Translations under genes and position numbers: made by a program
Shown: positions 1 to 45,882 of the stretch, in pieces
Numbering within the stretch: the first letter of the stretch is position 1
Layout of the letters: each line of letters starts with the position of its first letter
IMG/VR virus record: IMGVR_UViG_3300044617_000450
Span: 1 to 45,882 of that record
From: a virus
Length of the DNA: 45,882 bases
Direction: 5' to 3' (one strand)
The notes under the pieces: model-generated
Database searches by the model: none
Told to the model about the DNA's origin: nothing
The model's input: the letters and a program-made list of their open reading frames with translations, nothing else

Positions 1-2595
1 AGCGGCTACGGTCCAGAAGAAATGGTGCCCGGCATCGTATCTGATCAATTAACTATGATTGTTAATACAAGAGCAGGAACAACTTGGCCAGCAACTGAGT
101 ATGCGCACGTGGGTTACAATGTTGTATCTACTGAGTATACTATAGACACTGTTACAAACAAATATAGTTTTAACGGTATCGTTCAAGACCCCGCATACAT
201 CAATGTGTTCTTAGTTAACAACGGTACTAGCAGAACATTGTATTCTGGCTTGAACTCACCTAACTTGACATATACTGTAGACTGGGTCAATAAGACAGTC
301 TCATTAGGAAATTATGTTTTCGCAACAGGTGATACATTACGTATCGATGTATACGAAGTAGGTAATGGCGATCAGTTGGTCAAGTCAAGCACATATGATG
401 ATCCTATCGAACTTAACTTAACTACTGGATTCAGCGAGATCGCATTAGACTGCAACTATAACAACGTTGGATATAGTAGCGGCGGCATCGTGTTACCAAA
501 TACTTCAGGTGAACTATATGCTAAACCAGCAGTATTCCATAATGGTGTATTGCTCAACTCAGGTTTGACAAATTATGTATTGTCAACTCAAGCATCGACA
601 CATTATATCACAACTTACTCTACACAAGGTTTACTAGTAGATCAGCCTATCGTGTTTAGCGATACTATATTTGGTGGCATAACACCTAACACAACATATT
701 ATGTTCGTGGGATAATCAATGCTACACAATTCACTATCAAAGATGCAGCGGGAGATCCTATATATCTAACTACCGCTAGCGGTTCTGCAATATTCGTGAC
801 TAATGATTTTGCAGTAGGTATCGCAAACAACCAGATCAATGCTAAAGTGATATTTGCTAAGAATTATAGTAAAGTGACAGATTATCTATCATACTCATTC
901 TTTGGTCCTTCAGAGCCGATACAGTATGGTTTCACTATACCGCAGACACAAATAGTCAAAGGTCAGGGTGTTACTGGTCCTTATGAATTAAACGACAACT
1001 ATTTGGGTGGTGACAACGTAGAAAATGCTATCGTTGAGATAGATGGATTAAGAATTGATCCAGATGAGTATTCGTTCGACATTGGTAATCACAATATCTC
1101 ATTTGCTACTCTGACACCTAGCGTAAACTCATACATCGGAGTGACTACTTACAATGACACAGAAAGACAATATCTGTTCACTACTCAATATGATACTTCA
1201 GATAAGCAAGTCACACCTATCAGTCTAGTGAATAATAATATCACGTTAGCAGAACCAACTGTACGTATCACTACAACCATACCGCATAACTTACAAACTA
1301 ATGATATCGTTAGGATAGATGGATGTAATGGTGCACAGCAGTTGAATGATCACCCTGTATTCATTGTAGAAAAAGTTGACAACTATACAGTTAAAATCTT
1401 TGACTACATAGAAGGCATACCATTGAGCGCAAGCGGTCCTGTAAACATAGTAGATGCATATCTAGGCGGCGGTTTTATATGGAAGGCATATAGTTGGATA
1501 TTAGAAAACAAGAGAACAACTCAAGCCGTCAGTAACGAACTAGTTGTTGCTAGCGTAAGAGGTCTAGTATCCGGTACTCCAGTGTACTTCACAGAAGAAG
1601 GTAAACAACCCGGCGACAATCTAACATTGCCGCAACTCATATATGGTCAAAAATACTATATCAAGGAAGTAAACGAATTTACAAATAAATTCAGCATATC
1701 AACTACTAGAAATGGTAGCGAACTTTCATTGTCAAATATGTCTGGACTTGATATCGTAGTGACTCAGTGGGAACAAGATAATGTAGACAGATTGTGGGTA
1801 ACAGTAAACGGTCGCCGCCTCGCATCAAGTAATCTAAGATTGAATGACGCTAATGAAGTTAGCATCATATCACAAGTATTACCAGGCGATGCAGTAATAA
1901 TCACAAGCATGATGCCTTCAGCAACTCCTGATACTAACACTTATCTACAGATGGTAAATGCTAACGGTGAAGGTCAAGTATACAGAGCAAACTCTGATAC
2001 TACTACTTGGTTAGAAGAATCAGTAGGAGAGTTCACTACTACGATTAAAGTGGGAGATGTAAGCAGAGTAACTAATGTTGTTACTCAAACTAATACTACA
2101 CCTACAGTATCTTCAGGTACTTACAATATCGTATTGTTAGCAAATAGAATTGATATCGCAGAAGTCAGAGTGTATAATAATAATCCTGCAAGATTGGGAT
2201 ATATCGATCAAGATTATTTGAGCATCAATGTTTCCGGAGTAGGGGCAGTGGTAGAAATACAGCCCGGTACTTGGATACAGACTGGTGATATATTGACTAT
2301 CACTACATTAGAAGGTAAGATGATATATATCAACGGCGAATACATGACTATCCTTAGCGTGGATCAGGCAGCAAACTTGATCGAAGTTCAAAGGGGCGCA
2401 GCCGGTTCTATGGTCAATGTCTATAGTCCTGTATATAGCACAGTATATGGTCTTTTAGAACAGAACCGTATGACTCAGATAAATTATGATATAACTTGGA
2501 ATAAAATTCCCGGAATTTATAATGCGACTGAGGGCGATCCGTTACAGATAGCAGATAGTTCACAAGCAAGATTCTTAAGAACGGATATAACGTAA
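1..2595 (+). CDS. Large virion structural protein, 5'-truncated
   Basis: The reading frame is open from base 1; the ATG at 22 is internal, because the seven codons before it (SGYGPEE) continue sensibly into EEMVPGIVSDQL. So 864 residues of a longer protein are visible. It is rich in Thr, Asn, Val and Ile, with many short beta-strand-like stretches, no transmembrane segment and few Cys, as expected of an elongated virion protein. Segments around residues 100-120 and 590-620 (VNGRRL...LPGDAVIITSMMP) and 330-360 (VEIDGLRIDPDEY) look like repeated small beta domains that carry an 'I have a name, value and limit' type tail architecture. Next to tail-fibre-like genes it is probably a tail or baseplate component; the exact role is unknown. 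Confidence 0.7.
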   Translation, partial: SGYGPEEMVPGIVSDQLTMIVNTRAGTTWPATEYAHVGYNVVSTEYTIDTVTNKYSFNGIVQDPAYINVFLVNNGTSRTLYSGLNSPNLTYTVDWVNKTVSLGNYVFATGDTLRIDVYEVGNGDQLVKSSTYDDPIELNLTTGFSEIALDCNYNNVGYSSGGIVLPNTSGELYAKPAVFHNGVLLNSGLTNYVLSTQASTHYITTYSTQGLLVDQPIVFSDTIFGGITPNTTYYVRGIINATQFTIKDAAGDPIYLTTASGSAIFVTNDFAVGIANNQINAKVIFAKNYSKVTDYLSYSFFGPSEPIQYGFTIPQTQIVKGQGVTGPYELNDNYLGGDNVENAIVEIDGLRIDPDEYSFDIGNHNISFATLTPSVNSYIGVTTYNDTERQYLFTTQYDTSDKQVTPISLVNNNITLAEPTVRITTTIPHNLQTNDIVRIDGCNGAQQLNDHPVFIVEKVDNYTVKIFDYIEGIPLSASGPVNIVDAYLGGGFIWKAYSWILENKRTTQAVSNELVVASVRGLVSGTPVYFTEEGKQPGDNLTLPQLIYGQKYYIKEVNEFTNKFSISTTRNGSELSLSNMSGLDIVVTQWEQDNVDRLWVTVNGRRLASSNLRLNDANEVSIISQVLPGDAVIITSMMPSATPDTNTYLQMVNANGEGQVYRANSDTTTWLEESVGEFTTTIKVGDVSRVTNVVTQTNTTPTVSSGTYNIVLLANRIDIAEVRVYNNNPARLGYIDQDYLSINVSGVGAVVEIQPGTWIQTGDILTITTLEGKMIYINGEYMTILSVDQAANLIEVQRGAAGSMVNVYSPVYSTVYGLLEQNRMTQINYDITWNKIPGIYNATEGDPLQIADSSQARFLRTDIT

Positions 2596-2760
2596 ATGAT
2601 AAATAAATCTATAGGACAAAATTTGAAACCAGACGAGAAAAAAGAGGAAGTAAATTCCAAAAAACCCAACGAAAATAGCGGGGTTTATCTGTCGTCACAT
2701 GTTAAGATTTTTGACCCTAACACGAAAGAGATTTTTGTGCAGAAGAGGGCTGACGATTAA
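2596..2760 (+). CDS. 54-aa protein sharing a motif with the next virion gene
   Basis: This short gene begins directly after the stop of the upstream structural gene and ends directly before the ATG of the next gene, so all three abut without a gap. Its first half is Lys/Glu/Asn-rich and probably disordered. Its C-terminal part (HVKIFDPNTKEIFVQKR) matches the N-terminus of the following protein (FLKIYDPNSMEVFVDKK) at about half of the positions. The shared motif suggests a common small beta element used in virion assembly. A late-promoter-like GATAAATAA overlaps its first codons. Function unknown; the exact packing between two real genes and the motif make it a convincing gene. Confidence 0.7.
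   Translation: MINKSIGQNLKPDEKKEEVNSKKPNENSGVYLSSHVKIFDPNTKEIFVQKRADD
2598..2606 (+). promoter_or_regulatory. Late-promoter-like box GATAAATAA
   Basis: Resembles the T4 late box TATAAATA. It overlaps the first codons of the 54-aa gene, so it would best serve the next gene at 2761, although that is distant. Confidence 0.35.
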
Positions 2761-3375
2761 ATGATCACATTAAGTTACAAAATTGAGGGTTTCTTGAAAA
2801 TCTACGATCCAAATTCAATGGAAGTTTTCGTAGATAAAAAGAACGCCATCAACTACGAGAATATGAGTGAAGCACTTGCTGACACATTAAGCAATCGTGG
2901 TTACGGTGAGATTTATCAGATGGCCTTCGGTAACGGAGGTGCTAGCGTAGATGAAACAGGTATTATCACATACCTTCCCCCGAATACAACGGGGCAAAAT
3001 GCTGCTCTTTATAACGAAACCTACGCAAAGATTGTTGACGATACCAGTGTTTTCAACTTAGATCCCACAAGAAATAAGATGACAGTGAATCATACTTCAG
3101 GTAGATTATATACTGATATTTTAGTTCAATGCTTGTTGGATTACGGTGAGCCTGCAGGACAAGGTGCTTTTGATAATAGCACACAAACGGATTCTAGTTT
3201 TATATTTGACGAATTAGGACTATTAGCGAATTACGGCACTGATAACAACGGTGAAGTCATAACTAGACTTTTGACCCATGTTATCTTTCACCCGGTTCAA
3301 AAATCACTAAACCGTCAAATTCAGATAGATTATACTGTGAGAATACAAAGTCTCACAAACCAGATCACTATATAA
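2761..3375 (+). CDS. Virion structural protein (baseplate or neck candidate)
   Basis: A 204-residue protein starting at the base after the previous stop. Residues 1-40 carry the IYDPNSMEVFVDKKNAINYENMS motif region shared with the 54-aa upstream protein. The remainder is an Asn/Thr-rich mixed fold ending in a beta stretch (QIQIDYTVRIQSLTNQITI). There is no signal peptide or membrane segment. It lies between a large structural gene and tail-fibre-like genes, followed by a late-type promoter box. I associate this N-terminal pattern with conserved structural proteins of T4-like aquatic phages, but I cannot assign it to a named T4 gene product. Confidence 0.6.
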   Translation: MITLSYKIEGFLKIYDPNSMEVFVDKKNAINYENMSEALADTLSNRGYGEIYQMAFGNGGASVDETGIITYLPPNTTGQNAALYNETYAKIVDDTSVFNLDPTRNKMTVNHTSGRLYTDILVQCLLDYGEPAGQGAFDNSTQTDSSFIFDELGLLANYGTDNNGEVITRLLTHVIFHPVQKSLNRQIQIDYTVRIQSLTNQITI

Positions 3376-3377
3376 GA

Positions 3378-3386
3378 GATAAATAA
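3378..3386 (+). promoter_or_regulatory. Late-promoter-like box GATAAATAA
   Basis: Between the stop at 3375 and the fibre gene ATG at 3407; a GGAG Shine-Dalgarno follows. Same box as at 4332. Confidence 0.55.
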
Positions 3387-3406
3387 GATAGCGGAGTTAT
3401 TTTACT

Positions 3407-4336
3407 ATGGCATATACGATTGTTAAAAGCGACGGAACTGTATTGACGACCATCGCCGATGGCACTATCAATACGGATTCTACATCACTAGGTCTACCTG
3501 GTAGAAACTACGCTGGATATGGACAGTCTTTAGACACTAATTTCGTCCATGTATTAGAGAATTTTGCAGACAGCACCCCACCCGCTAATCCATTACGCGG
3601 TCAGTTATGGTTCAATACCAATGATAACACATTGCGTGTATGCCCGTCTGACGGCGAAGCAGTAGCGAGTGAGTGGTTGATATTAGCATCAACAAGTAGC
3701 ACCGGAACAACAACTTTTGGTAGCGTCACAGTAACAGGTAATCTAGCAGCCAATAACGCTACATTCACTAACAATCTTACTGCCGCTTCTATAGACACTA
3801 TCAATATCTCTGTATCAGGCAATGCTAATATTGCTACAGGTAACATAACTGCATTACGCACAACTAGCATCACTACAGGTGGTGTAGGAATTAACGGTTC
3901 TATCACAGGTATATGGCAACTAGTCGGAGCATCAAGATTGCAAGCGACATATGCTGACTTGGCAGAACGTTTCGAATCTGAGACTGCTTTAGAGCCGGGC
4001 ACAGTAGTAGAACTGGGCGGTAAGAAAGAGATTAGAGCAGTTCGATATGAACTATCAGAAGACGTATTCGGAGTGATTTCTGATACGGCAGCATACTTGA
4101 TGAACAGCGGTGCAGGAAGCGATGAAACACATCCTCCGGTTGCTGTGTCAGGAAGGGTAAAAGTTAAAGTCACAGGAAAAGTGGTCAAAGGACAACGATT
4201 AGTCAGTGCAGGCCAGGGTTTTGCTAGGGCTGCTATTGACGGTGAGGCCAATGCTTTCAATACTATAGGTCGTAGTTTGCAGGACAAGGTTACTGAAGAC
4301 GAGGGCACGGTCGAAGCCATCGTCATCATAAGATAA
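3407..4336 (+). CDS. Tail-fibre-like protein with C-terminal self-processing or trimer-type domain
   Basis: 309 residues. Residues 1-75 form a recognisable phage attachment module: repeated IVKSDGT, IADGTINTDSTSLGLPGRNYAGYG and LRGQLWFNTNDNTLRV elements. Residues 100-175 are a Thr/Asn/Ile-rich shaft-like repeat (NITALRTTSITTGG). The C-terminal 130 residues, beginning ATYADLAERFESE and running through GTVVELGGKKEI, resemble the peptidase_G2/intramolecular-chaperone-like ends of phage fibres. Together this suggests a trimeric fibre whose C-terminal domain aids folding or is cleaved; self-cleavage is family inference, with no catalytic residues identified here. A late-type box (GATAAATAA) lies 21 bases before the ATG. 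Confidence 0.75.
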   Translation: MAYTIVKSDGTVLTTIADGTINTDSTSLGLPGRNYAGYGQSLDTNFVHVLENFADSTPPANPLRGQLWFNTNDNTLRVCPSDGEAVASEWLILASTSSTGTTTFGSVTVTGNLAANNATFTNNLTAASIDTINISVSGNANIATGNITALRTTSITTGGVGINGSITGIWQLVGASRLQATYADLAERFESETALEPGTVVELGGKKEIRAVRYELSEDVFGVISDTAAYLMNSGAGSDETHPPVAVSGRVKVKVTGKVVKGQRLVSAGQGFARAAIDGEANAFNTIGRSLQDKVTEDEGTVEAIVIIR

Positions 4337-4340
4337 ATAA
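4332..4340 (+). promoter_or_regulatory. Late-promoter-like box GATAAATAA
   Basis: Identical to the box at 3378 and overlapping the stop codon of the fibre gene; 28 bases before the next ATG. Confidence 0.55.
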
Positions 4341-4368
4341 GATTATAAATTGGTAGGAATTTTAAAAC

Positions 4369-5301
4369 ATGTCATACGCACAATATAACTTGATTGAAGC
4401 ATCGGATTATAATAACCTTACAGGTGGTCCGACATCAACCACAGCAAGCACATTAAATGTTACTTGGGCAGGAGGCACCGGTAACGCAGGTTATGGTCAG
4501 ACTGCTGAAGCAAACGTTGCCATTGGTGACATAGTAAGTGCCGCAAAATGGGCTAACCTAGTTAATAAGACGTCCAATATAGCGACTCACCAAGGCACAT
4601 CGATCACTAGCGTAAGCGCACCAGTAGCCGGCGGTTTGATACAATACGTTTCTGCTATTCCTACTAACTTAACAACAGTTTATAACGCAAGACTAAATGC
4701 CCAGACAGTAGGCAGCACTACTGCTAGCACAGCAACTCGCGCAACAACATGGTCAACAGGATTGACATTCACACATACTGCAACATTTGCTAACGCAGAT
4801 GCCGCACGTTATTTCTTTAATGCGGGTGGTTCATTAAAAATCACTTGCTCACATCCAGGTTCAACTGGAATTGACTTGCTATTCAATAATCTAGCAAGTA
4901 ATGTAGGTACAATAGTATTAAGTTCACCTGTCAGTGGTTCTATCACAGTAGCCAGCGTGACATATAACGGTGTTACTCAAGTAGGCGGTAACGCAGGTGG
5001 AAGTGGCGCACAGACTATTGCTACAAATTCTGGCTTCTATGCATTGACTGGTGCTAATACTCAACTCTTTAATAAAGTAGCATCTACTGGTCCTGCGGCT
5101 TATCTCTCTTCATATATAAGAGTGATCGGAGCATACACATCACCAGTTGTTACGTTGTACACAGTATGGGATGAAGTCCCTGATGGATACACTGCGGCTT
5201 TAGGTACTGCGGTCACGTTGACTGCACAAGCACCTGAAACGACAAATCTATCCAATACTTGGGGTACAATTTCACTTGCTAGTTCAGTAGCCGGCTCATA
5301 A
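4369..5301 (+). CDS. Tail-fibre-like structural protein
   Basis: 310 residues, almost Cys-free and dominated by Thr, Ala, Ser, Asn and Gly. The N-terminus (YNLIEASDYNNLTGGP, then LNVTWAGGTGNAGYGQ) resembles the repeat-type starts of tail proteins in aquatic T4-like phages. The GYGQ motif echoes the GYGQ in the preceding fibre gene, so the two may share an attachment element. The C-terminal half is beta-rich without a recognisable enzyme motif. A late-type box overlaps the end of the previous gene 29 bases upstream. A distal fibre or decoration role is inferred from composition and position. Confidence 0.65.
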   Translation: MSYAQYNLIEASDYNNLTGGPTSTTASTLNVTWAGGTGNAGYGQTAEANVAIGDIVSAAKWANLVNKTSNIATHQGTSITSVSAPVAGGLIQYVSAIPTNLTTVYNARLNAQTVGSTTASTATRATTWSTGLTFTHTATFANADAARYFFNAGGSLKITCSHPGSTGIDLLFNNLASNVGTIVLSSPVSGSITVASVTYNGVTQVGGNAGGSGAQTIATNSGFYALTGANTQLFNKVASTGPAAYLSSYIRVIGAYTSPVVTLYTVWDEVPDGYTAALGTAVTLTAQAPETTNLSNTWGTISLASSVAGS

Positions 5302-5326
5302 TTTTTTAAGTACCCTATAATATCCA

Positions 5327-5335
5327 TCTAAATAC
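5327..5335 (+). promoter_or_regulatory. Late-promoter-like box TCTAAATAC
   Basis: Placed 20 bases before the first gene of the long accessory cluster. It is followed by a small hairpin (ATACTC / GAGTAT) that contains the GAGGAG Shine-Dalgarno. Confidence 0.5.
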
Positions 5336-5355
5336 TCGCGAGGAGTATATTAAGC

Positions 5356-5661
5356 ATGGATATCAATACACTTTTGGCTGACGCCAAAGCCCGTTTCAGT
5401 CACAATTCAGCAAAGCATTATCTAAAAGAGAAATACAATTCAAAATTAACCTTTGCCGATCAAGGTGGATTATGGAAGGCTGATAAAGAAACTATCAGCG
5501 TATTAAATGCATTCGATTCGGAAAGAGTTGTCATTATGGACACCTTCGAAAATCCAGTAGAAGTAGATAGAAAAGAATTATTAAGAAAGTTGACTGCTAT
5601 CTATAACGAAACTATGTCAGCATGGGTCGCTGAGTTAAAGGAATTAGAGGGTAAACGATGA
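5356..5661 (+). CDS. Conserved small phage protein, unknown function
   Basis: 101 residues, charged and mostly helical by appearance, with a short beta centre (VVIMDTFENPVEVDRKELL). No signal peptide or membrane segment. The start is supported by a GAGGAG Shine-Dalgarno sequence embedded in a small hairpin, and by a late-type TCTAAATAC box at 5327-5335. The stop overlaps the ATG of the next gene. It is the first gene of the long accessory cluster and follows the fibre genes, so it could be a fibre-assembly helper or belong to the accessory island. I do not recognise a function. Confidence 0.6.
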   Translation: MDINTLLADAKARFSHNSAKHYLKEKYNSKLTFADQGGLWKADKETISVLNAFDSERVVIMDTFENPVEVDRKELLRKLTAIYNETMSAWVAELKELEGKR

Positions 5662-6467
5662 CACGTGGTGCGATACTTTTCGCATTCAATAGTCCTAAAT
5701 ATGATTATTACGCTATGGCAGAACATACTGCTAAACGTATTAATCATTTTTTAGACATGCCAGTAACGATTGTTACTGATGAATCATCATTGGCAAGCAA
5801 GACAGATTACGAATTTGATAAAACGGTAATCATCGAACCTGATCGTACTAATCGTAGAGATTGGGGAATATGGATCAATAAAGGTAGATATCAAGCATAT
5901 GAGTTAAGTCCCTATGATGAGACATTATTGCTTGATGTTGATTATATGGTCAATAGTAATAAATTATTAACGTGCTTTGAGTTATATGATGATTTTTTCT
6001 GCCACGATACAACTAGTTTTGCTATGTATCCCAAGGCTCCTCAAGAAGTATTAAGCGGGTATAGTTTTAATACATTGTGGGCTACCGCAATAGTATTCAA
6101 AAAGACACAAAGAGTCAAACAAATATTTGAGTCATTAGAGATGGTTCAAAAGAATTTTGCGCATTATTCTAATATTCATCATTTCATTGCTAACACTTTT
6201 AGAAATGATTATGGACTTACGTTAGCACTGCGATTAGTTAACGGACACACATTACCTAAACAAGACATAATTCCCTGGAATCTATTTCACATAGGCAAAA
6301 ATACCACTGTGTATGCAAACAGTGATGACGAATTCAATACTGAGTATACTATACTTTTTGATAATTGGCAAAGAGGTAAAATAAGAAAAGAATACATCAC
6401 TGTAAAAGATATGGATTTTCATGTCATGAATAAAGATAATTTTGTGGAGTTGATCAATCATGGATAA
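5658..6467 (+). CDS. GT-A-type glycosyltransferase-like protein
   Basis: 269 residues. The N-terminus (GAILFAFNSPKYDYYAMAEHTAKRI) and the order strand, nucleotide-binding region, LLLDVDYMV match a GT8-like GT-A fold. DVD near residues 94-96 would be the DxD metal and sugar-nucleotide site. The RRDWGIWINKGRYQAYELSPYDETLLLD segment is typical of the phage branch, where an Asp/Glu pair follows a conserved YxAYELSPY motif. The start overlaps the previous stop in ATGA and its own end overlaps the next gene by 8 bases, indicating translational coupling. Donor and acceptor are unknown. Confidence 0.65.
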   Translation: MTRGAILFAFNSPKYDYYAMAEHTAKRINHFLDMPVTIVTDESSLASKTDYEFDKTVIIEPDRTNRRDWGIWINKGRYQAYELSPYDETLLLDVDYMVNSNKLLTCFELYDDFFCHDTTSFAMYPKAPQEVLSGYSFNTLWATAIVFKKTQRVKQIFESLEMVQKNFAHYSNIHHFIANTFRNDYGLTLALRLVNGHTLPKQDIIPWNLFHIGKNTTVYANSDDEFNTEYTILFDNWQRGKIRKEYITVKDMDFHVMNKDNFVELINHG

Positions 6468-7257
6468 AGGATTTGTAATATTAGCACAGAATACTGAATT
6501 CGTGAATTATGTCAAGTGCGCAGAAGTATTAGCGGGAAGCATAAAAAAACATATGCCCAATGCTAATATTTCATTGATAAGTGATGATGTGGATGACGCA
6601 AAGAATTTTGATCAAGTAATAGCATTACCATATGGTGATTTGGATCCTATAGGTAATTGGAAACTAGTCAATGACTGGCAAGTATATGAAGCAAGCCCGT
6701 ACGAATACACTATCAAGTTAGAAGCAGACATGTTCTTGCCGAAATCTGTAGATTACTGGTGGGATACTTTGATGCATAGAGATGTAGTATTGTGTTCAAC
6801 TATCAGAAATTTTCGTCAAGACATAAGCAAGGAAAGATTCTATCGTAGATTCATCGATGAGAATAAACTTCCTGATGTTTATAATGCTATAACTTATTTT
6901 AAGAAAAGCGAAACCGCTGAACATTTTTTTAAGTTAGTTCGATTCATCTTTGAGAATTGGCCTGCAATAAGGGGAACATTGAAGTGTAACTCAAATGAGC
7001 CGGCTACTACAGACTGGGTTTATGCTTATGCCGCACACATCATGGGCCCAGAAAAAGTAACGTTACCTGGATACAAAGATTTGTCCATGGTACACATGAA
7101 GCAATGGGTTAACGGATTGCCAAGCGAAGACTGGACTCAGATATTGATATACGAAGCGTTACCAGAAGTTTTACGCATCAATACAGTGCCTCAGATATAT
7201 CCTTTTCACTATCATGTGAAAACTTTTGCTGATAAACTAGAGAATTGCTATGAGTGA
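6460..7257 (+). CDS. GT-A-type glycosyltransferase-like protein
   Basis: 265 residues with the same layout as the preceding gene: an N-terminal Rossmann-like strand (GFVILAQNTEFVNYVKCAEVL), SISLISDD-like second strand, and YEASPYEYTIKLEADMFLP where EAD (about residues 88-90) takes the place of DxD. The SPYE/SPYD element before the acidic motif is shared with the upstream protein, suggesting an ancient tandem duplication. A His-containing C-terminal region (IYPFHYHVKTFADKLE) may complete the metal site, as in GT8 enzymes. It overlaps both neighbours. The fold is likely; the substrate cannot be told. Confidence 0.6.
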   Translation: MDKGFVILAQNTEFVNYVKCAEVLAGSIKKHMPNANISLISDDVDDAKNFDQVIALPYGDLDPIGNWKLVNDWQVYEASPYEYTIKLEADMFLPKSVDYWWDTLMHRDVVLCSTIRNFRQDISKERFYRRFIDENKLPDVYNAITYFKKSETAEHFFKLVRFIFENWPAIRGTLKCNSNEPATTDWVYAYAAHIMGPEKVTLPGYKDLSMVHMKQWVNGLPSEDWTQILIYEALPEVLRINTVPQIYPFHYHVKTFADKLENCYE

Positions 7258-7597
7258 AACACAAGATTACGTATTAGTTTTTGAGGCTCCAAAAATAGAA
7301 GCACCTGAGTTTCGTCTTTACTATGATGAAGAAACCGGTAAAGTATTATTCTATACTTGCGAAAAGCCTGAAGGAAAGTTCATCGTCATCGATAGCATTA
7401 CCTTTGCCTGCGCAAGGCAGGATGTAAGAGTAATAGATGGCAAATTATCAACAGTAAATCCGTCATCTATCATCAGCAAATTAAAACTAACTGAATCTGA
7501 TGGTGTAAAATGTTTGATAGAGGATATAAGCATCATTGCAGATGAAGATAGTACAGATGTTCAAACATGGAAATTGCTAACATATGAGTTACGATGA
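7250..7597 (+). CDS. Small protein of unknown function in the glycosyltransferase/radical SAM cluster
   Basis: 115 residues, acidic, predicted mainly beta by eye (VLVFEAPKIEAPEFRLYYDEETGKVLFYTC). Two cysteines occur, near residues 42 and 59. No known domain, signal peptide or membrane segment is visible. It overlaps the upstream gene by 8 bases and the downstream gene by 14, so it is translated within the cluster. Its size and its place just before a radical SAM array make it one of few candidates for a small substrate or accessory protein, but nothing in its sequence proves this. Confidence 0.55.
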   Translation: MSETQDYVLVFEAPKIEAPEFRLYYDEETGKVLFYTCEKPEGKFIVIDSITFACARQDVRVIDGKLSTVNPSSIISKLKLTESDGVKCLIEDISIIADEDSTDVQTWKLLTYELR

Positions 7598-8537
7598 TCT
7601 TATAGATGTCGCTGACTTAGATTGCATATATCTAAGTTATGATGAGCCACAAAAAGAAGAATTTTGGATAAAAATTAAGAACATGGTTCCCTACGCTAAA
7701 CGAGTTGACGGCGTTAAGGGAAGTGATGCCGCACATAAAGCGGCCGCTGAAGCAAGCGATACAGAAAGATTCATACTCATCGATGGGGATAATATGCCTA
7801 ATGAAGATTTCTTCAATCTTCAATTAGATTTTCGTGGGCTAGATGAGTCATATAAAAAAGCACAGTTTCGTTGGAAGGCTATTAATAATATAAATGGCTT
7901 GCGTTATGGAAATGGCGGCATGAGTTCATGGACAAAAGATTATGTCTTTAACATGAAGACGCATGAACATACAGATGGTAGCACAGCGACACAAGTTGAT
8001 TTTTGCATGGATAGCGCAGATAGTCTATATTGGGCTATGAATGATTGCTATAGCACTACTTACCCTAATCAAACTCCGTTTCAAGCATGGCGTGCAGGCT
8101 TTCGTGAAGGGGTCAAGATGGTACTTGACCGCGGTGCTAGACCTACTGTAGATGACTTCAAAAACCGTGTGGCTACGAGAAATCTAAATAATCTCACGAT
8201 ATGGCATAATGTAGGCATGGATGTTGAGAATGGTGATTGGGCTATTTACGGAGCAAGGTTGGGGACACATATGACTTTGCTCACTGATTGGGATCATAAA
8301 CAAGTCATGTGGTTTGATACATTACACAGAATGTGGGATGGAATCTTCAGACACATGAGACCCCTCATTGAGGGTGATCGAATCGGAAATATATTGAAGG
8401 ACAAACTCGACTTACCTATCTGTCGTCTTGATGCCGAACAAAGTAAATTTTTCAAAAGACACTATAATGCTGACAAGCATAATATAGGTCCTCTTGTGAA
8501 AGAGATGGATGTCATCAGGAAGATAGAAGGCTGGTAA
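7584..8537 (+). CDS. Glycosyltransferase-like protein related to the giant repeat protein's C-terminus
   Basis: 317 residues. A GT-A-like N-terminal half contains CIYLSYDEP, KRVDGVKGSDAAHKAAAEAS and FILIDGDNMP; DGDN (about residues 68-71) is a plausible DxD site. Then follow NGLRYGNGGMSSWTKDYV and, at residues 155-180, TYPNQTPFQAWRAGFREGVKMV. The same ordered motifs (VDGVDG, HAALEAS, NGLEYGHQGM, NTDPYSTWRTAFREVIKL) recur in the last 220 residues of the 2113-residue protein at 25874-32215, which lacks the DGDN. This copy therefore looks like the catalytically intact member of the family. The product is unknown. Confidence 0.6.
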   Translation: MSYDDLIDVADLDCIYLSYDEPQKEEFWIKIKNMVPYAKRVDGVKGSDAAHKAAAEASDTERFILIDGDNMPNEDFFNLQLDFRGLDESYKKAQFRWKAINNINGLRYGNGGMSSWTKDYVFNMKTHEHTDGSTATQVDFCMDSADSLYWAMNDCYSTTYPNQTPFQAWRAGFREGVKMVLDRGARPTVDDFKNRVATRNLNNLTIWHNVGMDVENGDWAIYGARLGTHMTLLTDWDHKQVMWFDTLHRMWDGIFRHMRPLIEGDRIGNILKDKLDLPICRLDAEQSKFFKRHYNADKHNIGPLVKEMDVIRKIEGW

Positions 8538-9940
8538 TGAGTTACGAAATAGACAGAATAAAACAGATAAAGATCGTAGTAGAAAATGAAGCGACTCCTA
8601 CATTCTGTTTAGCAAAGTGGCATCATGTCACAATGTACCTACAATCAGGCGAGACACATAGTTGCTATCACCCTAGACCTCACAAGATTCCATTAGAAGA
8701 ACTTGTAGACAATCCTAGCGCACTACATAACACAAAAGAGAAAAAACTAGAGCGTAAGATGATGCTTGAGGGTAAAAGACCTGAAGGCTGTCAATATTGC
8801 TGGAACGTAGAAGACATGGGTCCTGATTATGTGAGTGATAGACATATCAGAAATGCCAGTATACACACTGAAGAACGTTTTGAACAATGTGCTAAAGGTA
8901 GCCATGAGCAAAACATCAATCCAGAATATCTAGAAATCAATTTCGGTAATGACTGTAATTTCAAGTGCGGTTACTGTCATCCTAAGTACAGCACAAGTTT
9001 CTATAACGAGATCAAGCAAAATGGCCCTGTGACTTCAGTAAAGAATCACCGTTGTGATATCGATTGGATGAAGTTATATCAGCGTGAAGAAGAAAATCCC
9101 TATGTTGATGCGTTCTGGAAATGGTGGCCCGAACTACGTAAGACATTAACGATCATGCGTATCACGGGCGGCGAACCAACAATGCACCGTAGTACATACC
9201 GAGTCATTGAAGAACTGGACAAAGATCCAGCACCATGGCTTGAGTTAAATGTTAATAGCAACCTTGGAACTAAGACTGCTTTAGTTGAGAAACTAGCAAG
9301 TTCTGTAAGGAAATTATGCGATGAAAATAAGATACGCAGTTTCAAGTTATTCTCAAGCATTGATACATGGGGCAATAGAGCCGAATATATCAGAACGGGA
9401 ATGGACATAGGATTGTGGGAGAAAAACCTACACACCTATCTCACATTGACCAATAGCCCTGTTACTTTCATGATCACATTCAACATTTTTAGCGTGACTA
9501 CATTTAAATCATTGCTTGAAAAGTTGTTAGAATGGCGCGGTATGTATGACTGGTATGATGATCCAGTCAATCCCCAACATCGTGTTAGATTTGATACTCC
9601 TTATCTACGCGAACCCCTCCAGTACGATATGAACATACTCCCTAAAGATGAGTTCATGCCGTACATGGAGGAATCTTTAAAGTTCATGGAAGAAAACGTA
9701 GACGACAAGTCCAGCAAGAAATTTAGTTCAATCGAATATGAAAAGTTCAAACGTGTAGTAGATTACATGCGTGAGACTTACTATAGCGAAGAAAAATTGA
9801 TTGAAGGTCGCAGAGATTTTTATAACTGGTTCAATGAACTAGACGAACGTAGAGACACAAATATGCTTGATGTATTTCCTGAAATGATGAATTTCTACAG
9901 ATTGTGTCAAGAAACAAATAGGCTCAATCCATTACCATGA
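8537..9940 (+). CDS. Radical SAM protein with N-terminal auxiliary Cys cluster (1 of 6)
   Basis: 467 residues. The radical SAM [4Fe-4S] motif is CNFKCGYC (C140, C144, C147), followed by the SAM-contacting TGGEPT motif (RITGGEPTMH). Before the barrel sits a second Cys group: C24, C43 and a CQYC pair at 85/88, matching the auxiliary-cluster pattern of the neighbouring paralogues although PW is replaced by KWHH and one Cys of the CC pair is lost. Enzymes of this type use SAM and an auxiliary cluster for peptide or small-molecule modification; the substrate is unknown. Its A of ATG is the last base of the previous stop codon, and it overlaps the next gene by 4 bases. Confidence 0.8.
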   Translation: MSYEIDRIKQIKIVVENEATPTFCLAKWHHVTMYLQSGETHSCYHPRPHKIPLEELVDNPSALHNTKEKKLERKMMLEGKRPEGCQYCWNVEDMGPDYVSDRHIRNASIHTEERFEQCAKGSHEQNINPEYLEINFGNDCNFKCGYCHPKYSTSFYNEIKQNGPVTSVKNHRCDIDWMKLYQREEENPYVDAFWKWWPELRKTLTIMRITGGEPTMHRSTYRVIEELDKDPAPWLELNVNSNLGTKTALVEKLASSVRKLCDENKIRSFKLFSSIDTWGNRAEYIRTGMDIGLWEKNLHTYLTLTNSPVTFMITFNIFSVTTFKSLLEKLLEWRGMYDWYDDPVNPQHRVRFDTPYLREPLQYDMNILPKDEFMPYMEESLKFMEENVDDKSSKKFSSIEYEKFKRVVDYMRETYYSEEKLIEGRRDFYNWFNELDERRDTNMLDVFPEMMNFYRLCQETNRLNPLP

Positions 9941-11172
9941 ATCTAACTACTGAACAAAAACAAGAACTATTAACTACAAACAAAAGTTTTTGTATGCTGC
10001 CGTGGATCAGTATGCATGTCACCCCTACGGGTGTAGCGACACCTTGTTGTATAGGTAATCAGATTCATCCAGTAGGTAATGCTAATCAGATGTCATTGAT
10101 GGAACTAGTCAATAGCGAAGCCATGAATGATTTAAGAAGAGACATGCTAGAGGGTACCAAGAACCCTATATGTAGCGCATGTCATAGACATGAAGAGCAA
10201 GGCATTTATAGTTTTAGACAGAACATCAACGAGATGTTTGGAAAATACACAGATGAGGTATTGTCTGCCACTGACATCACAGGTGAATTGGGTCAGTTCA
10301 AGATGCGCTATTTTGATCTACGATTGAATAATATATGTAACATGAAATGTCGTACATGTAACAGTCATTATAGCAGTCAATGGGAGAATGAAGATGCTAA
10401 ACAAGGAAGATCCCTGATCACTATACAAAAAGAGAATCGTAGCAAATATGTTGATGATATATTGACACACGTACAGCATATCGACATGGCTTATTTTGCT
10501 GGCGGAGAGCCATTGATCACAGAAGAGCATTATATAATGCTTGAAGAGATGATCAAGTTGGGTAGGACAGACATCAGACTTAGATACAATACTAACCTCA
10601 GTAATCTAAAATACAAAGATAAAGACCTACTTGATTTATGGAGACACTTTGATAAAAAGATAGAAGTCTATGCAAGCATAGATGATTTTGGAAAAAGAGC
10701 AGAATACATACGATCAGGTACTGTATGGGAACAGATAGAACAAAATTTTAGAAGAGTTAAAAGCGTACCCTATATAACTATGCAGATCAATAGTGTATTG
10801 AGTATTTTTAATTTCACTACGTTCGGTGAGTTTTATCATTACTTGTTGGATAACAAATTGTATGAACCCACAGATAGCGTGAACTACATATATAACATGA
10901 TCAGCCCGGTACATATTGCCGCATTAGCCTTACCCGTGCATTTGAAATTACAAGGCATAGAAGGCCTTGAAAGCGTGATAAGAAGAATGAATGATATGGG
11001 TTTTAAAAGAGAGCATATGCAAACATTAGTCGATGCTAAAAAATGGGTATTAGCAGAAAACACCTGGGATCAGCATAAAAAAGAATTTCAAGAAGAGACG
11101 AATAGATTAGACAATATACGTGAAGAAAAGTTCGCTGACGTATTTCCAGAATTAGCAGAGTTGATGGAATGA
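9937..11172 (+). CDS. Radical SAM protein with N-terminal auxiliary Cys cluster (2 of 6)
   Basis: 411 residues. The N-terminal cluster motif is complete: C19 in CMLPWISMHVTPTG, C37-C38 in TPCC, and C79/C82 in CSAC. The radical SAM triad is C134, C138, C141 (CNMKCRTC) and the GGE motif is AGGEPL. A GN motif follows the CC pair, as in SPASM/twitch auxiliary domains, but here the domain precedes the barrel rather than following it. The C-terminus (FADVFPELAELM) matches the ends of neighbouring paralogues (LLDIFPELKPLW, MLDVFPEMMNFY), a family signature of unknown meaning. Gene overlaps on both sides indicate coupled translation. Confidence 0.82.
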   Translation: MNLTTEQKQELLTTNKSFCMLPWISMHVTPTGVATPCCIGNQIHPVGNANQMSLMELVNSEAMNDLRRDMLEGTKNPICSACHRHEEQGIYSFRQNINEMFGKYTDEVLSATDITGELGQFKMRYFDLRLNNICNMKCRTCNSHYSSQWENEDAKQGRSLITIQKENRSKYVDDILTHVQHIDMAYFAGGEPLITEEHYIMLEEMIKLGRTDIRLRYNTNLSNLKYKDKDLLDLWRHFDKKIEVYASIDDFGKRAEYIRSGTVWEQIEQNFRRVKSVPYITMQINSVLSIFNFTTFGEFYHYLLDNKLYEPTDSVNYIYNMISPVHIAALALPVHLKLQGIEGLESVIRRMNDMGFKREHMQTLVDAKKWVLAENTWDQHKKEFQEETNRLDNIREEKFADVFPELAELME

Positions 11173-12380
11173 GAAAACCTATAGATAAAGATGTTGTATG
11201 CTTGATGCCGTGGATACACATGCATATATGGCCTAACGGCAACACTTTTCCCTGTTGCATGAGCGATAGCAATGAAGTGTTCGGCAACGTATACAAAGAG
11301 AACATCAATAAACTAATCAATAATGATAAGTTCAACGAGTTGCGTAGACAGATGTTGAACGGTGAAAAGCCCAAAGCATGTACACGCTGTTATGAACTAG
11401 AGACGAGCGCAGATAGTTGGACATTACGTAAGAACAGTTTAGTTAGTTTCGAGAAGCATATGGATCTGTTTGATAAGACAAACGAAGACGGGTCCATCGA
11501 TGATTACAAGATGTATTACATGGATATACGTTTCAGCAATTTGTGTAATATGAAATGCAGGACGTGCGGACCAGAACTAAGCAGTAGTTGGTATGAAGAT
11601 CAAGTAAAGATGCATCCAGACTACCCTAAGTCAAAGTTTATTGACTTGAAGAACAACCCATTCTTCATGGATGACTTATTGCCGCATTTGAACTATGTAG
11701 AAGAAGTTTACTTTGCGGGCGGTGAAGCACTGATAACACCACAGCACTACCAAGTACTTGACTATTGGCTAGAGAAGGGTAGAACAGATGTAAGATTACG
11801 CTACACCACTAACTTTAGCGCATTAAAGTTGAAAGACAAATCTATATTAGATTATTGGAAGATGTTCAAGGATGTGAGGGTGGCAGCAAGTTTAGATACG
11901 TATGGTGACAGAGCAGAGTATTCTCGCAGTGGTACAGATTGGGATCGCATCGTTAAGAACCGCAGACAGATGATCGAGAGTTGCCCTGACGTATATTTTG
12001 AGATCACTCCGACTGTTAGCGTGTTCAGCGTACATAGTTTGTTTGATTTTCATAGAACATGGGTGGAACAAGAATTGTTGAATATCGACAATATTCGTGT
12101 CAATATATTAACACATCCAAGATACTTTAGCATCACTATGCTTACACCTGAACAAAAACGAGAAGTGCATGAATTATATGACCGTTACATAAAATGGTTA
12201 GAAGATAATAGTGCGCAACCACAGACTATACACGCAGTAAAGGGTATAGTTGACTATATGGATAGCGCGAATCACATAGATTTAATACCTGAATTTAAAA
12301 ATGTGATAACTAAGATAGACATCTTAAGAGATGAATCTTTACTAGATATTTTTCCGGAGTTGAAGCCATTATGGACATAA
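11169..12380 (+). CDS. Radical SAM protein with N-terminal auxiliary Cys cluster (3 of 6)
   Basis: 403 residues, the closest paralogue of the preceding protein. It has C11 in CLMPWIHMHIWPNG, C29-C30, a CTRC pair near residue 75, the barrel triad C126, C130, C133 (CNMKCRTC) and AGGEAL in place of AGGEPT. A DIRFSNLCNMKC strand and a YFAGGEALITPQHY segment parallel YFAGGEPLITEEHY in the upstream gene, supporting recent duplication. The C-terminal LLDIFPELKPLW signature is present. No membrane segment. Reaction and substrate are unknown; auxiliary-cluster radical SAM enzymes commonly act on peptides or sugars. Confidence 0.82.
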   Translation: MRKPIDKDVVCLMPWIHMHIWPNGNTFPCCMSDSNEVFGNVYKENINKLINNDKFNELRRQMLNGEKPKACTRCYELETSADSWTLRKNSLVSFEKHMDLFDKTNEDGSIDDYKMYYMDIRFSNLCNMKCRTCGPELSSSWYEDQVKMHPDYPKSKFIDLKNNPFFMDDLLPHLNYVEEVYFAGGEALITPQHYQVLDYWLEKGRTDVRLRYTTNFSALKLKDKSILDYWKMFKDVRVAASLDTYGDRAEYSRSGTDWDRIVKNRRQMIESCPDVYFEITPTVSVFSVHSLFDFHRTWVEQELLNIDNIRVNILTHPRYFSITMLTPEQKREVHELYDRYIKWLEDNSAQPQTIHAVKGIVDYMDSANHIDLIPEFKNVITKIDILRDESLLDIFPELKPLWT

Positions 12381-13738
12381 ATCATGTCATCTACGCAGTA
12401 CCAAAAGTACCAGAAGACGTAAGCAGTGAGTTTAGAATCGACTGGCTTACTCAGAACCTACGTAGGTTCTGCATATTACCGTGGTTGAATCTTAACACGA
12501 ATCCCAATGGCAACGTCAAGTTATGCTGTTCTATCGCTATGGATCACTTTGTGCATAGAGATGGCGGCAGACCCTTCAATCTAGGATATGATGATATCGA
12601 AGAGATTTGGAATAGTTTCTACATGCAAAATGTCAGAAATTTGCATAGACAGAACAACGGCGCTATGGAGTGCGGTGACTGCTATAACATTGAAAAAGTA
12701 TCCGGTCACAGCCCTAGAAAGGGTCAGAATCTACTATGGACTGAGAGAAAGAAAAAAGATAGCGAATTAAGCGACTATCTGATCAATGTATCAAATGAGG
12801 AGTTGATGTCAAGCACAGATATACTTCCTTTAAGTCTAGAATTAAGATTGGGTAATCAATGTAATTTGAAATGCGTCACATGTTGGGGCATGAGCAGTTC
12901 ATTGATTCAAGAAGAACGCAAAGAGATGTTAAGTTCAGGATTATTATTGAAGAATAATCTAGGCTGGCTACATAATCGTTGGCAAGAAGAAACAGACAAC
13001 GTAGATCAAGCCGACGTTAAAGAATGGTATGAAACAGAAACATTTTATAACAACTTCAAAAAGATGGCTCCTAAACTACGTCGCCTATACACCACTGGTG
13101 GTGAGCCTACATTGATCAAAGCCAACTATCGAATGTTGGAAGAGTTGATCGAAGCAGGAAACACAGATTGTCGTATCGAATTCACTAGCAACATGACTAC
13201 ATGGAACCCCAAGTTCTATGAAGCGTTGAGCAAGTTTGAGAACGTAGAAATTCAGATGAGTATCGATGGCGTAGGCCCTGTAGCAGAATATATCAGATAT
13301 GGAACTGAATGGGAAAACGTAAAAGAAAACGTTTACAAGGTCGTACAGATGGCAAGCACACGCCCTAATTGGAGAGTAGTGACATATACTGTATTGCAAG
13401 CATTGAACTATCAATATATCACAGAGATATGGGCATTGCTAGGAGACGTAGCATTTGTGAATTGCAAGCGCATAGATTGGTGGCCTATCACATTGACTCA
13501 TCCTCCTTATCTTGGATTAAGCGTGATACCTGCGCATGAAAGAATCACCGCCATACCTAAGATACGTTCAGAAGCATTGAAGTATGAAAGCGGAAGTAAT
13601 TTCTTTACTATAGGTTCTGCTACGATTGATGCATTATGCGATAGCATCAGCAATGTACCTTATGACGAACACATGGCAAGACAGTATATCTCATATAGAA
13701 AATTCCTAGACTCTTTTAGGGCTTCAAAAAATGGATAA
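12371..13738 (+). CDS. Radical SAM protein with N-terminal auxiliary Cys cluster (4 of 6)
   Basis: 455 residues, slightly longer than the neighbours because of an N-terminal extension and an insertion around residues 175-215. Motifs: C34 in CILPWLNLNTNPNG, C52-C53, a CGDC pair near residue 99, the barrel triad C164, C168, C171 (CNLKCVTC) and TGGEPT. The SMDGVG-like SIDGVGPVAEYIRYGTEW segment parallels SIDDFGKRAEYIRSGTVW and SLDTYGDRAEYSRSGTDW in the other copies. It overlaps its neighbours by 8-10 bases. Function unknown, but every cluster-binding Cys expected of the family is present, so the enzyme should be active. Confidence 0.82.
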   Translation: MDINHVIYAVPKVPEDVSSEFRIDWLTQNLRRFCILPWLNLNTNPNGNVKLCCSIAMDHFVHRDGGRPFNLGYDDIEEIWNSFYMQNVRNLHRQNNGAMECGDCYNIEKVSGHSPRKGQNLLWTERKKKDSELSDYLINVSNEELMSSTDILPLSLELRLGNQCNLKCVTCWGMSSSLIQEERKEMLSSGLLLKNNLGWLHNRWQEETDNVDQADVKEWYETETFYNNFKKMAPKLRRLYTTGGEPTLIKANYRMLEELIEAGNTDCRIEFTSNMTTWNPKFYEALSKFENVEIQMSIDGVGPVAEYIRYGTEWENVKENVYKVVQMASTRPNWRVVTYTVLQALNYQYITEIWALLGDVAFVNCKRIDWWPITLTHPPYLGLSVIPAHERITAIPKIRSEALKYESGSNFFTIGSATIDALCDSISNVPYDEHMARQYISYRKFLDSFRASKNG

Positions 13739-14717
13739 ACTAATAGCAATTGAACCCATGTTTCATCCCTATGTGAACATCACATGGCAGGTGAATGATT
13801 TCTGTAATTATAAGTGCAAGTATTGCAATCCTGGCAACTGGGCCGGCATGAATCCCAAACGAGACAAGCCAGAAGACTTTGAAAAGATCAAAGAGAATCT
13901 AGATAAGATCATACGTCACTTTGAGTCAAAGGGTACTAAGGGATATAAATTTTACTTCAGCGGCGGAGAACCAACAGTATGGCCGCATCTGATACCATTG
14001 ATCAATTGGCTTAAGATTCGCATCGATGATCCTCATATTGGTATCAATACTAATTTAAGCCGTAGTACTGAATGGTGGAAGACACACTATCATTTGTTTC
14101 ATGATGTCGTGGCTAGTTTTCATATTGATTTCGCGAATCGCGAACGCTATCTTGAGAACCTTGTATTTTTACAAAATAAAGTAAACTATCTTTGTAGCCG
14201 CATGATGATGCAAGAAGATCGCTTCCAAGAGGTTGTTGATTTCGGTGAGAAAGTAAAGGCTACACTACAGAATTATAATGTAGAATGGGTACCGTTATTT
14301 GACGATATTAGTGTTGATGTAGGGCCGTGGAAGTACAGTGAAGAATGGATGTATGAGTTTTTCAAAACACACACGTTTGAATCACAGATCAAGATACACA
14401 AGCCAGACGGTAGTAAGTGGATGTGTGCAAGTAAAGAAGTCTATGAATCAGGAAATGAACAGTCATTGAATGGTAATCGTATCGTAGCAGAGCGCAGGAA
14501 TTTCTTTAGCGGCTGGGAGTGTAACGTAGACGAGTCATTGTTTATCAATAGTAAAGGTCATACCACTGCTGCAAGTTGTGGTCAAGGTCCTGTGTTGGGT
14601 AATATTTACGAAGAGATAGAACTCATGTCTAAACCAATAACATGCAAAAAGATGCAATGCACTTGTGGTACTGACATCATCATAACTAAACGAGCACCGG
14701 CGGAGCAAAATGCCTGA
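13731..14717 (+). CDS. Radical SAM protein with C-terminal SPASM-like Cys region (5 of 6)
   Basis: 328 residues and architecturally different from its neighbours. The radical SAM triad comes early (C25, C29, C32 in CNYKCKYC), followed by SGGEPT. The auxiliary Cys region is at the C-terminus: WECNVDESLFINSKG, SCGQGPVLGN and KKMQCTCG, spaced like a classical SPASM/twitch domain. In the flanking genes the equivalent C-(W)-PxG-CC-GN pattern precedes the barrel instead. The protein is thus the conventional-order relative in the array. It overlaps both neighbours by 8 bases. Substrate unknown. Confidence 0.8.
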   Translation: MDKLIAIEPMFHPYVNITWQVNDFCNYKCKYCNPGNWAGMNPKRDKPEDFEKIKENLDKIIRHFESKGTKGYKFYFSGGEPTVWPHLIPLINWLKIRIDDPHIGINTNLSRSTEWWKTHYHLFHDVVASFHIDFANRERYLENLVFLQNKVNYLCSRMMMQEDRFQEVVDFGEKVKATLQNYNVEWVPLFDDISVDVGPWKYSEEWMYEFFKTHTFESQIKIHKPDGSKWMCASKEVYESGNEQSLNGNRIVAERRNFFSGWECNVDESLFINSKGHTTAASCGQGPVLGNIYEEIELMSKPITCKKMQCTCGTDIIITKRAPAEQNA

Positions 14718-15969
14718 AAAAGATTTATATTGTTCACTAGCATTTAATTCTATAAGTTTCGGCCCACACGGCGGTAGCCGCCCATGCTGTGCGGTAGATA
14801 CTTATTTCTGGAAAGAAACTAACCATCAATTAGCAGACTACAAGAACTATCTTCCTACATGGTTCAATAACAAAGAGATGGTCAAGTTACGTCAAGACAT
14901 GCTTGACAACAAATGGAATCCTATCTGTAACCTATGTAAGATACGAGAAGATGTTGGGCAAGCAAGCACAAGACAGATTTTCAATCACACATTGAGTGAA
15001 GTAGAACAACGCACAGGTAAGTCCTGGCGCACTCCTACAGCAGAGATTACAGATTTCAGTAACATATTTCTATTAGATGTTACAACGGGAAATAAATGCA
15101 ACTCAGCATGTTTGATGTGCAACAGTTCTGCTAGTTCACTATGGGCTAAAGAACAACAAGATATCACGGGATATGCTTGGAACCACGCTAACTTGAATTG
15201 GTTCAGCGAAGAGAATATTGCACCGATACTAGATCAGTTGACTAACTTAAAAGCGATACAGTTCGCAGGCGGAGAGCCTACAATCAATGATGCTGTGATG
15301 TTCATGCTAAAACGACTGATAGATCAAGGTCGAAGCAAAGATATAACATTAGGATTTGTCACCAACCTCACAGGTATCAGTGATGAAATGCTTGAGATAT
15401 GGAATCAGTTTAGCACTAAGCATATTACTATCAGCATAGATGGTGTAGGTAAAGTTAATGAATATATACGCTATCCTTTTACGTGGAAGAAAGTAACTAA
15501 TCAGTTAGAGCAATTAAAGAAGATTGCTAAAGAGAAAGGTAATTACCATATAGGTCTTAGCCACACTATCACTTCATTGAATCTATGCACGTTCGATGAA
15601 TTAGTGAAGTGGTGGGAGACTCAAGTAGCAGACGAGGGTTCTGGAATACTCAAAGCATTACCCCATGTGCAATGTGTGAACAACCCTAGTTATTTTAATC
15701 CAGCATATGCACCAAAAGGATTGAAAGAAAAGACTGCTGTGATGCTTGACGAATTACAAGAATATTTGAAGACTGTTGACTTAGAAAGCAAATATCTACC
15801 TGCTATTGAAAATATCAGAACGAATGTCATCAATGCTAAAGTAGATGAAAAACTCAGAATGGCTCATTGGAAGCGCATGAAGAATTTCGTAGAGCCATTG
15901 GATAAGTACAGAGACAGAAACATCTTTGACTACTTACCATATATGAAGGAATTTTGGGTGTTCGAATGA
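14710..15969 (+). CDS. Radical SAM protein with N-terminal auxiliary Cys cluster (6 of 6)
   Basis: 419 residues. N-terminal cluster: C8 (CSLAFNSISFGPHGG), C26-C27 in RPCC, and CNLC near residues 74-77. Barrel triad: C130, C134, C137 (CNSACLMC), then AGGEPT. SIDGVGKVNEYIRYPFTW matches the paralogue segment in the other copies. The PW after the first Cys is changed to AF. The C-terminal DRNIFDYLPYMKEFW is a diverged version of the array's DxFPEL ending. Its last codons overlap the following SGNH gene in ATGA. It closes the six-gene radical SAM run. Confidence 0.8.
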   Translation: MPEKDLYCSLAFNSISFGPHGGSRPCCAVDTYFWKETNHQLADYKNYLPTWFNNKEMVKLRQDMLDNKWNPICNLCKIREDVGQASTRQIFNHTLSEVEQRTGKSWRTPTAEITDFSNIFLLDVTTGNKCNSACLMCNSSASSLWAKEQQDITGYAWNHANLNWFSEENIAPILDQLTNLKAIQFAGGEPTINDAVMFMLKRLIDQGRSKDITLGFVTNLTGISDEMLEIWNQFSTKHITISIDGVGKVNEYIRYPFTWKKVTNQLEQLKKIAKEKGNYHIGLSHTITSLNLCTFDELVKWWETQVADEGSGILKALPHVQCVNNPSYFNPAYAPKGLKEKTAVMLDELQEYLKTVDLESKYLPAIENIRTNVINAKVDEKLRMAHWKRMKNFVEPLDKYRDRNIFDYLPYMKEFWVFE

Positions 15970-16742
15970 AGTTAGTGGCTTTCGGAGATAGTTTTATACA
16001 GCCTAGCCCGCATAACGAAGAAGAAAAACTTTTTCGTAATCATTCTAATTATACAGAATGCTATGAGGGAATACTAGCAAGATATTATAATACAGTACCT
16101 AATTTCATGGGTGTACCAGGATCCGGCCCATGGAGTATGTTTATGAATTTTATACAGTACATGGAAACCGTTGATGACGAAGAATATCCGGACGTAGTTT
16201 TATTTGCTTGGTCAGAACCCAGCAGGTTATATCATAAAGAATATGTGATCAATAGTGGTCTAGCATCACAAGATAGAAGAAACTGGGATCAAGATAAAAT
16301 TGATACTATGGACGCTGCCTTAGATTATTATCGATGTTTGCTCGATACTAATAAAAATAATTATGACTTAAGAGCCTTGATGCTCTATACGGATGAGTTG
16401 ACTAAAAATTATCCTAACGTAAAATTCGTGCATATGTATTGTTGGTCTATCATAGAAGATATGTATTATGTAGGTTGGCACAATCATTATAGAGAAAAAA
16501 AATTAGATGAATTAGATTATGGTCATACGTTTAAGAACGGCGTACAGATAAGACCGCCGCTCATGTATCTAAGTATGTTAGATGAATGGCCAAGTGATCT
16601 TGCCAGAGATCCTAGAACTTGTCATCTATCTAAAAACATGCATATAATGTTAGGAAAAGCACTTAAAGAATGCATAAATGATTATGCGCCTGGCAAGATA
16701 GTTGATGTTGAACTGGGCTGGTTTCATAATGGTATAGGGTAA
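15966..16742 (+). CDS. SGNH/GDSL hydrolase-like protein, first tandem copy
   Basis: 258 residues. The ATG at 15966 overlaps the preceding stop (ATGA) and puts the family motif immediately at the N-terminus: MKLVAFGDSF, with Ser9 as likely nucleophile. GVPGSGPWSMFMNF would supply the oxyanion Gly, and a late DPRTCHLSKNM segment offers the catalytic Asp/His. This matches SGNH hydrolases that remove or transfer acyl groups on sugars. A further in-frame start at 15954 would add four residues and lacks support. It is 38-45% similar by eye to the next gene, a tandem duplicate. Acceptor unknown. Confidence 0.65.
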   Translation: MKLVAFGDSFIQPSPHNEEEKLFRNHSNYTECYEGILARYYNTVPNFMGVPGSGPWSMFMNFIQYMETVDDEEYPDVVLFAWSEPSRLYHKEYVINSGLASQDRRNWDQDKIDTMDAALDYYRCLLDTNKNNYDLRALMLYTDELTKNYPNVKFVHMYCWSIIEDMYYVGWHNHYREKKLDELDYGHTFKNGVQIRPPLMYLSMLDEWPSDLARDPRTCHLSKNMHIMLGKALKECINDYAPGKIVDVELGWFHNGIG

Positions 16743-16746
16743 GACA

Positions 16747-17481
16747 ATGAAGATAGTGGGTTTTGGAGATAGTTTTATATTAGGATTGGCGCCGAAGCAT
16801 AGTAAATTATCTCTAGCGTATCAAGGAATGATAGGAGAACATTATCGCTGGTGCACCGCGCCCCTTGAGTGCCATCCTGAATTCAGGGGAGTCAGTGGCA
16901 CTGGCCCTTGGAGTATGTTTTTTGATTTTTTGAATTACCCTGATAAAGAAAAAATAGATGTAGTCATCTTTGCGTGGTCTGAGATAAGCAGGTTATATCA
17001 CAAAAAATATCATATATGTAATTCAGTAGTTAGTTCTACTAAAAATCATGAAGATGACGAGTATATGGATGCAGTAGAGGCAGCAGGCAAATATTATCAG
17101 TATCTATTTGATCATGATCAGAAGAATCATGAACTTTCAGCATTGATGATGCTTGTGGATGAGATGTCTAGATCATACCCTAATACCAAATTTATACACC
17201 TTCCCTGCTTCTCTAAATACGATACTAGTACACACTGGGATCCTTTATATGATAAGATCAAACCAAATCAGATTGATTATTATCATAGATTTAAGCATGG
17301 TGCTGAGGTGCGTCCATGCTTGATGTATCTCAGTAAAAAAGACGGATGGCCTGATGACCTCTCTAAAGATACCAGAGAATGTCATATGACTCCTAAAATG
17401 AATAGATTACTAGCAGATGCTATAATCGATTGCATAGAAGACTATCATCCTGGAAAACTAGTTGAAATTGACATTGAGTAA
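16747..17481 (+). CDS. SGNH/GDSL hydrolase-like protein, second tandem copy
   Basis: 244 residues, clearly duplicated from the upstream gene: MKIVGFGDSF, SGTGPWSMFFDF, DVVIFAWSEISRLYHKKYH and DTRECHMTPKM align in order with the neighbour. Ser9 and the late His are kept, so both copies could be active. It follows the previous stop by 4 bases, preceded by a weak Shine-Dalgarno-like AGGGTAAG. In this setting, between radical SAM and glycosyltransferase genes, an acyl-ester hydrolase or acetyltransferase-type role on a glycan is plausible but not shown. Confidence 0.65.
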   Translation: MKIVGFGDSFILGLAPKHSKLSLAYQGMIGEHYRWCTAPLECHPEFRGVSGTGPWSMFFDFLNYPDKEKIDVVIFAWSEISRLYHKKYHICNSVVSSTKNHEDDEYMDAVEAAGKYYQYLFDHDQKNHELSALMMLVDEMSRSYPNTKFIHLPCFSKYDTSTHWDPLYDKIKPNQIDYYHRFKHGAEVRPCLMYLSKKDGWPDDLSKDTRECHMTPKMNRLLADAIIDCIEDYHPGKLVEIDIE

Positions 17482-17486
17482 TTATA

Positions 17487-18716
17487 ATGGCGTTATTAAA
17501 TCAGAATGAGGGTTTTAAATTTTTATGGAGTCAAAGAACAGACATTGTTAATGCACCTCCGCATAAGTTAGACCATAGAGAAAATTCATTGATATGGGTG
17601 CTGAGAACATGGGACGACAAAGATTATTACTATTGTGAGATATTTCAAGGAAATGCTTTCTTGATATTTCCTGTAGAGACGATAGTTCCGCCAGACATAC
17701 TTGAAAAGATACGTACGGATGATCAAACATATCTTTATATCTGCAATACACATGAAGCATTCTTAGACATAGTAGAGCCATTATATCAAGCATTGGTTAT
17801 AGGTGCAGGAATACCGCCTAGAAAAATATACATCAGTAATGAAGCACCTGATCTAGAAAGAGAAGTGCGAAGGTATGCTGACGAAAATGACCTAGAATAC
17901 ATGAACGTAGAATGGGTATTAGAGTTCGAATACTCAATCAGTTGGCAGGCTTGTGATTATCAATTAGACGGGAAAACGATACTCACAGATAAGAGATACG
18001 ATAAGAAATATTTGAACTTCAATCGTAGATGGAGATTGCAAAGACCTACATTTGTCGCATTGCTCAAGGCTAAAGGATTATTAGACAGTGGCTATGTTAG
18101 CATGGCACCTAGTGATGATGGGCGCAATTGGGAATACATGTGGTCTTGGATAAAAGGACATCACAAAGATCCTGATATGGCAGCATTATTACAAAGCATA
18201 GACAAAGATATGCCGCTGCCTCCTATGTACTTAGACACAGATGAGTTAGTTAATAACAGAGCCGTGTTTGAGGATAAGAGCCTATATCTATACGAGAATT
18301 CTATAGTCAGCGTAGTCAATGAGACTACATTCTATCAAGGTGATAACCCCAATGAGTCTAGATTCCTTAGCGAAAAGATTTTCAAACCTATAGCAGTAGG
18401 ACATCCTTTTATATTTTTAACAGTACCGAAATCATTAGAAGTATTAAAGTCATTGGGGTACAAAACATTTCATCCATATATCAATGAAAGTTATGATGAT
18501 GAATTCGATAATTGCACACGCATGTTAAAGATATTAAAAGAGGTAGAGCGCATCTCAAACTTCACGGATGAAGAAGTCAAAGAGTTTATCAAAAATGTTA
18601 AACCTATCTGTGATTATAATCAAGAACTGTTAAAGAAAAAAGTGATTCCCTTCAAGACAGGATTCGATCCTAAATGCGAGATTCTACATAGTCATTTTGT
18701 GAGAAAGATGCTATGA
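17487..18716 (+). CDS. Glycosyltransferase-like protein of the EK-xPF-HPYINESYDDE type
   Basis: 409 residues. The C-terminal half contains RFLSEKIFKPIAVGHPFIF, then LKSLGYKTFHPYINESYDDE. The same block occurs in the protein at 20840 and, diverged, in the one at 34158. A conserved Glu-Lys followed by Pro and Pro-Phe is reminiscent of the donor-binding region of fucosyltransferase-like (GT10-type) GT-B enzymes. The N-terminal half has no strong motif. It overlaps the next gene by 4 bases. The glycosyltransferase assignment rests on this one block and context, so it is moderate. Confidence 0.5.
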   Translation: MALLNQNEGFKFLWSQRTDIVNAPPHKLDHRENSLIWVLRTWDDKDYYYCEIFQGNAFLIFPVETIVPPDILEKIRTDDQTYLYICNTHEAFLDIVEPLYQALVIGAGIPPRKIYISNEAPDLEREVRRYADENDLEYMNVEWVLEFEYSISWQACDYQLDGKTILTDKRYDKKYLNFNRRWRLQRPTFVALLKAKGLLDSGYVSMAPSDDGRNWEYMWSWIKGHHKDPDMAALLQSIDKDMPLPPMYLDTDELVNNRAVFEDKSLYLYENSIVSVVNETTFYQGDNPNESRFLSEKIFKPIAVGHPFIFLTVPKSLEVLKSLGYKTFHPYINESYDDEFDNCTRMLKILKEVERISNFTDEEVKEFIKNVKPICDYNQELLKKKVIPFKTGFDPKCEILHSHFVRKML

Positions 18717-19555
18717 TAATCGATTATAGAAATTATAAAGAGATAGATTACAAAAAATACAAACGAGTTTTCATATTTGGTTGTAGTTTCACGAAATATG
18801 AATGGCCCACGTGGGCTAACATACTATCATATGAAATGCCAGACGCAGAAATTTATAATTTCGCACAGTCAGGTGCCGGTAATCTTTTCATATCAGAAAG
18901 AGTCATAGCCGCAAATCAGCGATATAGATATAATAAAGACGATTTGATATTGTTGATGTGGTCTACGCATAGCAGAGAAGACCGTTATATAGAGCATGGT
19001 TGGGAAACTCCCGGTAATATATTCACGCAAGGTTTCTATTCAGAAGAGTTTGTGAAGAAATATTCCTGCGTTAAGGGATATGTAGTAAGGGACTTAGCGT
19101 TGATGACTATGATTAAGAATAGTTTAGAGAATTTCCCCTGTGATTCTGTTATGTTTAAATCAGTTGAACCTGAATATGACAAGAAATTGTTCATGGGAAA
19201 TGCCTTTGAAGAAGTGATAGATTTATACAGAGATGTCATCTATAGCATGGGTCTACCATTATACAACTTTGTTCACAACGGAAAAGGTGGATGGATCAAT
19301 GGGCATTTGTATCATTGGTCTAGCATTTCATATTCAAGTTATGAAACGCCGTTTCAAGACTACCACCCTAATCCTGCCATGTACATGGATTTTTTAATGA
19401 AGTCAGATTTTGTGCTGTCATCAGAAACACAAGAAAGAGTCACAAGATACAATGAAGAATTGTTAAAATTAAAGGATAGACAATCCATAGAAAATTGGTT
19501 TAAAAAGATAGCGGACAGCAATCCTAAATATAACCATAACATACATTTAATTTAA
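18713..19555 (+). CDS. SGNH hydrolase-like protein, third copy
   Basis: 280 residues. RVFIFGCSFTKYEWPTW provides a GCSF nucleophile motif in place of GDSF (Ser near residue 26), followed by NFAQSGAGNLFI as the Gly/Asn blocks and a late DYHPNPAMYMDFL with the catalytic Asp-x-x-His pattern. This is a more canonical SGNH arrangement than in the tandem pair upstream and is not closely similar to them. The stop is followed by 46 noncoding bases with a late-type box, so it ends the long overlapping cluster. Substrate unknown; acyl sugar is a guess from neighbours. Confidence 0.65.
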   Translation: MIIDYRNYKEIDYKKYKRVFIFGCSFTKYEWPTWANILSYEMPDAEIYNFAQSGAGNLFISERVIAANQRYRYNKDDLILLMWSTHSREDRYIEHGWETPGNIFTQGFYSEEFVKKYSCVKGYVVRDLALMTMIKNSLENFPCDSVMFKSVEPEYDKKLFMGNAFEEVIDLYRDVIYSMGLPLYNFVHNGKGGWINGHLYHWSSISYSSYETPFQDYHPNPAMYMDFLMKSDFVLSSETQERVTRYNEELLKLKDRQSIENWFKKIADSNPKYNHNIHLI

Positions 19556-19569
19556 TAGCAAATAAACTC

Positions 19570-19578
19570 AATAAATAT
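19570..19578 (+). promoter_or_regulatory. Late-promoter-like box AATAAATAT
   Basis: In the 46-base gap between the SGNH gene and the nucleotide-sugar dehydrogenase, 23 bases before its ATG. Confidence 0.5.
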
Positions 19579-19601
19579 AGGTATAATAACGAGAGGACAC
19601 G

Positions 19602-20810
19602 ATGAGTAAGACAGTAGCAATGATTGGAGTGGGTAAACTCGGACAAGATTGTGCCGAGGTCATGGCAGAACACTATAACGTCATAGGGTATGACGTAGAA
19701 CCAAGAACCCCTGCTAATTTTAATATGGCTTCTACTATTGAAGAAGCAGTAAAAGACAGAGATTTCATATTCATCGCGGCACCAACCCCGCATGATCCTA
19801 TTTACGGTGGTGAGACTCCTACTAGTCACCTACCCAAGAAAGACTTTGACTATACTATCGTCACTAACATCCTCAAAGAAGTAAACAAGTTTGTTAATAA
19901 GAATCAACTAGTGATATTGATCAGTACAGTATTGCCGGGAGTTGTGCGCGGACAGTTAGAACCCTGCATCACTAATGCACGTTTCATCTACAACCCATAT
20001 CTCATCGCTATGGGAACTATAAAGTGGGATATGACTAATCCAGAAATGGTTATCATCGGTACAGATGACGGTTCTATCACAGGTGATGCACAAGAACTCA
20101 TTGACTTCTACAAGCCTATGATGGATAATGCCCCGCGCTATGAAGTGGGTACATGGGACGAAGCAGAAGCAATTAAGATTTTCTATAATACATTCATCTC
20201 AACCAAACTCGCATTAGTAAATATGATCCAAGACGTAGCAGAACGTAATGGCAATATGAACGTTGACGTTGTGACTAATGCATTAGCCAACAGCACACAT
20301 CGTATCATGAGCAATCGTTATATGACTGCGGCTTTGGGTGATGCAGGCGCATGTCACCCTAGAGACAACATCGCATTGCGTTATATGGCAGACAAGTTAA
20401 ACTTAGGTTATGACTTGTTCGATGCCATCATGCTTGCTAGAGAGATACAAGCAGAGAACATGGCAAAGAAATGTCTAGAGTATGGTAAGCGCGTAGCGAT
20501 CATAGGCAAGGCGTACAAGCCGGCTGTGCATTATACTAATGGTAGTGCTAGCATGTTAGTAGGCTACTATGTAGAAAAGCATGGCGGTGAAGTACGTTAT
20601 GTAGACTTCAACACGGGTGACAACGATAGTCAATCAGACTGGGCCGATGTATATTTGATCGGTTATTGGGAAGATTGGGTTAAGGGTGTATTGGGTACGA
20701 TACAATCAAATTCTGTATTGATAGATCCGTGGCGCAAGGTCACTAAGTCTGATGTCAATTGTGAATTCGTACACTACGGTGACACCAGAAAAAAAAAGGT
20801 AGCGAATTAA
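19602..20810 (+). CDS. UDP-glucose/GDP-mannose-type nucleotide-sugar 6-dehydrogenase
   Basis: 402 residues. An N-terminal Rossmann fold (AMIGVGKLGQDCAEVM, GxGxxG at 8-13) binds NAD. The central domain has K202 in FYNTFISTKLALVNM and the catalytic Cys at 251 in GACHPRDN, matching the family GGxCxPKD site. The C-terminal domain contains GKAYKPAVHYTNGS, equivalent to GLAFKxxTDDxRxS. Such enzymes oxidise a nucleotide-linked hexose to the uronate in two NAD-dependent steps. A strong Shine-Dalgarno (GAGAGGA) and a late-type box precede it. It could feed a uronic acid to the neighbouring glycosyltransferases; which sugar is not decidable. Confidence 0.85.
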   Translation: MSKTVAMIGVGKLGQDCAEVMAEHYNVIGYDVEPRTPANFNMASTIEEAVKDRDFIFIAAPTPHDPIYGGETPTSHLPKKDFDYTIVTNILKEVNKFVNKNQLVILISTVLPGVVRGQLEPCITNARFIYNPYLIAMGTIKWDMTNPEMVIIGTDDGSITGDAQELIDFYKPMMDNAPRYEVGTWDEAEAIKIFYNTFISTKLALVNMIQDVAERNGNMNVDVVTNALANSTHRIMSNRYMTAALGDAGACHPRDNIALRYMADKLNLGYDLFDAIMLAREIQAENMAKKCLEYGKRVAIIGKAYKPAVHYTNGSASMLVGYYVEKHGGEVRYVDFNTGDNDSQSDWADVYLIGYWEDWVKGVLGTIQSNSVLIDPWRKVTKSDVNCEFVHYGDTRKKKVAN

Positions 20811-20822
20811 ATCGTACTGTAA

Positions 20823-20849
20823 GCCCAGACAAAGATTTCATGTCTGGGC
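20823..20849 (+). promoter_or_regulatory. Hairpin enclosing a start codon
   Basis: GCCCAGACA (20823-20831) pairs perfectly with TGTCTGGGC (20841-20849) around a 9-base loop; the ATG at 20840 straddles the loop/stem boundary. No T tract follows, so translational control is more likely than termination. Confidence 0.5.
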
Positions 20850-22003
20850 CCTACAATTGTTTCTATTCATGTTTTCCTGAACTGAAGCAGTTCCAAGACA
20901 AAATCTATATCCTTTATGCATCGACACATGCTGATCATGCTTTCCATTGGCGCGACACATTAGAAGTAATCAGTGAGATACGCGAAGCAAGGAAGCAAGG
21001 GAAAACTAAGATAGTTTTCTTTAACGGTAGCGAAACCTTCATGCATCCTCAGTTATATAAAGCGCAGAGGATAGCAGAATTATTGACAGACATACCTCAG
21101 TCTGATCTTTTTTATTGCGTAGGCGTGCCTAATGGACAGAAGTTCTATGACGATCTATGTGTAGAAAGAAATTGGATTCCTAAATTCACCGTGTTAGGAG
21201 CACATCACTTTGAGTTTGTTATTCATAACTATGCTAAAGGAATGAAATATGCATCAATCGATGAGGGTATTGATTTAGATGAGTTAGAATATGAAGTAAG
21301 ACCTAAAGAAAAGTTATTTGTGTGTTTCAATAAAGTACATCGCAGCCATAGAATAAGATTGTTTGCAGAAGCAATACGTAACAAATGGTTAGATAAATCA
21401 TTTTATAGTTTTGAGGGTGGATATCCGGACTGGTATGAATTATCTACTAAACGTTTGTGGACAGCCACGCAAGAAGATCATGACGATATCATGACTATTA
21501 AAGACAAGTTACCGCTTAGGCTGAACATCACTAACCAGCGAGGTAATCCTGTAGACTTACGTTTAGACGATATCAAGTATCACGAAGAAAGTTACTTCAG
21601 CGTCATCACAGAAACGATATTCTACAAGTATCATCCAACAAAGTCTGACTTCATGTATATGGATACTCTTTTCCTCAGTGAAAAGATATATAAACCCTTC
21701 GCATTCAAACACCCGTTCATATTATTTGGATGGCATGGTGCTTTGAAAGCGTTGCGAGACAGGGGATATAAGACATTTCACCCGTATATAAACGAGAGTT
21801 ACGATGACGAACCCGATTCACATAAGAGATTTTCTATGTTGATAGAAGAGATCAAAAGATTGGAACAATTCACTACTGAGCAATGGATAGAATGGCAAAA
21901 TAATATTAAACCGTTAGTGGAACATAATTATAAATATCTTATGAATTTAACAGAACACAGAGACGGTCCACCGGTGGATCATCTTTTTAACGATTTAGGA
22001 TAA
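20840..22003 (+). CDS. Glycosyltransferase-like protein of the EK-xPF-HPYINESYDDE type
   Basis: 387 residues. The C-terminal part (LFLSEKIYKPFAFKHPFILF, then LRDRGYKTFHPYINESYDDE) is nearly identical in pattern to that of the protein at 17487, so the two are paralogues. KLFVCFNKVHRSHRIRLF, around residues 155-175, matches the KYLNFNRRWRLQRPTFVALL block of the other. The start at 20840 sits in a 9-bp hairpin and has no Shine-Dalgarno sequence; the next in-frame Met is much further in, so I keep this start. Likely a GT-B-like transferase; donor unknown. Confidence 0.5.
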   Translation: MSGPYNCFYSCFPELKQFQDKIYILYASTHADHAFHWRDTLEVISEIREARKQGKTKIVFFNGSETFMHPQLYKAQRIAELLTDIPQSDLFYCVGVPNGQKFYDDLCVERNWIPKFTVLGAHHFEFVIHNYAKGMKYASIDEGIDLDELEYEVRPKEKLFVCFNKVHRSHRIRLFAEAIRNKWLDKSFYSFEGGYPDWYELSTKRLWTATQEDHDDIMTIKDKLPLRLNITNQRGNPVDLRLDDIKYHEESYFSVITETIFYKYHPTKSDFMYMDTLFLSEKIYKPFAFKHPFILFGWHGALKALRDRGYKTFHPYINESYDDEPDSHKRFSMLIEEIKRLEQFTTEQWIEWQNNIKPLVEHNYKYLMNLTEHRDGPPVDHLFNDLG

Positions 22004-22010
22004 CGCATAT

Positions 22011-24251
22011 ATGTATAATGACTTCATGGCTCTGGCTAAGAAAGAATGGAAGCCCAACGATAAACCAGATCCAGATATTGCAGACGCAAAGCATCTAAAC
22101 ATGATGCAAGCGATTGCCCCGTATGTCAAGCAATCTGTTCAAAAGAATGTAACAAACGTTGACATAAGTTATGCTACACGCAAAACTAAGTTGATGATGA
22201 TATTGTTGCCTGAATGGGCACCTGAATTTCCTCCTTTCAACCTTGCTAGACTTGTAGCAGTTGCTAAAGGATCGGGATATCAAACTAATGCATTAGATTT
22301 AAACATCAAAGCATTCCGTTATCTAAGAAACAAAGTCAATACTAAGGTTCTTGATTTCGATCCATGGGACGGAGCGAGAGAATGGAAGTGGCTAGCAGCC
22401 AACTATTATACTGACATACATCCACACCTAGAACAATTGTTTTTAGACCACATAGAACACATTTGTAAGAATCCACCAGATGTCATTGGTTTCAGCGTTT
22501 ATTACTGTAACGAAGAACCAGTTAACTGGATGATTAGAGAATTTAGAAAACGATTACCTAACGTAAAAATCATAGTTGGCGGAAGCAATACTCATAATCA
22601 AGTACAGAGAATGTGCGACTTCAGCATTCAAAATGATAACCTATATGATTATATTTGTAACGGTGAGGGTGAGCAGATATTATTACAGATATTAGAAGAG
22701 ATTGAGAACGGTGTAACTCACGATCAAACTCAGATAAGAAAACAACCTGAAGAACAGCGAATCAACATCAGCAATCTGCCGCTACCGGACTACAGCGATT
22801 TCAATATGAATGAATATCGCTTCCCCAACGGCGTATGTAGTGAATTAAGTCGCGGATGTACAGCAAAATGTACATTCTGTGAAGAGACACACTTCTGGCG
22901 TTATCGTCAAAGACAAGCGACTGACGCAGTAACAGAAGTCGAGCATTTGTATTATAATTATGGTACTGATGTATATTGGTTTATCGACTCATTAGTTAAC
23001 GGCAACATCAATGAATTAAGAGCATTCGCTAAAGGAGTTAAAGCGAAAGGCTTGAACATTCACTGGACTGGATATGCACGTTGCGATGGTCGTATGGATC
23101 TAGATTACTTCCAAGACCTTGCGGATAGTGGTTGTATCATGCTCAATTATGGTATCGAATCAGGCAGTCAAAAAGTGCTTGATGATATGAGCAAAGGTGT
23201 GACTATCAAAGAGATGGAGCAGAATCTACATGACGGTAAAAAGACCGGAGTCATGGCTTTCACTAATTGGTTGATAGGATTTCCTACAGAAGATTATCAA
23301 GACTTTGCTGATACAATGACTTTCTTGTGGCGTAATAGAAATACAAGTTTTGTCAACATCGCAGCAGGTTTCGGATTTGGATTAGGCCCCACAAGTATCG
23401 TAGGTCAGAATCCAGAAAGATTCAATGTTTTAGATCATCAATATCTAGACCAATGGATCACTAAAGATTTTAGATTATCTAAGATGCATGTGGTAAAGCG
23501 AATGAAGATGTTCGCCGCGTTCTTACAAAACGTAGTCTTTGAAAAAGATGTAGTCATACCTAACAGACCTAATCTGCCTAAGTTTCATTATAAGATTGAA
23601 TACAACGATCCTACAAGATTAAACGAGATAGAATACGAGAGATTCGATTATAACATAGCAAAGCCTAACATCAGTAATTTCGCTGATAGTATGTTTAATG
23701 AGATGTTCGTATTCTGGAGAATGATATGGCGCGCCCGTGGTGGGTTTAAAGGTGTCATGGTATTCGATGAAGACTTAGATATGAAAGAATGGGGCGGAAG
23801 AAACGCTGGTCCTATGTGGGCAGAGCATACTTTTGAGATAACAGATGATGGAAAGTGGAAGGCACGTAGTTGGATAAAGTATAAACAACCGCCTGCTAAT
23901 TTAGGACTTCATGATCCATTAGCACGAAGAAGTCCTTTCTTTGCTCAAGATTATAGCCGTTATCAAATTAATACTGCTAAACGTGCTAGAGTGTTTGCTA
24001 AGCCTAAGTGGGGCGAAGAAGGTAGAAATCACGATGAATTCATGTGGCTGATACAAGAAGAAAAGATAATGAATCAAGTACTAGACTTTAGTTTTGAACA
24101 TGTATGGGAAGGTGAGGGCGACTGGTCTAATCCTGAACAGTATCAAATTGACGTACCTGGTGGTGAAAGTTGGAAGTTAGCAAAGGCTCAGGCTGCCGCT
24201 AAGTTGCCGGAAGTGCAGGAAATCAAATTTCCTCTTAAGAAAACCGGCTAA
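22011..24251 (+). CDS. B12-binding-domain radical SAM protein
   Basis: 746 residues. Residues 55-235 look like a cobalamin-binding domain (LMMILLPEWAPEFPPFNLARL; DVIGFSVYYCNEEPVNW; VKIIVGGSN; YICNGEGEQILLQIL), without the DxHxxG motif, as is common in this class. The barrel has C283, C287, C290 (CTAKCTFC), followed by HWTGYARCDGRMD and YGIESGSQKVLDDMSKG, typical of the COG1032/MiaB-like or methyltransferase group. The last 250 residues are Trp-rich and unrecognised. Such enzymes often methylate unactivated carbons or rearrange rings. An ATG at 22026 is an alternative start. Confidence 0.8.
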   Translation: MYNDFMALAKKEWKPNDKPDPDIADAKHLNMMQAIAPYVKQSVQKNVTNVDISYATRKTKLMMILLPEWAPEFPPFNLARLVAVAKGSGYQTNALDLNIKAFRYLRNKVNTKVLDFDPWDGAREWKWLAANYYTDIHPHLEQLFLDHIEHICKNPPDVIGFSVYYCNEEPVNWMIREFRKRLPNVKIIVGGSNTHNQVQRMCDFSIQNDNLYDYICNGEGEQILLQILEEIENGVTHDQTQIRKQPEEQRINISNLPLPDYSDFNMNEYRFPNGVCSELSRGCTAKCTFCEETHFWRYRQRQATDAVTEVEHLYYNYGTDVYWFIDSLVNGNINELRAFAKGVKAKGLNIHWTGYARCDGRMDLDYFQDLADSGCIMLNYGIESGSQKVLDDMSKGVTIKEMEQNLHDGKKTGVMAFTNWLIGFPTEDYQDFADTMTFLWRNRNTSFVNIAAGFGFGLGPTSIVGQNPERFNVLDHQYLDQWITKDFRLSKMHVVKRMKMFAAFLQNVVFEKDVVIPNRPNLPKFHYKIEYNDPTRLNEIEYERFDYNIAKPNISNFADSMFNEMFVFWRMIWRARGGFKGVMVFDEDLDMKEWGGRNAGPMWAEHTFEITDDGKWKARSWIKYKQPPANLGLHDPLARRSPFFAQDYSRYQINTAKRARVFAKPKWGEEGRNHDEFMWLIQEEKIMNQVLDFSFEHVWEGEGDWSNPEQYQIDVPGGESWKLAKAQAAAKLPEVQEIKFPLKKTG

Positions 24252-24255
24252 ATAA
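24247..24255 (+). promoter_or_regulatory. Late-promoter-like box GCTAAATAA
   Basis: Overlaps the stop of the B12-radical SAM gene and precedes the 33-aa gene and carbamoyltransferase. Confidence 0.45.
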
Positions 24256-24275
24256 TAGACTCAGAGGGGCAAATT

Positions 24276-24377
24276 ATGAAATGGTTAGTTAACTGGTGGA
24301 AAAAGATCAAGCGAGAATATCAGTATCGCAAGCGTTTAAAAGAATTACGTAAAAGAGACCCTTTCATCTATAAGTGA
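24276..24377 (+). CDS. 33-aa basic microprotein
   Basis: A 33-residue protein, strongly basic (Lys/Arg in about 40% of positions), beginning MKWLVNWWKKIK and ending RKRDPFIYK. A good Shine-Dalgarno (GAGGGG) precedes the ATG by 6 bases, and a late-type GCTAAATAA box lies just upstream. The amphipathic Trp/Lys N-terminus could contact membrane or nucleic acid. I recall similar small ORFs ending LRKRDPFIYK in related aquatic phages but cannot confirm this without a search. It sits 3 bases before the carbamoyltransferase gene. Confidence 0.65.
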   Translation: MKWLVNWWKKIKREYQYRKRLKELRKRDPFIYK

Positions 24378-24380
24378 TAT

Positions 24381-25865
24381 ATGGCATATATAGGATTAAG
24401 TTGCGGATTTCATGACGCAGGACTAAGTGTCGTCAGCGATACAGGCGATATATTATTCGCAGGTCACAGCGAAAGATATAGTAAGAAAAAACATGATCCT
24501 GACCTATGTGCAGACATAATCGATGAAGCATTGAGATATGTAGCAGGTCAAAATTATGAGATACATTACTACGAGAAACCTTGGCTCAAGGCTATACGTC
24601 AGTTTAGAGCAGGGCAACCTATAGGACCATTGTCAGTCAAACAAATCGTAGGTCCAGAGTTATTAGATCGTATGAATGATCGCTCTGTTAAGACACACAT
24701 ACATCATAAGACACACGCAGCCGCAGGATTTCAAACTAGCCCTTACAATGAAGCAACGGTTGTAGTCATAGATGCTATAGGTGAACTTGACTGTATCAGT
24801 ATATGGCATGCTTATTATGATCATAACGGCTATGCAAAATACAAAAAACTATGGGGTAAACAATATCCTAATAGTATAGGCATGTTCTATAGTGCGATGA
24901 CACAAAAAGTAGGCTTGAAGCCTATGGACGAAGAATATATCCTAATGGGTATGGCTGCATACGGCAAGCCGAGACATGCTACTCGCATGGCAAGCACATT
25001 TTTAGAAGATATGTTTGAGTTAGAGTTCAGACAAAATCTACATATAGGATTATCAGAAAATAATTTCTTAGATAAAGCAGAAGACATGGACATCGCAGCC
25101 AGCGCACAGGTTCTGTGTGAAGCAATGATTGAAAAAGTCATGCAGAAAGCCAAGAGCATAGGCAAGAGTAAAAATCTTGTATACGGTGGTGGTGTTGCTC
25201 TTAACTGTCTTGCTAACAGACTATTAGGAAAGTATTTTGAGAACATATGGATAATGCCTAACCCAGGAGATGCAGGTAATAGTTTAGGGGCCGCGGCATT
25301 GGGATATGGCAAGAAAGTAAATTGGAACGATGCATTCTTAGGTACTGATATCAAAGGACCATATCCTGTAGATAAAGTTGTCAAAGAACTAAAAGAGAAT
25401 AAGATGGTAGGTGTTGCCAGCGGAAGAGCAGAATTCGGGCCTCGCGCATTGGGCAACCGTAGTTTATTGGCCGATCCTCGAGGACCCGAGATAAAGGACA
25501 TAGTTAATGAGATCAAACGAAGACAAAAGTTCAGACCATTTGCGCCGATCATTCTGGAGGAGTTGGTTCATGATTACTTTGATATGCCTGCTAACTGGAG
25601 TGACAGTAGGTATATGCAAGTCATCGCTAAGTGCAGGAATCCTGACTTATATCCTGCTATCTGTCATCACGACCTTACTAGTCGTGTACAGACTGTGCCT
25701 AAAGATGGCTCAGGAATTAGAAAACTCTTAGAGAAATGGTATGCGGCTACTGGCTGTCCTATGCTACTTAATACGTCATTAAACATACGCGGTGAGCCTA
25801 TGGTCAATGATCGTAGTGATGCTGATCGTTTTGAAAAATTATATAACCTAAAAGTAATCTCATAA
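24381..25865 (+). CDS. Carbamoyltransferase of the NodU/CmcH type
   Basis: 494 residues. The N-terminus (IGLSCGFHDAGLSVV) carries the FHDAG phosphate-binding motif and HSERYSKKKHD follows. The hallmark of the C-terminal ATP/carbamoyl-AMP domain, GRAEFGPRALGNRSLL, lies at 348-363, then ADPR and KFRPFAPIILEE. NTSLNIRGEPMV near the end is also conserved. These enzymes transfer a carbamoyl group from carbamoyl phosphate through carbamoyl-AMP to a hydroxyl on a sugar or small molecule. Length is slightly below the family average and every key block is present. Its acceptor is likely the glycan made by neighbouring genes. Confidence 0.9.
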   Translation: MAYIGLSCGFHDAGLSVVSDTGDILFAGHSERYSKKKHDPDLCADIIDEALRYVAGQNYEIHYYEKPWLKAIRQFRAGQPIGPLSVKQIVGPELLDRMNDRSVKTHIHHKTHAAAGFQTSPYNEATVVVIDAIGELDCISIWHAYYDHNGYAKYKKLWGKQYPNSIGMFYSAMTQKVGLKPMDEEYILMGMAAYGKPRHATRMASTFLEDMFELEFRQNLHIGLSENNFLDKAEDMDIAASAQVLCEAMIEKVMQKAKSIGKSKNLVYGGGVALNCLANRLLGKYFENIWIMPNPGDAGNSLGAAALGYGKKVNWNDAFLGTDIKGPYPVDKVVKELKENKMVGVASGRAEFGPRALGNRSLLADPRGPEIKDIVNEIKRRQKFRPFAPIILEELVHDYFDMPANWSDSRYMQVIAKCRNPDLYPAICHHDLTSRVQTVPKDGSGIRKLLEKWYAATGCPMLLNTSLNIRGEPMVNDRSDADRFEKLYNLKVIS

Positions 25866-25873
25866 GTAGCATT

Positions 25874-28800
25874 ATGCTGAGAGACGTATTTTACTTTGGT
25901 AGTAAGCCAAACGCACATCCAAGAGAAAAACTTGCTAAGAATCTAGAAGATGCCCGTAGCCAGGCTACTACTGAACATTTCTGGATAATTAATGAATTTT
26001 GTGATTACACTAATTTTGAGTGGGATTTTGATTTCGATTTTTTGCCCGATGAAGATGTATGGGCTACAGATCATATCAATGTCTGGCCTAGCATCTATCA
26101 AAAAGATAGCGGCACATGGTTAGTTTCTAGCAATACTAGTAGCCTCATAATCTATCGTAATGATGTCACTACATTAAAACGTAAGAACATCAAGACAGAT
26201 AATTGGATACTGATTGACAAAGTAGATGAAACTTTGTTTGATTTTGGTTGGCATCCGGATCCCACAGACCCTCCCTATATATACCGTTGGGGAAATAAAT
26301 ATCATCCAGTAGAATTGGGTGCGGCACTAGAATACCATGTATCCGGTGCGACAAATATCAAATACATGAAGAGTGTAGTCAATGTATTGCCCGATTGGGA
26401 CCGTTGGGAAATACCTGATTACATCGACAAAAATAGTTTCGACTTTACTTGGAGACCGGATCCAAGAGAACCTGCATTGATTTATGACTTCGGTACTCAA
26501 TGGCACAAAGTAGGCGGCCCGCGTTATGTGTGCGAGAACGCAACAGAAGTAAAATACATAGAAGGAATGCCTGCAAGAGCATTACCTAGACCTCAAGACC
26601 CTAACTGGCATACAGTGAAGGATGTAGAATTAGAACATTTTGATTATACATGGTATCCTAATCCTAATGATCCTCCTTATATCTATGTGTTCGGCAATCA
26701 ATTTCATAAAGCAGAAATCATGCCTAGCATGGAATATCGTATGCCGGGCGGTACAGAAATAAAATACGTCAACGAATGTTGGGGTAGCCTAGCACCTAAT
26801 AAAGATAGATGGAAGATACCTCATAATGTAGATGACACAGGATTCAATTATGCATGGGTTCCTAATCCATATGATCCCCCATACATCTATGAGTTCGGAA
26901 CACAATGGCAGAAGACTGGTGGTCCTAGATATATGATGCCGGACGCTGTTGATATAAAGTATATCGACACACAGCAAGTTAAGAGATTACCCGACATGAC
27001 CAATTGGTCTGTGCCTATAAACATAGACCCAAAGAGTTTTGATTATAGTTGGCATCCAGATGACACAGCACCTCCGTTGGTATATGTGTTCGGTACTCAG
27101 TGGTCAGAGAACGGCGGTCCTGTCTATAAAGTAGAAGGTGGCAAAGATATAAAATATGTCACCGATCAAAAAGCATTTGCTATAGTTGATATGAATAAAT
27201 GGTCTGTGCCTGAAGGCATAGATGCTGATAAGTTTGACTTCAGTTGGCATCCGTCAATCGAAGATAAGCCTTATATCTATCAATTCGGAACACAATGGCA
27301 GAAGACTGGTGGACCTAGATATGTCGTAGAAGGTGCTACAGAAGTCAAGTACGTTGAAATGCCTATCGCAATCAAACTACCTGACCCTAGCAAATTTAAA
27401 ACAATAGGCGATGCCAAGATAGAATCTTTTGATTATAGTTGGCATCCAGATGACACAGCACCTCCTTACGTTTATCAGTTCGGTAATCATCTTTATGATG
27501 CAGAGATCATGCCTACTATTGAATATGTAGTAGAAGGTGCGCAACACGTAAAGTACATTAATAACGTCAAGGCAAAATTAGCGGCTGATAAATCTAAGTG
27601 GATAGTTCCTGATGGTATAGATGATACAGGTTTTGATTATAGTTGGGTACCTAATCCTAAAGAACCTGCATACATGTATGTTGCCGGCACACAACATCAG
27701 AAGACAGGCGGTCCTAAATATTTCGTTCCCGGTGCTACTGAGATCAAGTATATTGAACAAAAAGTAAAGAAGTTACCTAACAAGGATAAGTTCACAGTAC
27801 TAGGAGATGTATCTATATCAGACTTTGATTATAGTTGGCATCCTGATGATACTGATCCTCCGTACATTTATCATTTCGGAAACAATTTCTATGATGCAGA
27901 GATCATGCCTACTGTTGAATACAGGGCTGAATTTGCGGCGCACACAAAATATGTCAACGACATAAAAGCAAAACTAGCACCCATGAAACATAGGTGGTTG
28001 ATACCGGCTGGTATAGACGATACTGGTTTCGATTATAGTTGGGTACCTAATCCCAAAGACCCGCCCTATAATTATCAAGTTGGTACACAACATCAGAAGA
28101 CAGGTGGTCCTCGCTATGAGATGGAGAACGCTACCGGTACGAAATACTTAGAGAAGAGAGTTAGAAAACTAGCAGACAAATCTAAGTTCATAGTCATCAA
28201 CGATTACTTGATAGAAGAATTTGATTGGTCTTGGCATCCAGACGATACGGCGCCCCCATATGTTTACGTGTTCGGTAATCAACATCATCTAGGTGAAGTG
28301 ATGCCTACAGTTGAGTATCACATAGAAGGTGCTACTACACGCAATTACTTAGAAAAACCTAAAGCAATATTAGCGCAAGACAAACGTAACTGGGTTATAC
28401 CTAAGAATATTGACATTAGCGAATTCGACTTTAGTTGGAAGCCTGATCCAGGCGATCCCCCGTATATCTATCGTTTCGGTACACAATGGCAGAAGACCGG
28501 CGGACCGTCTTATAACGTAGAAAAAGCGACAGAGATCAAATATGTTTCCGGTTCTAAGGCTAGATTCTTACCTAATCCTAAGGATCCTAGATGGAAAGTT
28601 CCAGAGAACGTGGATGCTACAGGATTTGATTATAGTTGGCATCCTGATACTACTGAAAGACCTTATATCTATCAGTTCGGTACTCAGTGGCAGAAGACTA
28701 ATGGTCCTCGTTACGTCATGCCTGGCGCTACTGATGTGAAGTATGTACCAGACAATAAAGTGAGAGCATTAGTCGACGGGTCTAATTGGGAGATTCCTGA

Positions 28801-31800
28801 TAACATCGACATCGATGCATTTGATTTTAGTTGGCATCCCGATTCATCGGCACCTCCTTTGATTTATCAGTTCGGTACTCAGTGGCAGAAGACGGGCGGC
28901 CCTCGTTATGTTCATCCTGATGCGAATGCTGATACAAAGGTGATGTATGTCAATGAGCAAAAAGCAAGACGCTTGCCTAATAAAGAAAACTGGCTGTTGC
29001 CTAATAACATCGATCCTTCTGGCGTAGATTTTAGTTGGCACCCCGATGATACAGAAGAACCATATATCTATCAGTTCGGAACACAGTGGCATGATCGCGG
29101 CGGTCCTAAGTATACTGTGCCAAATGCTAAGACATACAAATATATCAGCACGATAGTAGGTAAGACAGTACCAGACAAAACTAACTTTGATATGCTATTG
29201 CCTATCGATGAAGATAGTTTTGATTTTAGTTGGGTACCGCATCCATTCGATCCCCCGTACATTTATCAGTTTGGTAATCAGTGGAACGGTCCTGAGTTAG
29301 AACCTACTGTAGAATACAGAGTAGCAGGTGCAACAGAAGTAAAACATATTCATGAAGTCAAGGCGAAGGTATTGCCCGACAGCCGTCGCTGGAACATACT
29401 GCATGATATCAAGCAAAATAGTTTTGATTTTAGTTGGAGACCTAACCCTACAGACCCTCCGTATATCTATGTGTTCGGTAATAATCAGTATCCTGCTGAG
29501 AAGATGCCTACACTTGAATATAGGATTCAGGGTGCTACAGAACACAAGTACATGGATAATATGGTCGCAGAATTAGCGCCTATGACAGATCGTTGGAACA
29601 TATTGATTCCTATAGATGAGACTAAGTTTGATTTTGGTTGGCATCCGGATCCAGGTGATCCACCTTATATCTATGTGTTCGGCAACCAATGGCATAAAGC
29701 AGAAGTCGAACCTACAATACAATATAAAGTAGGTGATGCTACAGAAATCAAGTATGTGCATGAGATGATAGCGCACGTATTACCTGATATGTCCAAATGG
29801 GCTATACCAGATAATATTAATTTGAGCAGTTTTGATTTCACTTGGAGACCAGATCCAAAGAGTCCTCCATATGTTTATGAATTTGCTACTATATGGAATA
29901 ATCGTGGCGGTCCTAGATACACAGTAGATACTGATGTAGATTTTAAATATATCGAAAATATCAAAGCAGAGACTAAAGCCACTAGAAAGAACTGGGTCAT
30001 ACCAGATGATGTCAACGTAGAAGACTTTGACTTTAGTTGGGTACCGCATCCAGAAGCACCTCCTTATATCTATCAGTTCGGTACATTAGTCAATGATAAC
30101 GACGGTCCTAGATACGAGACTGTAAATAACAACAGCGAGATAGTGAGATTGCCTCGCGTGTATAGACGTTACGATTATCTTGAAGAGATCGTAGAAGAGA
30201 AAGAGATTCCTAAGTATGTCATATACTCAGTACTTGAAGACTTAGTGAAAGAACATCCTGATGAGATTTTCTGGGCGATACGTGACAACATCGATTATAC
30301 TAAGTTCGATTTTAGTTGGCGACCAAACATTGAACAGGCGCGCTATGTGCATGTGTTTGGTAGCCCCGACTCTGAATCTACACAGACATACTTTGTCTCG
30401 GGACCTATGTATATGCAAGGTCATAAAGATTTAAACTTTGTCGAACAGGGCAAGAAGTTAGATGAAGAATATCTTGCTACGTTGTTCAAACCGAGCGATA
30501 TGTTTTTTGTAGACAGGGGTAATACTGAAGTCAAAGAAAGATTTGAAGCATTACGTGCTAAGTATCCTAACATACAAAAGACACGTTTCTTGAATAGTTG
30601 GGTAGATACTATAAATCGTTGCATAAACAGATCCAACACAGACCTATGTTGGATATTGAATAGCGAATATGATTATAGTGACTTCAACTTCAACTATTAT
30701 CCAAACGAATGGCAGATAAAGATGGTTCATGTGTTCGGTACTCAGTGGAGTCACTGGGGCAACACATACATGGTCAACAAGAACACTTTTGCCGAAGATA
30801 CCAAGTACATCAAGATCATTGAACATCTAAGCAACTTGAATTTCGTTAAGGATCGTAAAGCATTAGCGACTAATAATCTATATGATATTATATTAATCGA
30901 TCACGGCAATTCGGATCTTGATGAAGTTAAAGAAAAACTCACTAAAAAATCATGCGGTAAGAATATATCTGTAGTCAAGTATGATAAGAATTACTTAAAC
31001 ACTATCAAGTCAGTAATCAATTCATTACCCGAGAAAAAAGATCATTATGTTTGGTTATGTTCAAGCATATGCGAGTATGATAACTTCCATTTTAGTTTCA
31101 TCACTGACCCTTTCGCAAGAGATAACTTACACGTATTCCCTAGCGATAGTCAAAAGTTCGGTGATACATTCTTGTTAGATGTCAATACTACCAGAACAGT
31201 TATAGACAATTTAGAAAAACTACAACTATATCCTAAGGTTGCATACATCCCTCAAGTCAAAGCGAAGAGATTACCTGCTCCTGTGATTGAAGTAGATTCA
31301 GATACACATGTTAATGCACTAGACGTTGACTTCACGTTCCCCTATATGATATTTGCTACTGAAGATGTAGAAACAAAGAACGAAGAGCAGATCAGTTTAT
31401 GGGATGATGAAAGCAAAACTATATTCGTGACTAGCACCGGTGCTAGCCGCATCATAGTTCCTAAAGAAGCAAGGGATGTCGTGAAGAAAGAACTTTACGA
31501 TTATCCATATATCAAGACTGCTAGCAAGTTAGGTAAATCTAAGCCACTTGATATCGTATTTCTCAGCAACGGTGAAATGTGCGCAGACGAAAATTACGAA
31601 CACTTGCTAGCAGTCACTAAAGGTTTAGGTAATCGCATCGTTCGTGTTGACGGCGTTGATGGTCGTGTTCAAGGTTATCATGCCGCACTAGAAGCAAGTG
31701 AGACTCAGTGGGCTTTCACTGTGTTTGCTAAACTTAAAGTCAACACAAAGTTTGACTGGGGTTGGCAACCAGACAGATTGCAGATACCTAAGCATTATAT

Positions 31801-32215
31801 CTTCCATGCAAAGAATCCTGTCAATGGATTAGAGTACGGACACCAGGGAATGATCGCATACAACAAGAAACTGACATTAGCAAATGAAGGTAAAGGATTA
31901 GACTTCACACTAGACGATCCGCATGAGACTGTAGAGATACTAAGCGGAACTGCTACTTTCAATACTGATCCATATAGCACTTGGCGTACTGCTTTCCGCG
32001 AAGTAATCAAGTTACAGTCTGACTATACTGATGTTGCTGAACAACGATTAAATACTTGGTTGACGGTAGCAGAAGGAGAGTTCGCCGAAAGTTGTTTACA
32101 AGGGGCGAAGGATGCTGTAGAGTATTATGACAATGTGATGGGAGACATTGAAGAGTTGAAGAAATCTTACGAATGGGCCTGGCTCAAAGACTACTACAGA
32201 AGCAAATACAAATAA
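25874..32215 (+). CDS. Giant repeat protein with glycosyltransferase-like modules
   Basis: 2113 residues. Roughly residues 110-1500 hold about 21 repeats averaging 68 residues, centred on FDFSWHPDPxDPPYIYxFG. Two alternating kinds occur: FGTQWQKTGGPRY and FGNxxxxAEIMPTxEY. Residues 1-110 and about 1530-1800 carry three diverged, longer modules (DMFFVDRG, YDIILIDHG and WILN/VWLC blocks with the same F-x-F-x-W/Y-x-P centre). Residues 1891-2113 match the glycosyltransferase-like protein at 7584 (VDGVDG, HAALEAS, NGLEYGHQGM, WRTAFREVIKL). So the repeats look like amplified centres of a GT-like fold. No signal peptide or membrane segment. A role as a scaffold, elongated adhesin or substrate binder is inference; activity seems lost where the DGDN is missing. 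Confidence 0.7.
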   Translation: MLRDVFYFGSKPNAHPREKLAKNLEDARSQATTEHFWIINEFCDYTNFEWDFDFDFLPDEDVWATDHINVWPSIYQKDSGTWLVSSNTSSLIIYRNDVTTLKRKNIKTDNWILIDKVDETLFDFGWHPDPTDPPYIYRWGNKYHPVELGAALEYHVSGATNIKYMKSVVNVLPDWDRWEIPDYIDKNSFDFTWRPDPREPALIYDFGTQWHKVGGPRYVCENATEVKYIEGMPARALPRPQDPNWHTVKDVELEHFDYTWYPNPNDPPYIYVFGNQFHKAEIMPSMEYRMPGGTEIKYVNECWGSLAPNKDRWKIPHNVDDTGFNYAWVPNPYDPPYIYEFGTQWQKTGGPRYMMPDAVDIKYIDTQQVKRLPDMTNWSVPINIDPKSFDYSWHPDDTAPPLVYVFGTQWSENGGPVYKVEGGKDIKYVTDQKAFAIVDMNKWSVPEGIDADKFDFSWHPSIEDKPYIYQFGTQWQKTGGPRYVVEGATEVKYVEMPIAIKLPDPSKFKTIGDAKIESFDYSWHPDDTAPPYVYQFGNHLYDAEIMPTIEYVVEGAQHVKYINNVKAKLAADKSKWIVPDGIDDTGFDYSWVPNPKEPAYMYVAGTQHQKTGGPKYFVPGATEIKYIEQKVKKLPNKDKFTVLGDVSISDFDYSWHPDDTDPPYIYHFGNNFYDAEIMPTVEYRAEFAAHTKYVNDIKAKLAPMKHRWLIPAGIDDTGFDYSWVPNPKDPPYNYQVGTQHQKTGGPRYEMENATGTKYLEKRVRKLADKSKFIVINDYLIEEFDWSWHPDDTAPPYVYVFGNQHHLGEVMPTVEYHIEGATTRNYLEKPKAILAQDKRNWVIPKNIDISEFDFSWKPDPGDPPYIYRFGTQWQKTGGPSYNVEKATEIKYVSGSKARFLPNPKDPRWKVPENVDATGFDYSWHPDTTERPYIYQFGTQWQKTNGPRYVMPGATDVKYVPDNKVRALVDGSNWEIPDNIDIDAFDFSWHPDSSAPPLIYQFGTQWQKTGGPRYVHPDANADTKVMYVNEQKARRLPNKENWLLPNNIDPSGVDFSWHPDDTEEPYIYQFGTQWHDRGGPKYTVPNAKTYKYISTIVGKTVPDKTNFDMLLPIDEDSFDFSWVPHPFDPPYIYQFGNQWNGPELEPTVEYRVAGATEVKHIHEVKAKVLPDSRRWNILHDIKQNSFDFSWRPNPTDPPYIYVFGNNQYPAEKMPTLEYRIQGATEHKYMDNMVAELAPMTDRWNILIPIDETKFDFGWHPDPGDPPYIYVFGNQWHKAEVEPTIQYKVGDATEIKYVHEMIAHVLPDMSKWAIPDNINLSSFDFTWRPDPKSPPYVYEFATIWNNRGGPRYTVDTDVDFKYIENIKAETKATRKNWVIPDDVNVEDFDFSWVPHPEAPPYIYQFGTLVNDNDGPRYETVNNNSEIVRLPRVYRRYDYLEEIVEEKEIPKYVIYSVLEDLVKEHPDEIFWAIRDNIDYTKFDFSWRPNIEQARYVHVFGSPDSESTQTYFVSGPMYMQGHKDLNFVEQGKKLDEEYLATLFKPSDMFFVDRGNTEVKERFEALRAKYPNIQKTRFLNSWVDTINRCINRSNTDLCWILNSEYDYSDFNFNYYPNEWQIKMVHVFGTQWSHWGNTYMVNKNTFAEDTKYIKIIEHLSNLNFVKDRKALATNNLYDIILIDHGNSDLDEVKEKLTKKSCGKNISVVKYDKNYLNTIKSVINSLPEKKDHYVWLCSSICEYDNFHFSFITDPFARDNLHVFPSDSQKFGDTFLLDVNTTRTVIDNLEKLQLYPKVAYIPQVKAKRLPAPVIEVDSDTHVNALDVDFTFPYMIFATEDVETKNEEQISLWDDESKTIFVTSTGASRIIVPKEARDVVKKELYDYPYIKTASKLGKSKPLDIVFLSNGEMCADENYEHLLAVTKGLGNRIVRVDGVDGRVQGYHAALEASETQWAFTVFAKLKVNTKFDWGWQPDRLQIPKHYIFHAKNPVNGLEYGHQGMIAYNKKLTLANEGKGLDFTLDDPHETVEILSGTATFNTDPYSTWRTAFREVIKLQSDYTDVAEQRLNTWLTVAEGEFAESCLQGAKDAVEYYDNVMGDIEELKKSYEWAWLKDYYRSKYK
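26238..30400 (+). repeat. Coding tandem repeat, about 21 units of roughly 205 bases
   Basis: Within the giant gene the sequence gattttagttggcatcc and close variants return on average every 200 or so bases, from about 26238 to 30320. Units vary at many third positions, so this is an old, diverged protein repeat and not a recent DNA duplication. Two unit types alternate irregularly. The reading frame is never broken, which shows selection on the protein. Confidence 0.8.
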
Positions 32216-32230
32216 TACGAGGTCATTATC

Positions 32231-32614
32231 ATGGCAGTGTTTCACAAGCATCTGATCATACGAGCAGAAATTAAAAAACCGCCCCTAACTGAAGCAGAAG
32301 CAAAAACTTGGATGACGAATCTGATAGAAAAGATTGATATGAAGATAATGATGGGACCATATGCTAAGTATCTTGATGTCAAGGGCAATCGCGGCATCAC
32401 TTGCGTGGCAATCATTGAGACTAGCCATCTAGCAATGCATGTTTGGGATGAGACTGATCCTGCATTGATGCAACTTGATGTATACACATGCGGACAGTTG
32501 GATCCGTATCATGTAGTAGAAGCATTGAAAGTCTGGGATCCAGTTAAAGTCGAGATGAAGTATCTTGATCGTGAACATGGTCTCAGCGAGATTCCATTAG
32601 AAAAGTATAAATAA
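32231..32614 (+). CDS. speD: S-adenosylmethionine decarboxylase-like pyruvoyl enzyme (SpeH/SpeD type)
   Basis: 127 residues, the length of bacterial class 1 AdoMetDC. CVAIIETSHLAMHVWDE aligns with the family site ISESHLTIHTYPE: Ser65 would become the pyruvoyl group, His70 is the processing His, and C87 in VYTCGQLD matches the conserved Cys in the FTCG motif. The residue before the Ser is Thr instead of Glu. AdoMetDC makes decarboxylated SAM for spermidine. Phage members of this family are reported to include arginine and ornithine decarboxylases, so the substrate is open. A GAGGT Shine-Dalgarno precedes it and a late TATAAATA lies at its stop. Confidence 0.75.
   Translation: MAVFHKHLIIRAEIKKPPLTEAEAKTWMTNLIEKIDMKIMMGPYAKYLDVKGNRGITCVAIIETSHLAMHVWDETDPALMQLDVYTCGQLDPYHVVEALKVWDPVKVEMKYLDREHGLSEIPLEKYK
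32606..32613 (+). promoter_or_regulatory. Perfect T4-type late box TATAAATA
   Basis: Exact match to the T4 late promoter consensus, at the end of the decarboxylase gene. It could transcribe the 25-aa frame and the methyltransferase gene. Confidence 0.6.
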
Positions 32615-32657
32615 TCACAGCCGCCCTACCTTCTGGTGTAAGGTTTGTCGCACAGCG

Positions 32658-32735
32658 ATGGCTATAAGTAGGATCAAGGCATCTGCAGGTGCTAGAGATA
32701 AACCAGAATTTCTTGACAAATACGAATATCTATAG
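32658..32735 (+). CDS. Possible 25-aa microprotein
   Basis: A 25-residue frame, MAISRIKASAGARD and then KPEFLDKYEYL, lies between the decarboxylase and methyltransferase genes. It is 45 bases downstream of a perfect TATAAATA late box. Composition is protein-like and basic in its first half. No clear Shine-Dalgarno precedes it, and its last 23 bases coincide with the promoter of the next gene, so it may equally be a chance frame. Confidence 0.25.
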   Translation: MAISRIKASAGARDKPEFLDKYEYL

Positions 32736-32741
32736 TATACT
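32713..32741 (+). promoter_or_regulatory. Consensus sigma70-type promoter of the methyltransferase gene
   Basis: TTGACA at 32713, a 17-base spacer and TATACT at 32736-32741. Predicted transcription start coincides with the ATG at 32748, implying a leaderless transcript. Confidence 0.75.
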
Positions 32742-32747
32742 ATCTAC

Positions 32748-34028
32748 ATGATAGTTCCAGCAATCGTAAATTATTTCCAAAATCATAGTGATGCCAGGGG
32801 AATACCCAATATCACTAACAGTGATTGGCTGAGTTTCATACAGCAATCTGAACAAAAAGATATCAAGGATAGTTTGGCAGAGTATGTGACGGCTAATAAT
32901 ATTCCTTTTCCTGCAAAGGAAATCAGTTATGACGAGTTCATGGATCTATTTCTCAGATTTGTGAATACATCAATGTTGGGTGAATATAAAGATTTTGACA
33001 TTGTGTTAGAGAAAGTTGATTACAAATACAAGTATAGCGATAACCCGCTGGGTGTGATCGATAAGAGTCACGCATATAATGCCGTGAGCAATTACTTCCA
33101 ACAATTGAATCGTATGAAGTGTGGTAGCAATCTTGTTGACAGTCCATATGACATATGGACGAACAAAGATAAACTCAGTAAGATGAATTGGCATTTCTGG
33201 CGACTAGGCGCCTTAGGCAAAAGTGATATCAACGATAGCACGTTTCGCAGTGGCTTTCGCATAGGTACATATACTGCCACACAATTCAAACCCAATGTCG
33301 CTAAAGCGTTATACGAAAAGCATAATGCACATAAAGTATTAGACACAAGTTGTGGTTGGGGTGATAGACTAGCAGGTTTTTATGCTACGAAATCTACAGA
33401 ATTATATGTAGGGTGTGATCCTAATCCTGAGGTGTATAACGCATATAAAGATCAATGTGCCGAATATGAAAAACTATTGGGATGTAGTAATCCTGTGTTA
33501 TGTGATAATGGTGATCACTTTATATGCACAGGCACTAAGCAGGTCATCATATACAATCTTCCTAGCGAAGATGTTAACTGGAAACTATATGCGAACACGT
33601 TTGACTTTTATTTTACGAGTCCTCCTTATTTTGAGACTGAGCGTTATGCCAGTAATAACAGTGCAACACAGAGTTGGAGCCGTTATCCTACGTTCGATAG
33701 TTGGAAGCATGATTTCTTTTTCAAAGTGAATAGATTAGTTTGGGATACATTGTTAGATGATGCATTTATGATGATAAACATCATAGAACCTAGAATCAAC
33801 AATGGTACTAGATTGAATCTATGTGATGATATGGTAGACGATATACTGTCATATCCAAACGCACATTATCTAGGAAAGATTGGTATGCGTATGCAAGCAA
33901 GACCTCACGCTATCGTAGAAGCAGATAAAAATAGCATTTTCATAGAACCTATATGGGTATTTCGAAAAAACAATAATCAATATCTAGATGCTAAACCTTT
34001 TGACATGCTATTCGATATGAGTAAATAA
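32748..34028 (+). CDS. SAM-dependent DNA methyltransferase, probable N-methylating type
   Basis: 426 residues. Motif I-like LDTSCGWGDRLAGF is at 198-211 and the catalytic-loop SPPY (TSPPYFETERYAS) is at 291-294, the order found in N4-cytosine and some N6-adenine methyltransferases. The N-terminal 190 residues lack a known motif and may recognise DNA. NIIEPRINNG near residue 345 resembles a late motif. The ATG lies only 6 bases after the -10 box of a consensus promoter, so the transcript could be leaderless; an in-frame stop 12 bases upstream excludes an earlier start. It may protect phage DNA from restriction, with the target site unknown. Confidence 0.7.
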   Translation: MIVPAIVNYFQNHSDARGIPNITNSDWLSFIQQSEQKDIKDSLAEYVTANNIPFPAKEISYDEFMDLFLRFVNTSMLGEYKDFDIVLEKVDYKYKYSDNPLGVIDKSHAYNAVSNYFQQLNRMKCGSNLVDSPYDIWTNKDKLSKMNWHFWRLGALGKSDINDSTFRSGFRIGTYTATQFKPNVAKALYEKHNAHKVLDTSCGWGDRLAGFYATKSTELYVGCDPNPEVYNAYKDQCAEYEKLLGCSNPVLCDNGDHFICTGTKQVIIYNLPSEDVNWKLYANTFDFYFTSPPYFETERYASNNSATQSWSRYPTFDSWKHDFFFKVNRLVWDTLLDDAFMMINIIEPRINNGTRLNLCDDMVDDILSYPNAHYLGKIGMRMQARPHAIVEADKNSIFIEPIWVFRKNNNQYLDAKPFDMLFDMSK

Positions 34029-34032
34029 CAGT

Positions 34033-34155
34033 ATGGATAAAACAGAACTGACATTAAAAATAGGTATGTTGGCATTGGGTGCATATATTCTCAGCCATCT
34101 TTTATATAAATTAGCACTAGAAGTCTGGTGCATCGCATACGGATTGATATACTGA
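34033..34155 (+). CDS. 40-aa single-span membrane peptide
   Basis: A 40-residue protein starting 4 bases after the methyltransferase stop. Residues 10-38 (MLALGAYILSHLLYKLALEVW) are hydrophobic and could span the membrane once, with an N-terminal charged MDKTELTLK. It ends just 2 bases before the ATG of the next gene. Small membrane peptides are common in phages, for example as inhibitors or holin-like helpers, but no function can be named from this sequence. Confidence 0.5.
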   Translation: MDKTELTLKIGMLALGAYILSHLLYKLALEVWCIAYGLIY

Positions 34156-34157
34156 TC

Positions 34158-35240
34158 ATGAAGTATTGGCGCGTCAATATGTGGAACTTGTGTCCTTGCC
34201 CTAACCCTGAGTCGGGCTTCATGGACGACAAGATGTACGATGAGTATATAGAAAAACTAAAGCACGAAGATTACGATGGTGTGATATTATTCTGCCATAC
34301 AGAATTCGAACATTATAATATTCCTAGATATAAAGAGATCATTGATATCACCCGTGAGAGAAACCTCAAGGTCTATGCTATCATGGGAGTGGATCATGAC
34401 TACGAGAACACTCCTGAGCATGTAGAGATCATATCGTGGCCTTCTAATTTTTGCCGCGAGACACTAGAACAATTATTACACTGGTATAACAATGGTAGAA
34501 GGAATATTGATTCTATCGATAAGATTTTGATCAAGAACCTTGATGATCTAGAATACAAATATCATTTTGTATATCTAAATGGTAAGAGCCATATATGGAG
34601 ATCGTTATTGCTTGATACTGTAGCCAAACATGATCTATTAAAATATAGCGCATACTCCTGGCATGCAGAGTATACAGGTAATCCTCCATACCCTTTCAAG
34701 TATTATAATGGTGCTAAGAAAGTATTAGACAATCAGTTCGCAGAAAGCAAAGACCAAGGCTGGATGCCAAAAGAGTATTATGAATCTTTCTTTCAGTTAG
34801 TCCCCGAGTCTACACTAAAAACATTATTCATCACAGAAAAGTCTATGGTACCTTTGATCGTAGGCAAACCTTTCTTGGTCGCAGGTAGAAAAGGTATCAA
34901 TAGAAAAATCGAAAGTCTAGGCTTTAAACTTTACGATGAATTGTTTGACTATAGTTTTGATGACATAGAAAACACAGAGCAAAGATATGATGCTATCTGT
35001 GAACAAGTTAAAAAGATATGCGAAATACCACTAGAAAAATGTAAAGAGTTTAATTCTATATTGCAGGACAAGATAACTTACAATAGAAACAAAGCGATTG
35101 AACTTGCATACGACCCAAACCAAATGCCTGAACTTGCTAGACAGGTCATCAAGCATTATGATGATACGGGCGAAAAGATCGATTGGTGGTTGATAGAGAC
35201 CGAGCGCAGATTGCGTGACATTAAAAACAAGTATTTTTGA
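34158..35240 (+). CDS. Glycosyltransferase-like protein, diverged relative of those at 17487 and 20840
   Basis: 360 residues from the ATG at 34158, which is chosen because an upstream frame start at 34128 would overlap the 40-aa peptide. The C-terminal block LFITEKSMVPLIVGKPFLVAG, then IESLGFKLYDELFDYSFDD, follows the pattern SEKIxKPxxxxxPF...GYKTFHPYINESYDDE of the two paralogues. Residues 1-100 contain GVILFCHTEF and VYAIMGVDHDYEN, plausible Rossmann strands. The assignment to a GT-B-like enzyme rests on that shared block. Its acceptor is unknown. It is the last gene before a promoter region. Confidence 0.45.
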   Translation: MKYWRVNMWNLCPCPNPESGFMDDKMYDEYIEKLKHEDYDGVILFCHTEFEHYNIPRYKEIIDITRERNLKVYAIMGVDHDYENTPEHVEIISWPSNFCRETLEQLLHWYNNGRRNIDSIDKILIKNLDDLEYKYHFVYLNGKSHIWRSLLLDTVAKHDLLKYSAYSWHAEYTGNPPYPFKYYNGAKKVLDNQFAESKDQGWMPKEYYESFFQLVPESTLKTLFITEKSMVPLIVGKPFLVAGRKGINRKIESLGFKLYDELFDYSFDDIENTEQRYDAICEQVKKICEIPLEKCKEFNSILQDKITYNRNKAIELAYDPNQMPELARQVIKHYDDTGEKIDWWLIETERRLRDIKNKYF

Positions 35241-35252
35241 CCCAAAATATCT

Positions 35253-35289
35253 TTACAATCAAGCCCGAAACAGATAGTATCATAAATAC
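35253..35289 (+). promoter_or_regulatory. Promoter region of the His-rich gene
   Basis: TTTACA, 17 bases, TAGTAT, followed by a late-type CATAAATAC at 35281-35289. The gene may therefore be read both early and late. Confidence 0.5.
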
Positions 35290-35318
35290 TTAGTAGGCTT
35301 GTCCTATAGGAGAACAAT

Positions 35319-35711
35319 ATGAAAGCAATTCTAGCAATTTTTCTAGGTCTTTTTGCTGTAGCCGCAAATGCAGGTGGCATCGATTGCCGCTCAGGTGTTG
35401 ACCATAAACATCCATCATGTTTCACTAGACATGCCCCGGTTGTTGTGCATCACCATATGCACAATCGTCATCATTGGAATCATCACAGACATCACCCTGT
35501 CATCGTACATCGTCACCATGATAATTGGGTAGCACCACTAGTGGGTGGAGTGATTCTAGGTGCAGTCATTGCTGATGCTAACGCCAGAGACAAAGAAAAA
35601 GAAGAAAAAGTGATCATTCAACAGATTCAAACTGTTAAAGTTTGTACAGATTGGAAAGAAGTGATGACTGAAGACGGAAAGATTTATAGAGAACGTACTT
35701 GTAAAGAGTAA
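35319..35711 (+). CDS. Exported His-rich protein with signal peptide
   Basis: 130 residues. Residues 1-18 form a clear Sec signal peptide (MKAILAIFLGLFAVAANA) with an ANA/GG cleavage site. Residues 38-68 are extremely His-rich (VVHHHMHNRHHWNHHRHH), suggesting metal binding in the periplasm. Residues 70-88 (VAPLVGGVILGAVIADANA) form a glycine-zipper-like segment that may insert in membrane. The tail has a Cys pair (CTDWKEVMTEDGKIYRERTC) that could be disulfide bonded. It has its own promoter region, including a late-type CATAAATAC, and a TAGGAGAAC Shine-Dalgarno. Its role in infection is unknown. Confidence 0.7.
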   Translation: MKAILAIFLGLFAVAANAGGIDCRSGVDHKHPSCFTRHAPVVVHHHMHNRHHWNHHRHHPVIVHRHHDNWVAPLVGGVILGAVIADANARDKEKEEKVIIQQIQTVKVCTDWKEVMTEDGKIYRERTCKE

Positions 35712-36027
35712 ATTTTTATGATCGTATGAAGCGAAGTAAAAAGTGTTCTGGACGCGGGTGCGAATCCCGCCAGGTCCACCATAAACATACTGTGTGTCGG
35801 CTTGCTGATAAACTTTAAGTAGAGATAGTATGTTTATGATGGGCCTGACTAGATTCGACAGGGCAAAGAGTAACAGAGTGGACGATCCGATAGGCGAAGA
35901 ACGTAATTCTAGCAAAACAAAGTAAACGCAAACGATAGCGTATATGCTCTAGCCGCTTGAGGCTAAGCCGGGGTTGACAACCTTGTAACCAACAGTCGGG
36001 AAAGGCCTTAAGGGGCCTTTCTTTTTA
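35712..36027 (+). ncRNA. ssrA: Circularly permuted two-piece tmRNA with tag ANDSVYALAA
   Basis: The acceptor part comes first. A T-arm (GCGGG at 35754, loop TGCGAAT, CCCGC) and acceptor strand CAGGTCC, then A and CCA, end at 35781. A 59-base intervening segment follows whose ends, 35780-35791 and 35827-35838, form a 12-bp perfect stem. The coding part starts at 35841 with GGGCCTGACTAGATTCGACAGGG. Its first 7 bases pair with the acceptor strand and give the G3:U70 alanine identity pair. The tag frame 35928-35960 reads ANDSVYALAA and ends in TGA. ACGATC at 35882 pairs with GATCGT at 35720, a possible helix P2. A terminator follows. The pieces would be released by processing of the segment and held by pairing. 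It should rescue stalled ribosomes. Outer 5' edge is estimated. Confidence 0.9.
36001..36026 (+). terminator. Rho-independent terminator after tmRNA
   Basis: AAAGGCC at 36001-36007 pairs with GGCCTTT at 36014-36020 around a 6-base loop, followed by CTTTTT. It terminates the tmRNA coding piece before the 835-aa gene. Confidence 0.85.
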
Positions 36028-36036
36028 ACTAAATAC
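36028..36036 (+). promoter_or_regulatory. Late-promoter-like box ACTAAATAC
   Basis: Directly after the tmRNA terminator and 4 bases before the ATG at 36041. A late transcript starting here would be almost leaderless. Confidence 0.4.
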
Positions 36037-36040
36037 ATTT

Positions 36041-38548
36041 ATGGACATAAAAGAACTTGAATCATTTAGACTTGCTGATGCGGTGAAATTCCACAACGAA
36101 CTCAACCCCAAACTTTGGATCGGGGATGATTTAGATCCTGCAGTCTATGCCAAACTCATGACTATGGCTGAAGACTTCATGTCCGAACTAGGTATAGGAA
36201 AACTCAAGGTAGAGGATATTACTATAAGCGGTAGTAACGCGGCCTACTCATACACTCCGCATAGCGACATAGACTTGCATATTCTTGTAGACATGGATAA
36301 ACTATCTAATGATGAGGTTTATCGTGAGTTGTTTAATGCGAAAAAGAATGAATACAATAATTCACATGATTTAAAAATACGTGGTATACCCGTAGAATTA
36401 TACGTTCAGGATAGTGAACAACCACACCATAGTCTAGGAGAATATAGCCTATTAAAGAAAGCATGGACTAGAGTTCCTGTCAAACGTAAAGCCAACTTTG
36501 ATCAAGACAGAACCAGAGCGAAGTATGAGAAACTAGGTGAGTTGATAGAACTAGCATTAAAGACTAAAAACCTAAAAGATGTAGAGCGTGTATTAGATAT
36601 CATTAAGAGATATCGCAAATCAGGATTAGATCAAACAGGTGAGTTTGGTCCTGAAAATCTAGCATTTAAGGCTGTACGCAAGCAAGGATTATTTAAAGCA
36701 CTGTGGGATTTGAAACAAGAGTTGCACAGTAGAGAATTAAGTTTAGCCAACGAGATGGGCGAAGATTATGATCCAAACGGCCCTCCACCAGGCCCAGAAT
36801 TTCCGCCTACTATGCCTCAAGGTACAATACGTGTAGATGTCAGTGATGTCTATGACTGGTATAAACTAGGACAGCATATCAGTAATATGAAGGGTCTAGG
36901 TAAACATGACTTCGGTAAAGGACCACCAAGCACTATATTAAGTTTCGGTGACGAAGATTTAGAACATCAATATATTCAAGCATTAAAGAAAACAGGATTA
37001 GATGTAACTGACATTGATCCTAAAGGTCATGAACCTATGAAGGGTCAGAAAGTTGATCCTACATACAATGTCAATGAAACATTTGATAAACCTTACAAAC
37101 TTAGATGGTCAAAAGGTGATCACGGTGATGTTGACGCATACACAAAATTAGATGATGGTAATTATCTAAGTATCATGTTTAACAAGGGATTTAGCCAAGG
37201 TACTAAAGAAGAGGCATGGAGTGTTGAGTTCTTTAGAAACAACAGCCAAGAAGTCACAGGCGAAGGTGATCAACAGCGTGTGTTTGCCACTGTACTAAGT
37301 GCTATTCAAACATTTATTAAAAAATACAAACCAAAAAGAGTATTCTTTTCAGCCAGCAAAGAAGTTGAAGATGGACAAAAATCACAAAGCCGCGCAAGAT
37401 TATATGACAGTTTAGTTCAGCGTTATGCTAGAGCCTGGGGCTTTAAAGCGTTTAGAGCAGACACAGGTGACAAAGTTATCTATGAATTAAATAAAATTAA
37501 CAAAGAAGTTGACGAAGCACGTAGAAACCCAAATCAAAATATGAGAAGTGGGTCTGGAAAATATGACCTTATTAATTACGCCGAAGATAATATTAATGAC
37601 ATAGACAATTGGGCTGTTAGTATGACTGCGGAGCCTAAGTTAGGCGTTAATCCACGTGCGGCTGTTAGCGAAGACACACCTAAAGGCATTTACTTTTATC
37701 CATTACGATACTTTATGCAAATGGCCGACCGTGACGAATCACTTCCATGGGGAGATAACTTCCCTTATATACAATTGTTTCAATATGACCGTTCAAATGA
37801 AATGACAAAAGAAACAAAAGTTGATCCTGCTAAATTAAAAAAAGCATTGCTTCAATATTGTCCTGAAGAAGTAATACAACAAGCAATTGACGATCCAGAA
37901 TATGATGGTACGCCATATTGGTTCATTTATGATTGCTTGAGTAGACTAGGCAAAAGTGATGAAACTAATGTAATTCGTTGGAATAAAATATTAAGAGAGT
38001 TAGGCTTTACTAGCGTATACGATCCGGGTGCTGGATGGATTGCTTACAATGAACCAACACAAGGTGTTGTATTAGATCCTAGAATTATTAAACAACATAA
38101 GATGTTTGATAATCGTAACCCAACACTACAAAGTAGGAGATACGACTTACAAAGTTTGGCCGATGCTATTGGTTACTCTAGTTATTATCAGCGTGAAAGT
38201 CAATTACAACGAATATACAATCATCCCGATCAGAAAAAAGTAATGTTGGATGTTGCTAAAACTATGCTTAAACAATTCTTGGGTAAATCCAGAGAAGAAG
38301 CAAAAGAGATGGGATATGATAAAGCAATAAAAGCCGCCGCAGATAAAGTCATTGAGATATTGAAAAAACCTGTCAATGAAGCATCAGGATATATCCCTAG
38401 CGAAAAACAGAAAAATGATCCACGTTTCAAGACGGCATTGACAGTGGATGTCAAGCCCGATAGTATCAAAAAGAATGCTAGTGCATTCAATAGCAAAATA
38501 AGTCGTGCGGGTATCCCACCCCAGTTAAATACAAACGGTAAATTTTAA
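36041..38548 (+). CDS. Multidomain protein with N-terminal nucleotidyltransferase domain
   Basis: 835 residues in at least three parts. Residues 55-150 have ITISGSNAAYSYTPHSDIDLHIL, the GS-x(8-12)-DxD pattern of polymerase-beta-type nucleotidyltransferases (G64-S65, D76, D78). Residues 340-490 include KRVFFSASKEVEDG and LYDSLVQRYARAWGF, a segment I have seen in other aquatic-phage proteins. Residues 495-700 begin at EARRNPNQNM and contain PKGIYFYPLRYFMQ, again a recurring but unnamed phage block. The tail is basic. It could be a virion-packaged enzyme or a modifying factor. The late-type box ACTAAATAC ends 4 bases before the ATG. Confidence 0.55.
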   Translation: MDIKELESFRLADAVKFHNELNPKLWIGDDLDPAVYAKLMTMAEDFMSELGIGKLKVEDITISGSNAAYSYTPHSDIDLHILVDMDKLSNDEVYRELFNAKKNEYNNSHDLKIRGIPVELYVQDSEQPHHSLGEYSLLKKAWTRVPVKRKANFDQDRTRAKYEKLGELIELALKTKNLKDVERVLDIIKRYRKSGLDQTGEFGPENLAFKAVRKQGLFKALWDLKQELHSRELSLANEMGEDYDPNGPPPGPEFPPTMPQGTIRVDVSDVYDWYKLGQHISNMKGLGKHDFGKGPPSTILSFGDEDLEHQYIQALKKTGLDVTDIDPKGHEPMKGQKVDPTYNVNETFDKPYKLRWSKGDHGDVDAYTKLDDGNYLSIMFNKGFSQGTKEEAWSVEFFRNNSQEVTGEGDQQRVFATVLSAIQTFIKKYKPKRVFFSASKEVEDGQKSQSRARLYDSLVQRYARAWGFKAFRADTGDKVIYELNKINKEVDEARRNPNQNMRSGSGKYDLINYAEDNINDIDNWAVSMTAEPKLGVNPRAAVSEDTPKGIYFYPLRYFMQMADRDESLPWGDNFPYIQLFQYDRSNEMTKETKVDPAKLKKALLQYCPEEVIQQAIDDPEYDGTPYWFIYDCLSRLGKSDETNVIRWNKILRELGFTSVYDPGAGWIAYNEPTQGVVLDPRIIKQHKMFDNRNPTLQSRRYDLQSLADAIGYSSYYQRESQLQRIYNHPDQKKVMLDVAKTMLKQFLGKSREEAKEMGYDKAIKAAADKVIEILKKPVNEASGYIPSEKQKNDPRFKTALTVDVKPDSIKKNASAFNSKISRAGIPPQLNTNGKF

Positions 38549-38560
38549 CAAGGGGAAAAT

Positions 38561-39418
38561 ATGACCGCAAAAAGAATACTAATCATGGGCCTTCCCGGAT
38601 CGGGGAAGACATATCTAGCAGAAAGACTTAAAAAATATCTAGAAGATTATAGCACCATACAACATATGTCGTTCGAACGTATGTCACAGTATGAGATGGC
38701 ACCACAAAATTGGTCAGCAACAGTTGATTGGTTCAATGCTGATGATGTTCGCAAGCGTTTCAACGATTGGGATTTCAGTAAAGAGGGTCGCATACGTCAA
38801 AGTATTCGTATGCTAGACTTTGCATTGGCTTCAGCAGGTGATTATGTCATCTGTGATTTCGTAGCACCATTGCCAGAGATGCGTAATAATTATAAAGCAG
38901 ATTGGGTTGTATGGGTAGATACTATTGACGAGGGTAGGTTTGAAGATACTAACAAAGCGTTTGTGCCACCCACCGTCTATGACTTCCGTATCAACGAGCA
39001 GAATGCAGATTACTGGGCTTCATACATAGGGCAGAAGATACTAAACAATGAGCGTAGACCTGTGTTTGATTGGCAGAAAGAAACAGTACAGATGCTAGGT
39101 CGCTGGCAACCATGGCACAAGGGTCATCGTGCTTTATTTGAACGTGCGTTGGCAAAAACGGGTCAGGTGTGTATCATGATACGTGACTGTCAGGGTTGGC
39201 AGGGCAGTAATCCATTTGCGATTGAGCAAGTTACTGATCGCATACGCCGTGATCTTGACCCTCTCTATCAAGGCATGTATACTATACAAGTAGTGCCCAA
39301 TATTGTGAACATCACGTATGGGCGTGATGTAGGTTATAAGATTGAGCAAGAGGTGTTTGATGATGCAACTCACAGTATCTCCGCAACAAAGATCCGACAG
39401 GAGATGGGACTCAAGTGA
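38561..39418 (+). CDS. P-loop kinase fused to HxGH nucleotidyltransferase
   Basis: 285 residues. The N-terminal kinase domain has Walker A GLPGSGKT at 10-17 and a NADDVRKRF acceptor-site block around 59-67 of the type seen in APS kinase-like and small-molecule kinases. The C-terminal domain has GRWQPWHKGH (H186, H189; the HxGH nucleotide-binding site) and SISATKIRQEM, the ISxTxxR signature of cytidylyl/NMN adenylyltransferases. NadR is also a kinase/NMN-adenylyltransferase fusion, but in the opposite order. With NAD synthetase nearby, NAD salvage is a reasonable guess; sulfate activation or lipid/sugar nucleotides are alternatives. A strong AAGGGGAA Shine-Dalgarno precedes it. Confidence 0.75.
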   Translation: MTAKRILIMGLPGSGKTYLAERLKKYLEDYSTIQHMSFERMSQYEMAPQNWSATVDWFNADDVRKRFNDWDFSKEGRIRQSIRMLDFALASAGDYVICDFVAPLPEMRNNYKADWVVWVDTIDEGRFEDTNKAFVPPTVYDFRINEQNADYWASYIGQKILNNERRPVFDWQKETVQMLGRWQPWHKGHRALFERALAKTGQVCIMIRDCQGWQGSNPFAIEQVTDRIRRDLDPLYQGMYTIQVVPNIVNITYGRDVGYKIEQEVFDDATHSISATKIRQEMGLK

Positions 39419-39419
39419 T

Positions 39420-39680
39420 ATGCAACGCAGGTTTGAAACTGCGCTAGAAGCCACCAAAGTTGTCGATGAGTTACATCGACAATTGCGTACTATCAATTAT
39501 AATAAAGACCTTCATAAATTCCTAAAGAATGTTGAAGGTCTTATTTCCGTCTTAGGCAGTGCAGAAGTAAAAGCACGCCAAACCCACAGACCTAATTATG
39601 TGGACGAGCCTAGAGAAAATTTGGCTAATGCCATTGATTATCTCGAAAAGATGATCCTGATAGCGAAACTGTCAGAGTAA
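39420..39680 (+). CDS. Small helical protein, unknown function
   Basis: 86 residues from the ATG at 39420, which follows the previous stop by one base; an earlier in-frame start would lie inside the fusion gene. The sequence (FETALEATKVVDELHRQL; LKNVEGLISVLGSAEVKAR; NLANAIDYLEKMILIAKL) suggests two or three helices with possible coiled-coil pairing. No domain recognised. It is probably the last gene of its transcription unit, since a strong promoter region follows. Confidence 0.55.
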   Translation: MQRRFETALEATKVVDELHRQLRTINYNKDLHKFLKNVEGLISVLGSAEVKARQTHRPNYVDEPRENLANAIDYLEKMILIAKLSE

Positions 39681-39690
39681 AAACCCTATA

Positions 39691-39719
39691 TAAATCAACA
39701 ACTTACGTAGCCTTAAAAT
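39691..39719 (+). promoter_or_regulatory. Upstream box, copy 1 (taaatcaacaacttacg)
   Basis: Seventeen identical bases, plus a conserved gcc-taaaa tail, shared with 42381-42409. It lies 27 bases before a consensus promoter, so it may be an operator or an UP-type element. Confidence 0.5.
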
Positions 39720-39745
39720 GTTGCAAAAATACAACATAAAAAGGC

Positions 39746-39774
39746 TTGACTTTGGGTACTATCGGGCATATAAT
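39746..39774 (+). promoter_or_regulatory. Consensus sigma70-type promoter
   Basis: TTGACT at 39746, 17-base spacer, perfect TATAAT at 39769-39774. Drives the 90-aa gene at 39805. Preceded by aaggc, as in the next two promoters. Confidence 0.85.
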
Positions 39775-39804
39775 TAGTACATAGAGTTGAGAAAAGGAAC
39801 TGAA

Positions 39805-40077
39805 ATGTCTGCACTAGTTGAATACACCCTCGAAATCTACAAGACTGACAAGCGTACTAAAGAAGGTAAGCGTCTTGTCGTTAAGCAAGATTTTGCCCCT
39901 AGCACTAAGGACTACATCAATGCAGTAGTAGAAGGTAAGCGTAAGTTGGGCTTCATTGTAGAAGTGTTTGAGACTTATGTGACCAGCAAAAATCTCATGA
40001 CCGGCAAAATGTTCCAAGAACGCTATGACCGCCCATATTTCTGTTCGCCTTCTAGCGAATCCTACTGGTCGATGTAA
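39805..40077 (+). CDS. Small protein under a strong early-type promoter
   Basis: 90 residues. The ATG at 39805 follows an AAGGA Shine-Dalgarno by 7 bases; a TTG at 39787 is less likely. The sequence is Lys-rich at the N-terminus and Tyr/Phe-rich at the C-terminus (RYDRPYFCSPSSESYWSM). A consensus promoter starts about 30 bases upstream of the gene. No known domain. Small genes behind strong promoters in phages often encode host-takeover factors, which is inference only. Confidence 0.6.
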   Translation: MSALVEYTLEIYKTDKRTKEGKRLVVKQDFAPSTKDYINAVVEGKRKLGFIVEVFETYVTSKNLMTGKMFQERYDRPYFCSPSSESYWSM

Positions 40078-40080
40078 GGC

Positions 40081-40109
40081 TTGACATTTGGTCAAGTTGG
40101 GTTCATAAT
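40081..40109 (+). promoter_or_regulatory. Consensus sigma70-type promoter
   Basis: TTGACA at 40081, 17-base spacer, CATAAT at 40104-40109. Drives the 88-aa gene. The -35 box overlaps the end of the preceding gene's trailer. Confidence 0.8.
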
Positions 40110-40134
40110 ATACATATCATTGACGGAGTAACAA

Positions 40135-40401
40135 ATGGCTAAGACGATCAGTATCAAAGTTTTCGCAGATCCGGGTCATGCCTGGGCACGTTTCCCAAAA
40201 GCAAGACTTGCCAAACTTGGCATCGCCGATAAGATTTCTACTTACAGTTATCAAAATGGTAACAATGCTTTCCTCGAGGAAGACTGTGACCTTTCTGTAC
40301 TGATCACTGCCCTCAAACAAAAGGGTTACGAAATCAAGTTTAACGAAAGCCACACAAATCGGCAAAGTAAAATTCGTAGTTATGACTACTACAAGGCTTG
40401 A
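40135..40401 (+). CDS. Small protein under a strong early-type promoter
   Basis: 88 residues, starting after a GGAG Shine-Dalgarno (tgacGGAGtaacaa). The sequence (KVFADPGHAWARFPKARLAKLGIADKI; NNAFLEEDCDLSVLITALKQKGYEIKF) looks like a compact alpha/beta protein. I recall similar short proteins in T4-like aquatic phages but not a function. It has its own promoter and shares a short 5' leader (acatatcatt) with the MoxR-like gene, so the two may be co-regulated. Confidence 0.6.
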   Translation: MAKTISIKVFADPGHAWARFPKARLAKLGIADKISTYSYQNGNNAFLEEDCDLSVLITALKQKGYEIKFNESHTNRQSKIRSYDYYKA

Positions 40402-40426
40402 CATTTGCGTTTGAAGGTACTATACT
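40398..40426 (+). promoter_or_regulatory. Consensus sigma70-type promoter
   Basis: TTGACA at 40398, 17-base spacer, TATACT at 40421-40426. Drives the MoxR-like gene; leader acatatcatt is shared with the previous promoter. Confidence 0.85.
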
Positions 40427-40460
40427 TCATACATATCATTTTTTTATAGGAGACTCTCAC

Positions 40461-41555
40461 ATGGCTATCTCAGACAATCTTACTATCACTACAGTACAAG
40501 CCCGCAAGGCAGTACTCAAAGCATTCAAGACTAAGCGTCCGATCTTTCTCTGGGGTCCTCCCGGTATCGGCAAGTCTGAAGTGATTGCAGATATCACTAA
40601 AGAACTCGGTGGACATATGATCGATTTGCGTATGGCGCAAATGGAACCCACTGACTTGCGTGGTATCCCTTACTACAACAAAGATATCAATCGTATGGAC
40701 TGGGCTCCCCCGGTCGAATTGCCTGACGAGGAACTTGCTAGCAAGTATCCCATCATCGTGTTGTTCCTTGATGAGATGAATAGTGCGGCACCCGCTGTAC
40801 AGGCTGCAGGTTATCAGTTGACACTTAATCGTGCTGTAGGCAAGTACAAATTGCCCGATAACGTTGTTATCGTTGCCGCAGGCAATCGCGAAAGTGATAA
40901 GGGCGTGACGTATCGCATGCCGATGCCCCTCGCTAATCGTTTCATTCACCTTGAAATTCGGGCTGATTTTGTCTCATGGCAAAACTGGGCTGTCGTCAAG
41001 GGCATTCATGAGGATGTCGTTGGCTACTTGAGTTTCGCAAAGCAGGATCTCTATGACTTTGATAGCAAGAGTGCTAGCCGCGCTTTCGCTACTCCCCGTA
41101 GTTGGACATTCGTTAGCGAATTGCTTGATGATGAAGAGGATATGGATAACGATACTCTCTTCAATTTGATCGCAGGTGCTGTAGGTGAGGGTCTTGCAGT
41201 CAAGTTTATGGCTCACCGCAAGATCGCAGGCAAACTGCCCAACCCGACTGACATTCTTAATGGCAAGGTCAAGGACCTCGCTGTCAAAGAAATCTCGGCG
41301 ATGTATTCGTTGACTACTAGTATGTGCTACGAATTGCGTGATGCTGTTGAGAACAAGGTTGATAGCAAGAAGTTCCACGAGATGGCTAGCAACTTCTTCA
41401 CGTACATGATGGCTAACTTTGAGACTGAGTTGGTTGTTATGGGTGCTAAGATCGCACTTAAGACTTTCAAGTTGCCGATCGAACCCAGTCAGTTGAAGAA
41501 CTTCAACGAGTTCCATCAGAAGTACGGCAAGTACATCGTGGATACTAATAACTAA
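40461..41555 (+). CDS. MoxR-type AAA+ ATPase
   Basis: 364 residues from the ATG at 40461, preceded by an AGGAG Shine-Dalgarno; a TTG at 40398 lies in the promoter and is rejected. Walker A GPPGIGKS is at 32-39, Walker B IVLFLDEMNSA near 88-98, sensor 1 NVVIVAAGN near 134-142 and arginine-finger-type residues in PMPLANRFIH. MoxR ATPases act with VWA-domain partners to activate or assemble protein complexes. The VWA/metallopeptidase-like gene at 42470 is the likely partner, with nadE between them. Strong sigma70 promoter upstream. Confidence 0.85.
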   Translation: MAISDNLTITTVQARKAVLKAFKTKRPIFLWGPPGIGKSEVIADITKELGGHMIDLRMAQMEPTDLRGIPYYNKDINRMDWAPPVELPDEELASKYPIIVLFLDEMNSAAPAVQAAGYQLTLNRAVGKYKLPDNVVIVAAGNRESDKGVTYRMPMPLANRFIHLEIRADFVSWQNWAVVKGIHEDVVGYLSFAKQDLYDFDSKSASRAFATPRSWTFVSELLDDEEDMDNDTLFNLIAGAVGEGLAVKFMAHRKIAGKLPNPTDILNGKVKDLAVKEISAMYSLTTSMCYELRDAVENKVDSKKFHEMASNFFTYMMANFETELVVMGAKIALKTFKLPIEPSQLKNFNEFHQKYGKYIVDTNN

Positions 41556-41563
41556 AATTAAAT

Positions 41564-41616
41564 CCTACCCGGTGGATGCTAAGTATTGTGAGAGTCCTTA
41601 GTGTCTGCCGGGTAGG
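41564..41616 (+). promoter_or_regulatory. Long RNA hairpin over the nadE ribosome-binding region
   Basis: CCTACCCGG (41564-41572) pairs perfectly with CCGGGTAGG (41608-41616). Inside, after a 2x2 internal loop, GATGCTAAG pairs with CTTAGTGTC (two G:U pairs) around a 13-base loop. The only Shine-Dalgarno-like stretch, GGTAGG, lies in the closing stem, 8 bases before the nadE ATG. So the hairpin could control translation. It could also be a weak terminator, but the following tract is only TTTT. Confidence 0.55.
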
Positions 41617-41624
41617 TACCTTTT

Positions 41625-42383
41625 ATGCTACATAAACAAATAACTAAATGGATTAAAGATTACGCCAAGCGTAACAAGATCAAGACACTGGTCGTCGGAG
41701 TGTCCGGCGGCATCGATAGTGCAGTGGTTAGTACATTGTGTGCAAATACAGACATTCTCACGTATGTATTGACTATGCCCATCAAACAAAGTAAACGTAC
41801 CCACGAACTGAGTATCAAACATGCAGAATGGTTGGTAGAAAATTATTTTAGTAATGTGGTTCATGTCAACGTAGACCTAACCAAACAGTTTGCGGTATTT
41901 GAAAAACGAATGACTACATTGGGCTTCAATAGTGATTTGGCTTTTGCTAACTCACGTAGTAGAATGCGCATGTTGACACTATACCAGGTAGCACAACACA
42001 TGGATGGTATCGTTGTTGGTACTGGTAACAAAGTAGAAGATTTTGGTGTAGGTTTCTTTACCAAATATGGTGATGGTGGTGTTGATATCAGCCCAATCGG
42101 CGATCTAATGAAATCTGAAGTATGGGAGTTAGGTCGTGAATTGGGTATCGCACAAGAGATCATCAATGCACCCCCCACGGATGGATTATGGGATGACGGT
42201 CGCAATGACGAGGACCAACTTGGTATGAGTTATGATGAATTAGAAATGGCTATGCACCTAGATGAGTCCGGAGAAGAAGTCACTTGCTCAAAACTTAAAA
42301 GAGACTTAGCCAAATATCGCAAAATACGTGCTAGGAATCTGCATAAAATGAACAGTATTCCCGTATTTAAAAAGCCTAAATAA
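41625..42383 (+). CDS. nadE: NAD synthetase (NadE), ammonia-dependent
   Basis: 252 residues. P-loop SGGIDS at 27-32 binds ATP pyrophosphate; GTGNKVEDFGVGFFTKYGDGGVDISPIGDLMK near 126-157 and PPTDGLWDDGRNDEDQLG near 187-204 are the family hallmarks for NaAD binding. The enzyme adenylates and amidates nicotinic acid adenine dinucleotide to NAD. There is no glutaminase domain, so it should use ammonia. It follows a 53-base hairpin and lies between the MoxR and VWA genes. In a phage it may maintain NAD during infection or restore it after NAD-depleting defence. Confidence 0.92.
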   Translation: MLHKQITKWIKDYAKRNKIKTLVVGVSGGIDSAVVSTLCANTDILTYVLTMPIKQSKRTHELSIKHAEWLVENYFSNVVHVNVDLTKQFAVFEKRMTTLGFNSDLAFANSRSRMRMLTLYQVAQHMDGIVVGTGNKVEDFGVGFFTKYGDGGVDISPIGDLMKSEVWELGRELGIAQEIINAPPTDGLWDDGRNDEDQLGMSYDELEMAMHLDESGEEVTCSKLKRDLAKYRKIRARNLHKMNSIPVFKKPK

Positions 42384-42409
42384 ATCAACAACTTACGACG
42401 CCATAAAAG
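42381..42409 (+). promoter_or_regulatory. Upstream box, copy 2 (taaatcaacaacttacg)
   Basis: Second copy of the 39691 box, immediately before the promoter at 42412, while copy 1 is 27 bases from its promoter. Confidence 0.5.
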
Positions 42410-42411
42410 TC

Positions 42412-42440
42412 TTGACTTTTCCAGCAATTTTTCGTATAAT
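42412..42440 (+). promoter_or_regulatory. Consensus sigma70-type promoter
   Basis: TTGACT at 42412, 17-base spacer, perfect TATAAT at 42435-42440. Drives the metallopeptidase-like/VWA gene. Confidence 0.85.
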
Positions 42441-42469
42441 AGATACATATGAATGATAGGAGTGTACGT

Positions 42470-43780
42470 ATGAGCGATGTTCTTCCCGGCACTAAAGGTG
42501 CAAAAAAGTCTAAGCGAAACAAGAAATTCGACAATCTTATCGGTCCCACCGACAAGAACGTAGACGCGCAGGCCCGCGAACGTCTGGTGACTGCACGTAT
42601 CGGTCTACTCTTGCGTCATAGTTTTTTCGGCAATCTTGCAACACGTTTGCAATTGATCAATGCTGATGACTGGTGTGCTACTGCCGCTACTGATGGACGT
42701 AAGTTTTACTACAATTCACGTTTCGTTATGCTACTCAAGCCCAAGGAAGTTGAATTCCTTGTTGCGCATGAGGTGTTACACGTTGTCTATGATCACATGG
42801 GCCGTCGAGGTGAACGTGATCCCCAGTTGTTCAATATTGCAAATGACTATGCCGTGAACGCCGATCTCAAGCGTCATAAAGTGGGTCAATTCATCACTAC
42901 GGTACCTTGCTTGTATGAGACAAAGTACGACGGCAAGTCTAGCGAAGAAATCTATGATGACCTCATGCAGAATGTTGAGAAGATCAGCATGGATGATTTG
43001 GTCAATCAATTGCTTGACGATCACCTTGATGGTGATGGTGATGGCGAGGGTGAAGATGGTGATGGTGATGGGGACAAAGAAACCAAGGGTAAAGGTAAGC
43101 GTCCTAAGATGACTGCTGAGGAGCGTGAGCAACTCAAGCAGGAAATCAAGCAGGCTATTTTGAATGCGGCATCTAGTGCTGAAGCAGGTAGTTTGCCCAA
43201 GGGTGTCGAACGTCTTATCAAAGATGTAACTAGCCCTGTCATGCCCTGGCGCGAACTGATTCAGACTAATCTGACTAGCGCAATCAAGACTGACTTTAGT
43301 TTCATGCGCCCATCGCGTAGGGGCTGGCACATGGATGCTATCATGCCCGCTATGACTCCCGGTGAAGAAATTGACGTTGATGTTTTCATTGACTTGTCAG
43401 GTTCGATTAGTGATGCACAGGGTCGTGCATTCTTAAGCGAAGTAGCAGGCATGATGAGCGCATTTGATGGCTATCGTATCAATGTCGCATGTTTCGATAC
43501 TGAAGTTTACAATCCGCAGACTTTCACTAGCGAGAATCTCGAAAGTGTTGATCAGTATGAATTGGTAGGTGGTGGTGGTACCGACTTTGATTCTATCTTC
43601 AACTTTTTGAAGAAAGAGGGTCGAGTTCCCAATCGATTGATCGTTTTCACAGATGGCTACCCCTTCGGCAGTTGGGGTGATGAGAACTATTGTGATACTA
43701 CTTGGATCATTCATGGTGATCCCAATCCGAATCCCCCGTTCGGGACATTTGCTCTCTACGATGATCATAAAAAGCATTGA
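42470..43780 (+). CDS. Metallopeptidase-like protein with C-terminal VWA domain
   Basis: 436 residues from the ATG at 42470, which has an AGGAG Shine-Dalgarno; the ATG at 42449 would sit on the transcript start. VAHEVLHVVYDHMG (HExxH at 100-104) resembles a zinc metallopeptidase-like site of the DUF2201 type. Residues 185-215 are a low-complexity Asp/Gly/Glu linker. The C-terminal VWA domain has a MIDAS DLSGS at 308-312, GGGTDF and TDGYPFG. VWA proteins pair with MoxR ATPases, here at 40461. A strong promoter starts the unit. The partner complex in the cell is unknown. Confidence 0.8.
   Translation: MSDVLPGTKGAKKSKRNKKFDNLIGPTDKNVDAQARERLVTARIGLLLRHSFFGNLATRLQLINADDWCATAATDGRKFYYNSRFVMLLKPKEVEFLVAHEVLHVVYDHMGRRGERDPQLFNIANDYAVNADLKRHKVGQFITTVPCLYETKYDGKSSEEIYDDLMQNVEKISMDDLVNQLLDDHLDGDGDGEGEDGDGDGDKETKGKGKRPKMTAEEREQLKQEIKQAILNAASSAEAGSLPKGVERLIKDVTSPVMPWRELIQTNLTSAIKTDFSFMRPSRRGWHMDAIMPAMTPGEEIDVDVFIDLSGSISDAQGRAFLSEVAGMMSAFDGYRINVACFDTEVYNPQTFTSENLESVDQYELVGGGGTDFDSIFNFLKKEGRVPNRLIVFTDGYPFGSWGDENYCDTTWIIHGDPNPNPPFGTFALYDDHKKH
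43028..43076 (+). repeat. GGTGAT-type microsatellite in coding sequence
   Basis: A run of ggtgat and close variants encodes a (D/E)G-rich linker in the VWA protein. The length could vary by slippage in 3- or 6-base steps without loss of frame. Confidence 0.7.
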
Positions 43781-44018
43781 AGAGATAACTATCTACGAAA
43801 GCCCTGATGGTGGTAAAACGGTTTACAGCCGTCGCGGTGGCGATGTAAACCGAACTTTGATGTACGAAGATCCTGTAGCAAAACGAGAAACAGAATTAAC
43901 TAGGCGTTGGGCTAATCTTAAAGAAGCCGTTTTCATGGCTGATAGTGACCCAACTATCAATGACGCATTAGAGAAATTGGAGATAGTGTATGCCCTCAAG
44001 AAAAAAGAAAGGAAATAG
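43761..44018 (+). CDS. Small protein, unknown function
   Basis: 85 residues; the ATG at 43761 overlaps the end of the VWA gene by 20 bases. An earlier frame start at 43653 lies deep inside that gene and is rejected. The N-terminus (MIIKSIEEITIYESPDGGKTVYSR) suggests a beta hairpin; the rest is helical and charged (ELTRRWANLKEAVFMA), ending in a basic tail. The TVYSRRGG segment recalls small conserved proteins of T4-like phages. No function assigned. Confidence 0.6.
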   Translation: MIIKSIEEITIYESPDGGKTVYSRRGGDVNRTLMYEDPVAKRETELTRRWANLKEAVFMADSDPTINDALEKLEIVYALKKKERK

Positions 44019-44364
44019 TTTCCTTGTTGTATGGGACATGTTAGGTCTTGAATCTATCTTTAGCATTGATGATGCTATGAACGAGGTAGAAAACTATGAG
44101 AAGGATAAGGTCTGGAAGACACTAAAGGGCGAATCTGTTGCAGGTCAGAAGCCTAATCCTATCCCACTGCAAATGTTGATCATGCGGGCTAGATATAATA
44201 GCCAGCGTAGTTATGAGATTTATAGTTTCAACACTACCATGAGTATGCGTGATGTTCGTAAGATGTTTGCCGACGATCCCCAACCTATGGTTGACTGGAT
44301 TCGTGAAAACGGTAATAAGATTTATAGCGATTATGTGAAACAAGAAAAGAAGATGATCGTATGA
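43990..44364 (+). CDS. Small conserved-looking phage protein, unknown function
   Basis: 124 residues with a basic N-terminus (MPSRKKKGNSFLVVWDMLGLESIF) and a mostly helical remainder (SMRDVRKMFADDPQPMVDWIRENG). It overlaps the preceding gene by 29 bases and the following one by 4, consistent with an operon. The Trp/Met-rich first 20 residues after the basic start could bind nucleic acid. I do not recognise a family. Confidence 0.6.
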   Translation: MPSRKKKGNSFLVVWDMLGLESIFSIDDAMNEVENYEKDKVWKTLKGESVAGQKPNPIPLQMLIMRARYNSQRSYEIYSFNTTMSMRDVRKMFADDPQPMVDWIRENGNKIYSDYVKQEKKMIV

Positions 44365-44792
44365 TGTTTATAGGTACTAGTCTTGGTGGATGCCTACAAT
44401 CTATACTCGCAGGCGAAGTGTCCGAGGATGATGTTTTGTGCATCATCAGCCGCACTGCCGCTAAGGATATTGAGGGTATAATGCGTGTGGTAGAACAATA
44501 CTGTGGTAACGGTAATATGTTTGCTACTAATCCAAATAATTATAGCAAACTACGTGATTTTCCTTTAGAAGAGGTTAAAGACCTTGCATGGAGATTATAT
44601 CTATCAGGTAAAATTCATCAACCGCGCATAATTAATGATGAGGTTGGATTTGTGCATCCAGAATTAAGTAGGTATAATTTGTGGCTAGAGATCGCACCTT
44701 CGCCTAACGACACACCTGCAGTAGTGAATGCATATAATCAATATAAGATGTTAGTGGAGTTGACCAAAGATGAACCTGACACTCAATATTGA
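44361..44792 (+). CDS. Small protein, unknown function
   Basis: 143 residues. It begins MMFIGTSLGGCLQSILAGEVSEDDVL and has a helical centre and a long acidic tail. No signal peptide: the hydrophobic start is too short and is followed by acid residues. Its ATG overlaps the previous stop; its end overlaps the next gene by 23 bases. Similar proteins beginning FIGTSLGG appear, to my memory, in related phages. Function unknown. Confidence 0.55.
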   Translation: MMFIGTSLGGCLQSILAGEVSEDDVLCIISRTAAKDIEGIMRVVEQYCGNGNMFATNPNNYSKLRDFPLEEVKDLAWRLYLSGKIHQPRIINDEVGFVHPELSRYNLWLEIAPSPNDTPAVVNAYNQYKMLVELTKDEPDTQY

Positions 44793-45045
44793 AACATGGC
44801 TTTCTGATAGGGAACTGAATTATTGCCCAAAACACTTTGTTATGGCTAATACTCCTCTATCACATGAATCTAAAATTTGGATATTAGAAAGACTGCATGG
44901 TAGATTTTATATACAAGAGGGCTATTGGAAGACATGGCGTTCGCAGATTAATATTCCTTCAAGTAGACTCCCATCGTCTATGGAGAACATACCTTATTTT
45001 GAAGACCCGGCAGAAGCGACTCTATATGAGTTAACGTGGTCTTAA
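44770..45045 (+). CDS. Small protein, unknown function
   Basis: 91 residues, starting 23 bases before the previous stop. The sequence contains YCPKHFVMANTPLSHESKIWILERL and a Tyr/Trp-rich second half (FYIQEGYWKTWRSQ). The first 40 residues hold one Cys and one His that could bind metal, but no motif is complete. It ends before a promoter region. Unrecognised. Confidence 0.5.
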   Translation: MNLTLNIETWLSDRELNYCPKHFVMANTPLSHESKIWILERLHGRFYIQEGYWKTWRSQINIPSSRLPSSMENIPYFEDPAEATLYELTWS

Positions 45046-45069
45046 AATAATTTATATCTCATGCGACTA

Positions 45070-45078
45070 GTTAAATAC
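45070..45078 (+). promoter_or_regulatory. Late-promoter-like box GTTAAATAC
   Basis: 24 bases before the ATG at 45102, followed by a GAGGAGA Shine-Dalgarno. Confidence 0.5.
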
Positions 45079-45101
45079 TTCAACAAACGAGGAGAACACA
45101 T

Positions 45102-45797
45102 ATGGCATTTTTAAGACATATTGGAAAACATGGTGATCGTAAAGTAGCGGTAGTATTCCGCGAAGTACCCGGCGAGCCACACATGGCATTGGTAGTTTAC
45201 ACAGAGGTACTTGGTCAGAATATTCATGATCCATTAATGGCTTGCATCGAAAGCGACATCGGTCAGAATAGCGAAGACCTAGCATTAGCATTGAATCGCA
45301 CTCATGCTAAAGATGGCACGATCATTCTTCAAAAGTTACATGCTGAAGGTATGTTAAAGAAGATCCGTACTGAACTTGTTGTCATGACCCCGCAGCCGGG
45401 CACACAAATCAAGTTAGATGAACTCAACAAGATACTTGATGAGATGAAGCAAGGCGAACAGGCTGTCAAGAAGTTGGCTGAGATGGATGCTAGCATGGGT
45501 TTACAAGACCCAGTAGATGTAGCCAGACGTTTGCGCGGTGATCAACGACCTGCTCCTGCTGGTTCAGATGCGGCTCTCAATGCGGCACTAGATGATACTG
45601 GACTTGCAAGTAATTTGCGTCAACAGGCTGAACGCATGGATCGTGAAGCAAAGGGCTTGATGGCCGAATCAGCACGTTTAATGAAAGAAGCGGCTGCACT
45701 AGATCCAGTAAAAGCAGTCAAAGAATCAGCAAAATCAAAAACTGTAAAGACTGAAGCCCCTAAGGCGAGAAAGACAAGAGCAAAAGTAACGGTATAA
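45102..45797 (+). CDS. Conserved-looking phage protein with basic Ala/Lys-rich tail
   Basis: 231 residues. Residues 1-100 form a globular alpha/beta part (RKVAVVFREVPGEPHMALVV; DPLMACIESDIGQNSEDLALAL). Residues 105-150 are a Lys/Glu-rich helix; the tail from about 205 is Lys/Ala-rich (KSKTVKTEAPKARKTRAK) and likely disordered or nucleic-acid-binding. Preceded by GAGGAGA Shine-Dalgarno and a late-type GTTAAATAC box. No catalytic motif. I cannot assign a role. Confidence 0.6.
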   Translation: MAFLRHIGKHGDRKVAVVFREVPGEPHMALVVYTEVLGQNIHDPLMACIESDIGQNSEDLALALNRTHAKDGTIILQKLHAEGMLKKIRTELVVMTPQPGTQIKLDELNKILDEMKQGEQAVKKLAEMDASMGLQDPVDVARRLRGDQRPAPAGSDAALNAALDDTGLASNLRQQAERMDREAKGLMAESARLMKEAAALDPVKAVKESAKSKTVKTEAPKARKTRAKVTV

Positions 45798-45806
45798 TTG
45801 TAGATC

Positions 45807-45882
45807 ATGTCCCCGGAATTTATTAAACAGTGGGAGCATATCATTGATGATGTCGATAAGCAAAAAATACCTATACAGTTTA
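45807..45882 (+). CDS. Start of a gene truncated by the window edge
   Basis: The frame MSPEFIKQWEHIIDDVDKQ continues past the window end. It starts 10 bases after the previous stop. No Shine-Dalgarno is obvious. Only 25 residues are visible; the acidic helical start gives no function. Confidence 0.5.
   Translation, partial: MSPEFIKQWEHIIDDVDKQKIPIQF

Follow-up and report, generated by a model that had tools for sequence, protein, structure and literature searches.

What would a phage do with seven radical SAM enzymes and five glycosyltransferase-like proteins encoded behind its tail-fibre genes? The question is raised by IMG/VR record IMGVR_UViG_3300044617_000450, a T4-like phage fragment of 45,882 nucleotides (hereafter, the window). 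The original prediction had placed a large, late-expressed, glycan-modifying island at positions 5658 to 25865. We propose, with a probability of roughly 45%, that the block encodes a late cytosolic pathway by which a tailored glycan is added to virion (fibre) proteins.

Gene content and extent of the block

The block is a tight run of same-strand open reading frames, coinciding with those of the original prediction, from position 5356 to 32215 (Table 1). The intergenic gaps range from -16 to +5 between 5658 and 19555. The block contains seven radical SAM genes, five glycosyltransferase-like genes, one UGD-type dehydrogenase gene and one NodU-type carbamoyltransferase gene. A simple hydropathy scan predicted no membrane segment in any protein encoded from 5658 to 32215. 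The predicted gene block is real, but its end at 25865 was set too short, because the gene encoding GIANT starts eight bases past the carbamoyltransferase gene, is also linked to it in three relatives (L004, L005, L066), and encodes a GT-A-like domain.

Table 1. Positions of genes and promoter-like elements in the window.
Feature	Description	Position	Strand	Evidence
Element	Late-type promoter-like element GATAAATA, ahead of IMC	3378..3385	+	
IMC	Tail-fibre-type protein, Peptidase_G2 autoproteolytic chaperone domain	3407..4336	+	PF11962 E 1.3e-7; virion structural PHROG 14394
S4	Putative structural protein, 310 aa, Ser/Thr-rich (26.5%), conserved ahead of block	4369..5301	+	
Element	Late-type promoter-like element TCTAAATA, 21 bases ahead of o5	5327..5334	+	
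o5	First gene of operon, 101 aa	5356..5661	+	
GTa	GT8-like (glycogenin-like) glycosyltransferase	5658..6467	+	Profile A10 vs PDB: glycogenin; DVD motif
GTb	GTa paralogue, GT8-like	6460..7257	+	
o8	Conserved, 115 aa	7250..7597	+	
GTc	GT-A-like protein with DxD (DGD)	7584..8537	+	
RS1	N_Twi_rSAM radical SAM enzyme, block marker gene	8537..9940	+	NF033640 311 bits
RS2	N_Twi_rSAM radical SAM enzyme	9937..11172	+	NF033640 363 bits
RS3	N_Twi_rSAM radical SAM enzyme	11169..12380	+	NF033640 394.5 bits
RS4	N_Twi_rSAM radical SAM enzyme	12371..13738	+	NF033640 277 bits
RS5	Radical SAM enzyme, other branch	13731..14717	+	PF04055 E 6.8e-10; MoaA-like by profile
RS6	N_Twi_rSAM radical SAM enzyme	14710..15969	+	NF033640 281 bits
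SG1	SGNH-like by GDSF motif only	15954..16742	+	
SG2	SGNH-like by GDSF motif only	16747..17481	+	
GTd	Predicted GT-B-fold glycosyltransferase	17487..18716	+	AlphaFold pLDDT 88.9; Foldseek PimB' E 4.4e-5, OtsA-type enzymes
SG3	SGNH-like by GCSF motif only	18713..19555	+	
Element	Late-type promoter-like element AATAAATA, ahead of UGD	19570..19577	+	
UGD	UDP-glucose/GDP-mannose dehydrogenase family	19602..20810	+	PF00984 E 2.5e-14; PHROG 9148 E 3.3e-97
GTe	GT-B-like, related to GTd	20840..22003	+	Alignment A9
B12 radical SAM	B12-binding radical SAM enzyme	22011..24251	+	PF04055 E 1.1e-14
Carbamoyltransferase	NodU/TobZ type	24381..25865	+	PF16861 E 6.5e-48; PHROG 1601 E 3.9e-96
GIANT	2113 aa, beyond originally predicted interval	25874..32215	+	
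GTf	Related to GTd/GTe, apart from operon	34128..35240	+	

The forecast of six radical SAM enzymes and one of B12 type proved right, all seven proteins carrying the CxxxCxxC motif. Five of them scored above the curated cut-off of the NF033640 profile (277-395 bits, cut-off 170 bits) and were classed as N_Twi_rSAM. RS5 scored only 43.6 with this profile and was excluded from the family. The best NCBIfam match of the B12-type enzyme was TIGR03975 (111 bits, E 5e-32), which is below the cut-off of 281.85 for these C-methyltransferases and indicates a related protein, not a member.

Two to five glycosyltransferase-like genes had been expected, and five lie within the original interval. GTa and GTb carry DxD-type motifs, and their match to glycogenin in the profile search of the PDB was weak (E 0.004). 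The same type of search gave no matches for GTc, whose DxD motif is invariant across 21 sequences; its fold may be GT-A-like, judging from the low-confidence model of the homologous C-terminal domain of GIANT. The structural model of GTd shows the two-domain GT-B fold and had 26 Foldseek matches to GT-B-type glycosyltransferases of the PDB (E ≤ 0.001), with TM scores of just 0.3-0.4. GTe would be GT-B-like because of its relationship with GTd. GIANT consists of about 20 tandem repeats of 64-68 aa and a GT-A-like C-terminal domain that lacks the DxD motif. Using the low-confidence model of this C-terminus, 48 of the 50 Foldseek matches listed were glycosyltransferases, including a weak fold match to the PBCV-1 major capsid glycosyltransferase (2p72).

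The predicted nucleotide-sugar dehydrogenase and carbamoyltransferase were confirmed by both Pfam and PHROG matches. The central and NAD domains of UGD passed their cut-offs with 53.6 and 51.3 bits, which places it at the level of the family, and Carbam_trans_N and Carbam_trans_C did so with 120.7 and 162.9 bits. The three presumed SGNH hydrolases could not be corroborated: they have G(D/C)SF motifs, with conserved Ser and His in SG1 and SG2, but none matched the SGNH families of Pfam even at E ≤ 1, nor an SGNH enzyme in the PDB profile search.

A recurrent operon behind fibre genes

We found relatives of RS1 in at least 587 viral stretches, but a collection of 50,697 deposited phage records contained none and holds no isolate carrying the block. 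The carriers are large uncultivated water phages, which we class as T4-like because gp23 was found in seven of 17 related records. A search for the same gene set in other phages, suggested as a check in the original prediction, was positive: the genes recur as an ordered operon, o5-GTa-GTb-o8-GTc-RS1-N_Twi-RS5. Going upstream from RS1, the first recognised gene belonged to the GTc family in 67 of 75 loci. Among the 50 loci with at least 9 kb upstream of RS1, 49 encoded GTc, 42 S4, 41 o5, and 41 IMC (nine had no IMC gene within 9 kb), so that tail-fibre-type genes precede the operon in about 41 of the 50. Reversing the anchor gave the same picture: RS1 was at most 4 kb from GTc in 74 of 77 loci, and GTab, GTc and RS1 followed o5 in all 37 o5 loci. 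RS5 was conserved in 49 of 52 loci, at least five radical SAM genes were present in 48 of 52, and a single 320-kb contig had up to 19 N_Twi matches. Between the window and a relative (L007), RS1 (88% identity), RS3 (87%) and GTc (85%) were conserved, whereas the outer part was the most variable (SG2 42-45%, GTe 55%, GTd 61%).

The late-type promoters of the original prediction were supported at conserved places. TAAATA occurred upstream of o5 in 48 of 52 relatives (4.1 expected), of IMC in 52 of 56 (9.7 expected) and of UGD in 11 of 15 (2.7 expected), and was nearly absent upstream of the interior genes (GTa/b 0/105, o8 0/46, RS1 1/73). The window has nine intergenic plus-strand late-type sites when 3.0 are expected, a number reached in 11 of 2000 simulations. 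Yet, TATAAATA with at most one mismatch was not enriched in the window as a whole (95 occurrences, 114.5 expected).

A late, surface-related, sugar-modifying role therefore fits better than chance and is partly supported: the glycosyltransferase, UGD and carbamoyltransferase genes are real, the promoter-like element is conserved, and the operon lies behind fibre genes. The choice between virion and host envelope was narrowed, not settled. Genes for flippases (PF01943) and OafA-type proteins (PF01757) were absent from 16 large related contigs, in searches whose controls gave matches. Together with the lack of predicted membrane segments, this speaks against an O-antigen conversion cassette and makes us lean towards a cytosolic, virion-directed pathway. 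The Tet/JBP family had no match in these 16 contigs, in a search whose control also matched nothing.

A possible route to a decorated fibre

The acceptors would most likely be the tail-fibre-type proteins encoded just upstream, with IMC as a candidate. Given the conserved late-type element and the tight gene packing, transcription would start late, before o5, and run through GTa-GTb-o8-GTc-RS1 and the further radical SAM genes. GTa and GTb, together with GTc, would place a sugar on the soluble acceptor and lengthen it, and the N_Twi enzymes, RS5 and the B12-type enzyme may alter carbon centres of this sugar or of the adjacent acceptor. UGD would provide a uronic-acid donor, and the GT-B enzymes, the SGNH-like proteins and the carbamoyltransferase could add the variable outer part. 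More speculatively, GIANT, having lost the DxD motif of its GT-A-like domain, might be a non-catalytic sugar-binding scaffold, and the decorated fibre might differ in receptor binding, or in stability or recognition in water. The adjacency to fibre genes may also mean only that cargo collects there, by analogy with the pelagimyophage host recognition cluster as described in PMC7029224.

Cellular relatives and alternative readings

The closest cellular relatives of RS1 lie mostly in Bdellovibrio-type predatory bacteria: homologues were found in 35 of 144 Bdellovibrionota genomes and in one of 299 control genomes. Like the block, they are of the same enzyme family and form multi-copy clusters, and in one locus (L108) a GTc homologue adjoins RS1. 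Unlike the block, they are chromosomal and have PqqD, S74-domain and Wzm/Wzt-type ABC genes as neighbours. Among 12 such loci, PqqD was within 6 kb of the RS1 homologue in five, as was Peptidase_S74 (5/12), a tail-fibre chaperone domain. In one locus (L134), a single protein fuses the two domains, and its gene shares an operon with RS1 and ABC genes.

The block might instead alter the envelope of the infected cell (LPS O-chain or capsule), e.g., to block co-infecting phages or the re-adsorption of progeny, which we regard as possible but unlikely. Late-type expression would come late for superinfection exclusion, and neither the block nor the 16 related contigs offer the membrane functions mentioned above. 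Still, peripheral enzymes could use the export machinery of the host, Wzm/Wzt-type ABC genes and carbamoyltransferases occur near the Bdellovibrionota relatives, and this is the published reading of similar islands in pelagimyophages (PMC7029224).

The presence of PqqD and S74 beside the Bdellovibrionota relatives makes protein, rather than sugar, substrates possible. The radical SAM enzymes would then modify side chains of fibre proteins, as in a RiPP-like maturation of adhesins, and the sugar genes would either add their decoration to these altered residues or have a separate function. Peptides are often the substrates of SPASM/twitch radical SAM enzymes, PqqD is rare (one to three matches per genome in eight of nine genomes), and the phage block comes after the gene of an autoproteolytic fibre chaperone. 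However, the tallies of phage neighbourhoods include no PqqD-like gene, the phage IMC domain is Peptidase_G2 and not S74, the most constant partners of the phage RS1 are glycosyltransferases, and cellular RS1 proteins are mostly only 34-43% identical to that of the window. We thus find this reading doubtful. Equally doubtful is the broader idea that T4-like water phages and Bdellovibrio-type predators, which would both attack Gram-negative cells with chaperone-bearing fibres, share and have exchanged an uncharacterised RS1-based, carbon-centred maturation of fibre adhesins, acting on a peptide or on a GTc-linked sugar.

Sets of multiple radical SAM enzymes, carbamoyltransferases and glycosyltransferases resemble natural-product clusters, so the block could make a small molecule or metabolite unconnected to surfaces; this is improbable given the constant tie to fibre genes and because the block yielded neither an assembly enzyme nor a precursor or an exporter. 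Hypermodification of phage DNA bases by glycosylation, carbamoylation and further tailoring is very improbable, since the block lies with fibre genes under late-type elements and not with replication genes, even if phage glycosyltransferases can modify DNA (PMC12619734) and a TSPPY-type methyltransferase-like gene is found at 32748.

Comparison with known systems

Phage sugar-gene islands with radical SAM cassettes have already been noted, but an ordered operon fixed behind fibre genes was not found in the literature searched. If virions are indeed decorated, radical enzymes would make up an uncommonly large share of this phage glycan pathway, and a whole family of so far uncharacterised enzymes would gain a role. 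RS1 could also be tested in a second system, the predatory Bdellovibrionota, some of whose homologues lie next to PqqD and fibre-chaperone genes.

Among deposited phages, the large Vibrio phages KVP40, K566 and K567 encode N_Twi-type relatives (four clustered genes in K566); the regions examined in K566 (25 kb) and KVP40 (17 kb) had no homologues of the block's glycosyltransferase, fibre, UGD or carbamoyltransferase genes. The T4-like phage TARA_ERS488813_N000010 resembles the window in having many (12) radical SAM genes, which are discussed as part of Fe-S cluster metabolism in PMC5332604, whose main text lacks the terms "glycosyl" and "carbamoyl". In the mycobacteriophages Che8, Corndog and Myrna, proteins of the capsid and tail tube are glycosylated by the phages' own glycosyltransferases (Freeman 2023, cited in PMC12363180 and PMC12619734). 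The hosts and acceptors differ from those considered here, and the citing passages mention neither a set of radical SAM enzymes nor an operon linked to fibres. Virus-encoded glycosyltransferases, including A064R, also build the virion-protein glycan of PBCV-1, but this is a eukaryotic algal virus and the relevant sections of PMC9614988 describe no radical SAM enzymes.

The closest parallel is the pelagimyophage host recognition cluster, as portrayed in PMC7029224. It also belongs to T4-like aquatic phages and gathers, mostly in one structural region (between VrlC and gp14), tail fibres, glycosyltransferases (most often GT8), UDP-glucose 6-dehydrogenase and radical SAM cassettes, for which its authors prefer a role in host O-chain modification; the freshwater members are described as lacking LPS-related and radical SAM genes. 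In the window, too, an extensive variable island combining tail-fibre and glycosyltransferase genes lies within the structural region of this T4-like phage. Yet, the pelagimyophage cluster is described as non-syntenic, with radical SAM genes as added cassettes, whereas the block is an ordered, recurrent operon, which in the window also encodes a carbamoyltransferase and the giant protein with its repeats.

Gene content of the block

Close copies of this 45,882-base virus record are present among IMG/VR contigs. The original prediction described a late glycan-modifying island between 5658 and 25865. A dense run of genes does occupy this interval, but its end was set too short, as the block extends to 32215. 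Seven radical SAM genes, including the B12-type one, were recovered together with a dehydrogenase of UGD type and a carbamoyltransferase of NodU type (Pfam, PHROGs, NCBIfam), which bears out these parts of the prediction. Five of the radical SAM proteins scored above the curated cut-off of NF033640 (N_Twi_rSAM; 277-395 bits vs 170), and all seven keep the CxxxCxxC motif. None of the glycosyltransferase-like (GT) and SGNH-like genes of the window was named by Pfam at E ≤ 0.001. The three SGNH hydrolases (SG1-3) are putative: they are assigned by their G[DC]SF motifs and had no SGNH match in Pfam even at E ≤ 1.

Where two to five glycosyltransferase-like genes had been proposed, we count five within the interval, with GTf and a domain of the giant repeat protein (GIANT) outside it. 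GTa and GTb are homologues of each other. A first, shallow GTa profile found no relatives among solved structures, nor did PDB profile searches with GTc, GTd and SG; a 30-row GTa/GTb profile matched glycogenin weakly (best E 0.004; 19 of the 20 listed matches). The AlphaFold model of GTd is confident (pLDDT 88.9) and its best PDB matches are GT-B enzymes, i.e., PimB' and trehalose-phosphate synthases, with WaaG lower down. GTe and GTf can be aligned with GTd. In GTc the DxD motif is invariant across 21 sequences.

Twenty tandem units of 64-68 aa can be aligned in GIANT, with a mean identity of 41%. Ungapped DNA identity between units is at most 70%, and the array is therefore old. Two orthologues have 1522 and 1898 aa, with 13 and 19 motifs vs 24. 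Homologues of its C-terminal domain are GTc and, in other phages, proteins preceding RS1 (the N_Twi_rSAM marker gene); the latter proteins have an intact DxD (DGD/DAD), whereas GIANT of the window and of a relative (L004) has FAK instead. Among the 50 listed matches of its low-confidence model, 48 were glycosyltransferases, including the PBCV-1 capsid glycosyltransferase (2p72), and two were the nucleotidyltransferase HddC; given the poor model (mean pLDDT 55), these GT-A matches count as supporting only. Speculatively, GIANT might be a non-catalytic scaffold.

Conservation among viruses

Scanning with an alignment of 12 RS1 proteins gave at least 599 matching viral stretches, of which at least 587 were confirmed and the best 80 kept; with earlier scans, this gave 96 viral loci with RS1, 78 of them distinct. 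GTc was the nearest recognised gene upstream of RS1 in 67 of the 75 loci with enough flank. Within 9 kb upstream (n = 50) we found GTc in 49 loci, the putative structural gene S4 in 42, the block's first gene (o5) and the tail-fibre-type gene IMC in 41 each, and S2 in 33. On the downstream side, over 9.9 kb (n = 52), the frequent genes were those for GT-B-like proteins (50), N_Twi (49), RS5 (49) and the B12 enzyme (36), and SGNH-like genes (12), UGD (12) and the carbamoyltransferase (2) were rarer; counted from RS1 across this distance, 48 of these loci had at least five radical SAM genes. These flank counts show a constant GTab-GTc-RS1 core with variable outer genes (carbamoyltransferase, UGD, SGNH-like). 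RS1 was present in 74 of 77 loci anchored on GTc and in all 37 anchored on o5. Chance grouping of the genes was rejected, since one gene order recurs with the three anchors (RS1, GTc, o5). Each anchor set consists of the best 80 matches of an exact-pattern scan, in which near relatives are over-represented.

Of 17 related records, 7 contain gp23, so the relatives carrying RS1 are T4-like phages. Among 50,697 deposited phage records, RS1, GTc and o5 had no match (tblastn, 1e-5), nor did the whole block by megablast or GIANT and SG2 by tblastn; RS3 matched 20 records and the B12 enzyme two. The 16 large related contigs had 1-19 NF033640 matches each, some below the cut-off (17 in G006, 19 in G473); because they were chosen through RS1 or GTc, the presence of N_Twi is expected and the observation is its copy number. 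No control genome had a match above the cut-off. A search for Tet/JBP families gave no match in these 16 contigs, nor in its controls.

Expression

Between 5658 and 19555, neighbouring genes overlap or almost touch (gaps of -16 to +5). The late-type promoters of the original prediction stood in part. The density of TATAAATA, the T4 late promoter to which the TAAATA element is similar, showed no enrichment across the whole window. We then tested intergenic position, where nine plus-strand TAAATA sites were found vs 3.0 expected (at least nine in 11 of 2000 simulations) and none on the minus strand, and afterwards the upstream regions of relatives. There the element precedes o5 (48/52 loci), IMC (52/56) and UGD (11/15), and is nearly absent before GTa/b (0/105), o8 (0/46) and RS1 (1/73). 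Intermediate or chance-level values were obtained for S4 (20/58, 4.5 expected), S2 (3/41, 3.4 expected) and RS2-6 (30/193, 20.8 expected). Elements and gene packing together support a predicted single late operon, which would start behind the fibre genes.

Other features

Additional features are listed in the table. The type of the permuted tmRNA suggests a betaproteobacterial host. The kinase-like protein near the NAD synthase is possibly involved in NAD salvage.

Coordinates of the block and of accompanying features
Feature	Record	Position	Strand	Details
Dense gene run	window	5658-25865	+
GIANT	window	25874-32215		2113 aa
S-adenosylmethionine decarboxylase	window	32231-32614	+	immediately 3' of GIANT; SAM-consuming neighbour of the seven SAM enzymes
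COG2908 RNA motif	window	32619-32663	+	RF02939, 70.9 bits; between SAM decarboxylase and methyltransferase-like gene
Circularly permuted tmRNA gene	window	35673-36024	+	betaproteobacterial type; tag ANDSVYALAA; RF01850 and RF04321 both exceed gathering score
Kinase-like protein	window	38561-39418	+	nucleotidyltransferase-like C-terminal half; weak PHROG matches to NMN adenylyltransferase
MoxR-like AAA ATPase, NAD synthase, DUF2201 metallopeptidase/VWA protein	window	40398-43780	+	consecutive
Second radical SAM gene cluster (N_Twi and other types)	G006 contig (L008)	about 4.8-18.5 kb
Four clustered N_Twi-type radical SAM genes	Vibrio phage K566 (deposited; L136)	11965-18707		usable as accessible relative
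PqqD-Peptidase_S74 fusion	Bdellovibrionales MAG (L134)	7644-8441		266 aa; operon with ABC-exporter genes and RS1 homologue

Relatives in Bdellovibrionota

The genome scan with RS1 gave 34 loci; 24 of the 33 placed in the RS1 tree are labelled Bdellovibrionota. Among 144 sampled genomes from the phylum to which Halobacteriovorax marinus (L130) belongs, 35 had RS1 (E ≤ 1e-40), vs one of 299 in the control phylum, that of Beijerinckia (L132). Four of the 35 (G018, G020, G022, G023) and the lone control match (G025, the sample centre) were already known; their removal leaves 31/140 vs 0/298. In the tree, which covers 36 rows from a subset of the viral loci, the phage sequences fall into a single group with good support, nested among Bdellovibrionota, with uncertain rooting; this group also includes two Bdellovibrio-type sequences (L102, L103) and a phage-like MAG contig (L131). 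Four loci with bacterial MAG labels (L116, L131, L133, L135) have phage-like or glycosyltransferase-rich neighbours; the cellular tallies use the other 30 of the 34 loci, and the tree retains these four.

Twelve of the cellular loci have 6 kb of flank in both directions; among these, our own profiles placed PqqD nearby in five and Peptidase_S74 in five. Pfam confirmed one or both in L121, L122, L124, L130 and L134 (fused in the last). PqqD is rare in RS1-bearing genomes (1-3 matches in eight of nine, none in that of L102). Prey invasion by B. bacteriovorus involves fibres carrying S74 chaperone domains (PMC10769870), in whose main text the words glycosyl, radical and PqqD are absent. The small S74 proteins near cellular RS1 are not themselves fibres. 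These contexts are leads, not proof, towards a shared role in adhesins.

Virion or host envelope

The original prediction suggested that the product may lie on the virion or on the host envelope, and is supported in part. Hydropathy windows above 1.6 were found in none of the proteins encoded between 5658 and 32215, and Wzx-type flippases (PF01943) and OafA-type acyltransferases (PF01757) were absent from all 16 related contigs (200-367 kb), in searches whose controls were positive in 13 and 10 of 14 genomes, respectively. Modification of the host envelope agrees with what has been proposed for comparable islands in pelagimyophages, where the host O-chain is taken as the target (PMC7029224); we consider such modification rather unlikely here. 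A membrane-free pathway could act directly on cytosolic virion proteins, and could reach the envelope only via host machinery. Since no membrane segment, flippase or OafA-type gene was found, we tentatively favour decoration of the virion (probability around 0.45). Compared with the host-recognition island of T4-like phages, the block is a conserved, radical-SAM-rich variant of that island.

Follow-up and report, generated by a model that had tools for sequence, protein, structure and literature searches.

A conserved viral cassette of radical SAM and glycosyltransferase genes

Introduction

What does a virus build with six radical SAM (rSAM) enzymes encoded one after the other? The row is found in IMG/VR virus record IMGVR_UViG_3300044617_000450, and the whole stretch of 45,882 nucleotides that was analysed is called here the window. 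Five of the six proteins (r1, r2, r3, r4 and r6) depart from the canonical SPASM/twitch order in that the auxiliary-cluster domain precedes the barrel. Is this domain order new, and does the array record a permutation? Is the row found in other viruses? Is the substrate a glycan, a protein, the phage DNA or a small molecule?

Six radical SAM genes in a row

The original prediction of six adjacent, overlapping genes with CxxxCxxC and GGE motifs holds: six plus-strand open reading frames span 8537-15969, with neighbours overlapping by 4-10 nt.

r1, 8537..9940, + strand: N-twitch rSAM enzyme; NF033640 311 bits; tree clade support 1.0, 118 groups
r2, 9937..11172, + strand: N-twitch rSAM enzyme; NF033640 363 bits; PF13186 at residues 19-83; missing in some relatives
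r3, 11169..12380, + strand: N-twitch rSAM enzyme; NF033640 394.5 bits; AF2 pLDDT 88.8, pTM 0.87; twitch homologous to BtrN
r4, 12371..13738, + strand: N-twitch rSAM enzyme; NF033640 277 bits; in a subset of cassettes (27/112 r1 groups)
r5, 13731..14717, + strand: rSAM enzyme of another family, C-terminal five-Cys motif; PF04055 39.8 bits; NF033640 43.6 bits
r6, 14710..15969, + strand: N-twitch rSAM enzyme; NF033640 281 bits; in a subset of cassettes (26/112 r1 groups)

All six proteins carry both motifs, the RS motif beginning at residue 140 in r1, 134 in r2, 126 in r3, 164 in r4, 25 in r5 and 130 in r6. PF04055 is detected in each of them (above the cut-off in r2, r4, r5 and r6), and CxxxCxxC and GGE lie within this barrel, which places all six in the radical SAM superfamily. 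The count of six is right for the array itself; a further rSAM gene, encoding a B12-binding enzyme, is found at 22011-24251. Could the row be the product of recent tandem duplication? This is ruled out by the pairwise identity of the proteins, which is 20-34%, and by their separate clades in the tree (support 1.0 for r1, 0.92 for r2, 0.93 for r3 and 0.83 for r6; that for r4 is weak, 0.42). Since r1, r2, r3 and r6 form separate clades, the positions of the array seem to hold orthologues, not recent duplicates.

The N-terminal twitch domain

Four conserved cysteines precede the barrel in five of the proteins: C24/43/85/88 in r1, C19/37/79/82 in r2, C11/29/71/74 in r3, C34/52/101/104 in r4 and C8/26/73/76 in r6. 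The sequence set predicted at this place (C-x2-PW...PxG...CC) occurs in its exact form only in r2, r3 and r4, the variants being CLAKW...SCY in r1 and CSLAF...PCC in r6. Among 552 aligned N-Twi relatives, of which all have CxxxCxxC and nearly all GGE, 543 keep the four twitch cysteines, and none of 4000 shuffled sequences matches the pattern; thus, it is not a product of chance.

Is this a true SPASM/twitch-type domain? PF13186 (SPASM) is matched N-terminally by r2, r3 and r4 (44.5, 45.1 and 28.9 bits; cut-off 21.5) and is not matched by r1 or r6, although their cysteines align with the others. A profile of r2/r3-type sequences is more telling: its positions 8-88 match residues 163-246 of BtrN, the C-terminal twitch of that enzyme, with an E-value of 7e-7, confirming the homology that had been proposed, and the layout C...C...CxxC is similar in both. 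The RS-motif stretch (profile positions 121-144) weakly matches BtrN 9-32. Taken together, the two matches show that the two domains stand in the opposite order to those of BtrN, a 2-deoxy-scyllo-inosamine dehydrogenase in which the twitch follows the barrel, whereas it precedes the barrel in the array proteins. The substrate of BtrN is a sugar-like aminocyclitol. Another enzyme with its auxiliary-cluster domain N-terminal to the core is the tetraether lipid synthase GDGT-MAS, but this rSAM enzyme also has a rubredoxin domain and a C-terminal cluster, with novel His/Met ligands (PMC9433317). A GDGT-MAS-related NCBIfam model matches the array proteins weakly.

The order of the domains is already known, being curated in the family NF033640 (N_Twi_rSAM), which has the same N-terminal twitch followed by the barrel and which r1, r2, r3, r4 and r6 match over their full length at 277-395 bits (curated cut-off 170 bits). 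This is a subfamily-type model that names no reaction and is silent on arrays, on r5 and on coupling to glycosyltransferases, and our searches of the available literature, which covered N-terminal twitch domains, twitch domains in phages and rSAM enzymes with tail glycosylation, found no functional description of the N-twitch family and no reaction.

How did the layout arise? A circular permutation within the array had been suggested by the fifth gene (13731), which indeed has its cysteines after the barrel (C264/283/305/310/312), in a motif kept in 115 of 127 relatives. However, r5 is a member of a different rSAM family. NF033640 covers only its barrel part, at 43.6 bits against the cut-off of 170, and it resembles the other array proteins only there as well (hhalign E 9e-11), the match between its C-terminal cysteine region and the N-twitch being weak (hhalign E 0.013, probability 3%). 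The Pfam search gave no PF13186 match in r5, nor is r5 a member of the STM4011 family (NF038073 44.8 bits, cut-off 200). The contrast is thus one between two families, the array shows no permutation event, and this part of the original prediction was discarded. For the N-twitch proteins, a twitch domain fused to the N-terminus accounts for the layout just as well as permutation.

The confident AF2 model of r3 finds relatives over its full length in predicted viral proteins, among them KVP40 Q6WHP4 and many proteins of uncultured Caudovirales; solved structures match mainly the barrel. The best structural neighbours, BlsE, anSME, DesII and SuiB, are tied and match the barrel only, so they favour neither a sugar nor a peptide substrate, and the fold ranking (BlsE, anSME and DesII at the top) was dropped as a guide to the substrate.

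A conserved cassette in uncultured viruses

The larger finding beyond the domain order is a conserved viral rSAM-glycosyltransferase cassette. In IMG/VR, r1 has at least 577 relatives and r5 at least 370, and the cassette recurs, with its genes translationally coupled, in more than 100 contig groups, mostly of T4-like viruses. The usual gene order in 128 viral contig groups is [gtA-gtB-p115]-gtC-r1-(r2)n-r3-(r4)-r5-(r6)-gtD/E...B12-rSAM. Around the array, the window's cluster contains the following genes.

gtA, 5658..6467, + strand: putative GT-A/GT8-like glycosyltransferase; DVDY motif; weakly similar to gtB
gtB, 6460..7257, + strand: putative glycosyltransferase, relative of gtA; weak match to phrog_1903 (function unassigned)
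p115, 7250..7597, + strand: 115-aa protein, no function assigned; gtB-p115-gtC order conserved
gtC, 7584..8537, + strand: predicted GT-A fold glycosyltransferase; invariant DGDN
Two related SGNH/GDSL-like hydrolases, 15954-16742 and 16747-17481, + strand: GDS motif by eye; no usable Pfam match
gtD, 17487..18716, + strand: uncharacterised family; conserved EKxFKPI...HPFI...DESYD motifs; GT-B-like by eye
sg3, 18713..19555, + strand: SGNH-like protein; recurs in 38/112 r1 groups
UDP-glucose/GDP-mannose dehydrogenase family, 19602..20810, + strand: PF00984 and PF03721 above cut-off
gtE, 20840..22003, + strand: relative of gtD
B12-binding rSAM, 22011..24251, + strand: putative C-methyltransferase class; PF04055 55.4 bits, PF02310 below cut-off
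NodU/NolO-type carbamoyltransferase, 24381..25865, + strand: PF16861 and PF02543 above cut-off

A weak Pfam match had made gtE (20840) a candidate eighth rSAM gene; it has no CxxxCxxC, groups with gtD and was rejected.

How tight is the association? gtC is the immediate upstream neighbour of r1 in 84 of 112 groups, the median gap being -4 nt (in the window the two overlap by 1 nt), gtA precedes gtB in 69 groups, and gtB-p115 and p115-gtC adjacencies are found in 45 and 42 groups, respectively. Where 6 kb or more of sequence flanks r1 on both sides (59 loci), the neighbours are gtC in 52, gtD/E/F in 53, r5 in 51, r3 in 48, the B12-rSAM gene in 32 and an epimerase gene in 24; since the loci come from the nearest relatives of the window genes, the rates do not stand for the family as a whole. 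GT7 and DegT genes are also found in relatives. The core r1-r3-r5 occurs in 30 loci without a visible gtA/gtB block, some of them on contigs ending early, and 20 of these 30 retain gtC. Because gene order and adjacency are kept in more than 100 contig groups, the predicted multi-gene pathway next to glycosyltransferases is supported.

The large cassette-bearing contigs are largely T4-like: the gp23 major capsid family PF07068 is above its cut-off in 12 of 20, and 7 of the 20 have a gene for an A-type Fe-S carrier. In one virus of 231 kb the N_Twi model matches 17 times, twice within a single 889-aa frame. Related observations have been published for viruses of the same kind, with multiple rSAM genes in a similar genomic region. 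The T4-like marine genome TARA_ERS488813_N000010 has 12 rSAM genes, and Fe-S carrier genes were noted (PMC5332604); pelagimyophages have rSAM cassettes in a host-recognition cluster rich in glycosyltransferases (PMC7029224). In their accessible parts, however, these two reports neither analyse the domains of the rSAM genes nor give a conserved order, a coupling of gtC to r1 or a hypothesis on a pathway for them.

The cassette is common among uncultured T4-like viruses, and its core genes did not turn up in the cultured phages searched. A tblastn comparison with 50,697 phage records gave no match for r1, r5, gtC, gtD or part of the repeat protein encoded after the cluster, whereas a control gene from the same window matches 760 of these records. 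For r3 the matches are only distant, all of them in Vibrio phages except for one marine virus. A cultured phage, Vibrio phage K566, associates N-Twi and glycosyltransferase genes independently: its four N-Twi genes are interspersed with two genes of Pfam family GT8 and one GT4-like gene, none of which is matched by the window's glycosyltransferase profiles.

What is the substrate?

Is gtC a glycosyltransferase? PDB profile searches gave no credible match for it and nothing for gtA or gtD. Its AF2 model (pLDDT 83.5), compared using Foldseek and VIA-align, matches almost exclusively GT-A glycosyltransferases and nucleotidyltransferases (best E 1.1e-3, Z 9.2), a PBCV-1 capsid glycosyltransferase among them. 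With a modelled Rossmann-like fold, a DXD motif and the invariant residues D67, D69 and N70, gtC is predicted to be a GT-A glycosyltransferase. No informative family was matched by gtA, gtB, gtD or gtE, and gtA had no match in Pfam, PHROGs or the PDB.

A glycan is the most economical substrate, as the GT-A fold predicted for gtC is accompanied, in the window or in its relatives, by genes for a UDP-sugar dehydrogenase, an epimerase, DegT, GT7 and a carbamoyltransferase. Also counted in its favour are the adjacency of gtC and r1, the tight gaps, the cassettes that keep gtC without gtA/gtB, the Fe-S carrier and phage K566; on the other side stand the lack of an informative family for gtA, gtB, gtD and gtE and the mixed or RiPP-like neighbours of cellular relatives. 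Cellular gene context led nowhere clear as a guide to the substrate: only 3 of 97 proteins flanking cellular N-Twi genes match Glycos_transf_2, and some alphaproteobacterial N-Twi genes adjoin PqqD and HprK-like genes, a RiPP-like setting.

Could the enzymes act on a protein instead? This is the main rival. The likeliest target would be a tail or adhesin protein whose phage gene lies nearby and which would receive crosslinks, epimerisations or C-methyl groups, much as in RiPP maturation or sulfatase activation; in this scheme the glycosyltransferases would glycosylate the same protein. Most characterised twitch/SPASM enzymes act on peptides, and peptide modification is likewise typical of B12-rSAM enzymes. 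The best NCBIfam model for the B12-rSAM is a RiPP C-methyltransferase (TIGR03975), although it scores 111 bits, below the cut-off of 282. The PqqD and HprK-like neighbours point the same way, as do the probable virion-structural genes (c0/c1/c3 clusters) just upstream in 39-43 of 59 loci and the 2113-aa aromatic-rich repeat protein that follows the cluster at 25874; relatives of the latter, however, occur in only 11 of 112 r1 groups. A small precursor gene, the mark of a RiPP cluster, is lacking within the array: the gaps between rSAM genes (n=615) have a median of -8 nt and 98% are at most 30 nt, leaving no room for one in the array interior, which is all that this observation covers. The loci with an r1-r3-r5 core and no visible gtA/gtB also speak against the glycosylated-protein scheme. 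Weighing the mixed, partly RiPP-like cellular neighbours and the frequent action of twitch enzymes on peptides, we give the glycan an even chance and regard protein modification as rather unlikely.

Two further substrates were considered. One is a diffusible product, either a small molecule or an analogue of a nucleotide, of the viperin or natural-product type, with an effect on the host or on rival phages. The cluster is dense in enzymes, including the carbamoyltransferase, and the barrels are weakly similar to that of viperin, but the viperin model gives 18-40 bits against a cut-off of 180, which led us to reject a viperin-like antiviral role, and a glycosyltransferase is tightly coupled to the array; we hold such a product to be improbable. 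Least probable of all is hypermodification of phage DNA bases, for instance radical-modified glucosylated nucleobases that block restriction. Phages do use glycosyltransferases on DNA, QueE-like rSAM proteins are known in phages and there are weak matches to phrog_2076 (QueE-like; E 1e-3 to 1e-5), but QueE is not among the NCBIfam matches listed, no base-synthesis gene was recognised in the window and the cassette adjoins probable virion-structural genes.

A model for glycan tailoring

Our preferred reading, to which we give that same even chance, is that the array supplies the radical chemistry at the heart of a multi-step pathway, encoded by the virus, that tailors a glycan of the virion or of the host surface. 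In the pathway that we infer, gtC, and probably gtA, gtB and gtD/E, would build the glycan, with nucleotide sugars supplied in part by the phage enzymes of the UDP-glucose-dehydrogenase family and the epimerase. Each N-twitch enzyme would hold a [4Fe-4S] cluster in its barrel that cleaves SAM and a second one in the N-terminal twitch which, by analogy with BtrN, may anchor or oxidise the substrate. Each would alter a sugar residue in a single step, for which dehydrogenation, epimerisation and deoxygenation are candidates; r5 would contribute a further step and the B12 enzyme a methyl group. The product may decorate tail or adhesin proteins or remodel the host surface. Of all this, the data show the order, coupling and conservation of the genes, the conserved cysteines, the homology of the twitch and the GT-A fold predicted for gtC; the formation of the clusters, the sugar substrate, the reactions and the destination of the product are inferred. 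More tentatively, at somewhat short of an even chance, we propose that the dedicated rSAM steps of the pathway yield a class of radical-modified glycans not known before, carried by virions or by infected hosts.

Implications

rSAM steps are costly and oxygen-sensitive and demand several Fe-S clusters for each enzyme; still, these viruses keep them as a fixed, translationally coupled row in which distinct orthologues occupy most positions. The N-twitch family has a curated name and no reaction that we could find, and with K566 there is a cultured phage in which it can be tested. Should a glycan be the substrate, the cassette would offer a wealth of radical sugar chemistry beyond that of antibiotic pathways and would matter for the ways in which uncultured viruses recognise or alter their hosts.

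Other genes of the window

The window also encodes a repeat protein and several metabolic or paired genes:
25874-32215, aromatic-rich repeat protein, 2113 aa
32231-32614, phage-encoded S-adenosylmethionine decarboxylase (PF02675)
40398-41555, AAA ATPase (weak MoxR-type matches), paired with the DUF2201/VWA protein
41625-42383, phage-encoded NAD synthase (PF02540)
42449-43780, DUF2201/VWA protein, paired with the AAA ATPase

The DUF2201/VWA protein is matched by 760 phage records. In the repeat protein, a motif rich in aromatic residues (..FDYSWHPDP..PPYIYQFGTQWQKTGGPRY..) recurs at least 15 times, mostly at intervals of about 67 residues. The first 875 aa of this protein have no match among the 50,697 phage records searched, and the protein shows similarity (107 bits) to gtC, the predicted glycosyltransferase directly 5' of r1.

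Related radical SAM loci

How are the N-twitch enzymes arranged elsewhere? In cultured Vibrio phage K566 (13965-21764), four N-twitch rSAM genes are interleaved with GT8 and GT4-like genes. Contig G003 (12302-14941) holds two N_Twi_rSAM matches in a single 889-aa open frame, which suggests a tandem fusion. Alphaproteobacterial N-Twi genes adjoin PqqD-like, HprK-like and NTP_transf_5 genes (L064, 5304-9830; L075, 9155-9589), a RiPP-like setting. A Bdellovibrionales contig (L025, 9965-14676) has a compact r3-r5-N_Twi-r1 block, with a phage-type integrase nearby, and this block is likely a cellular copy of the r1-r3-r5 core.
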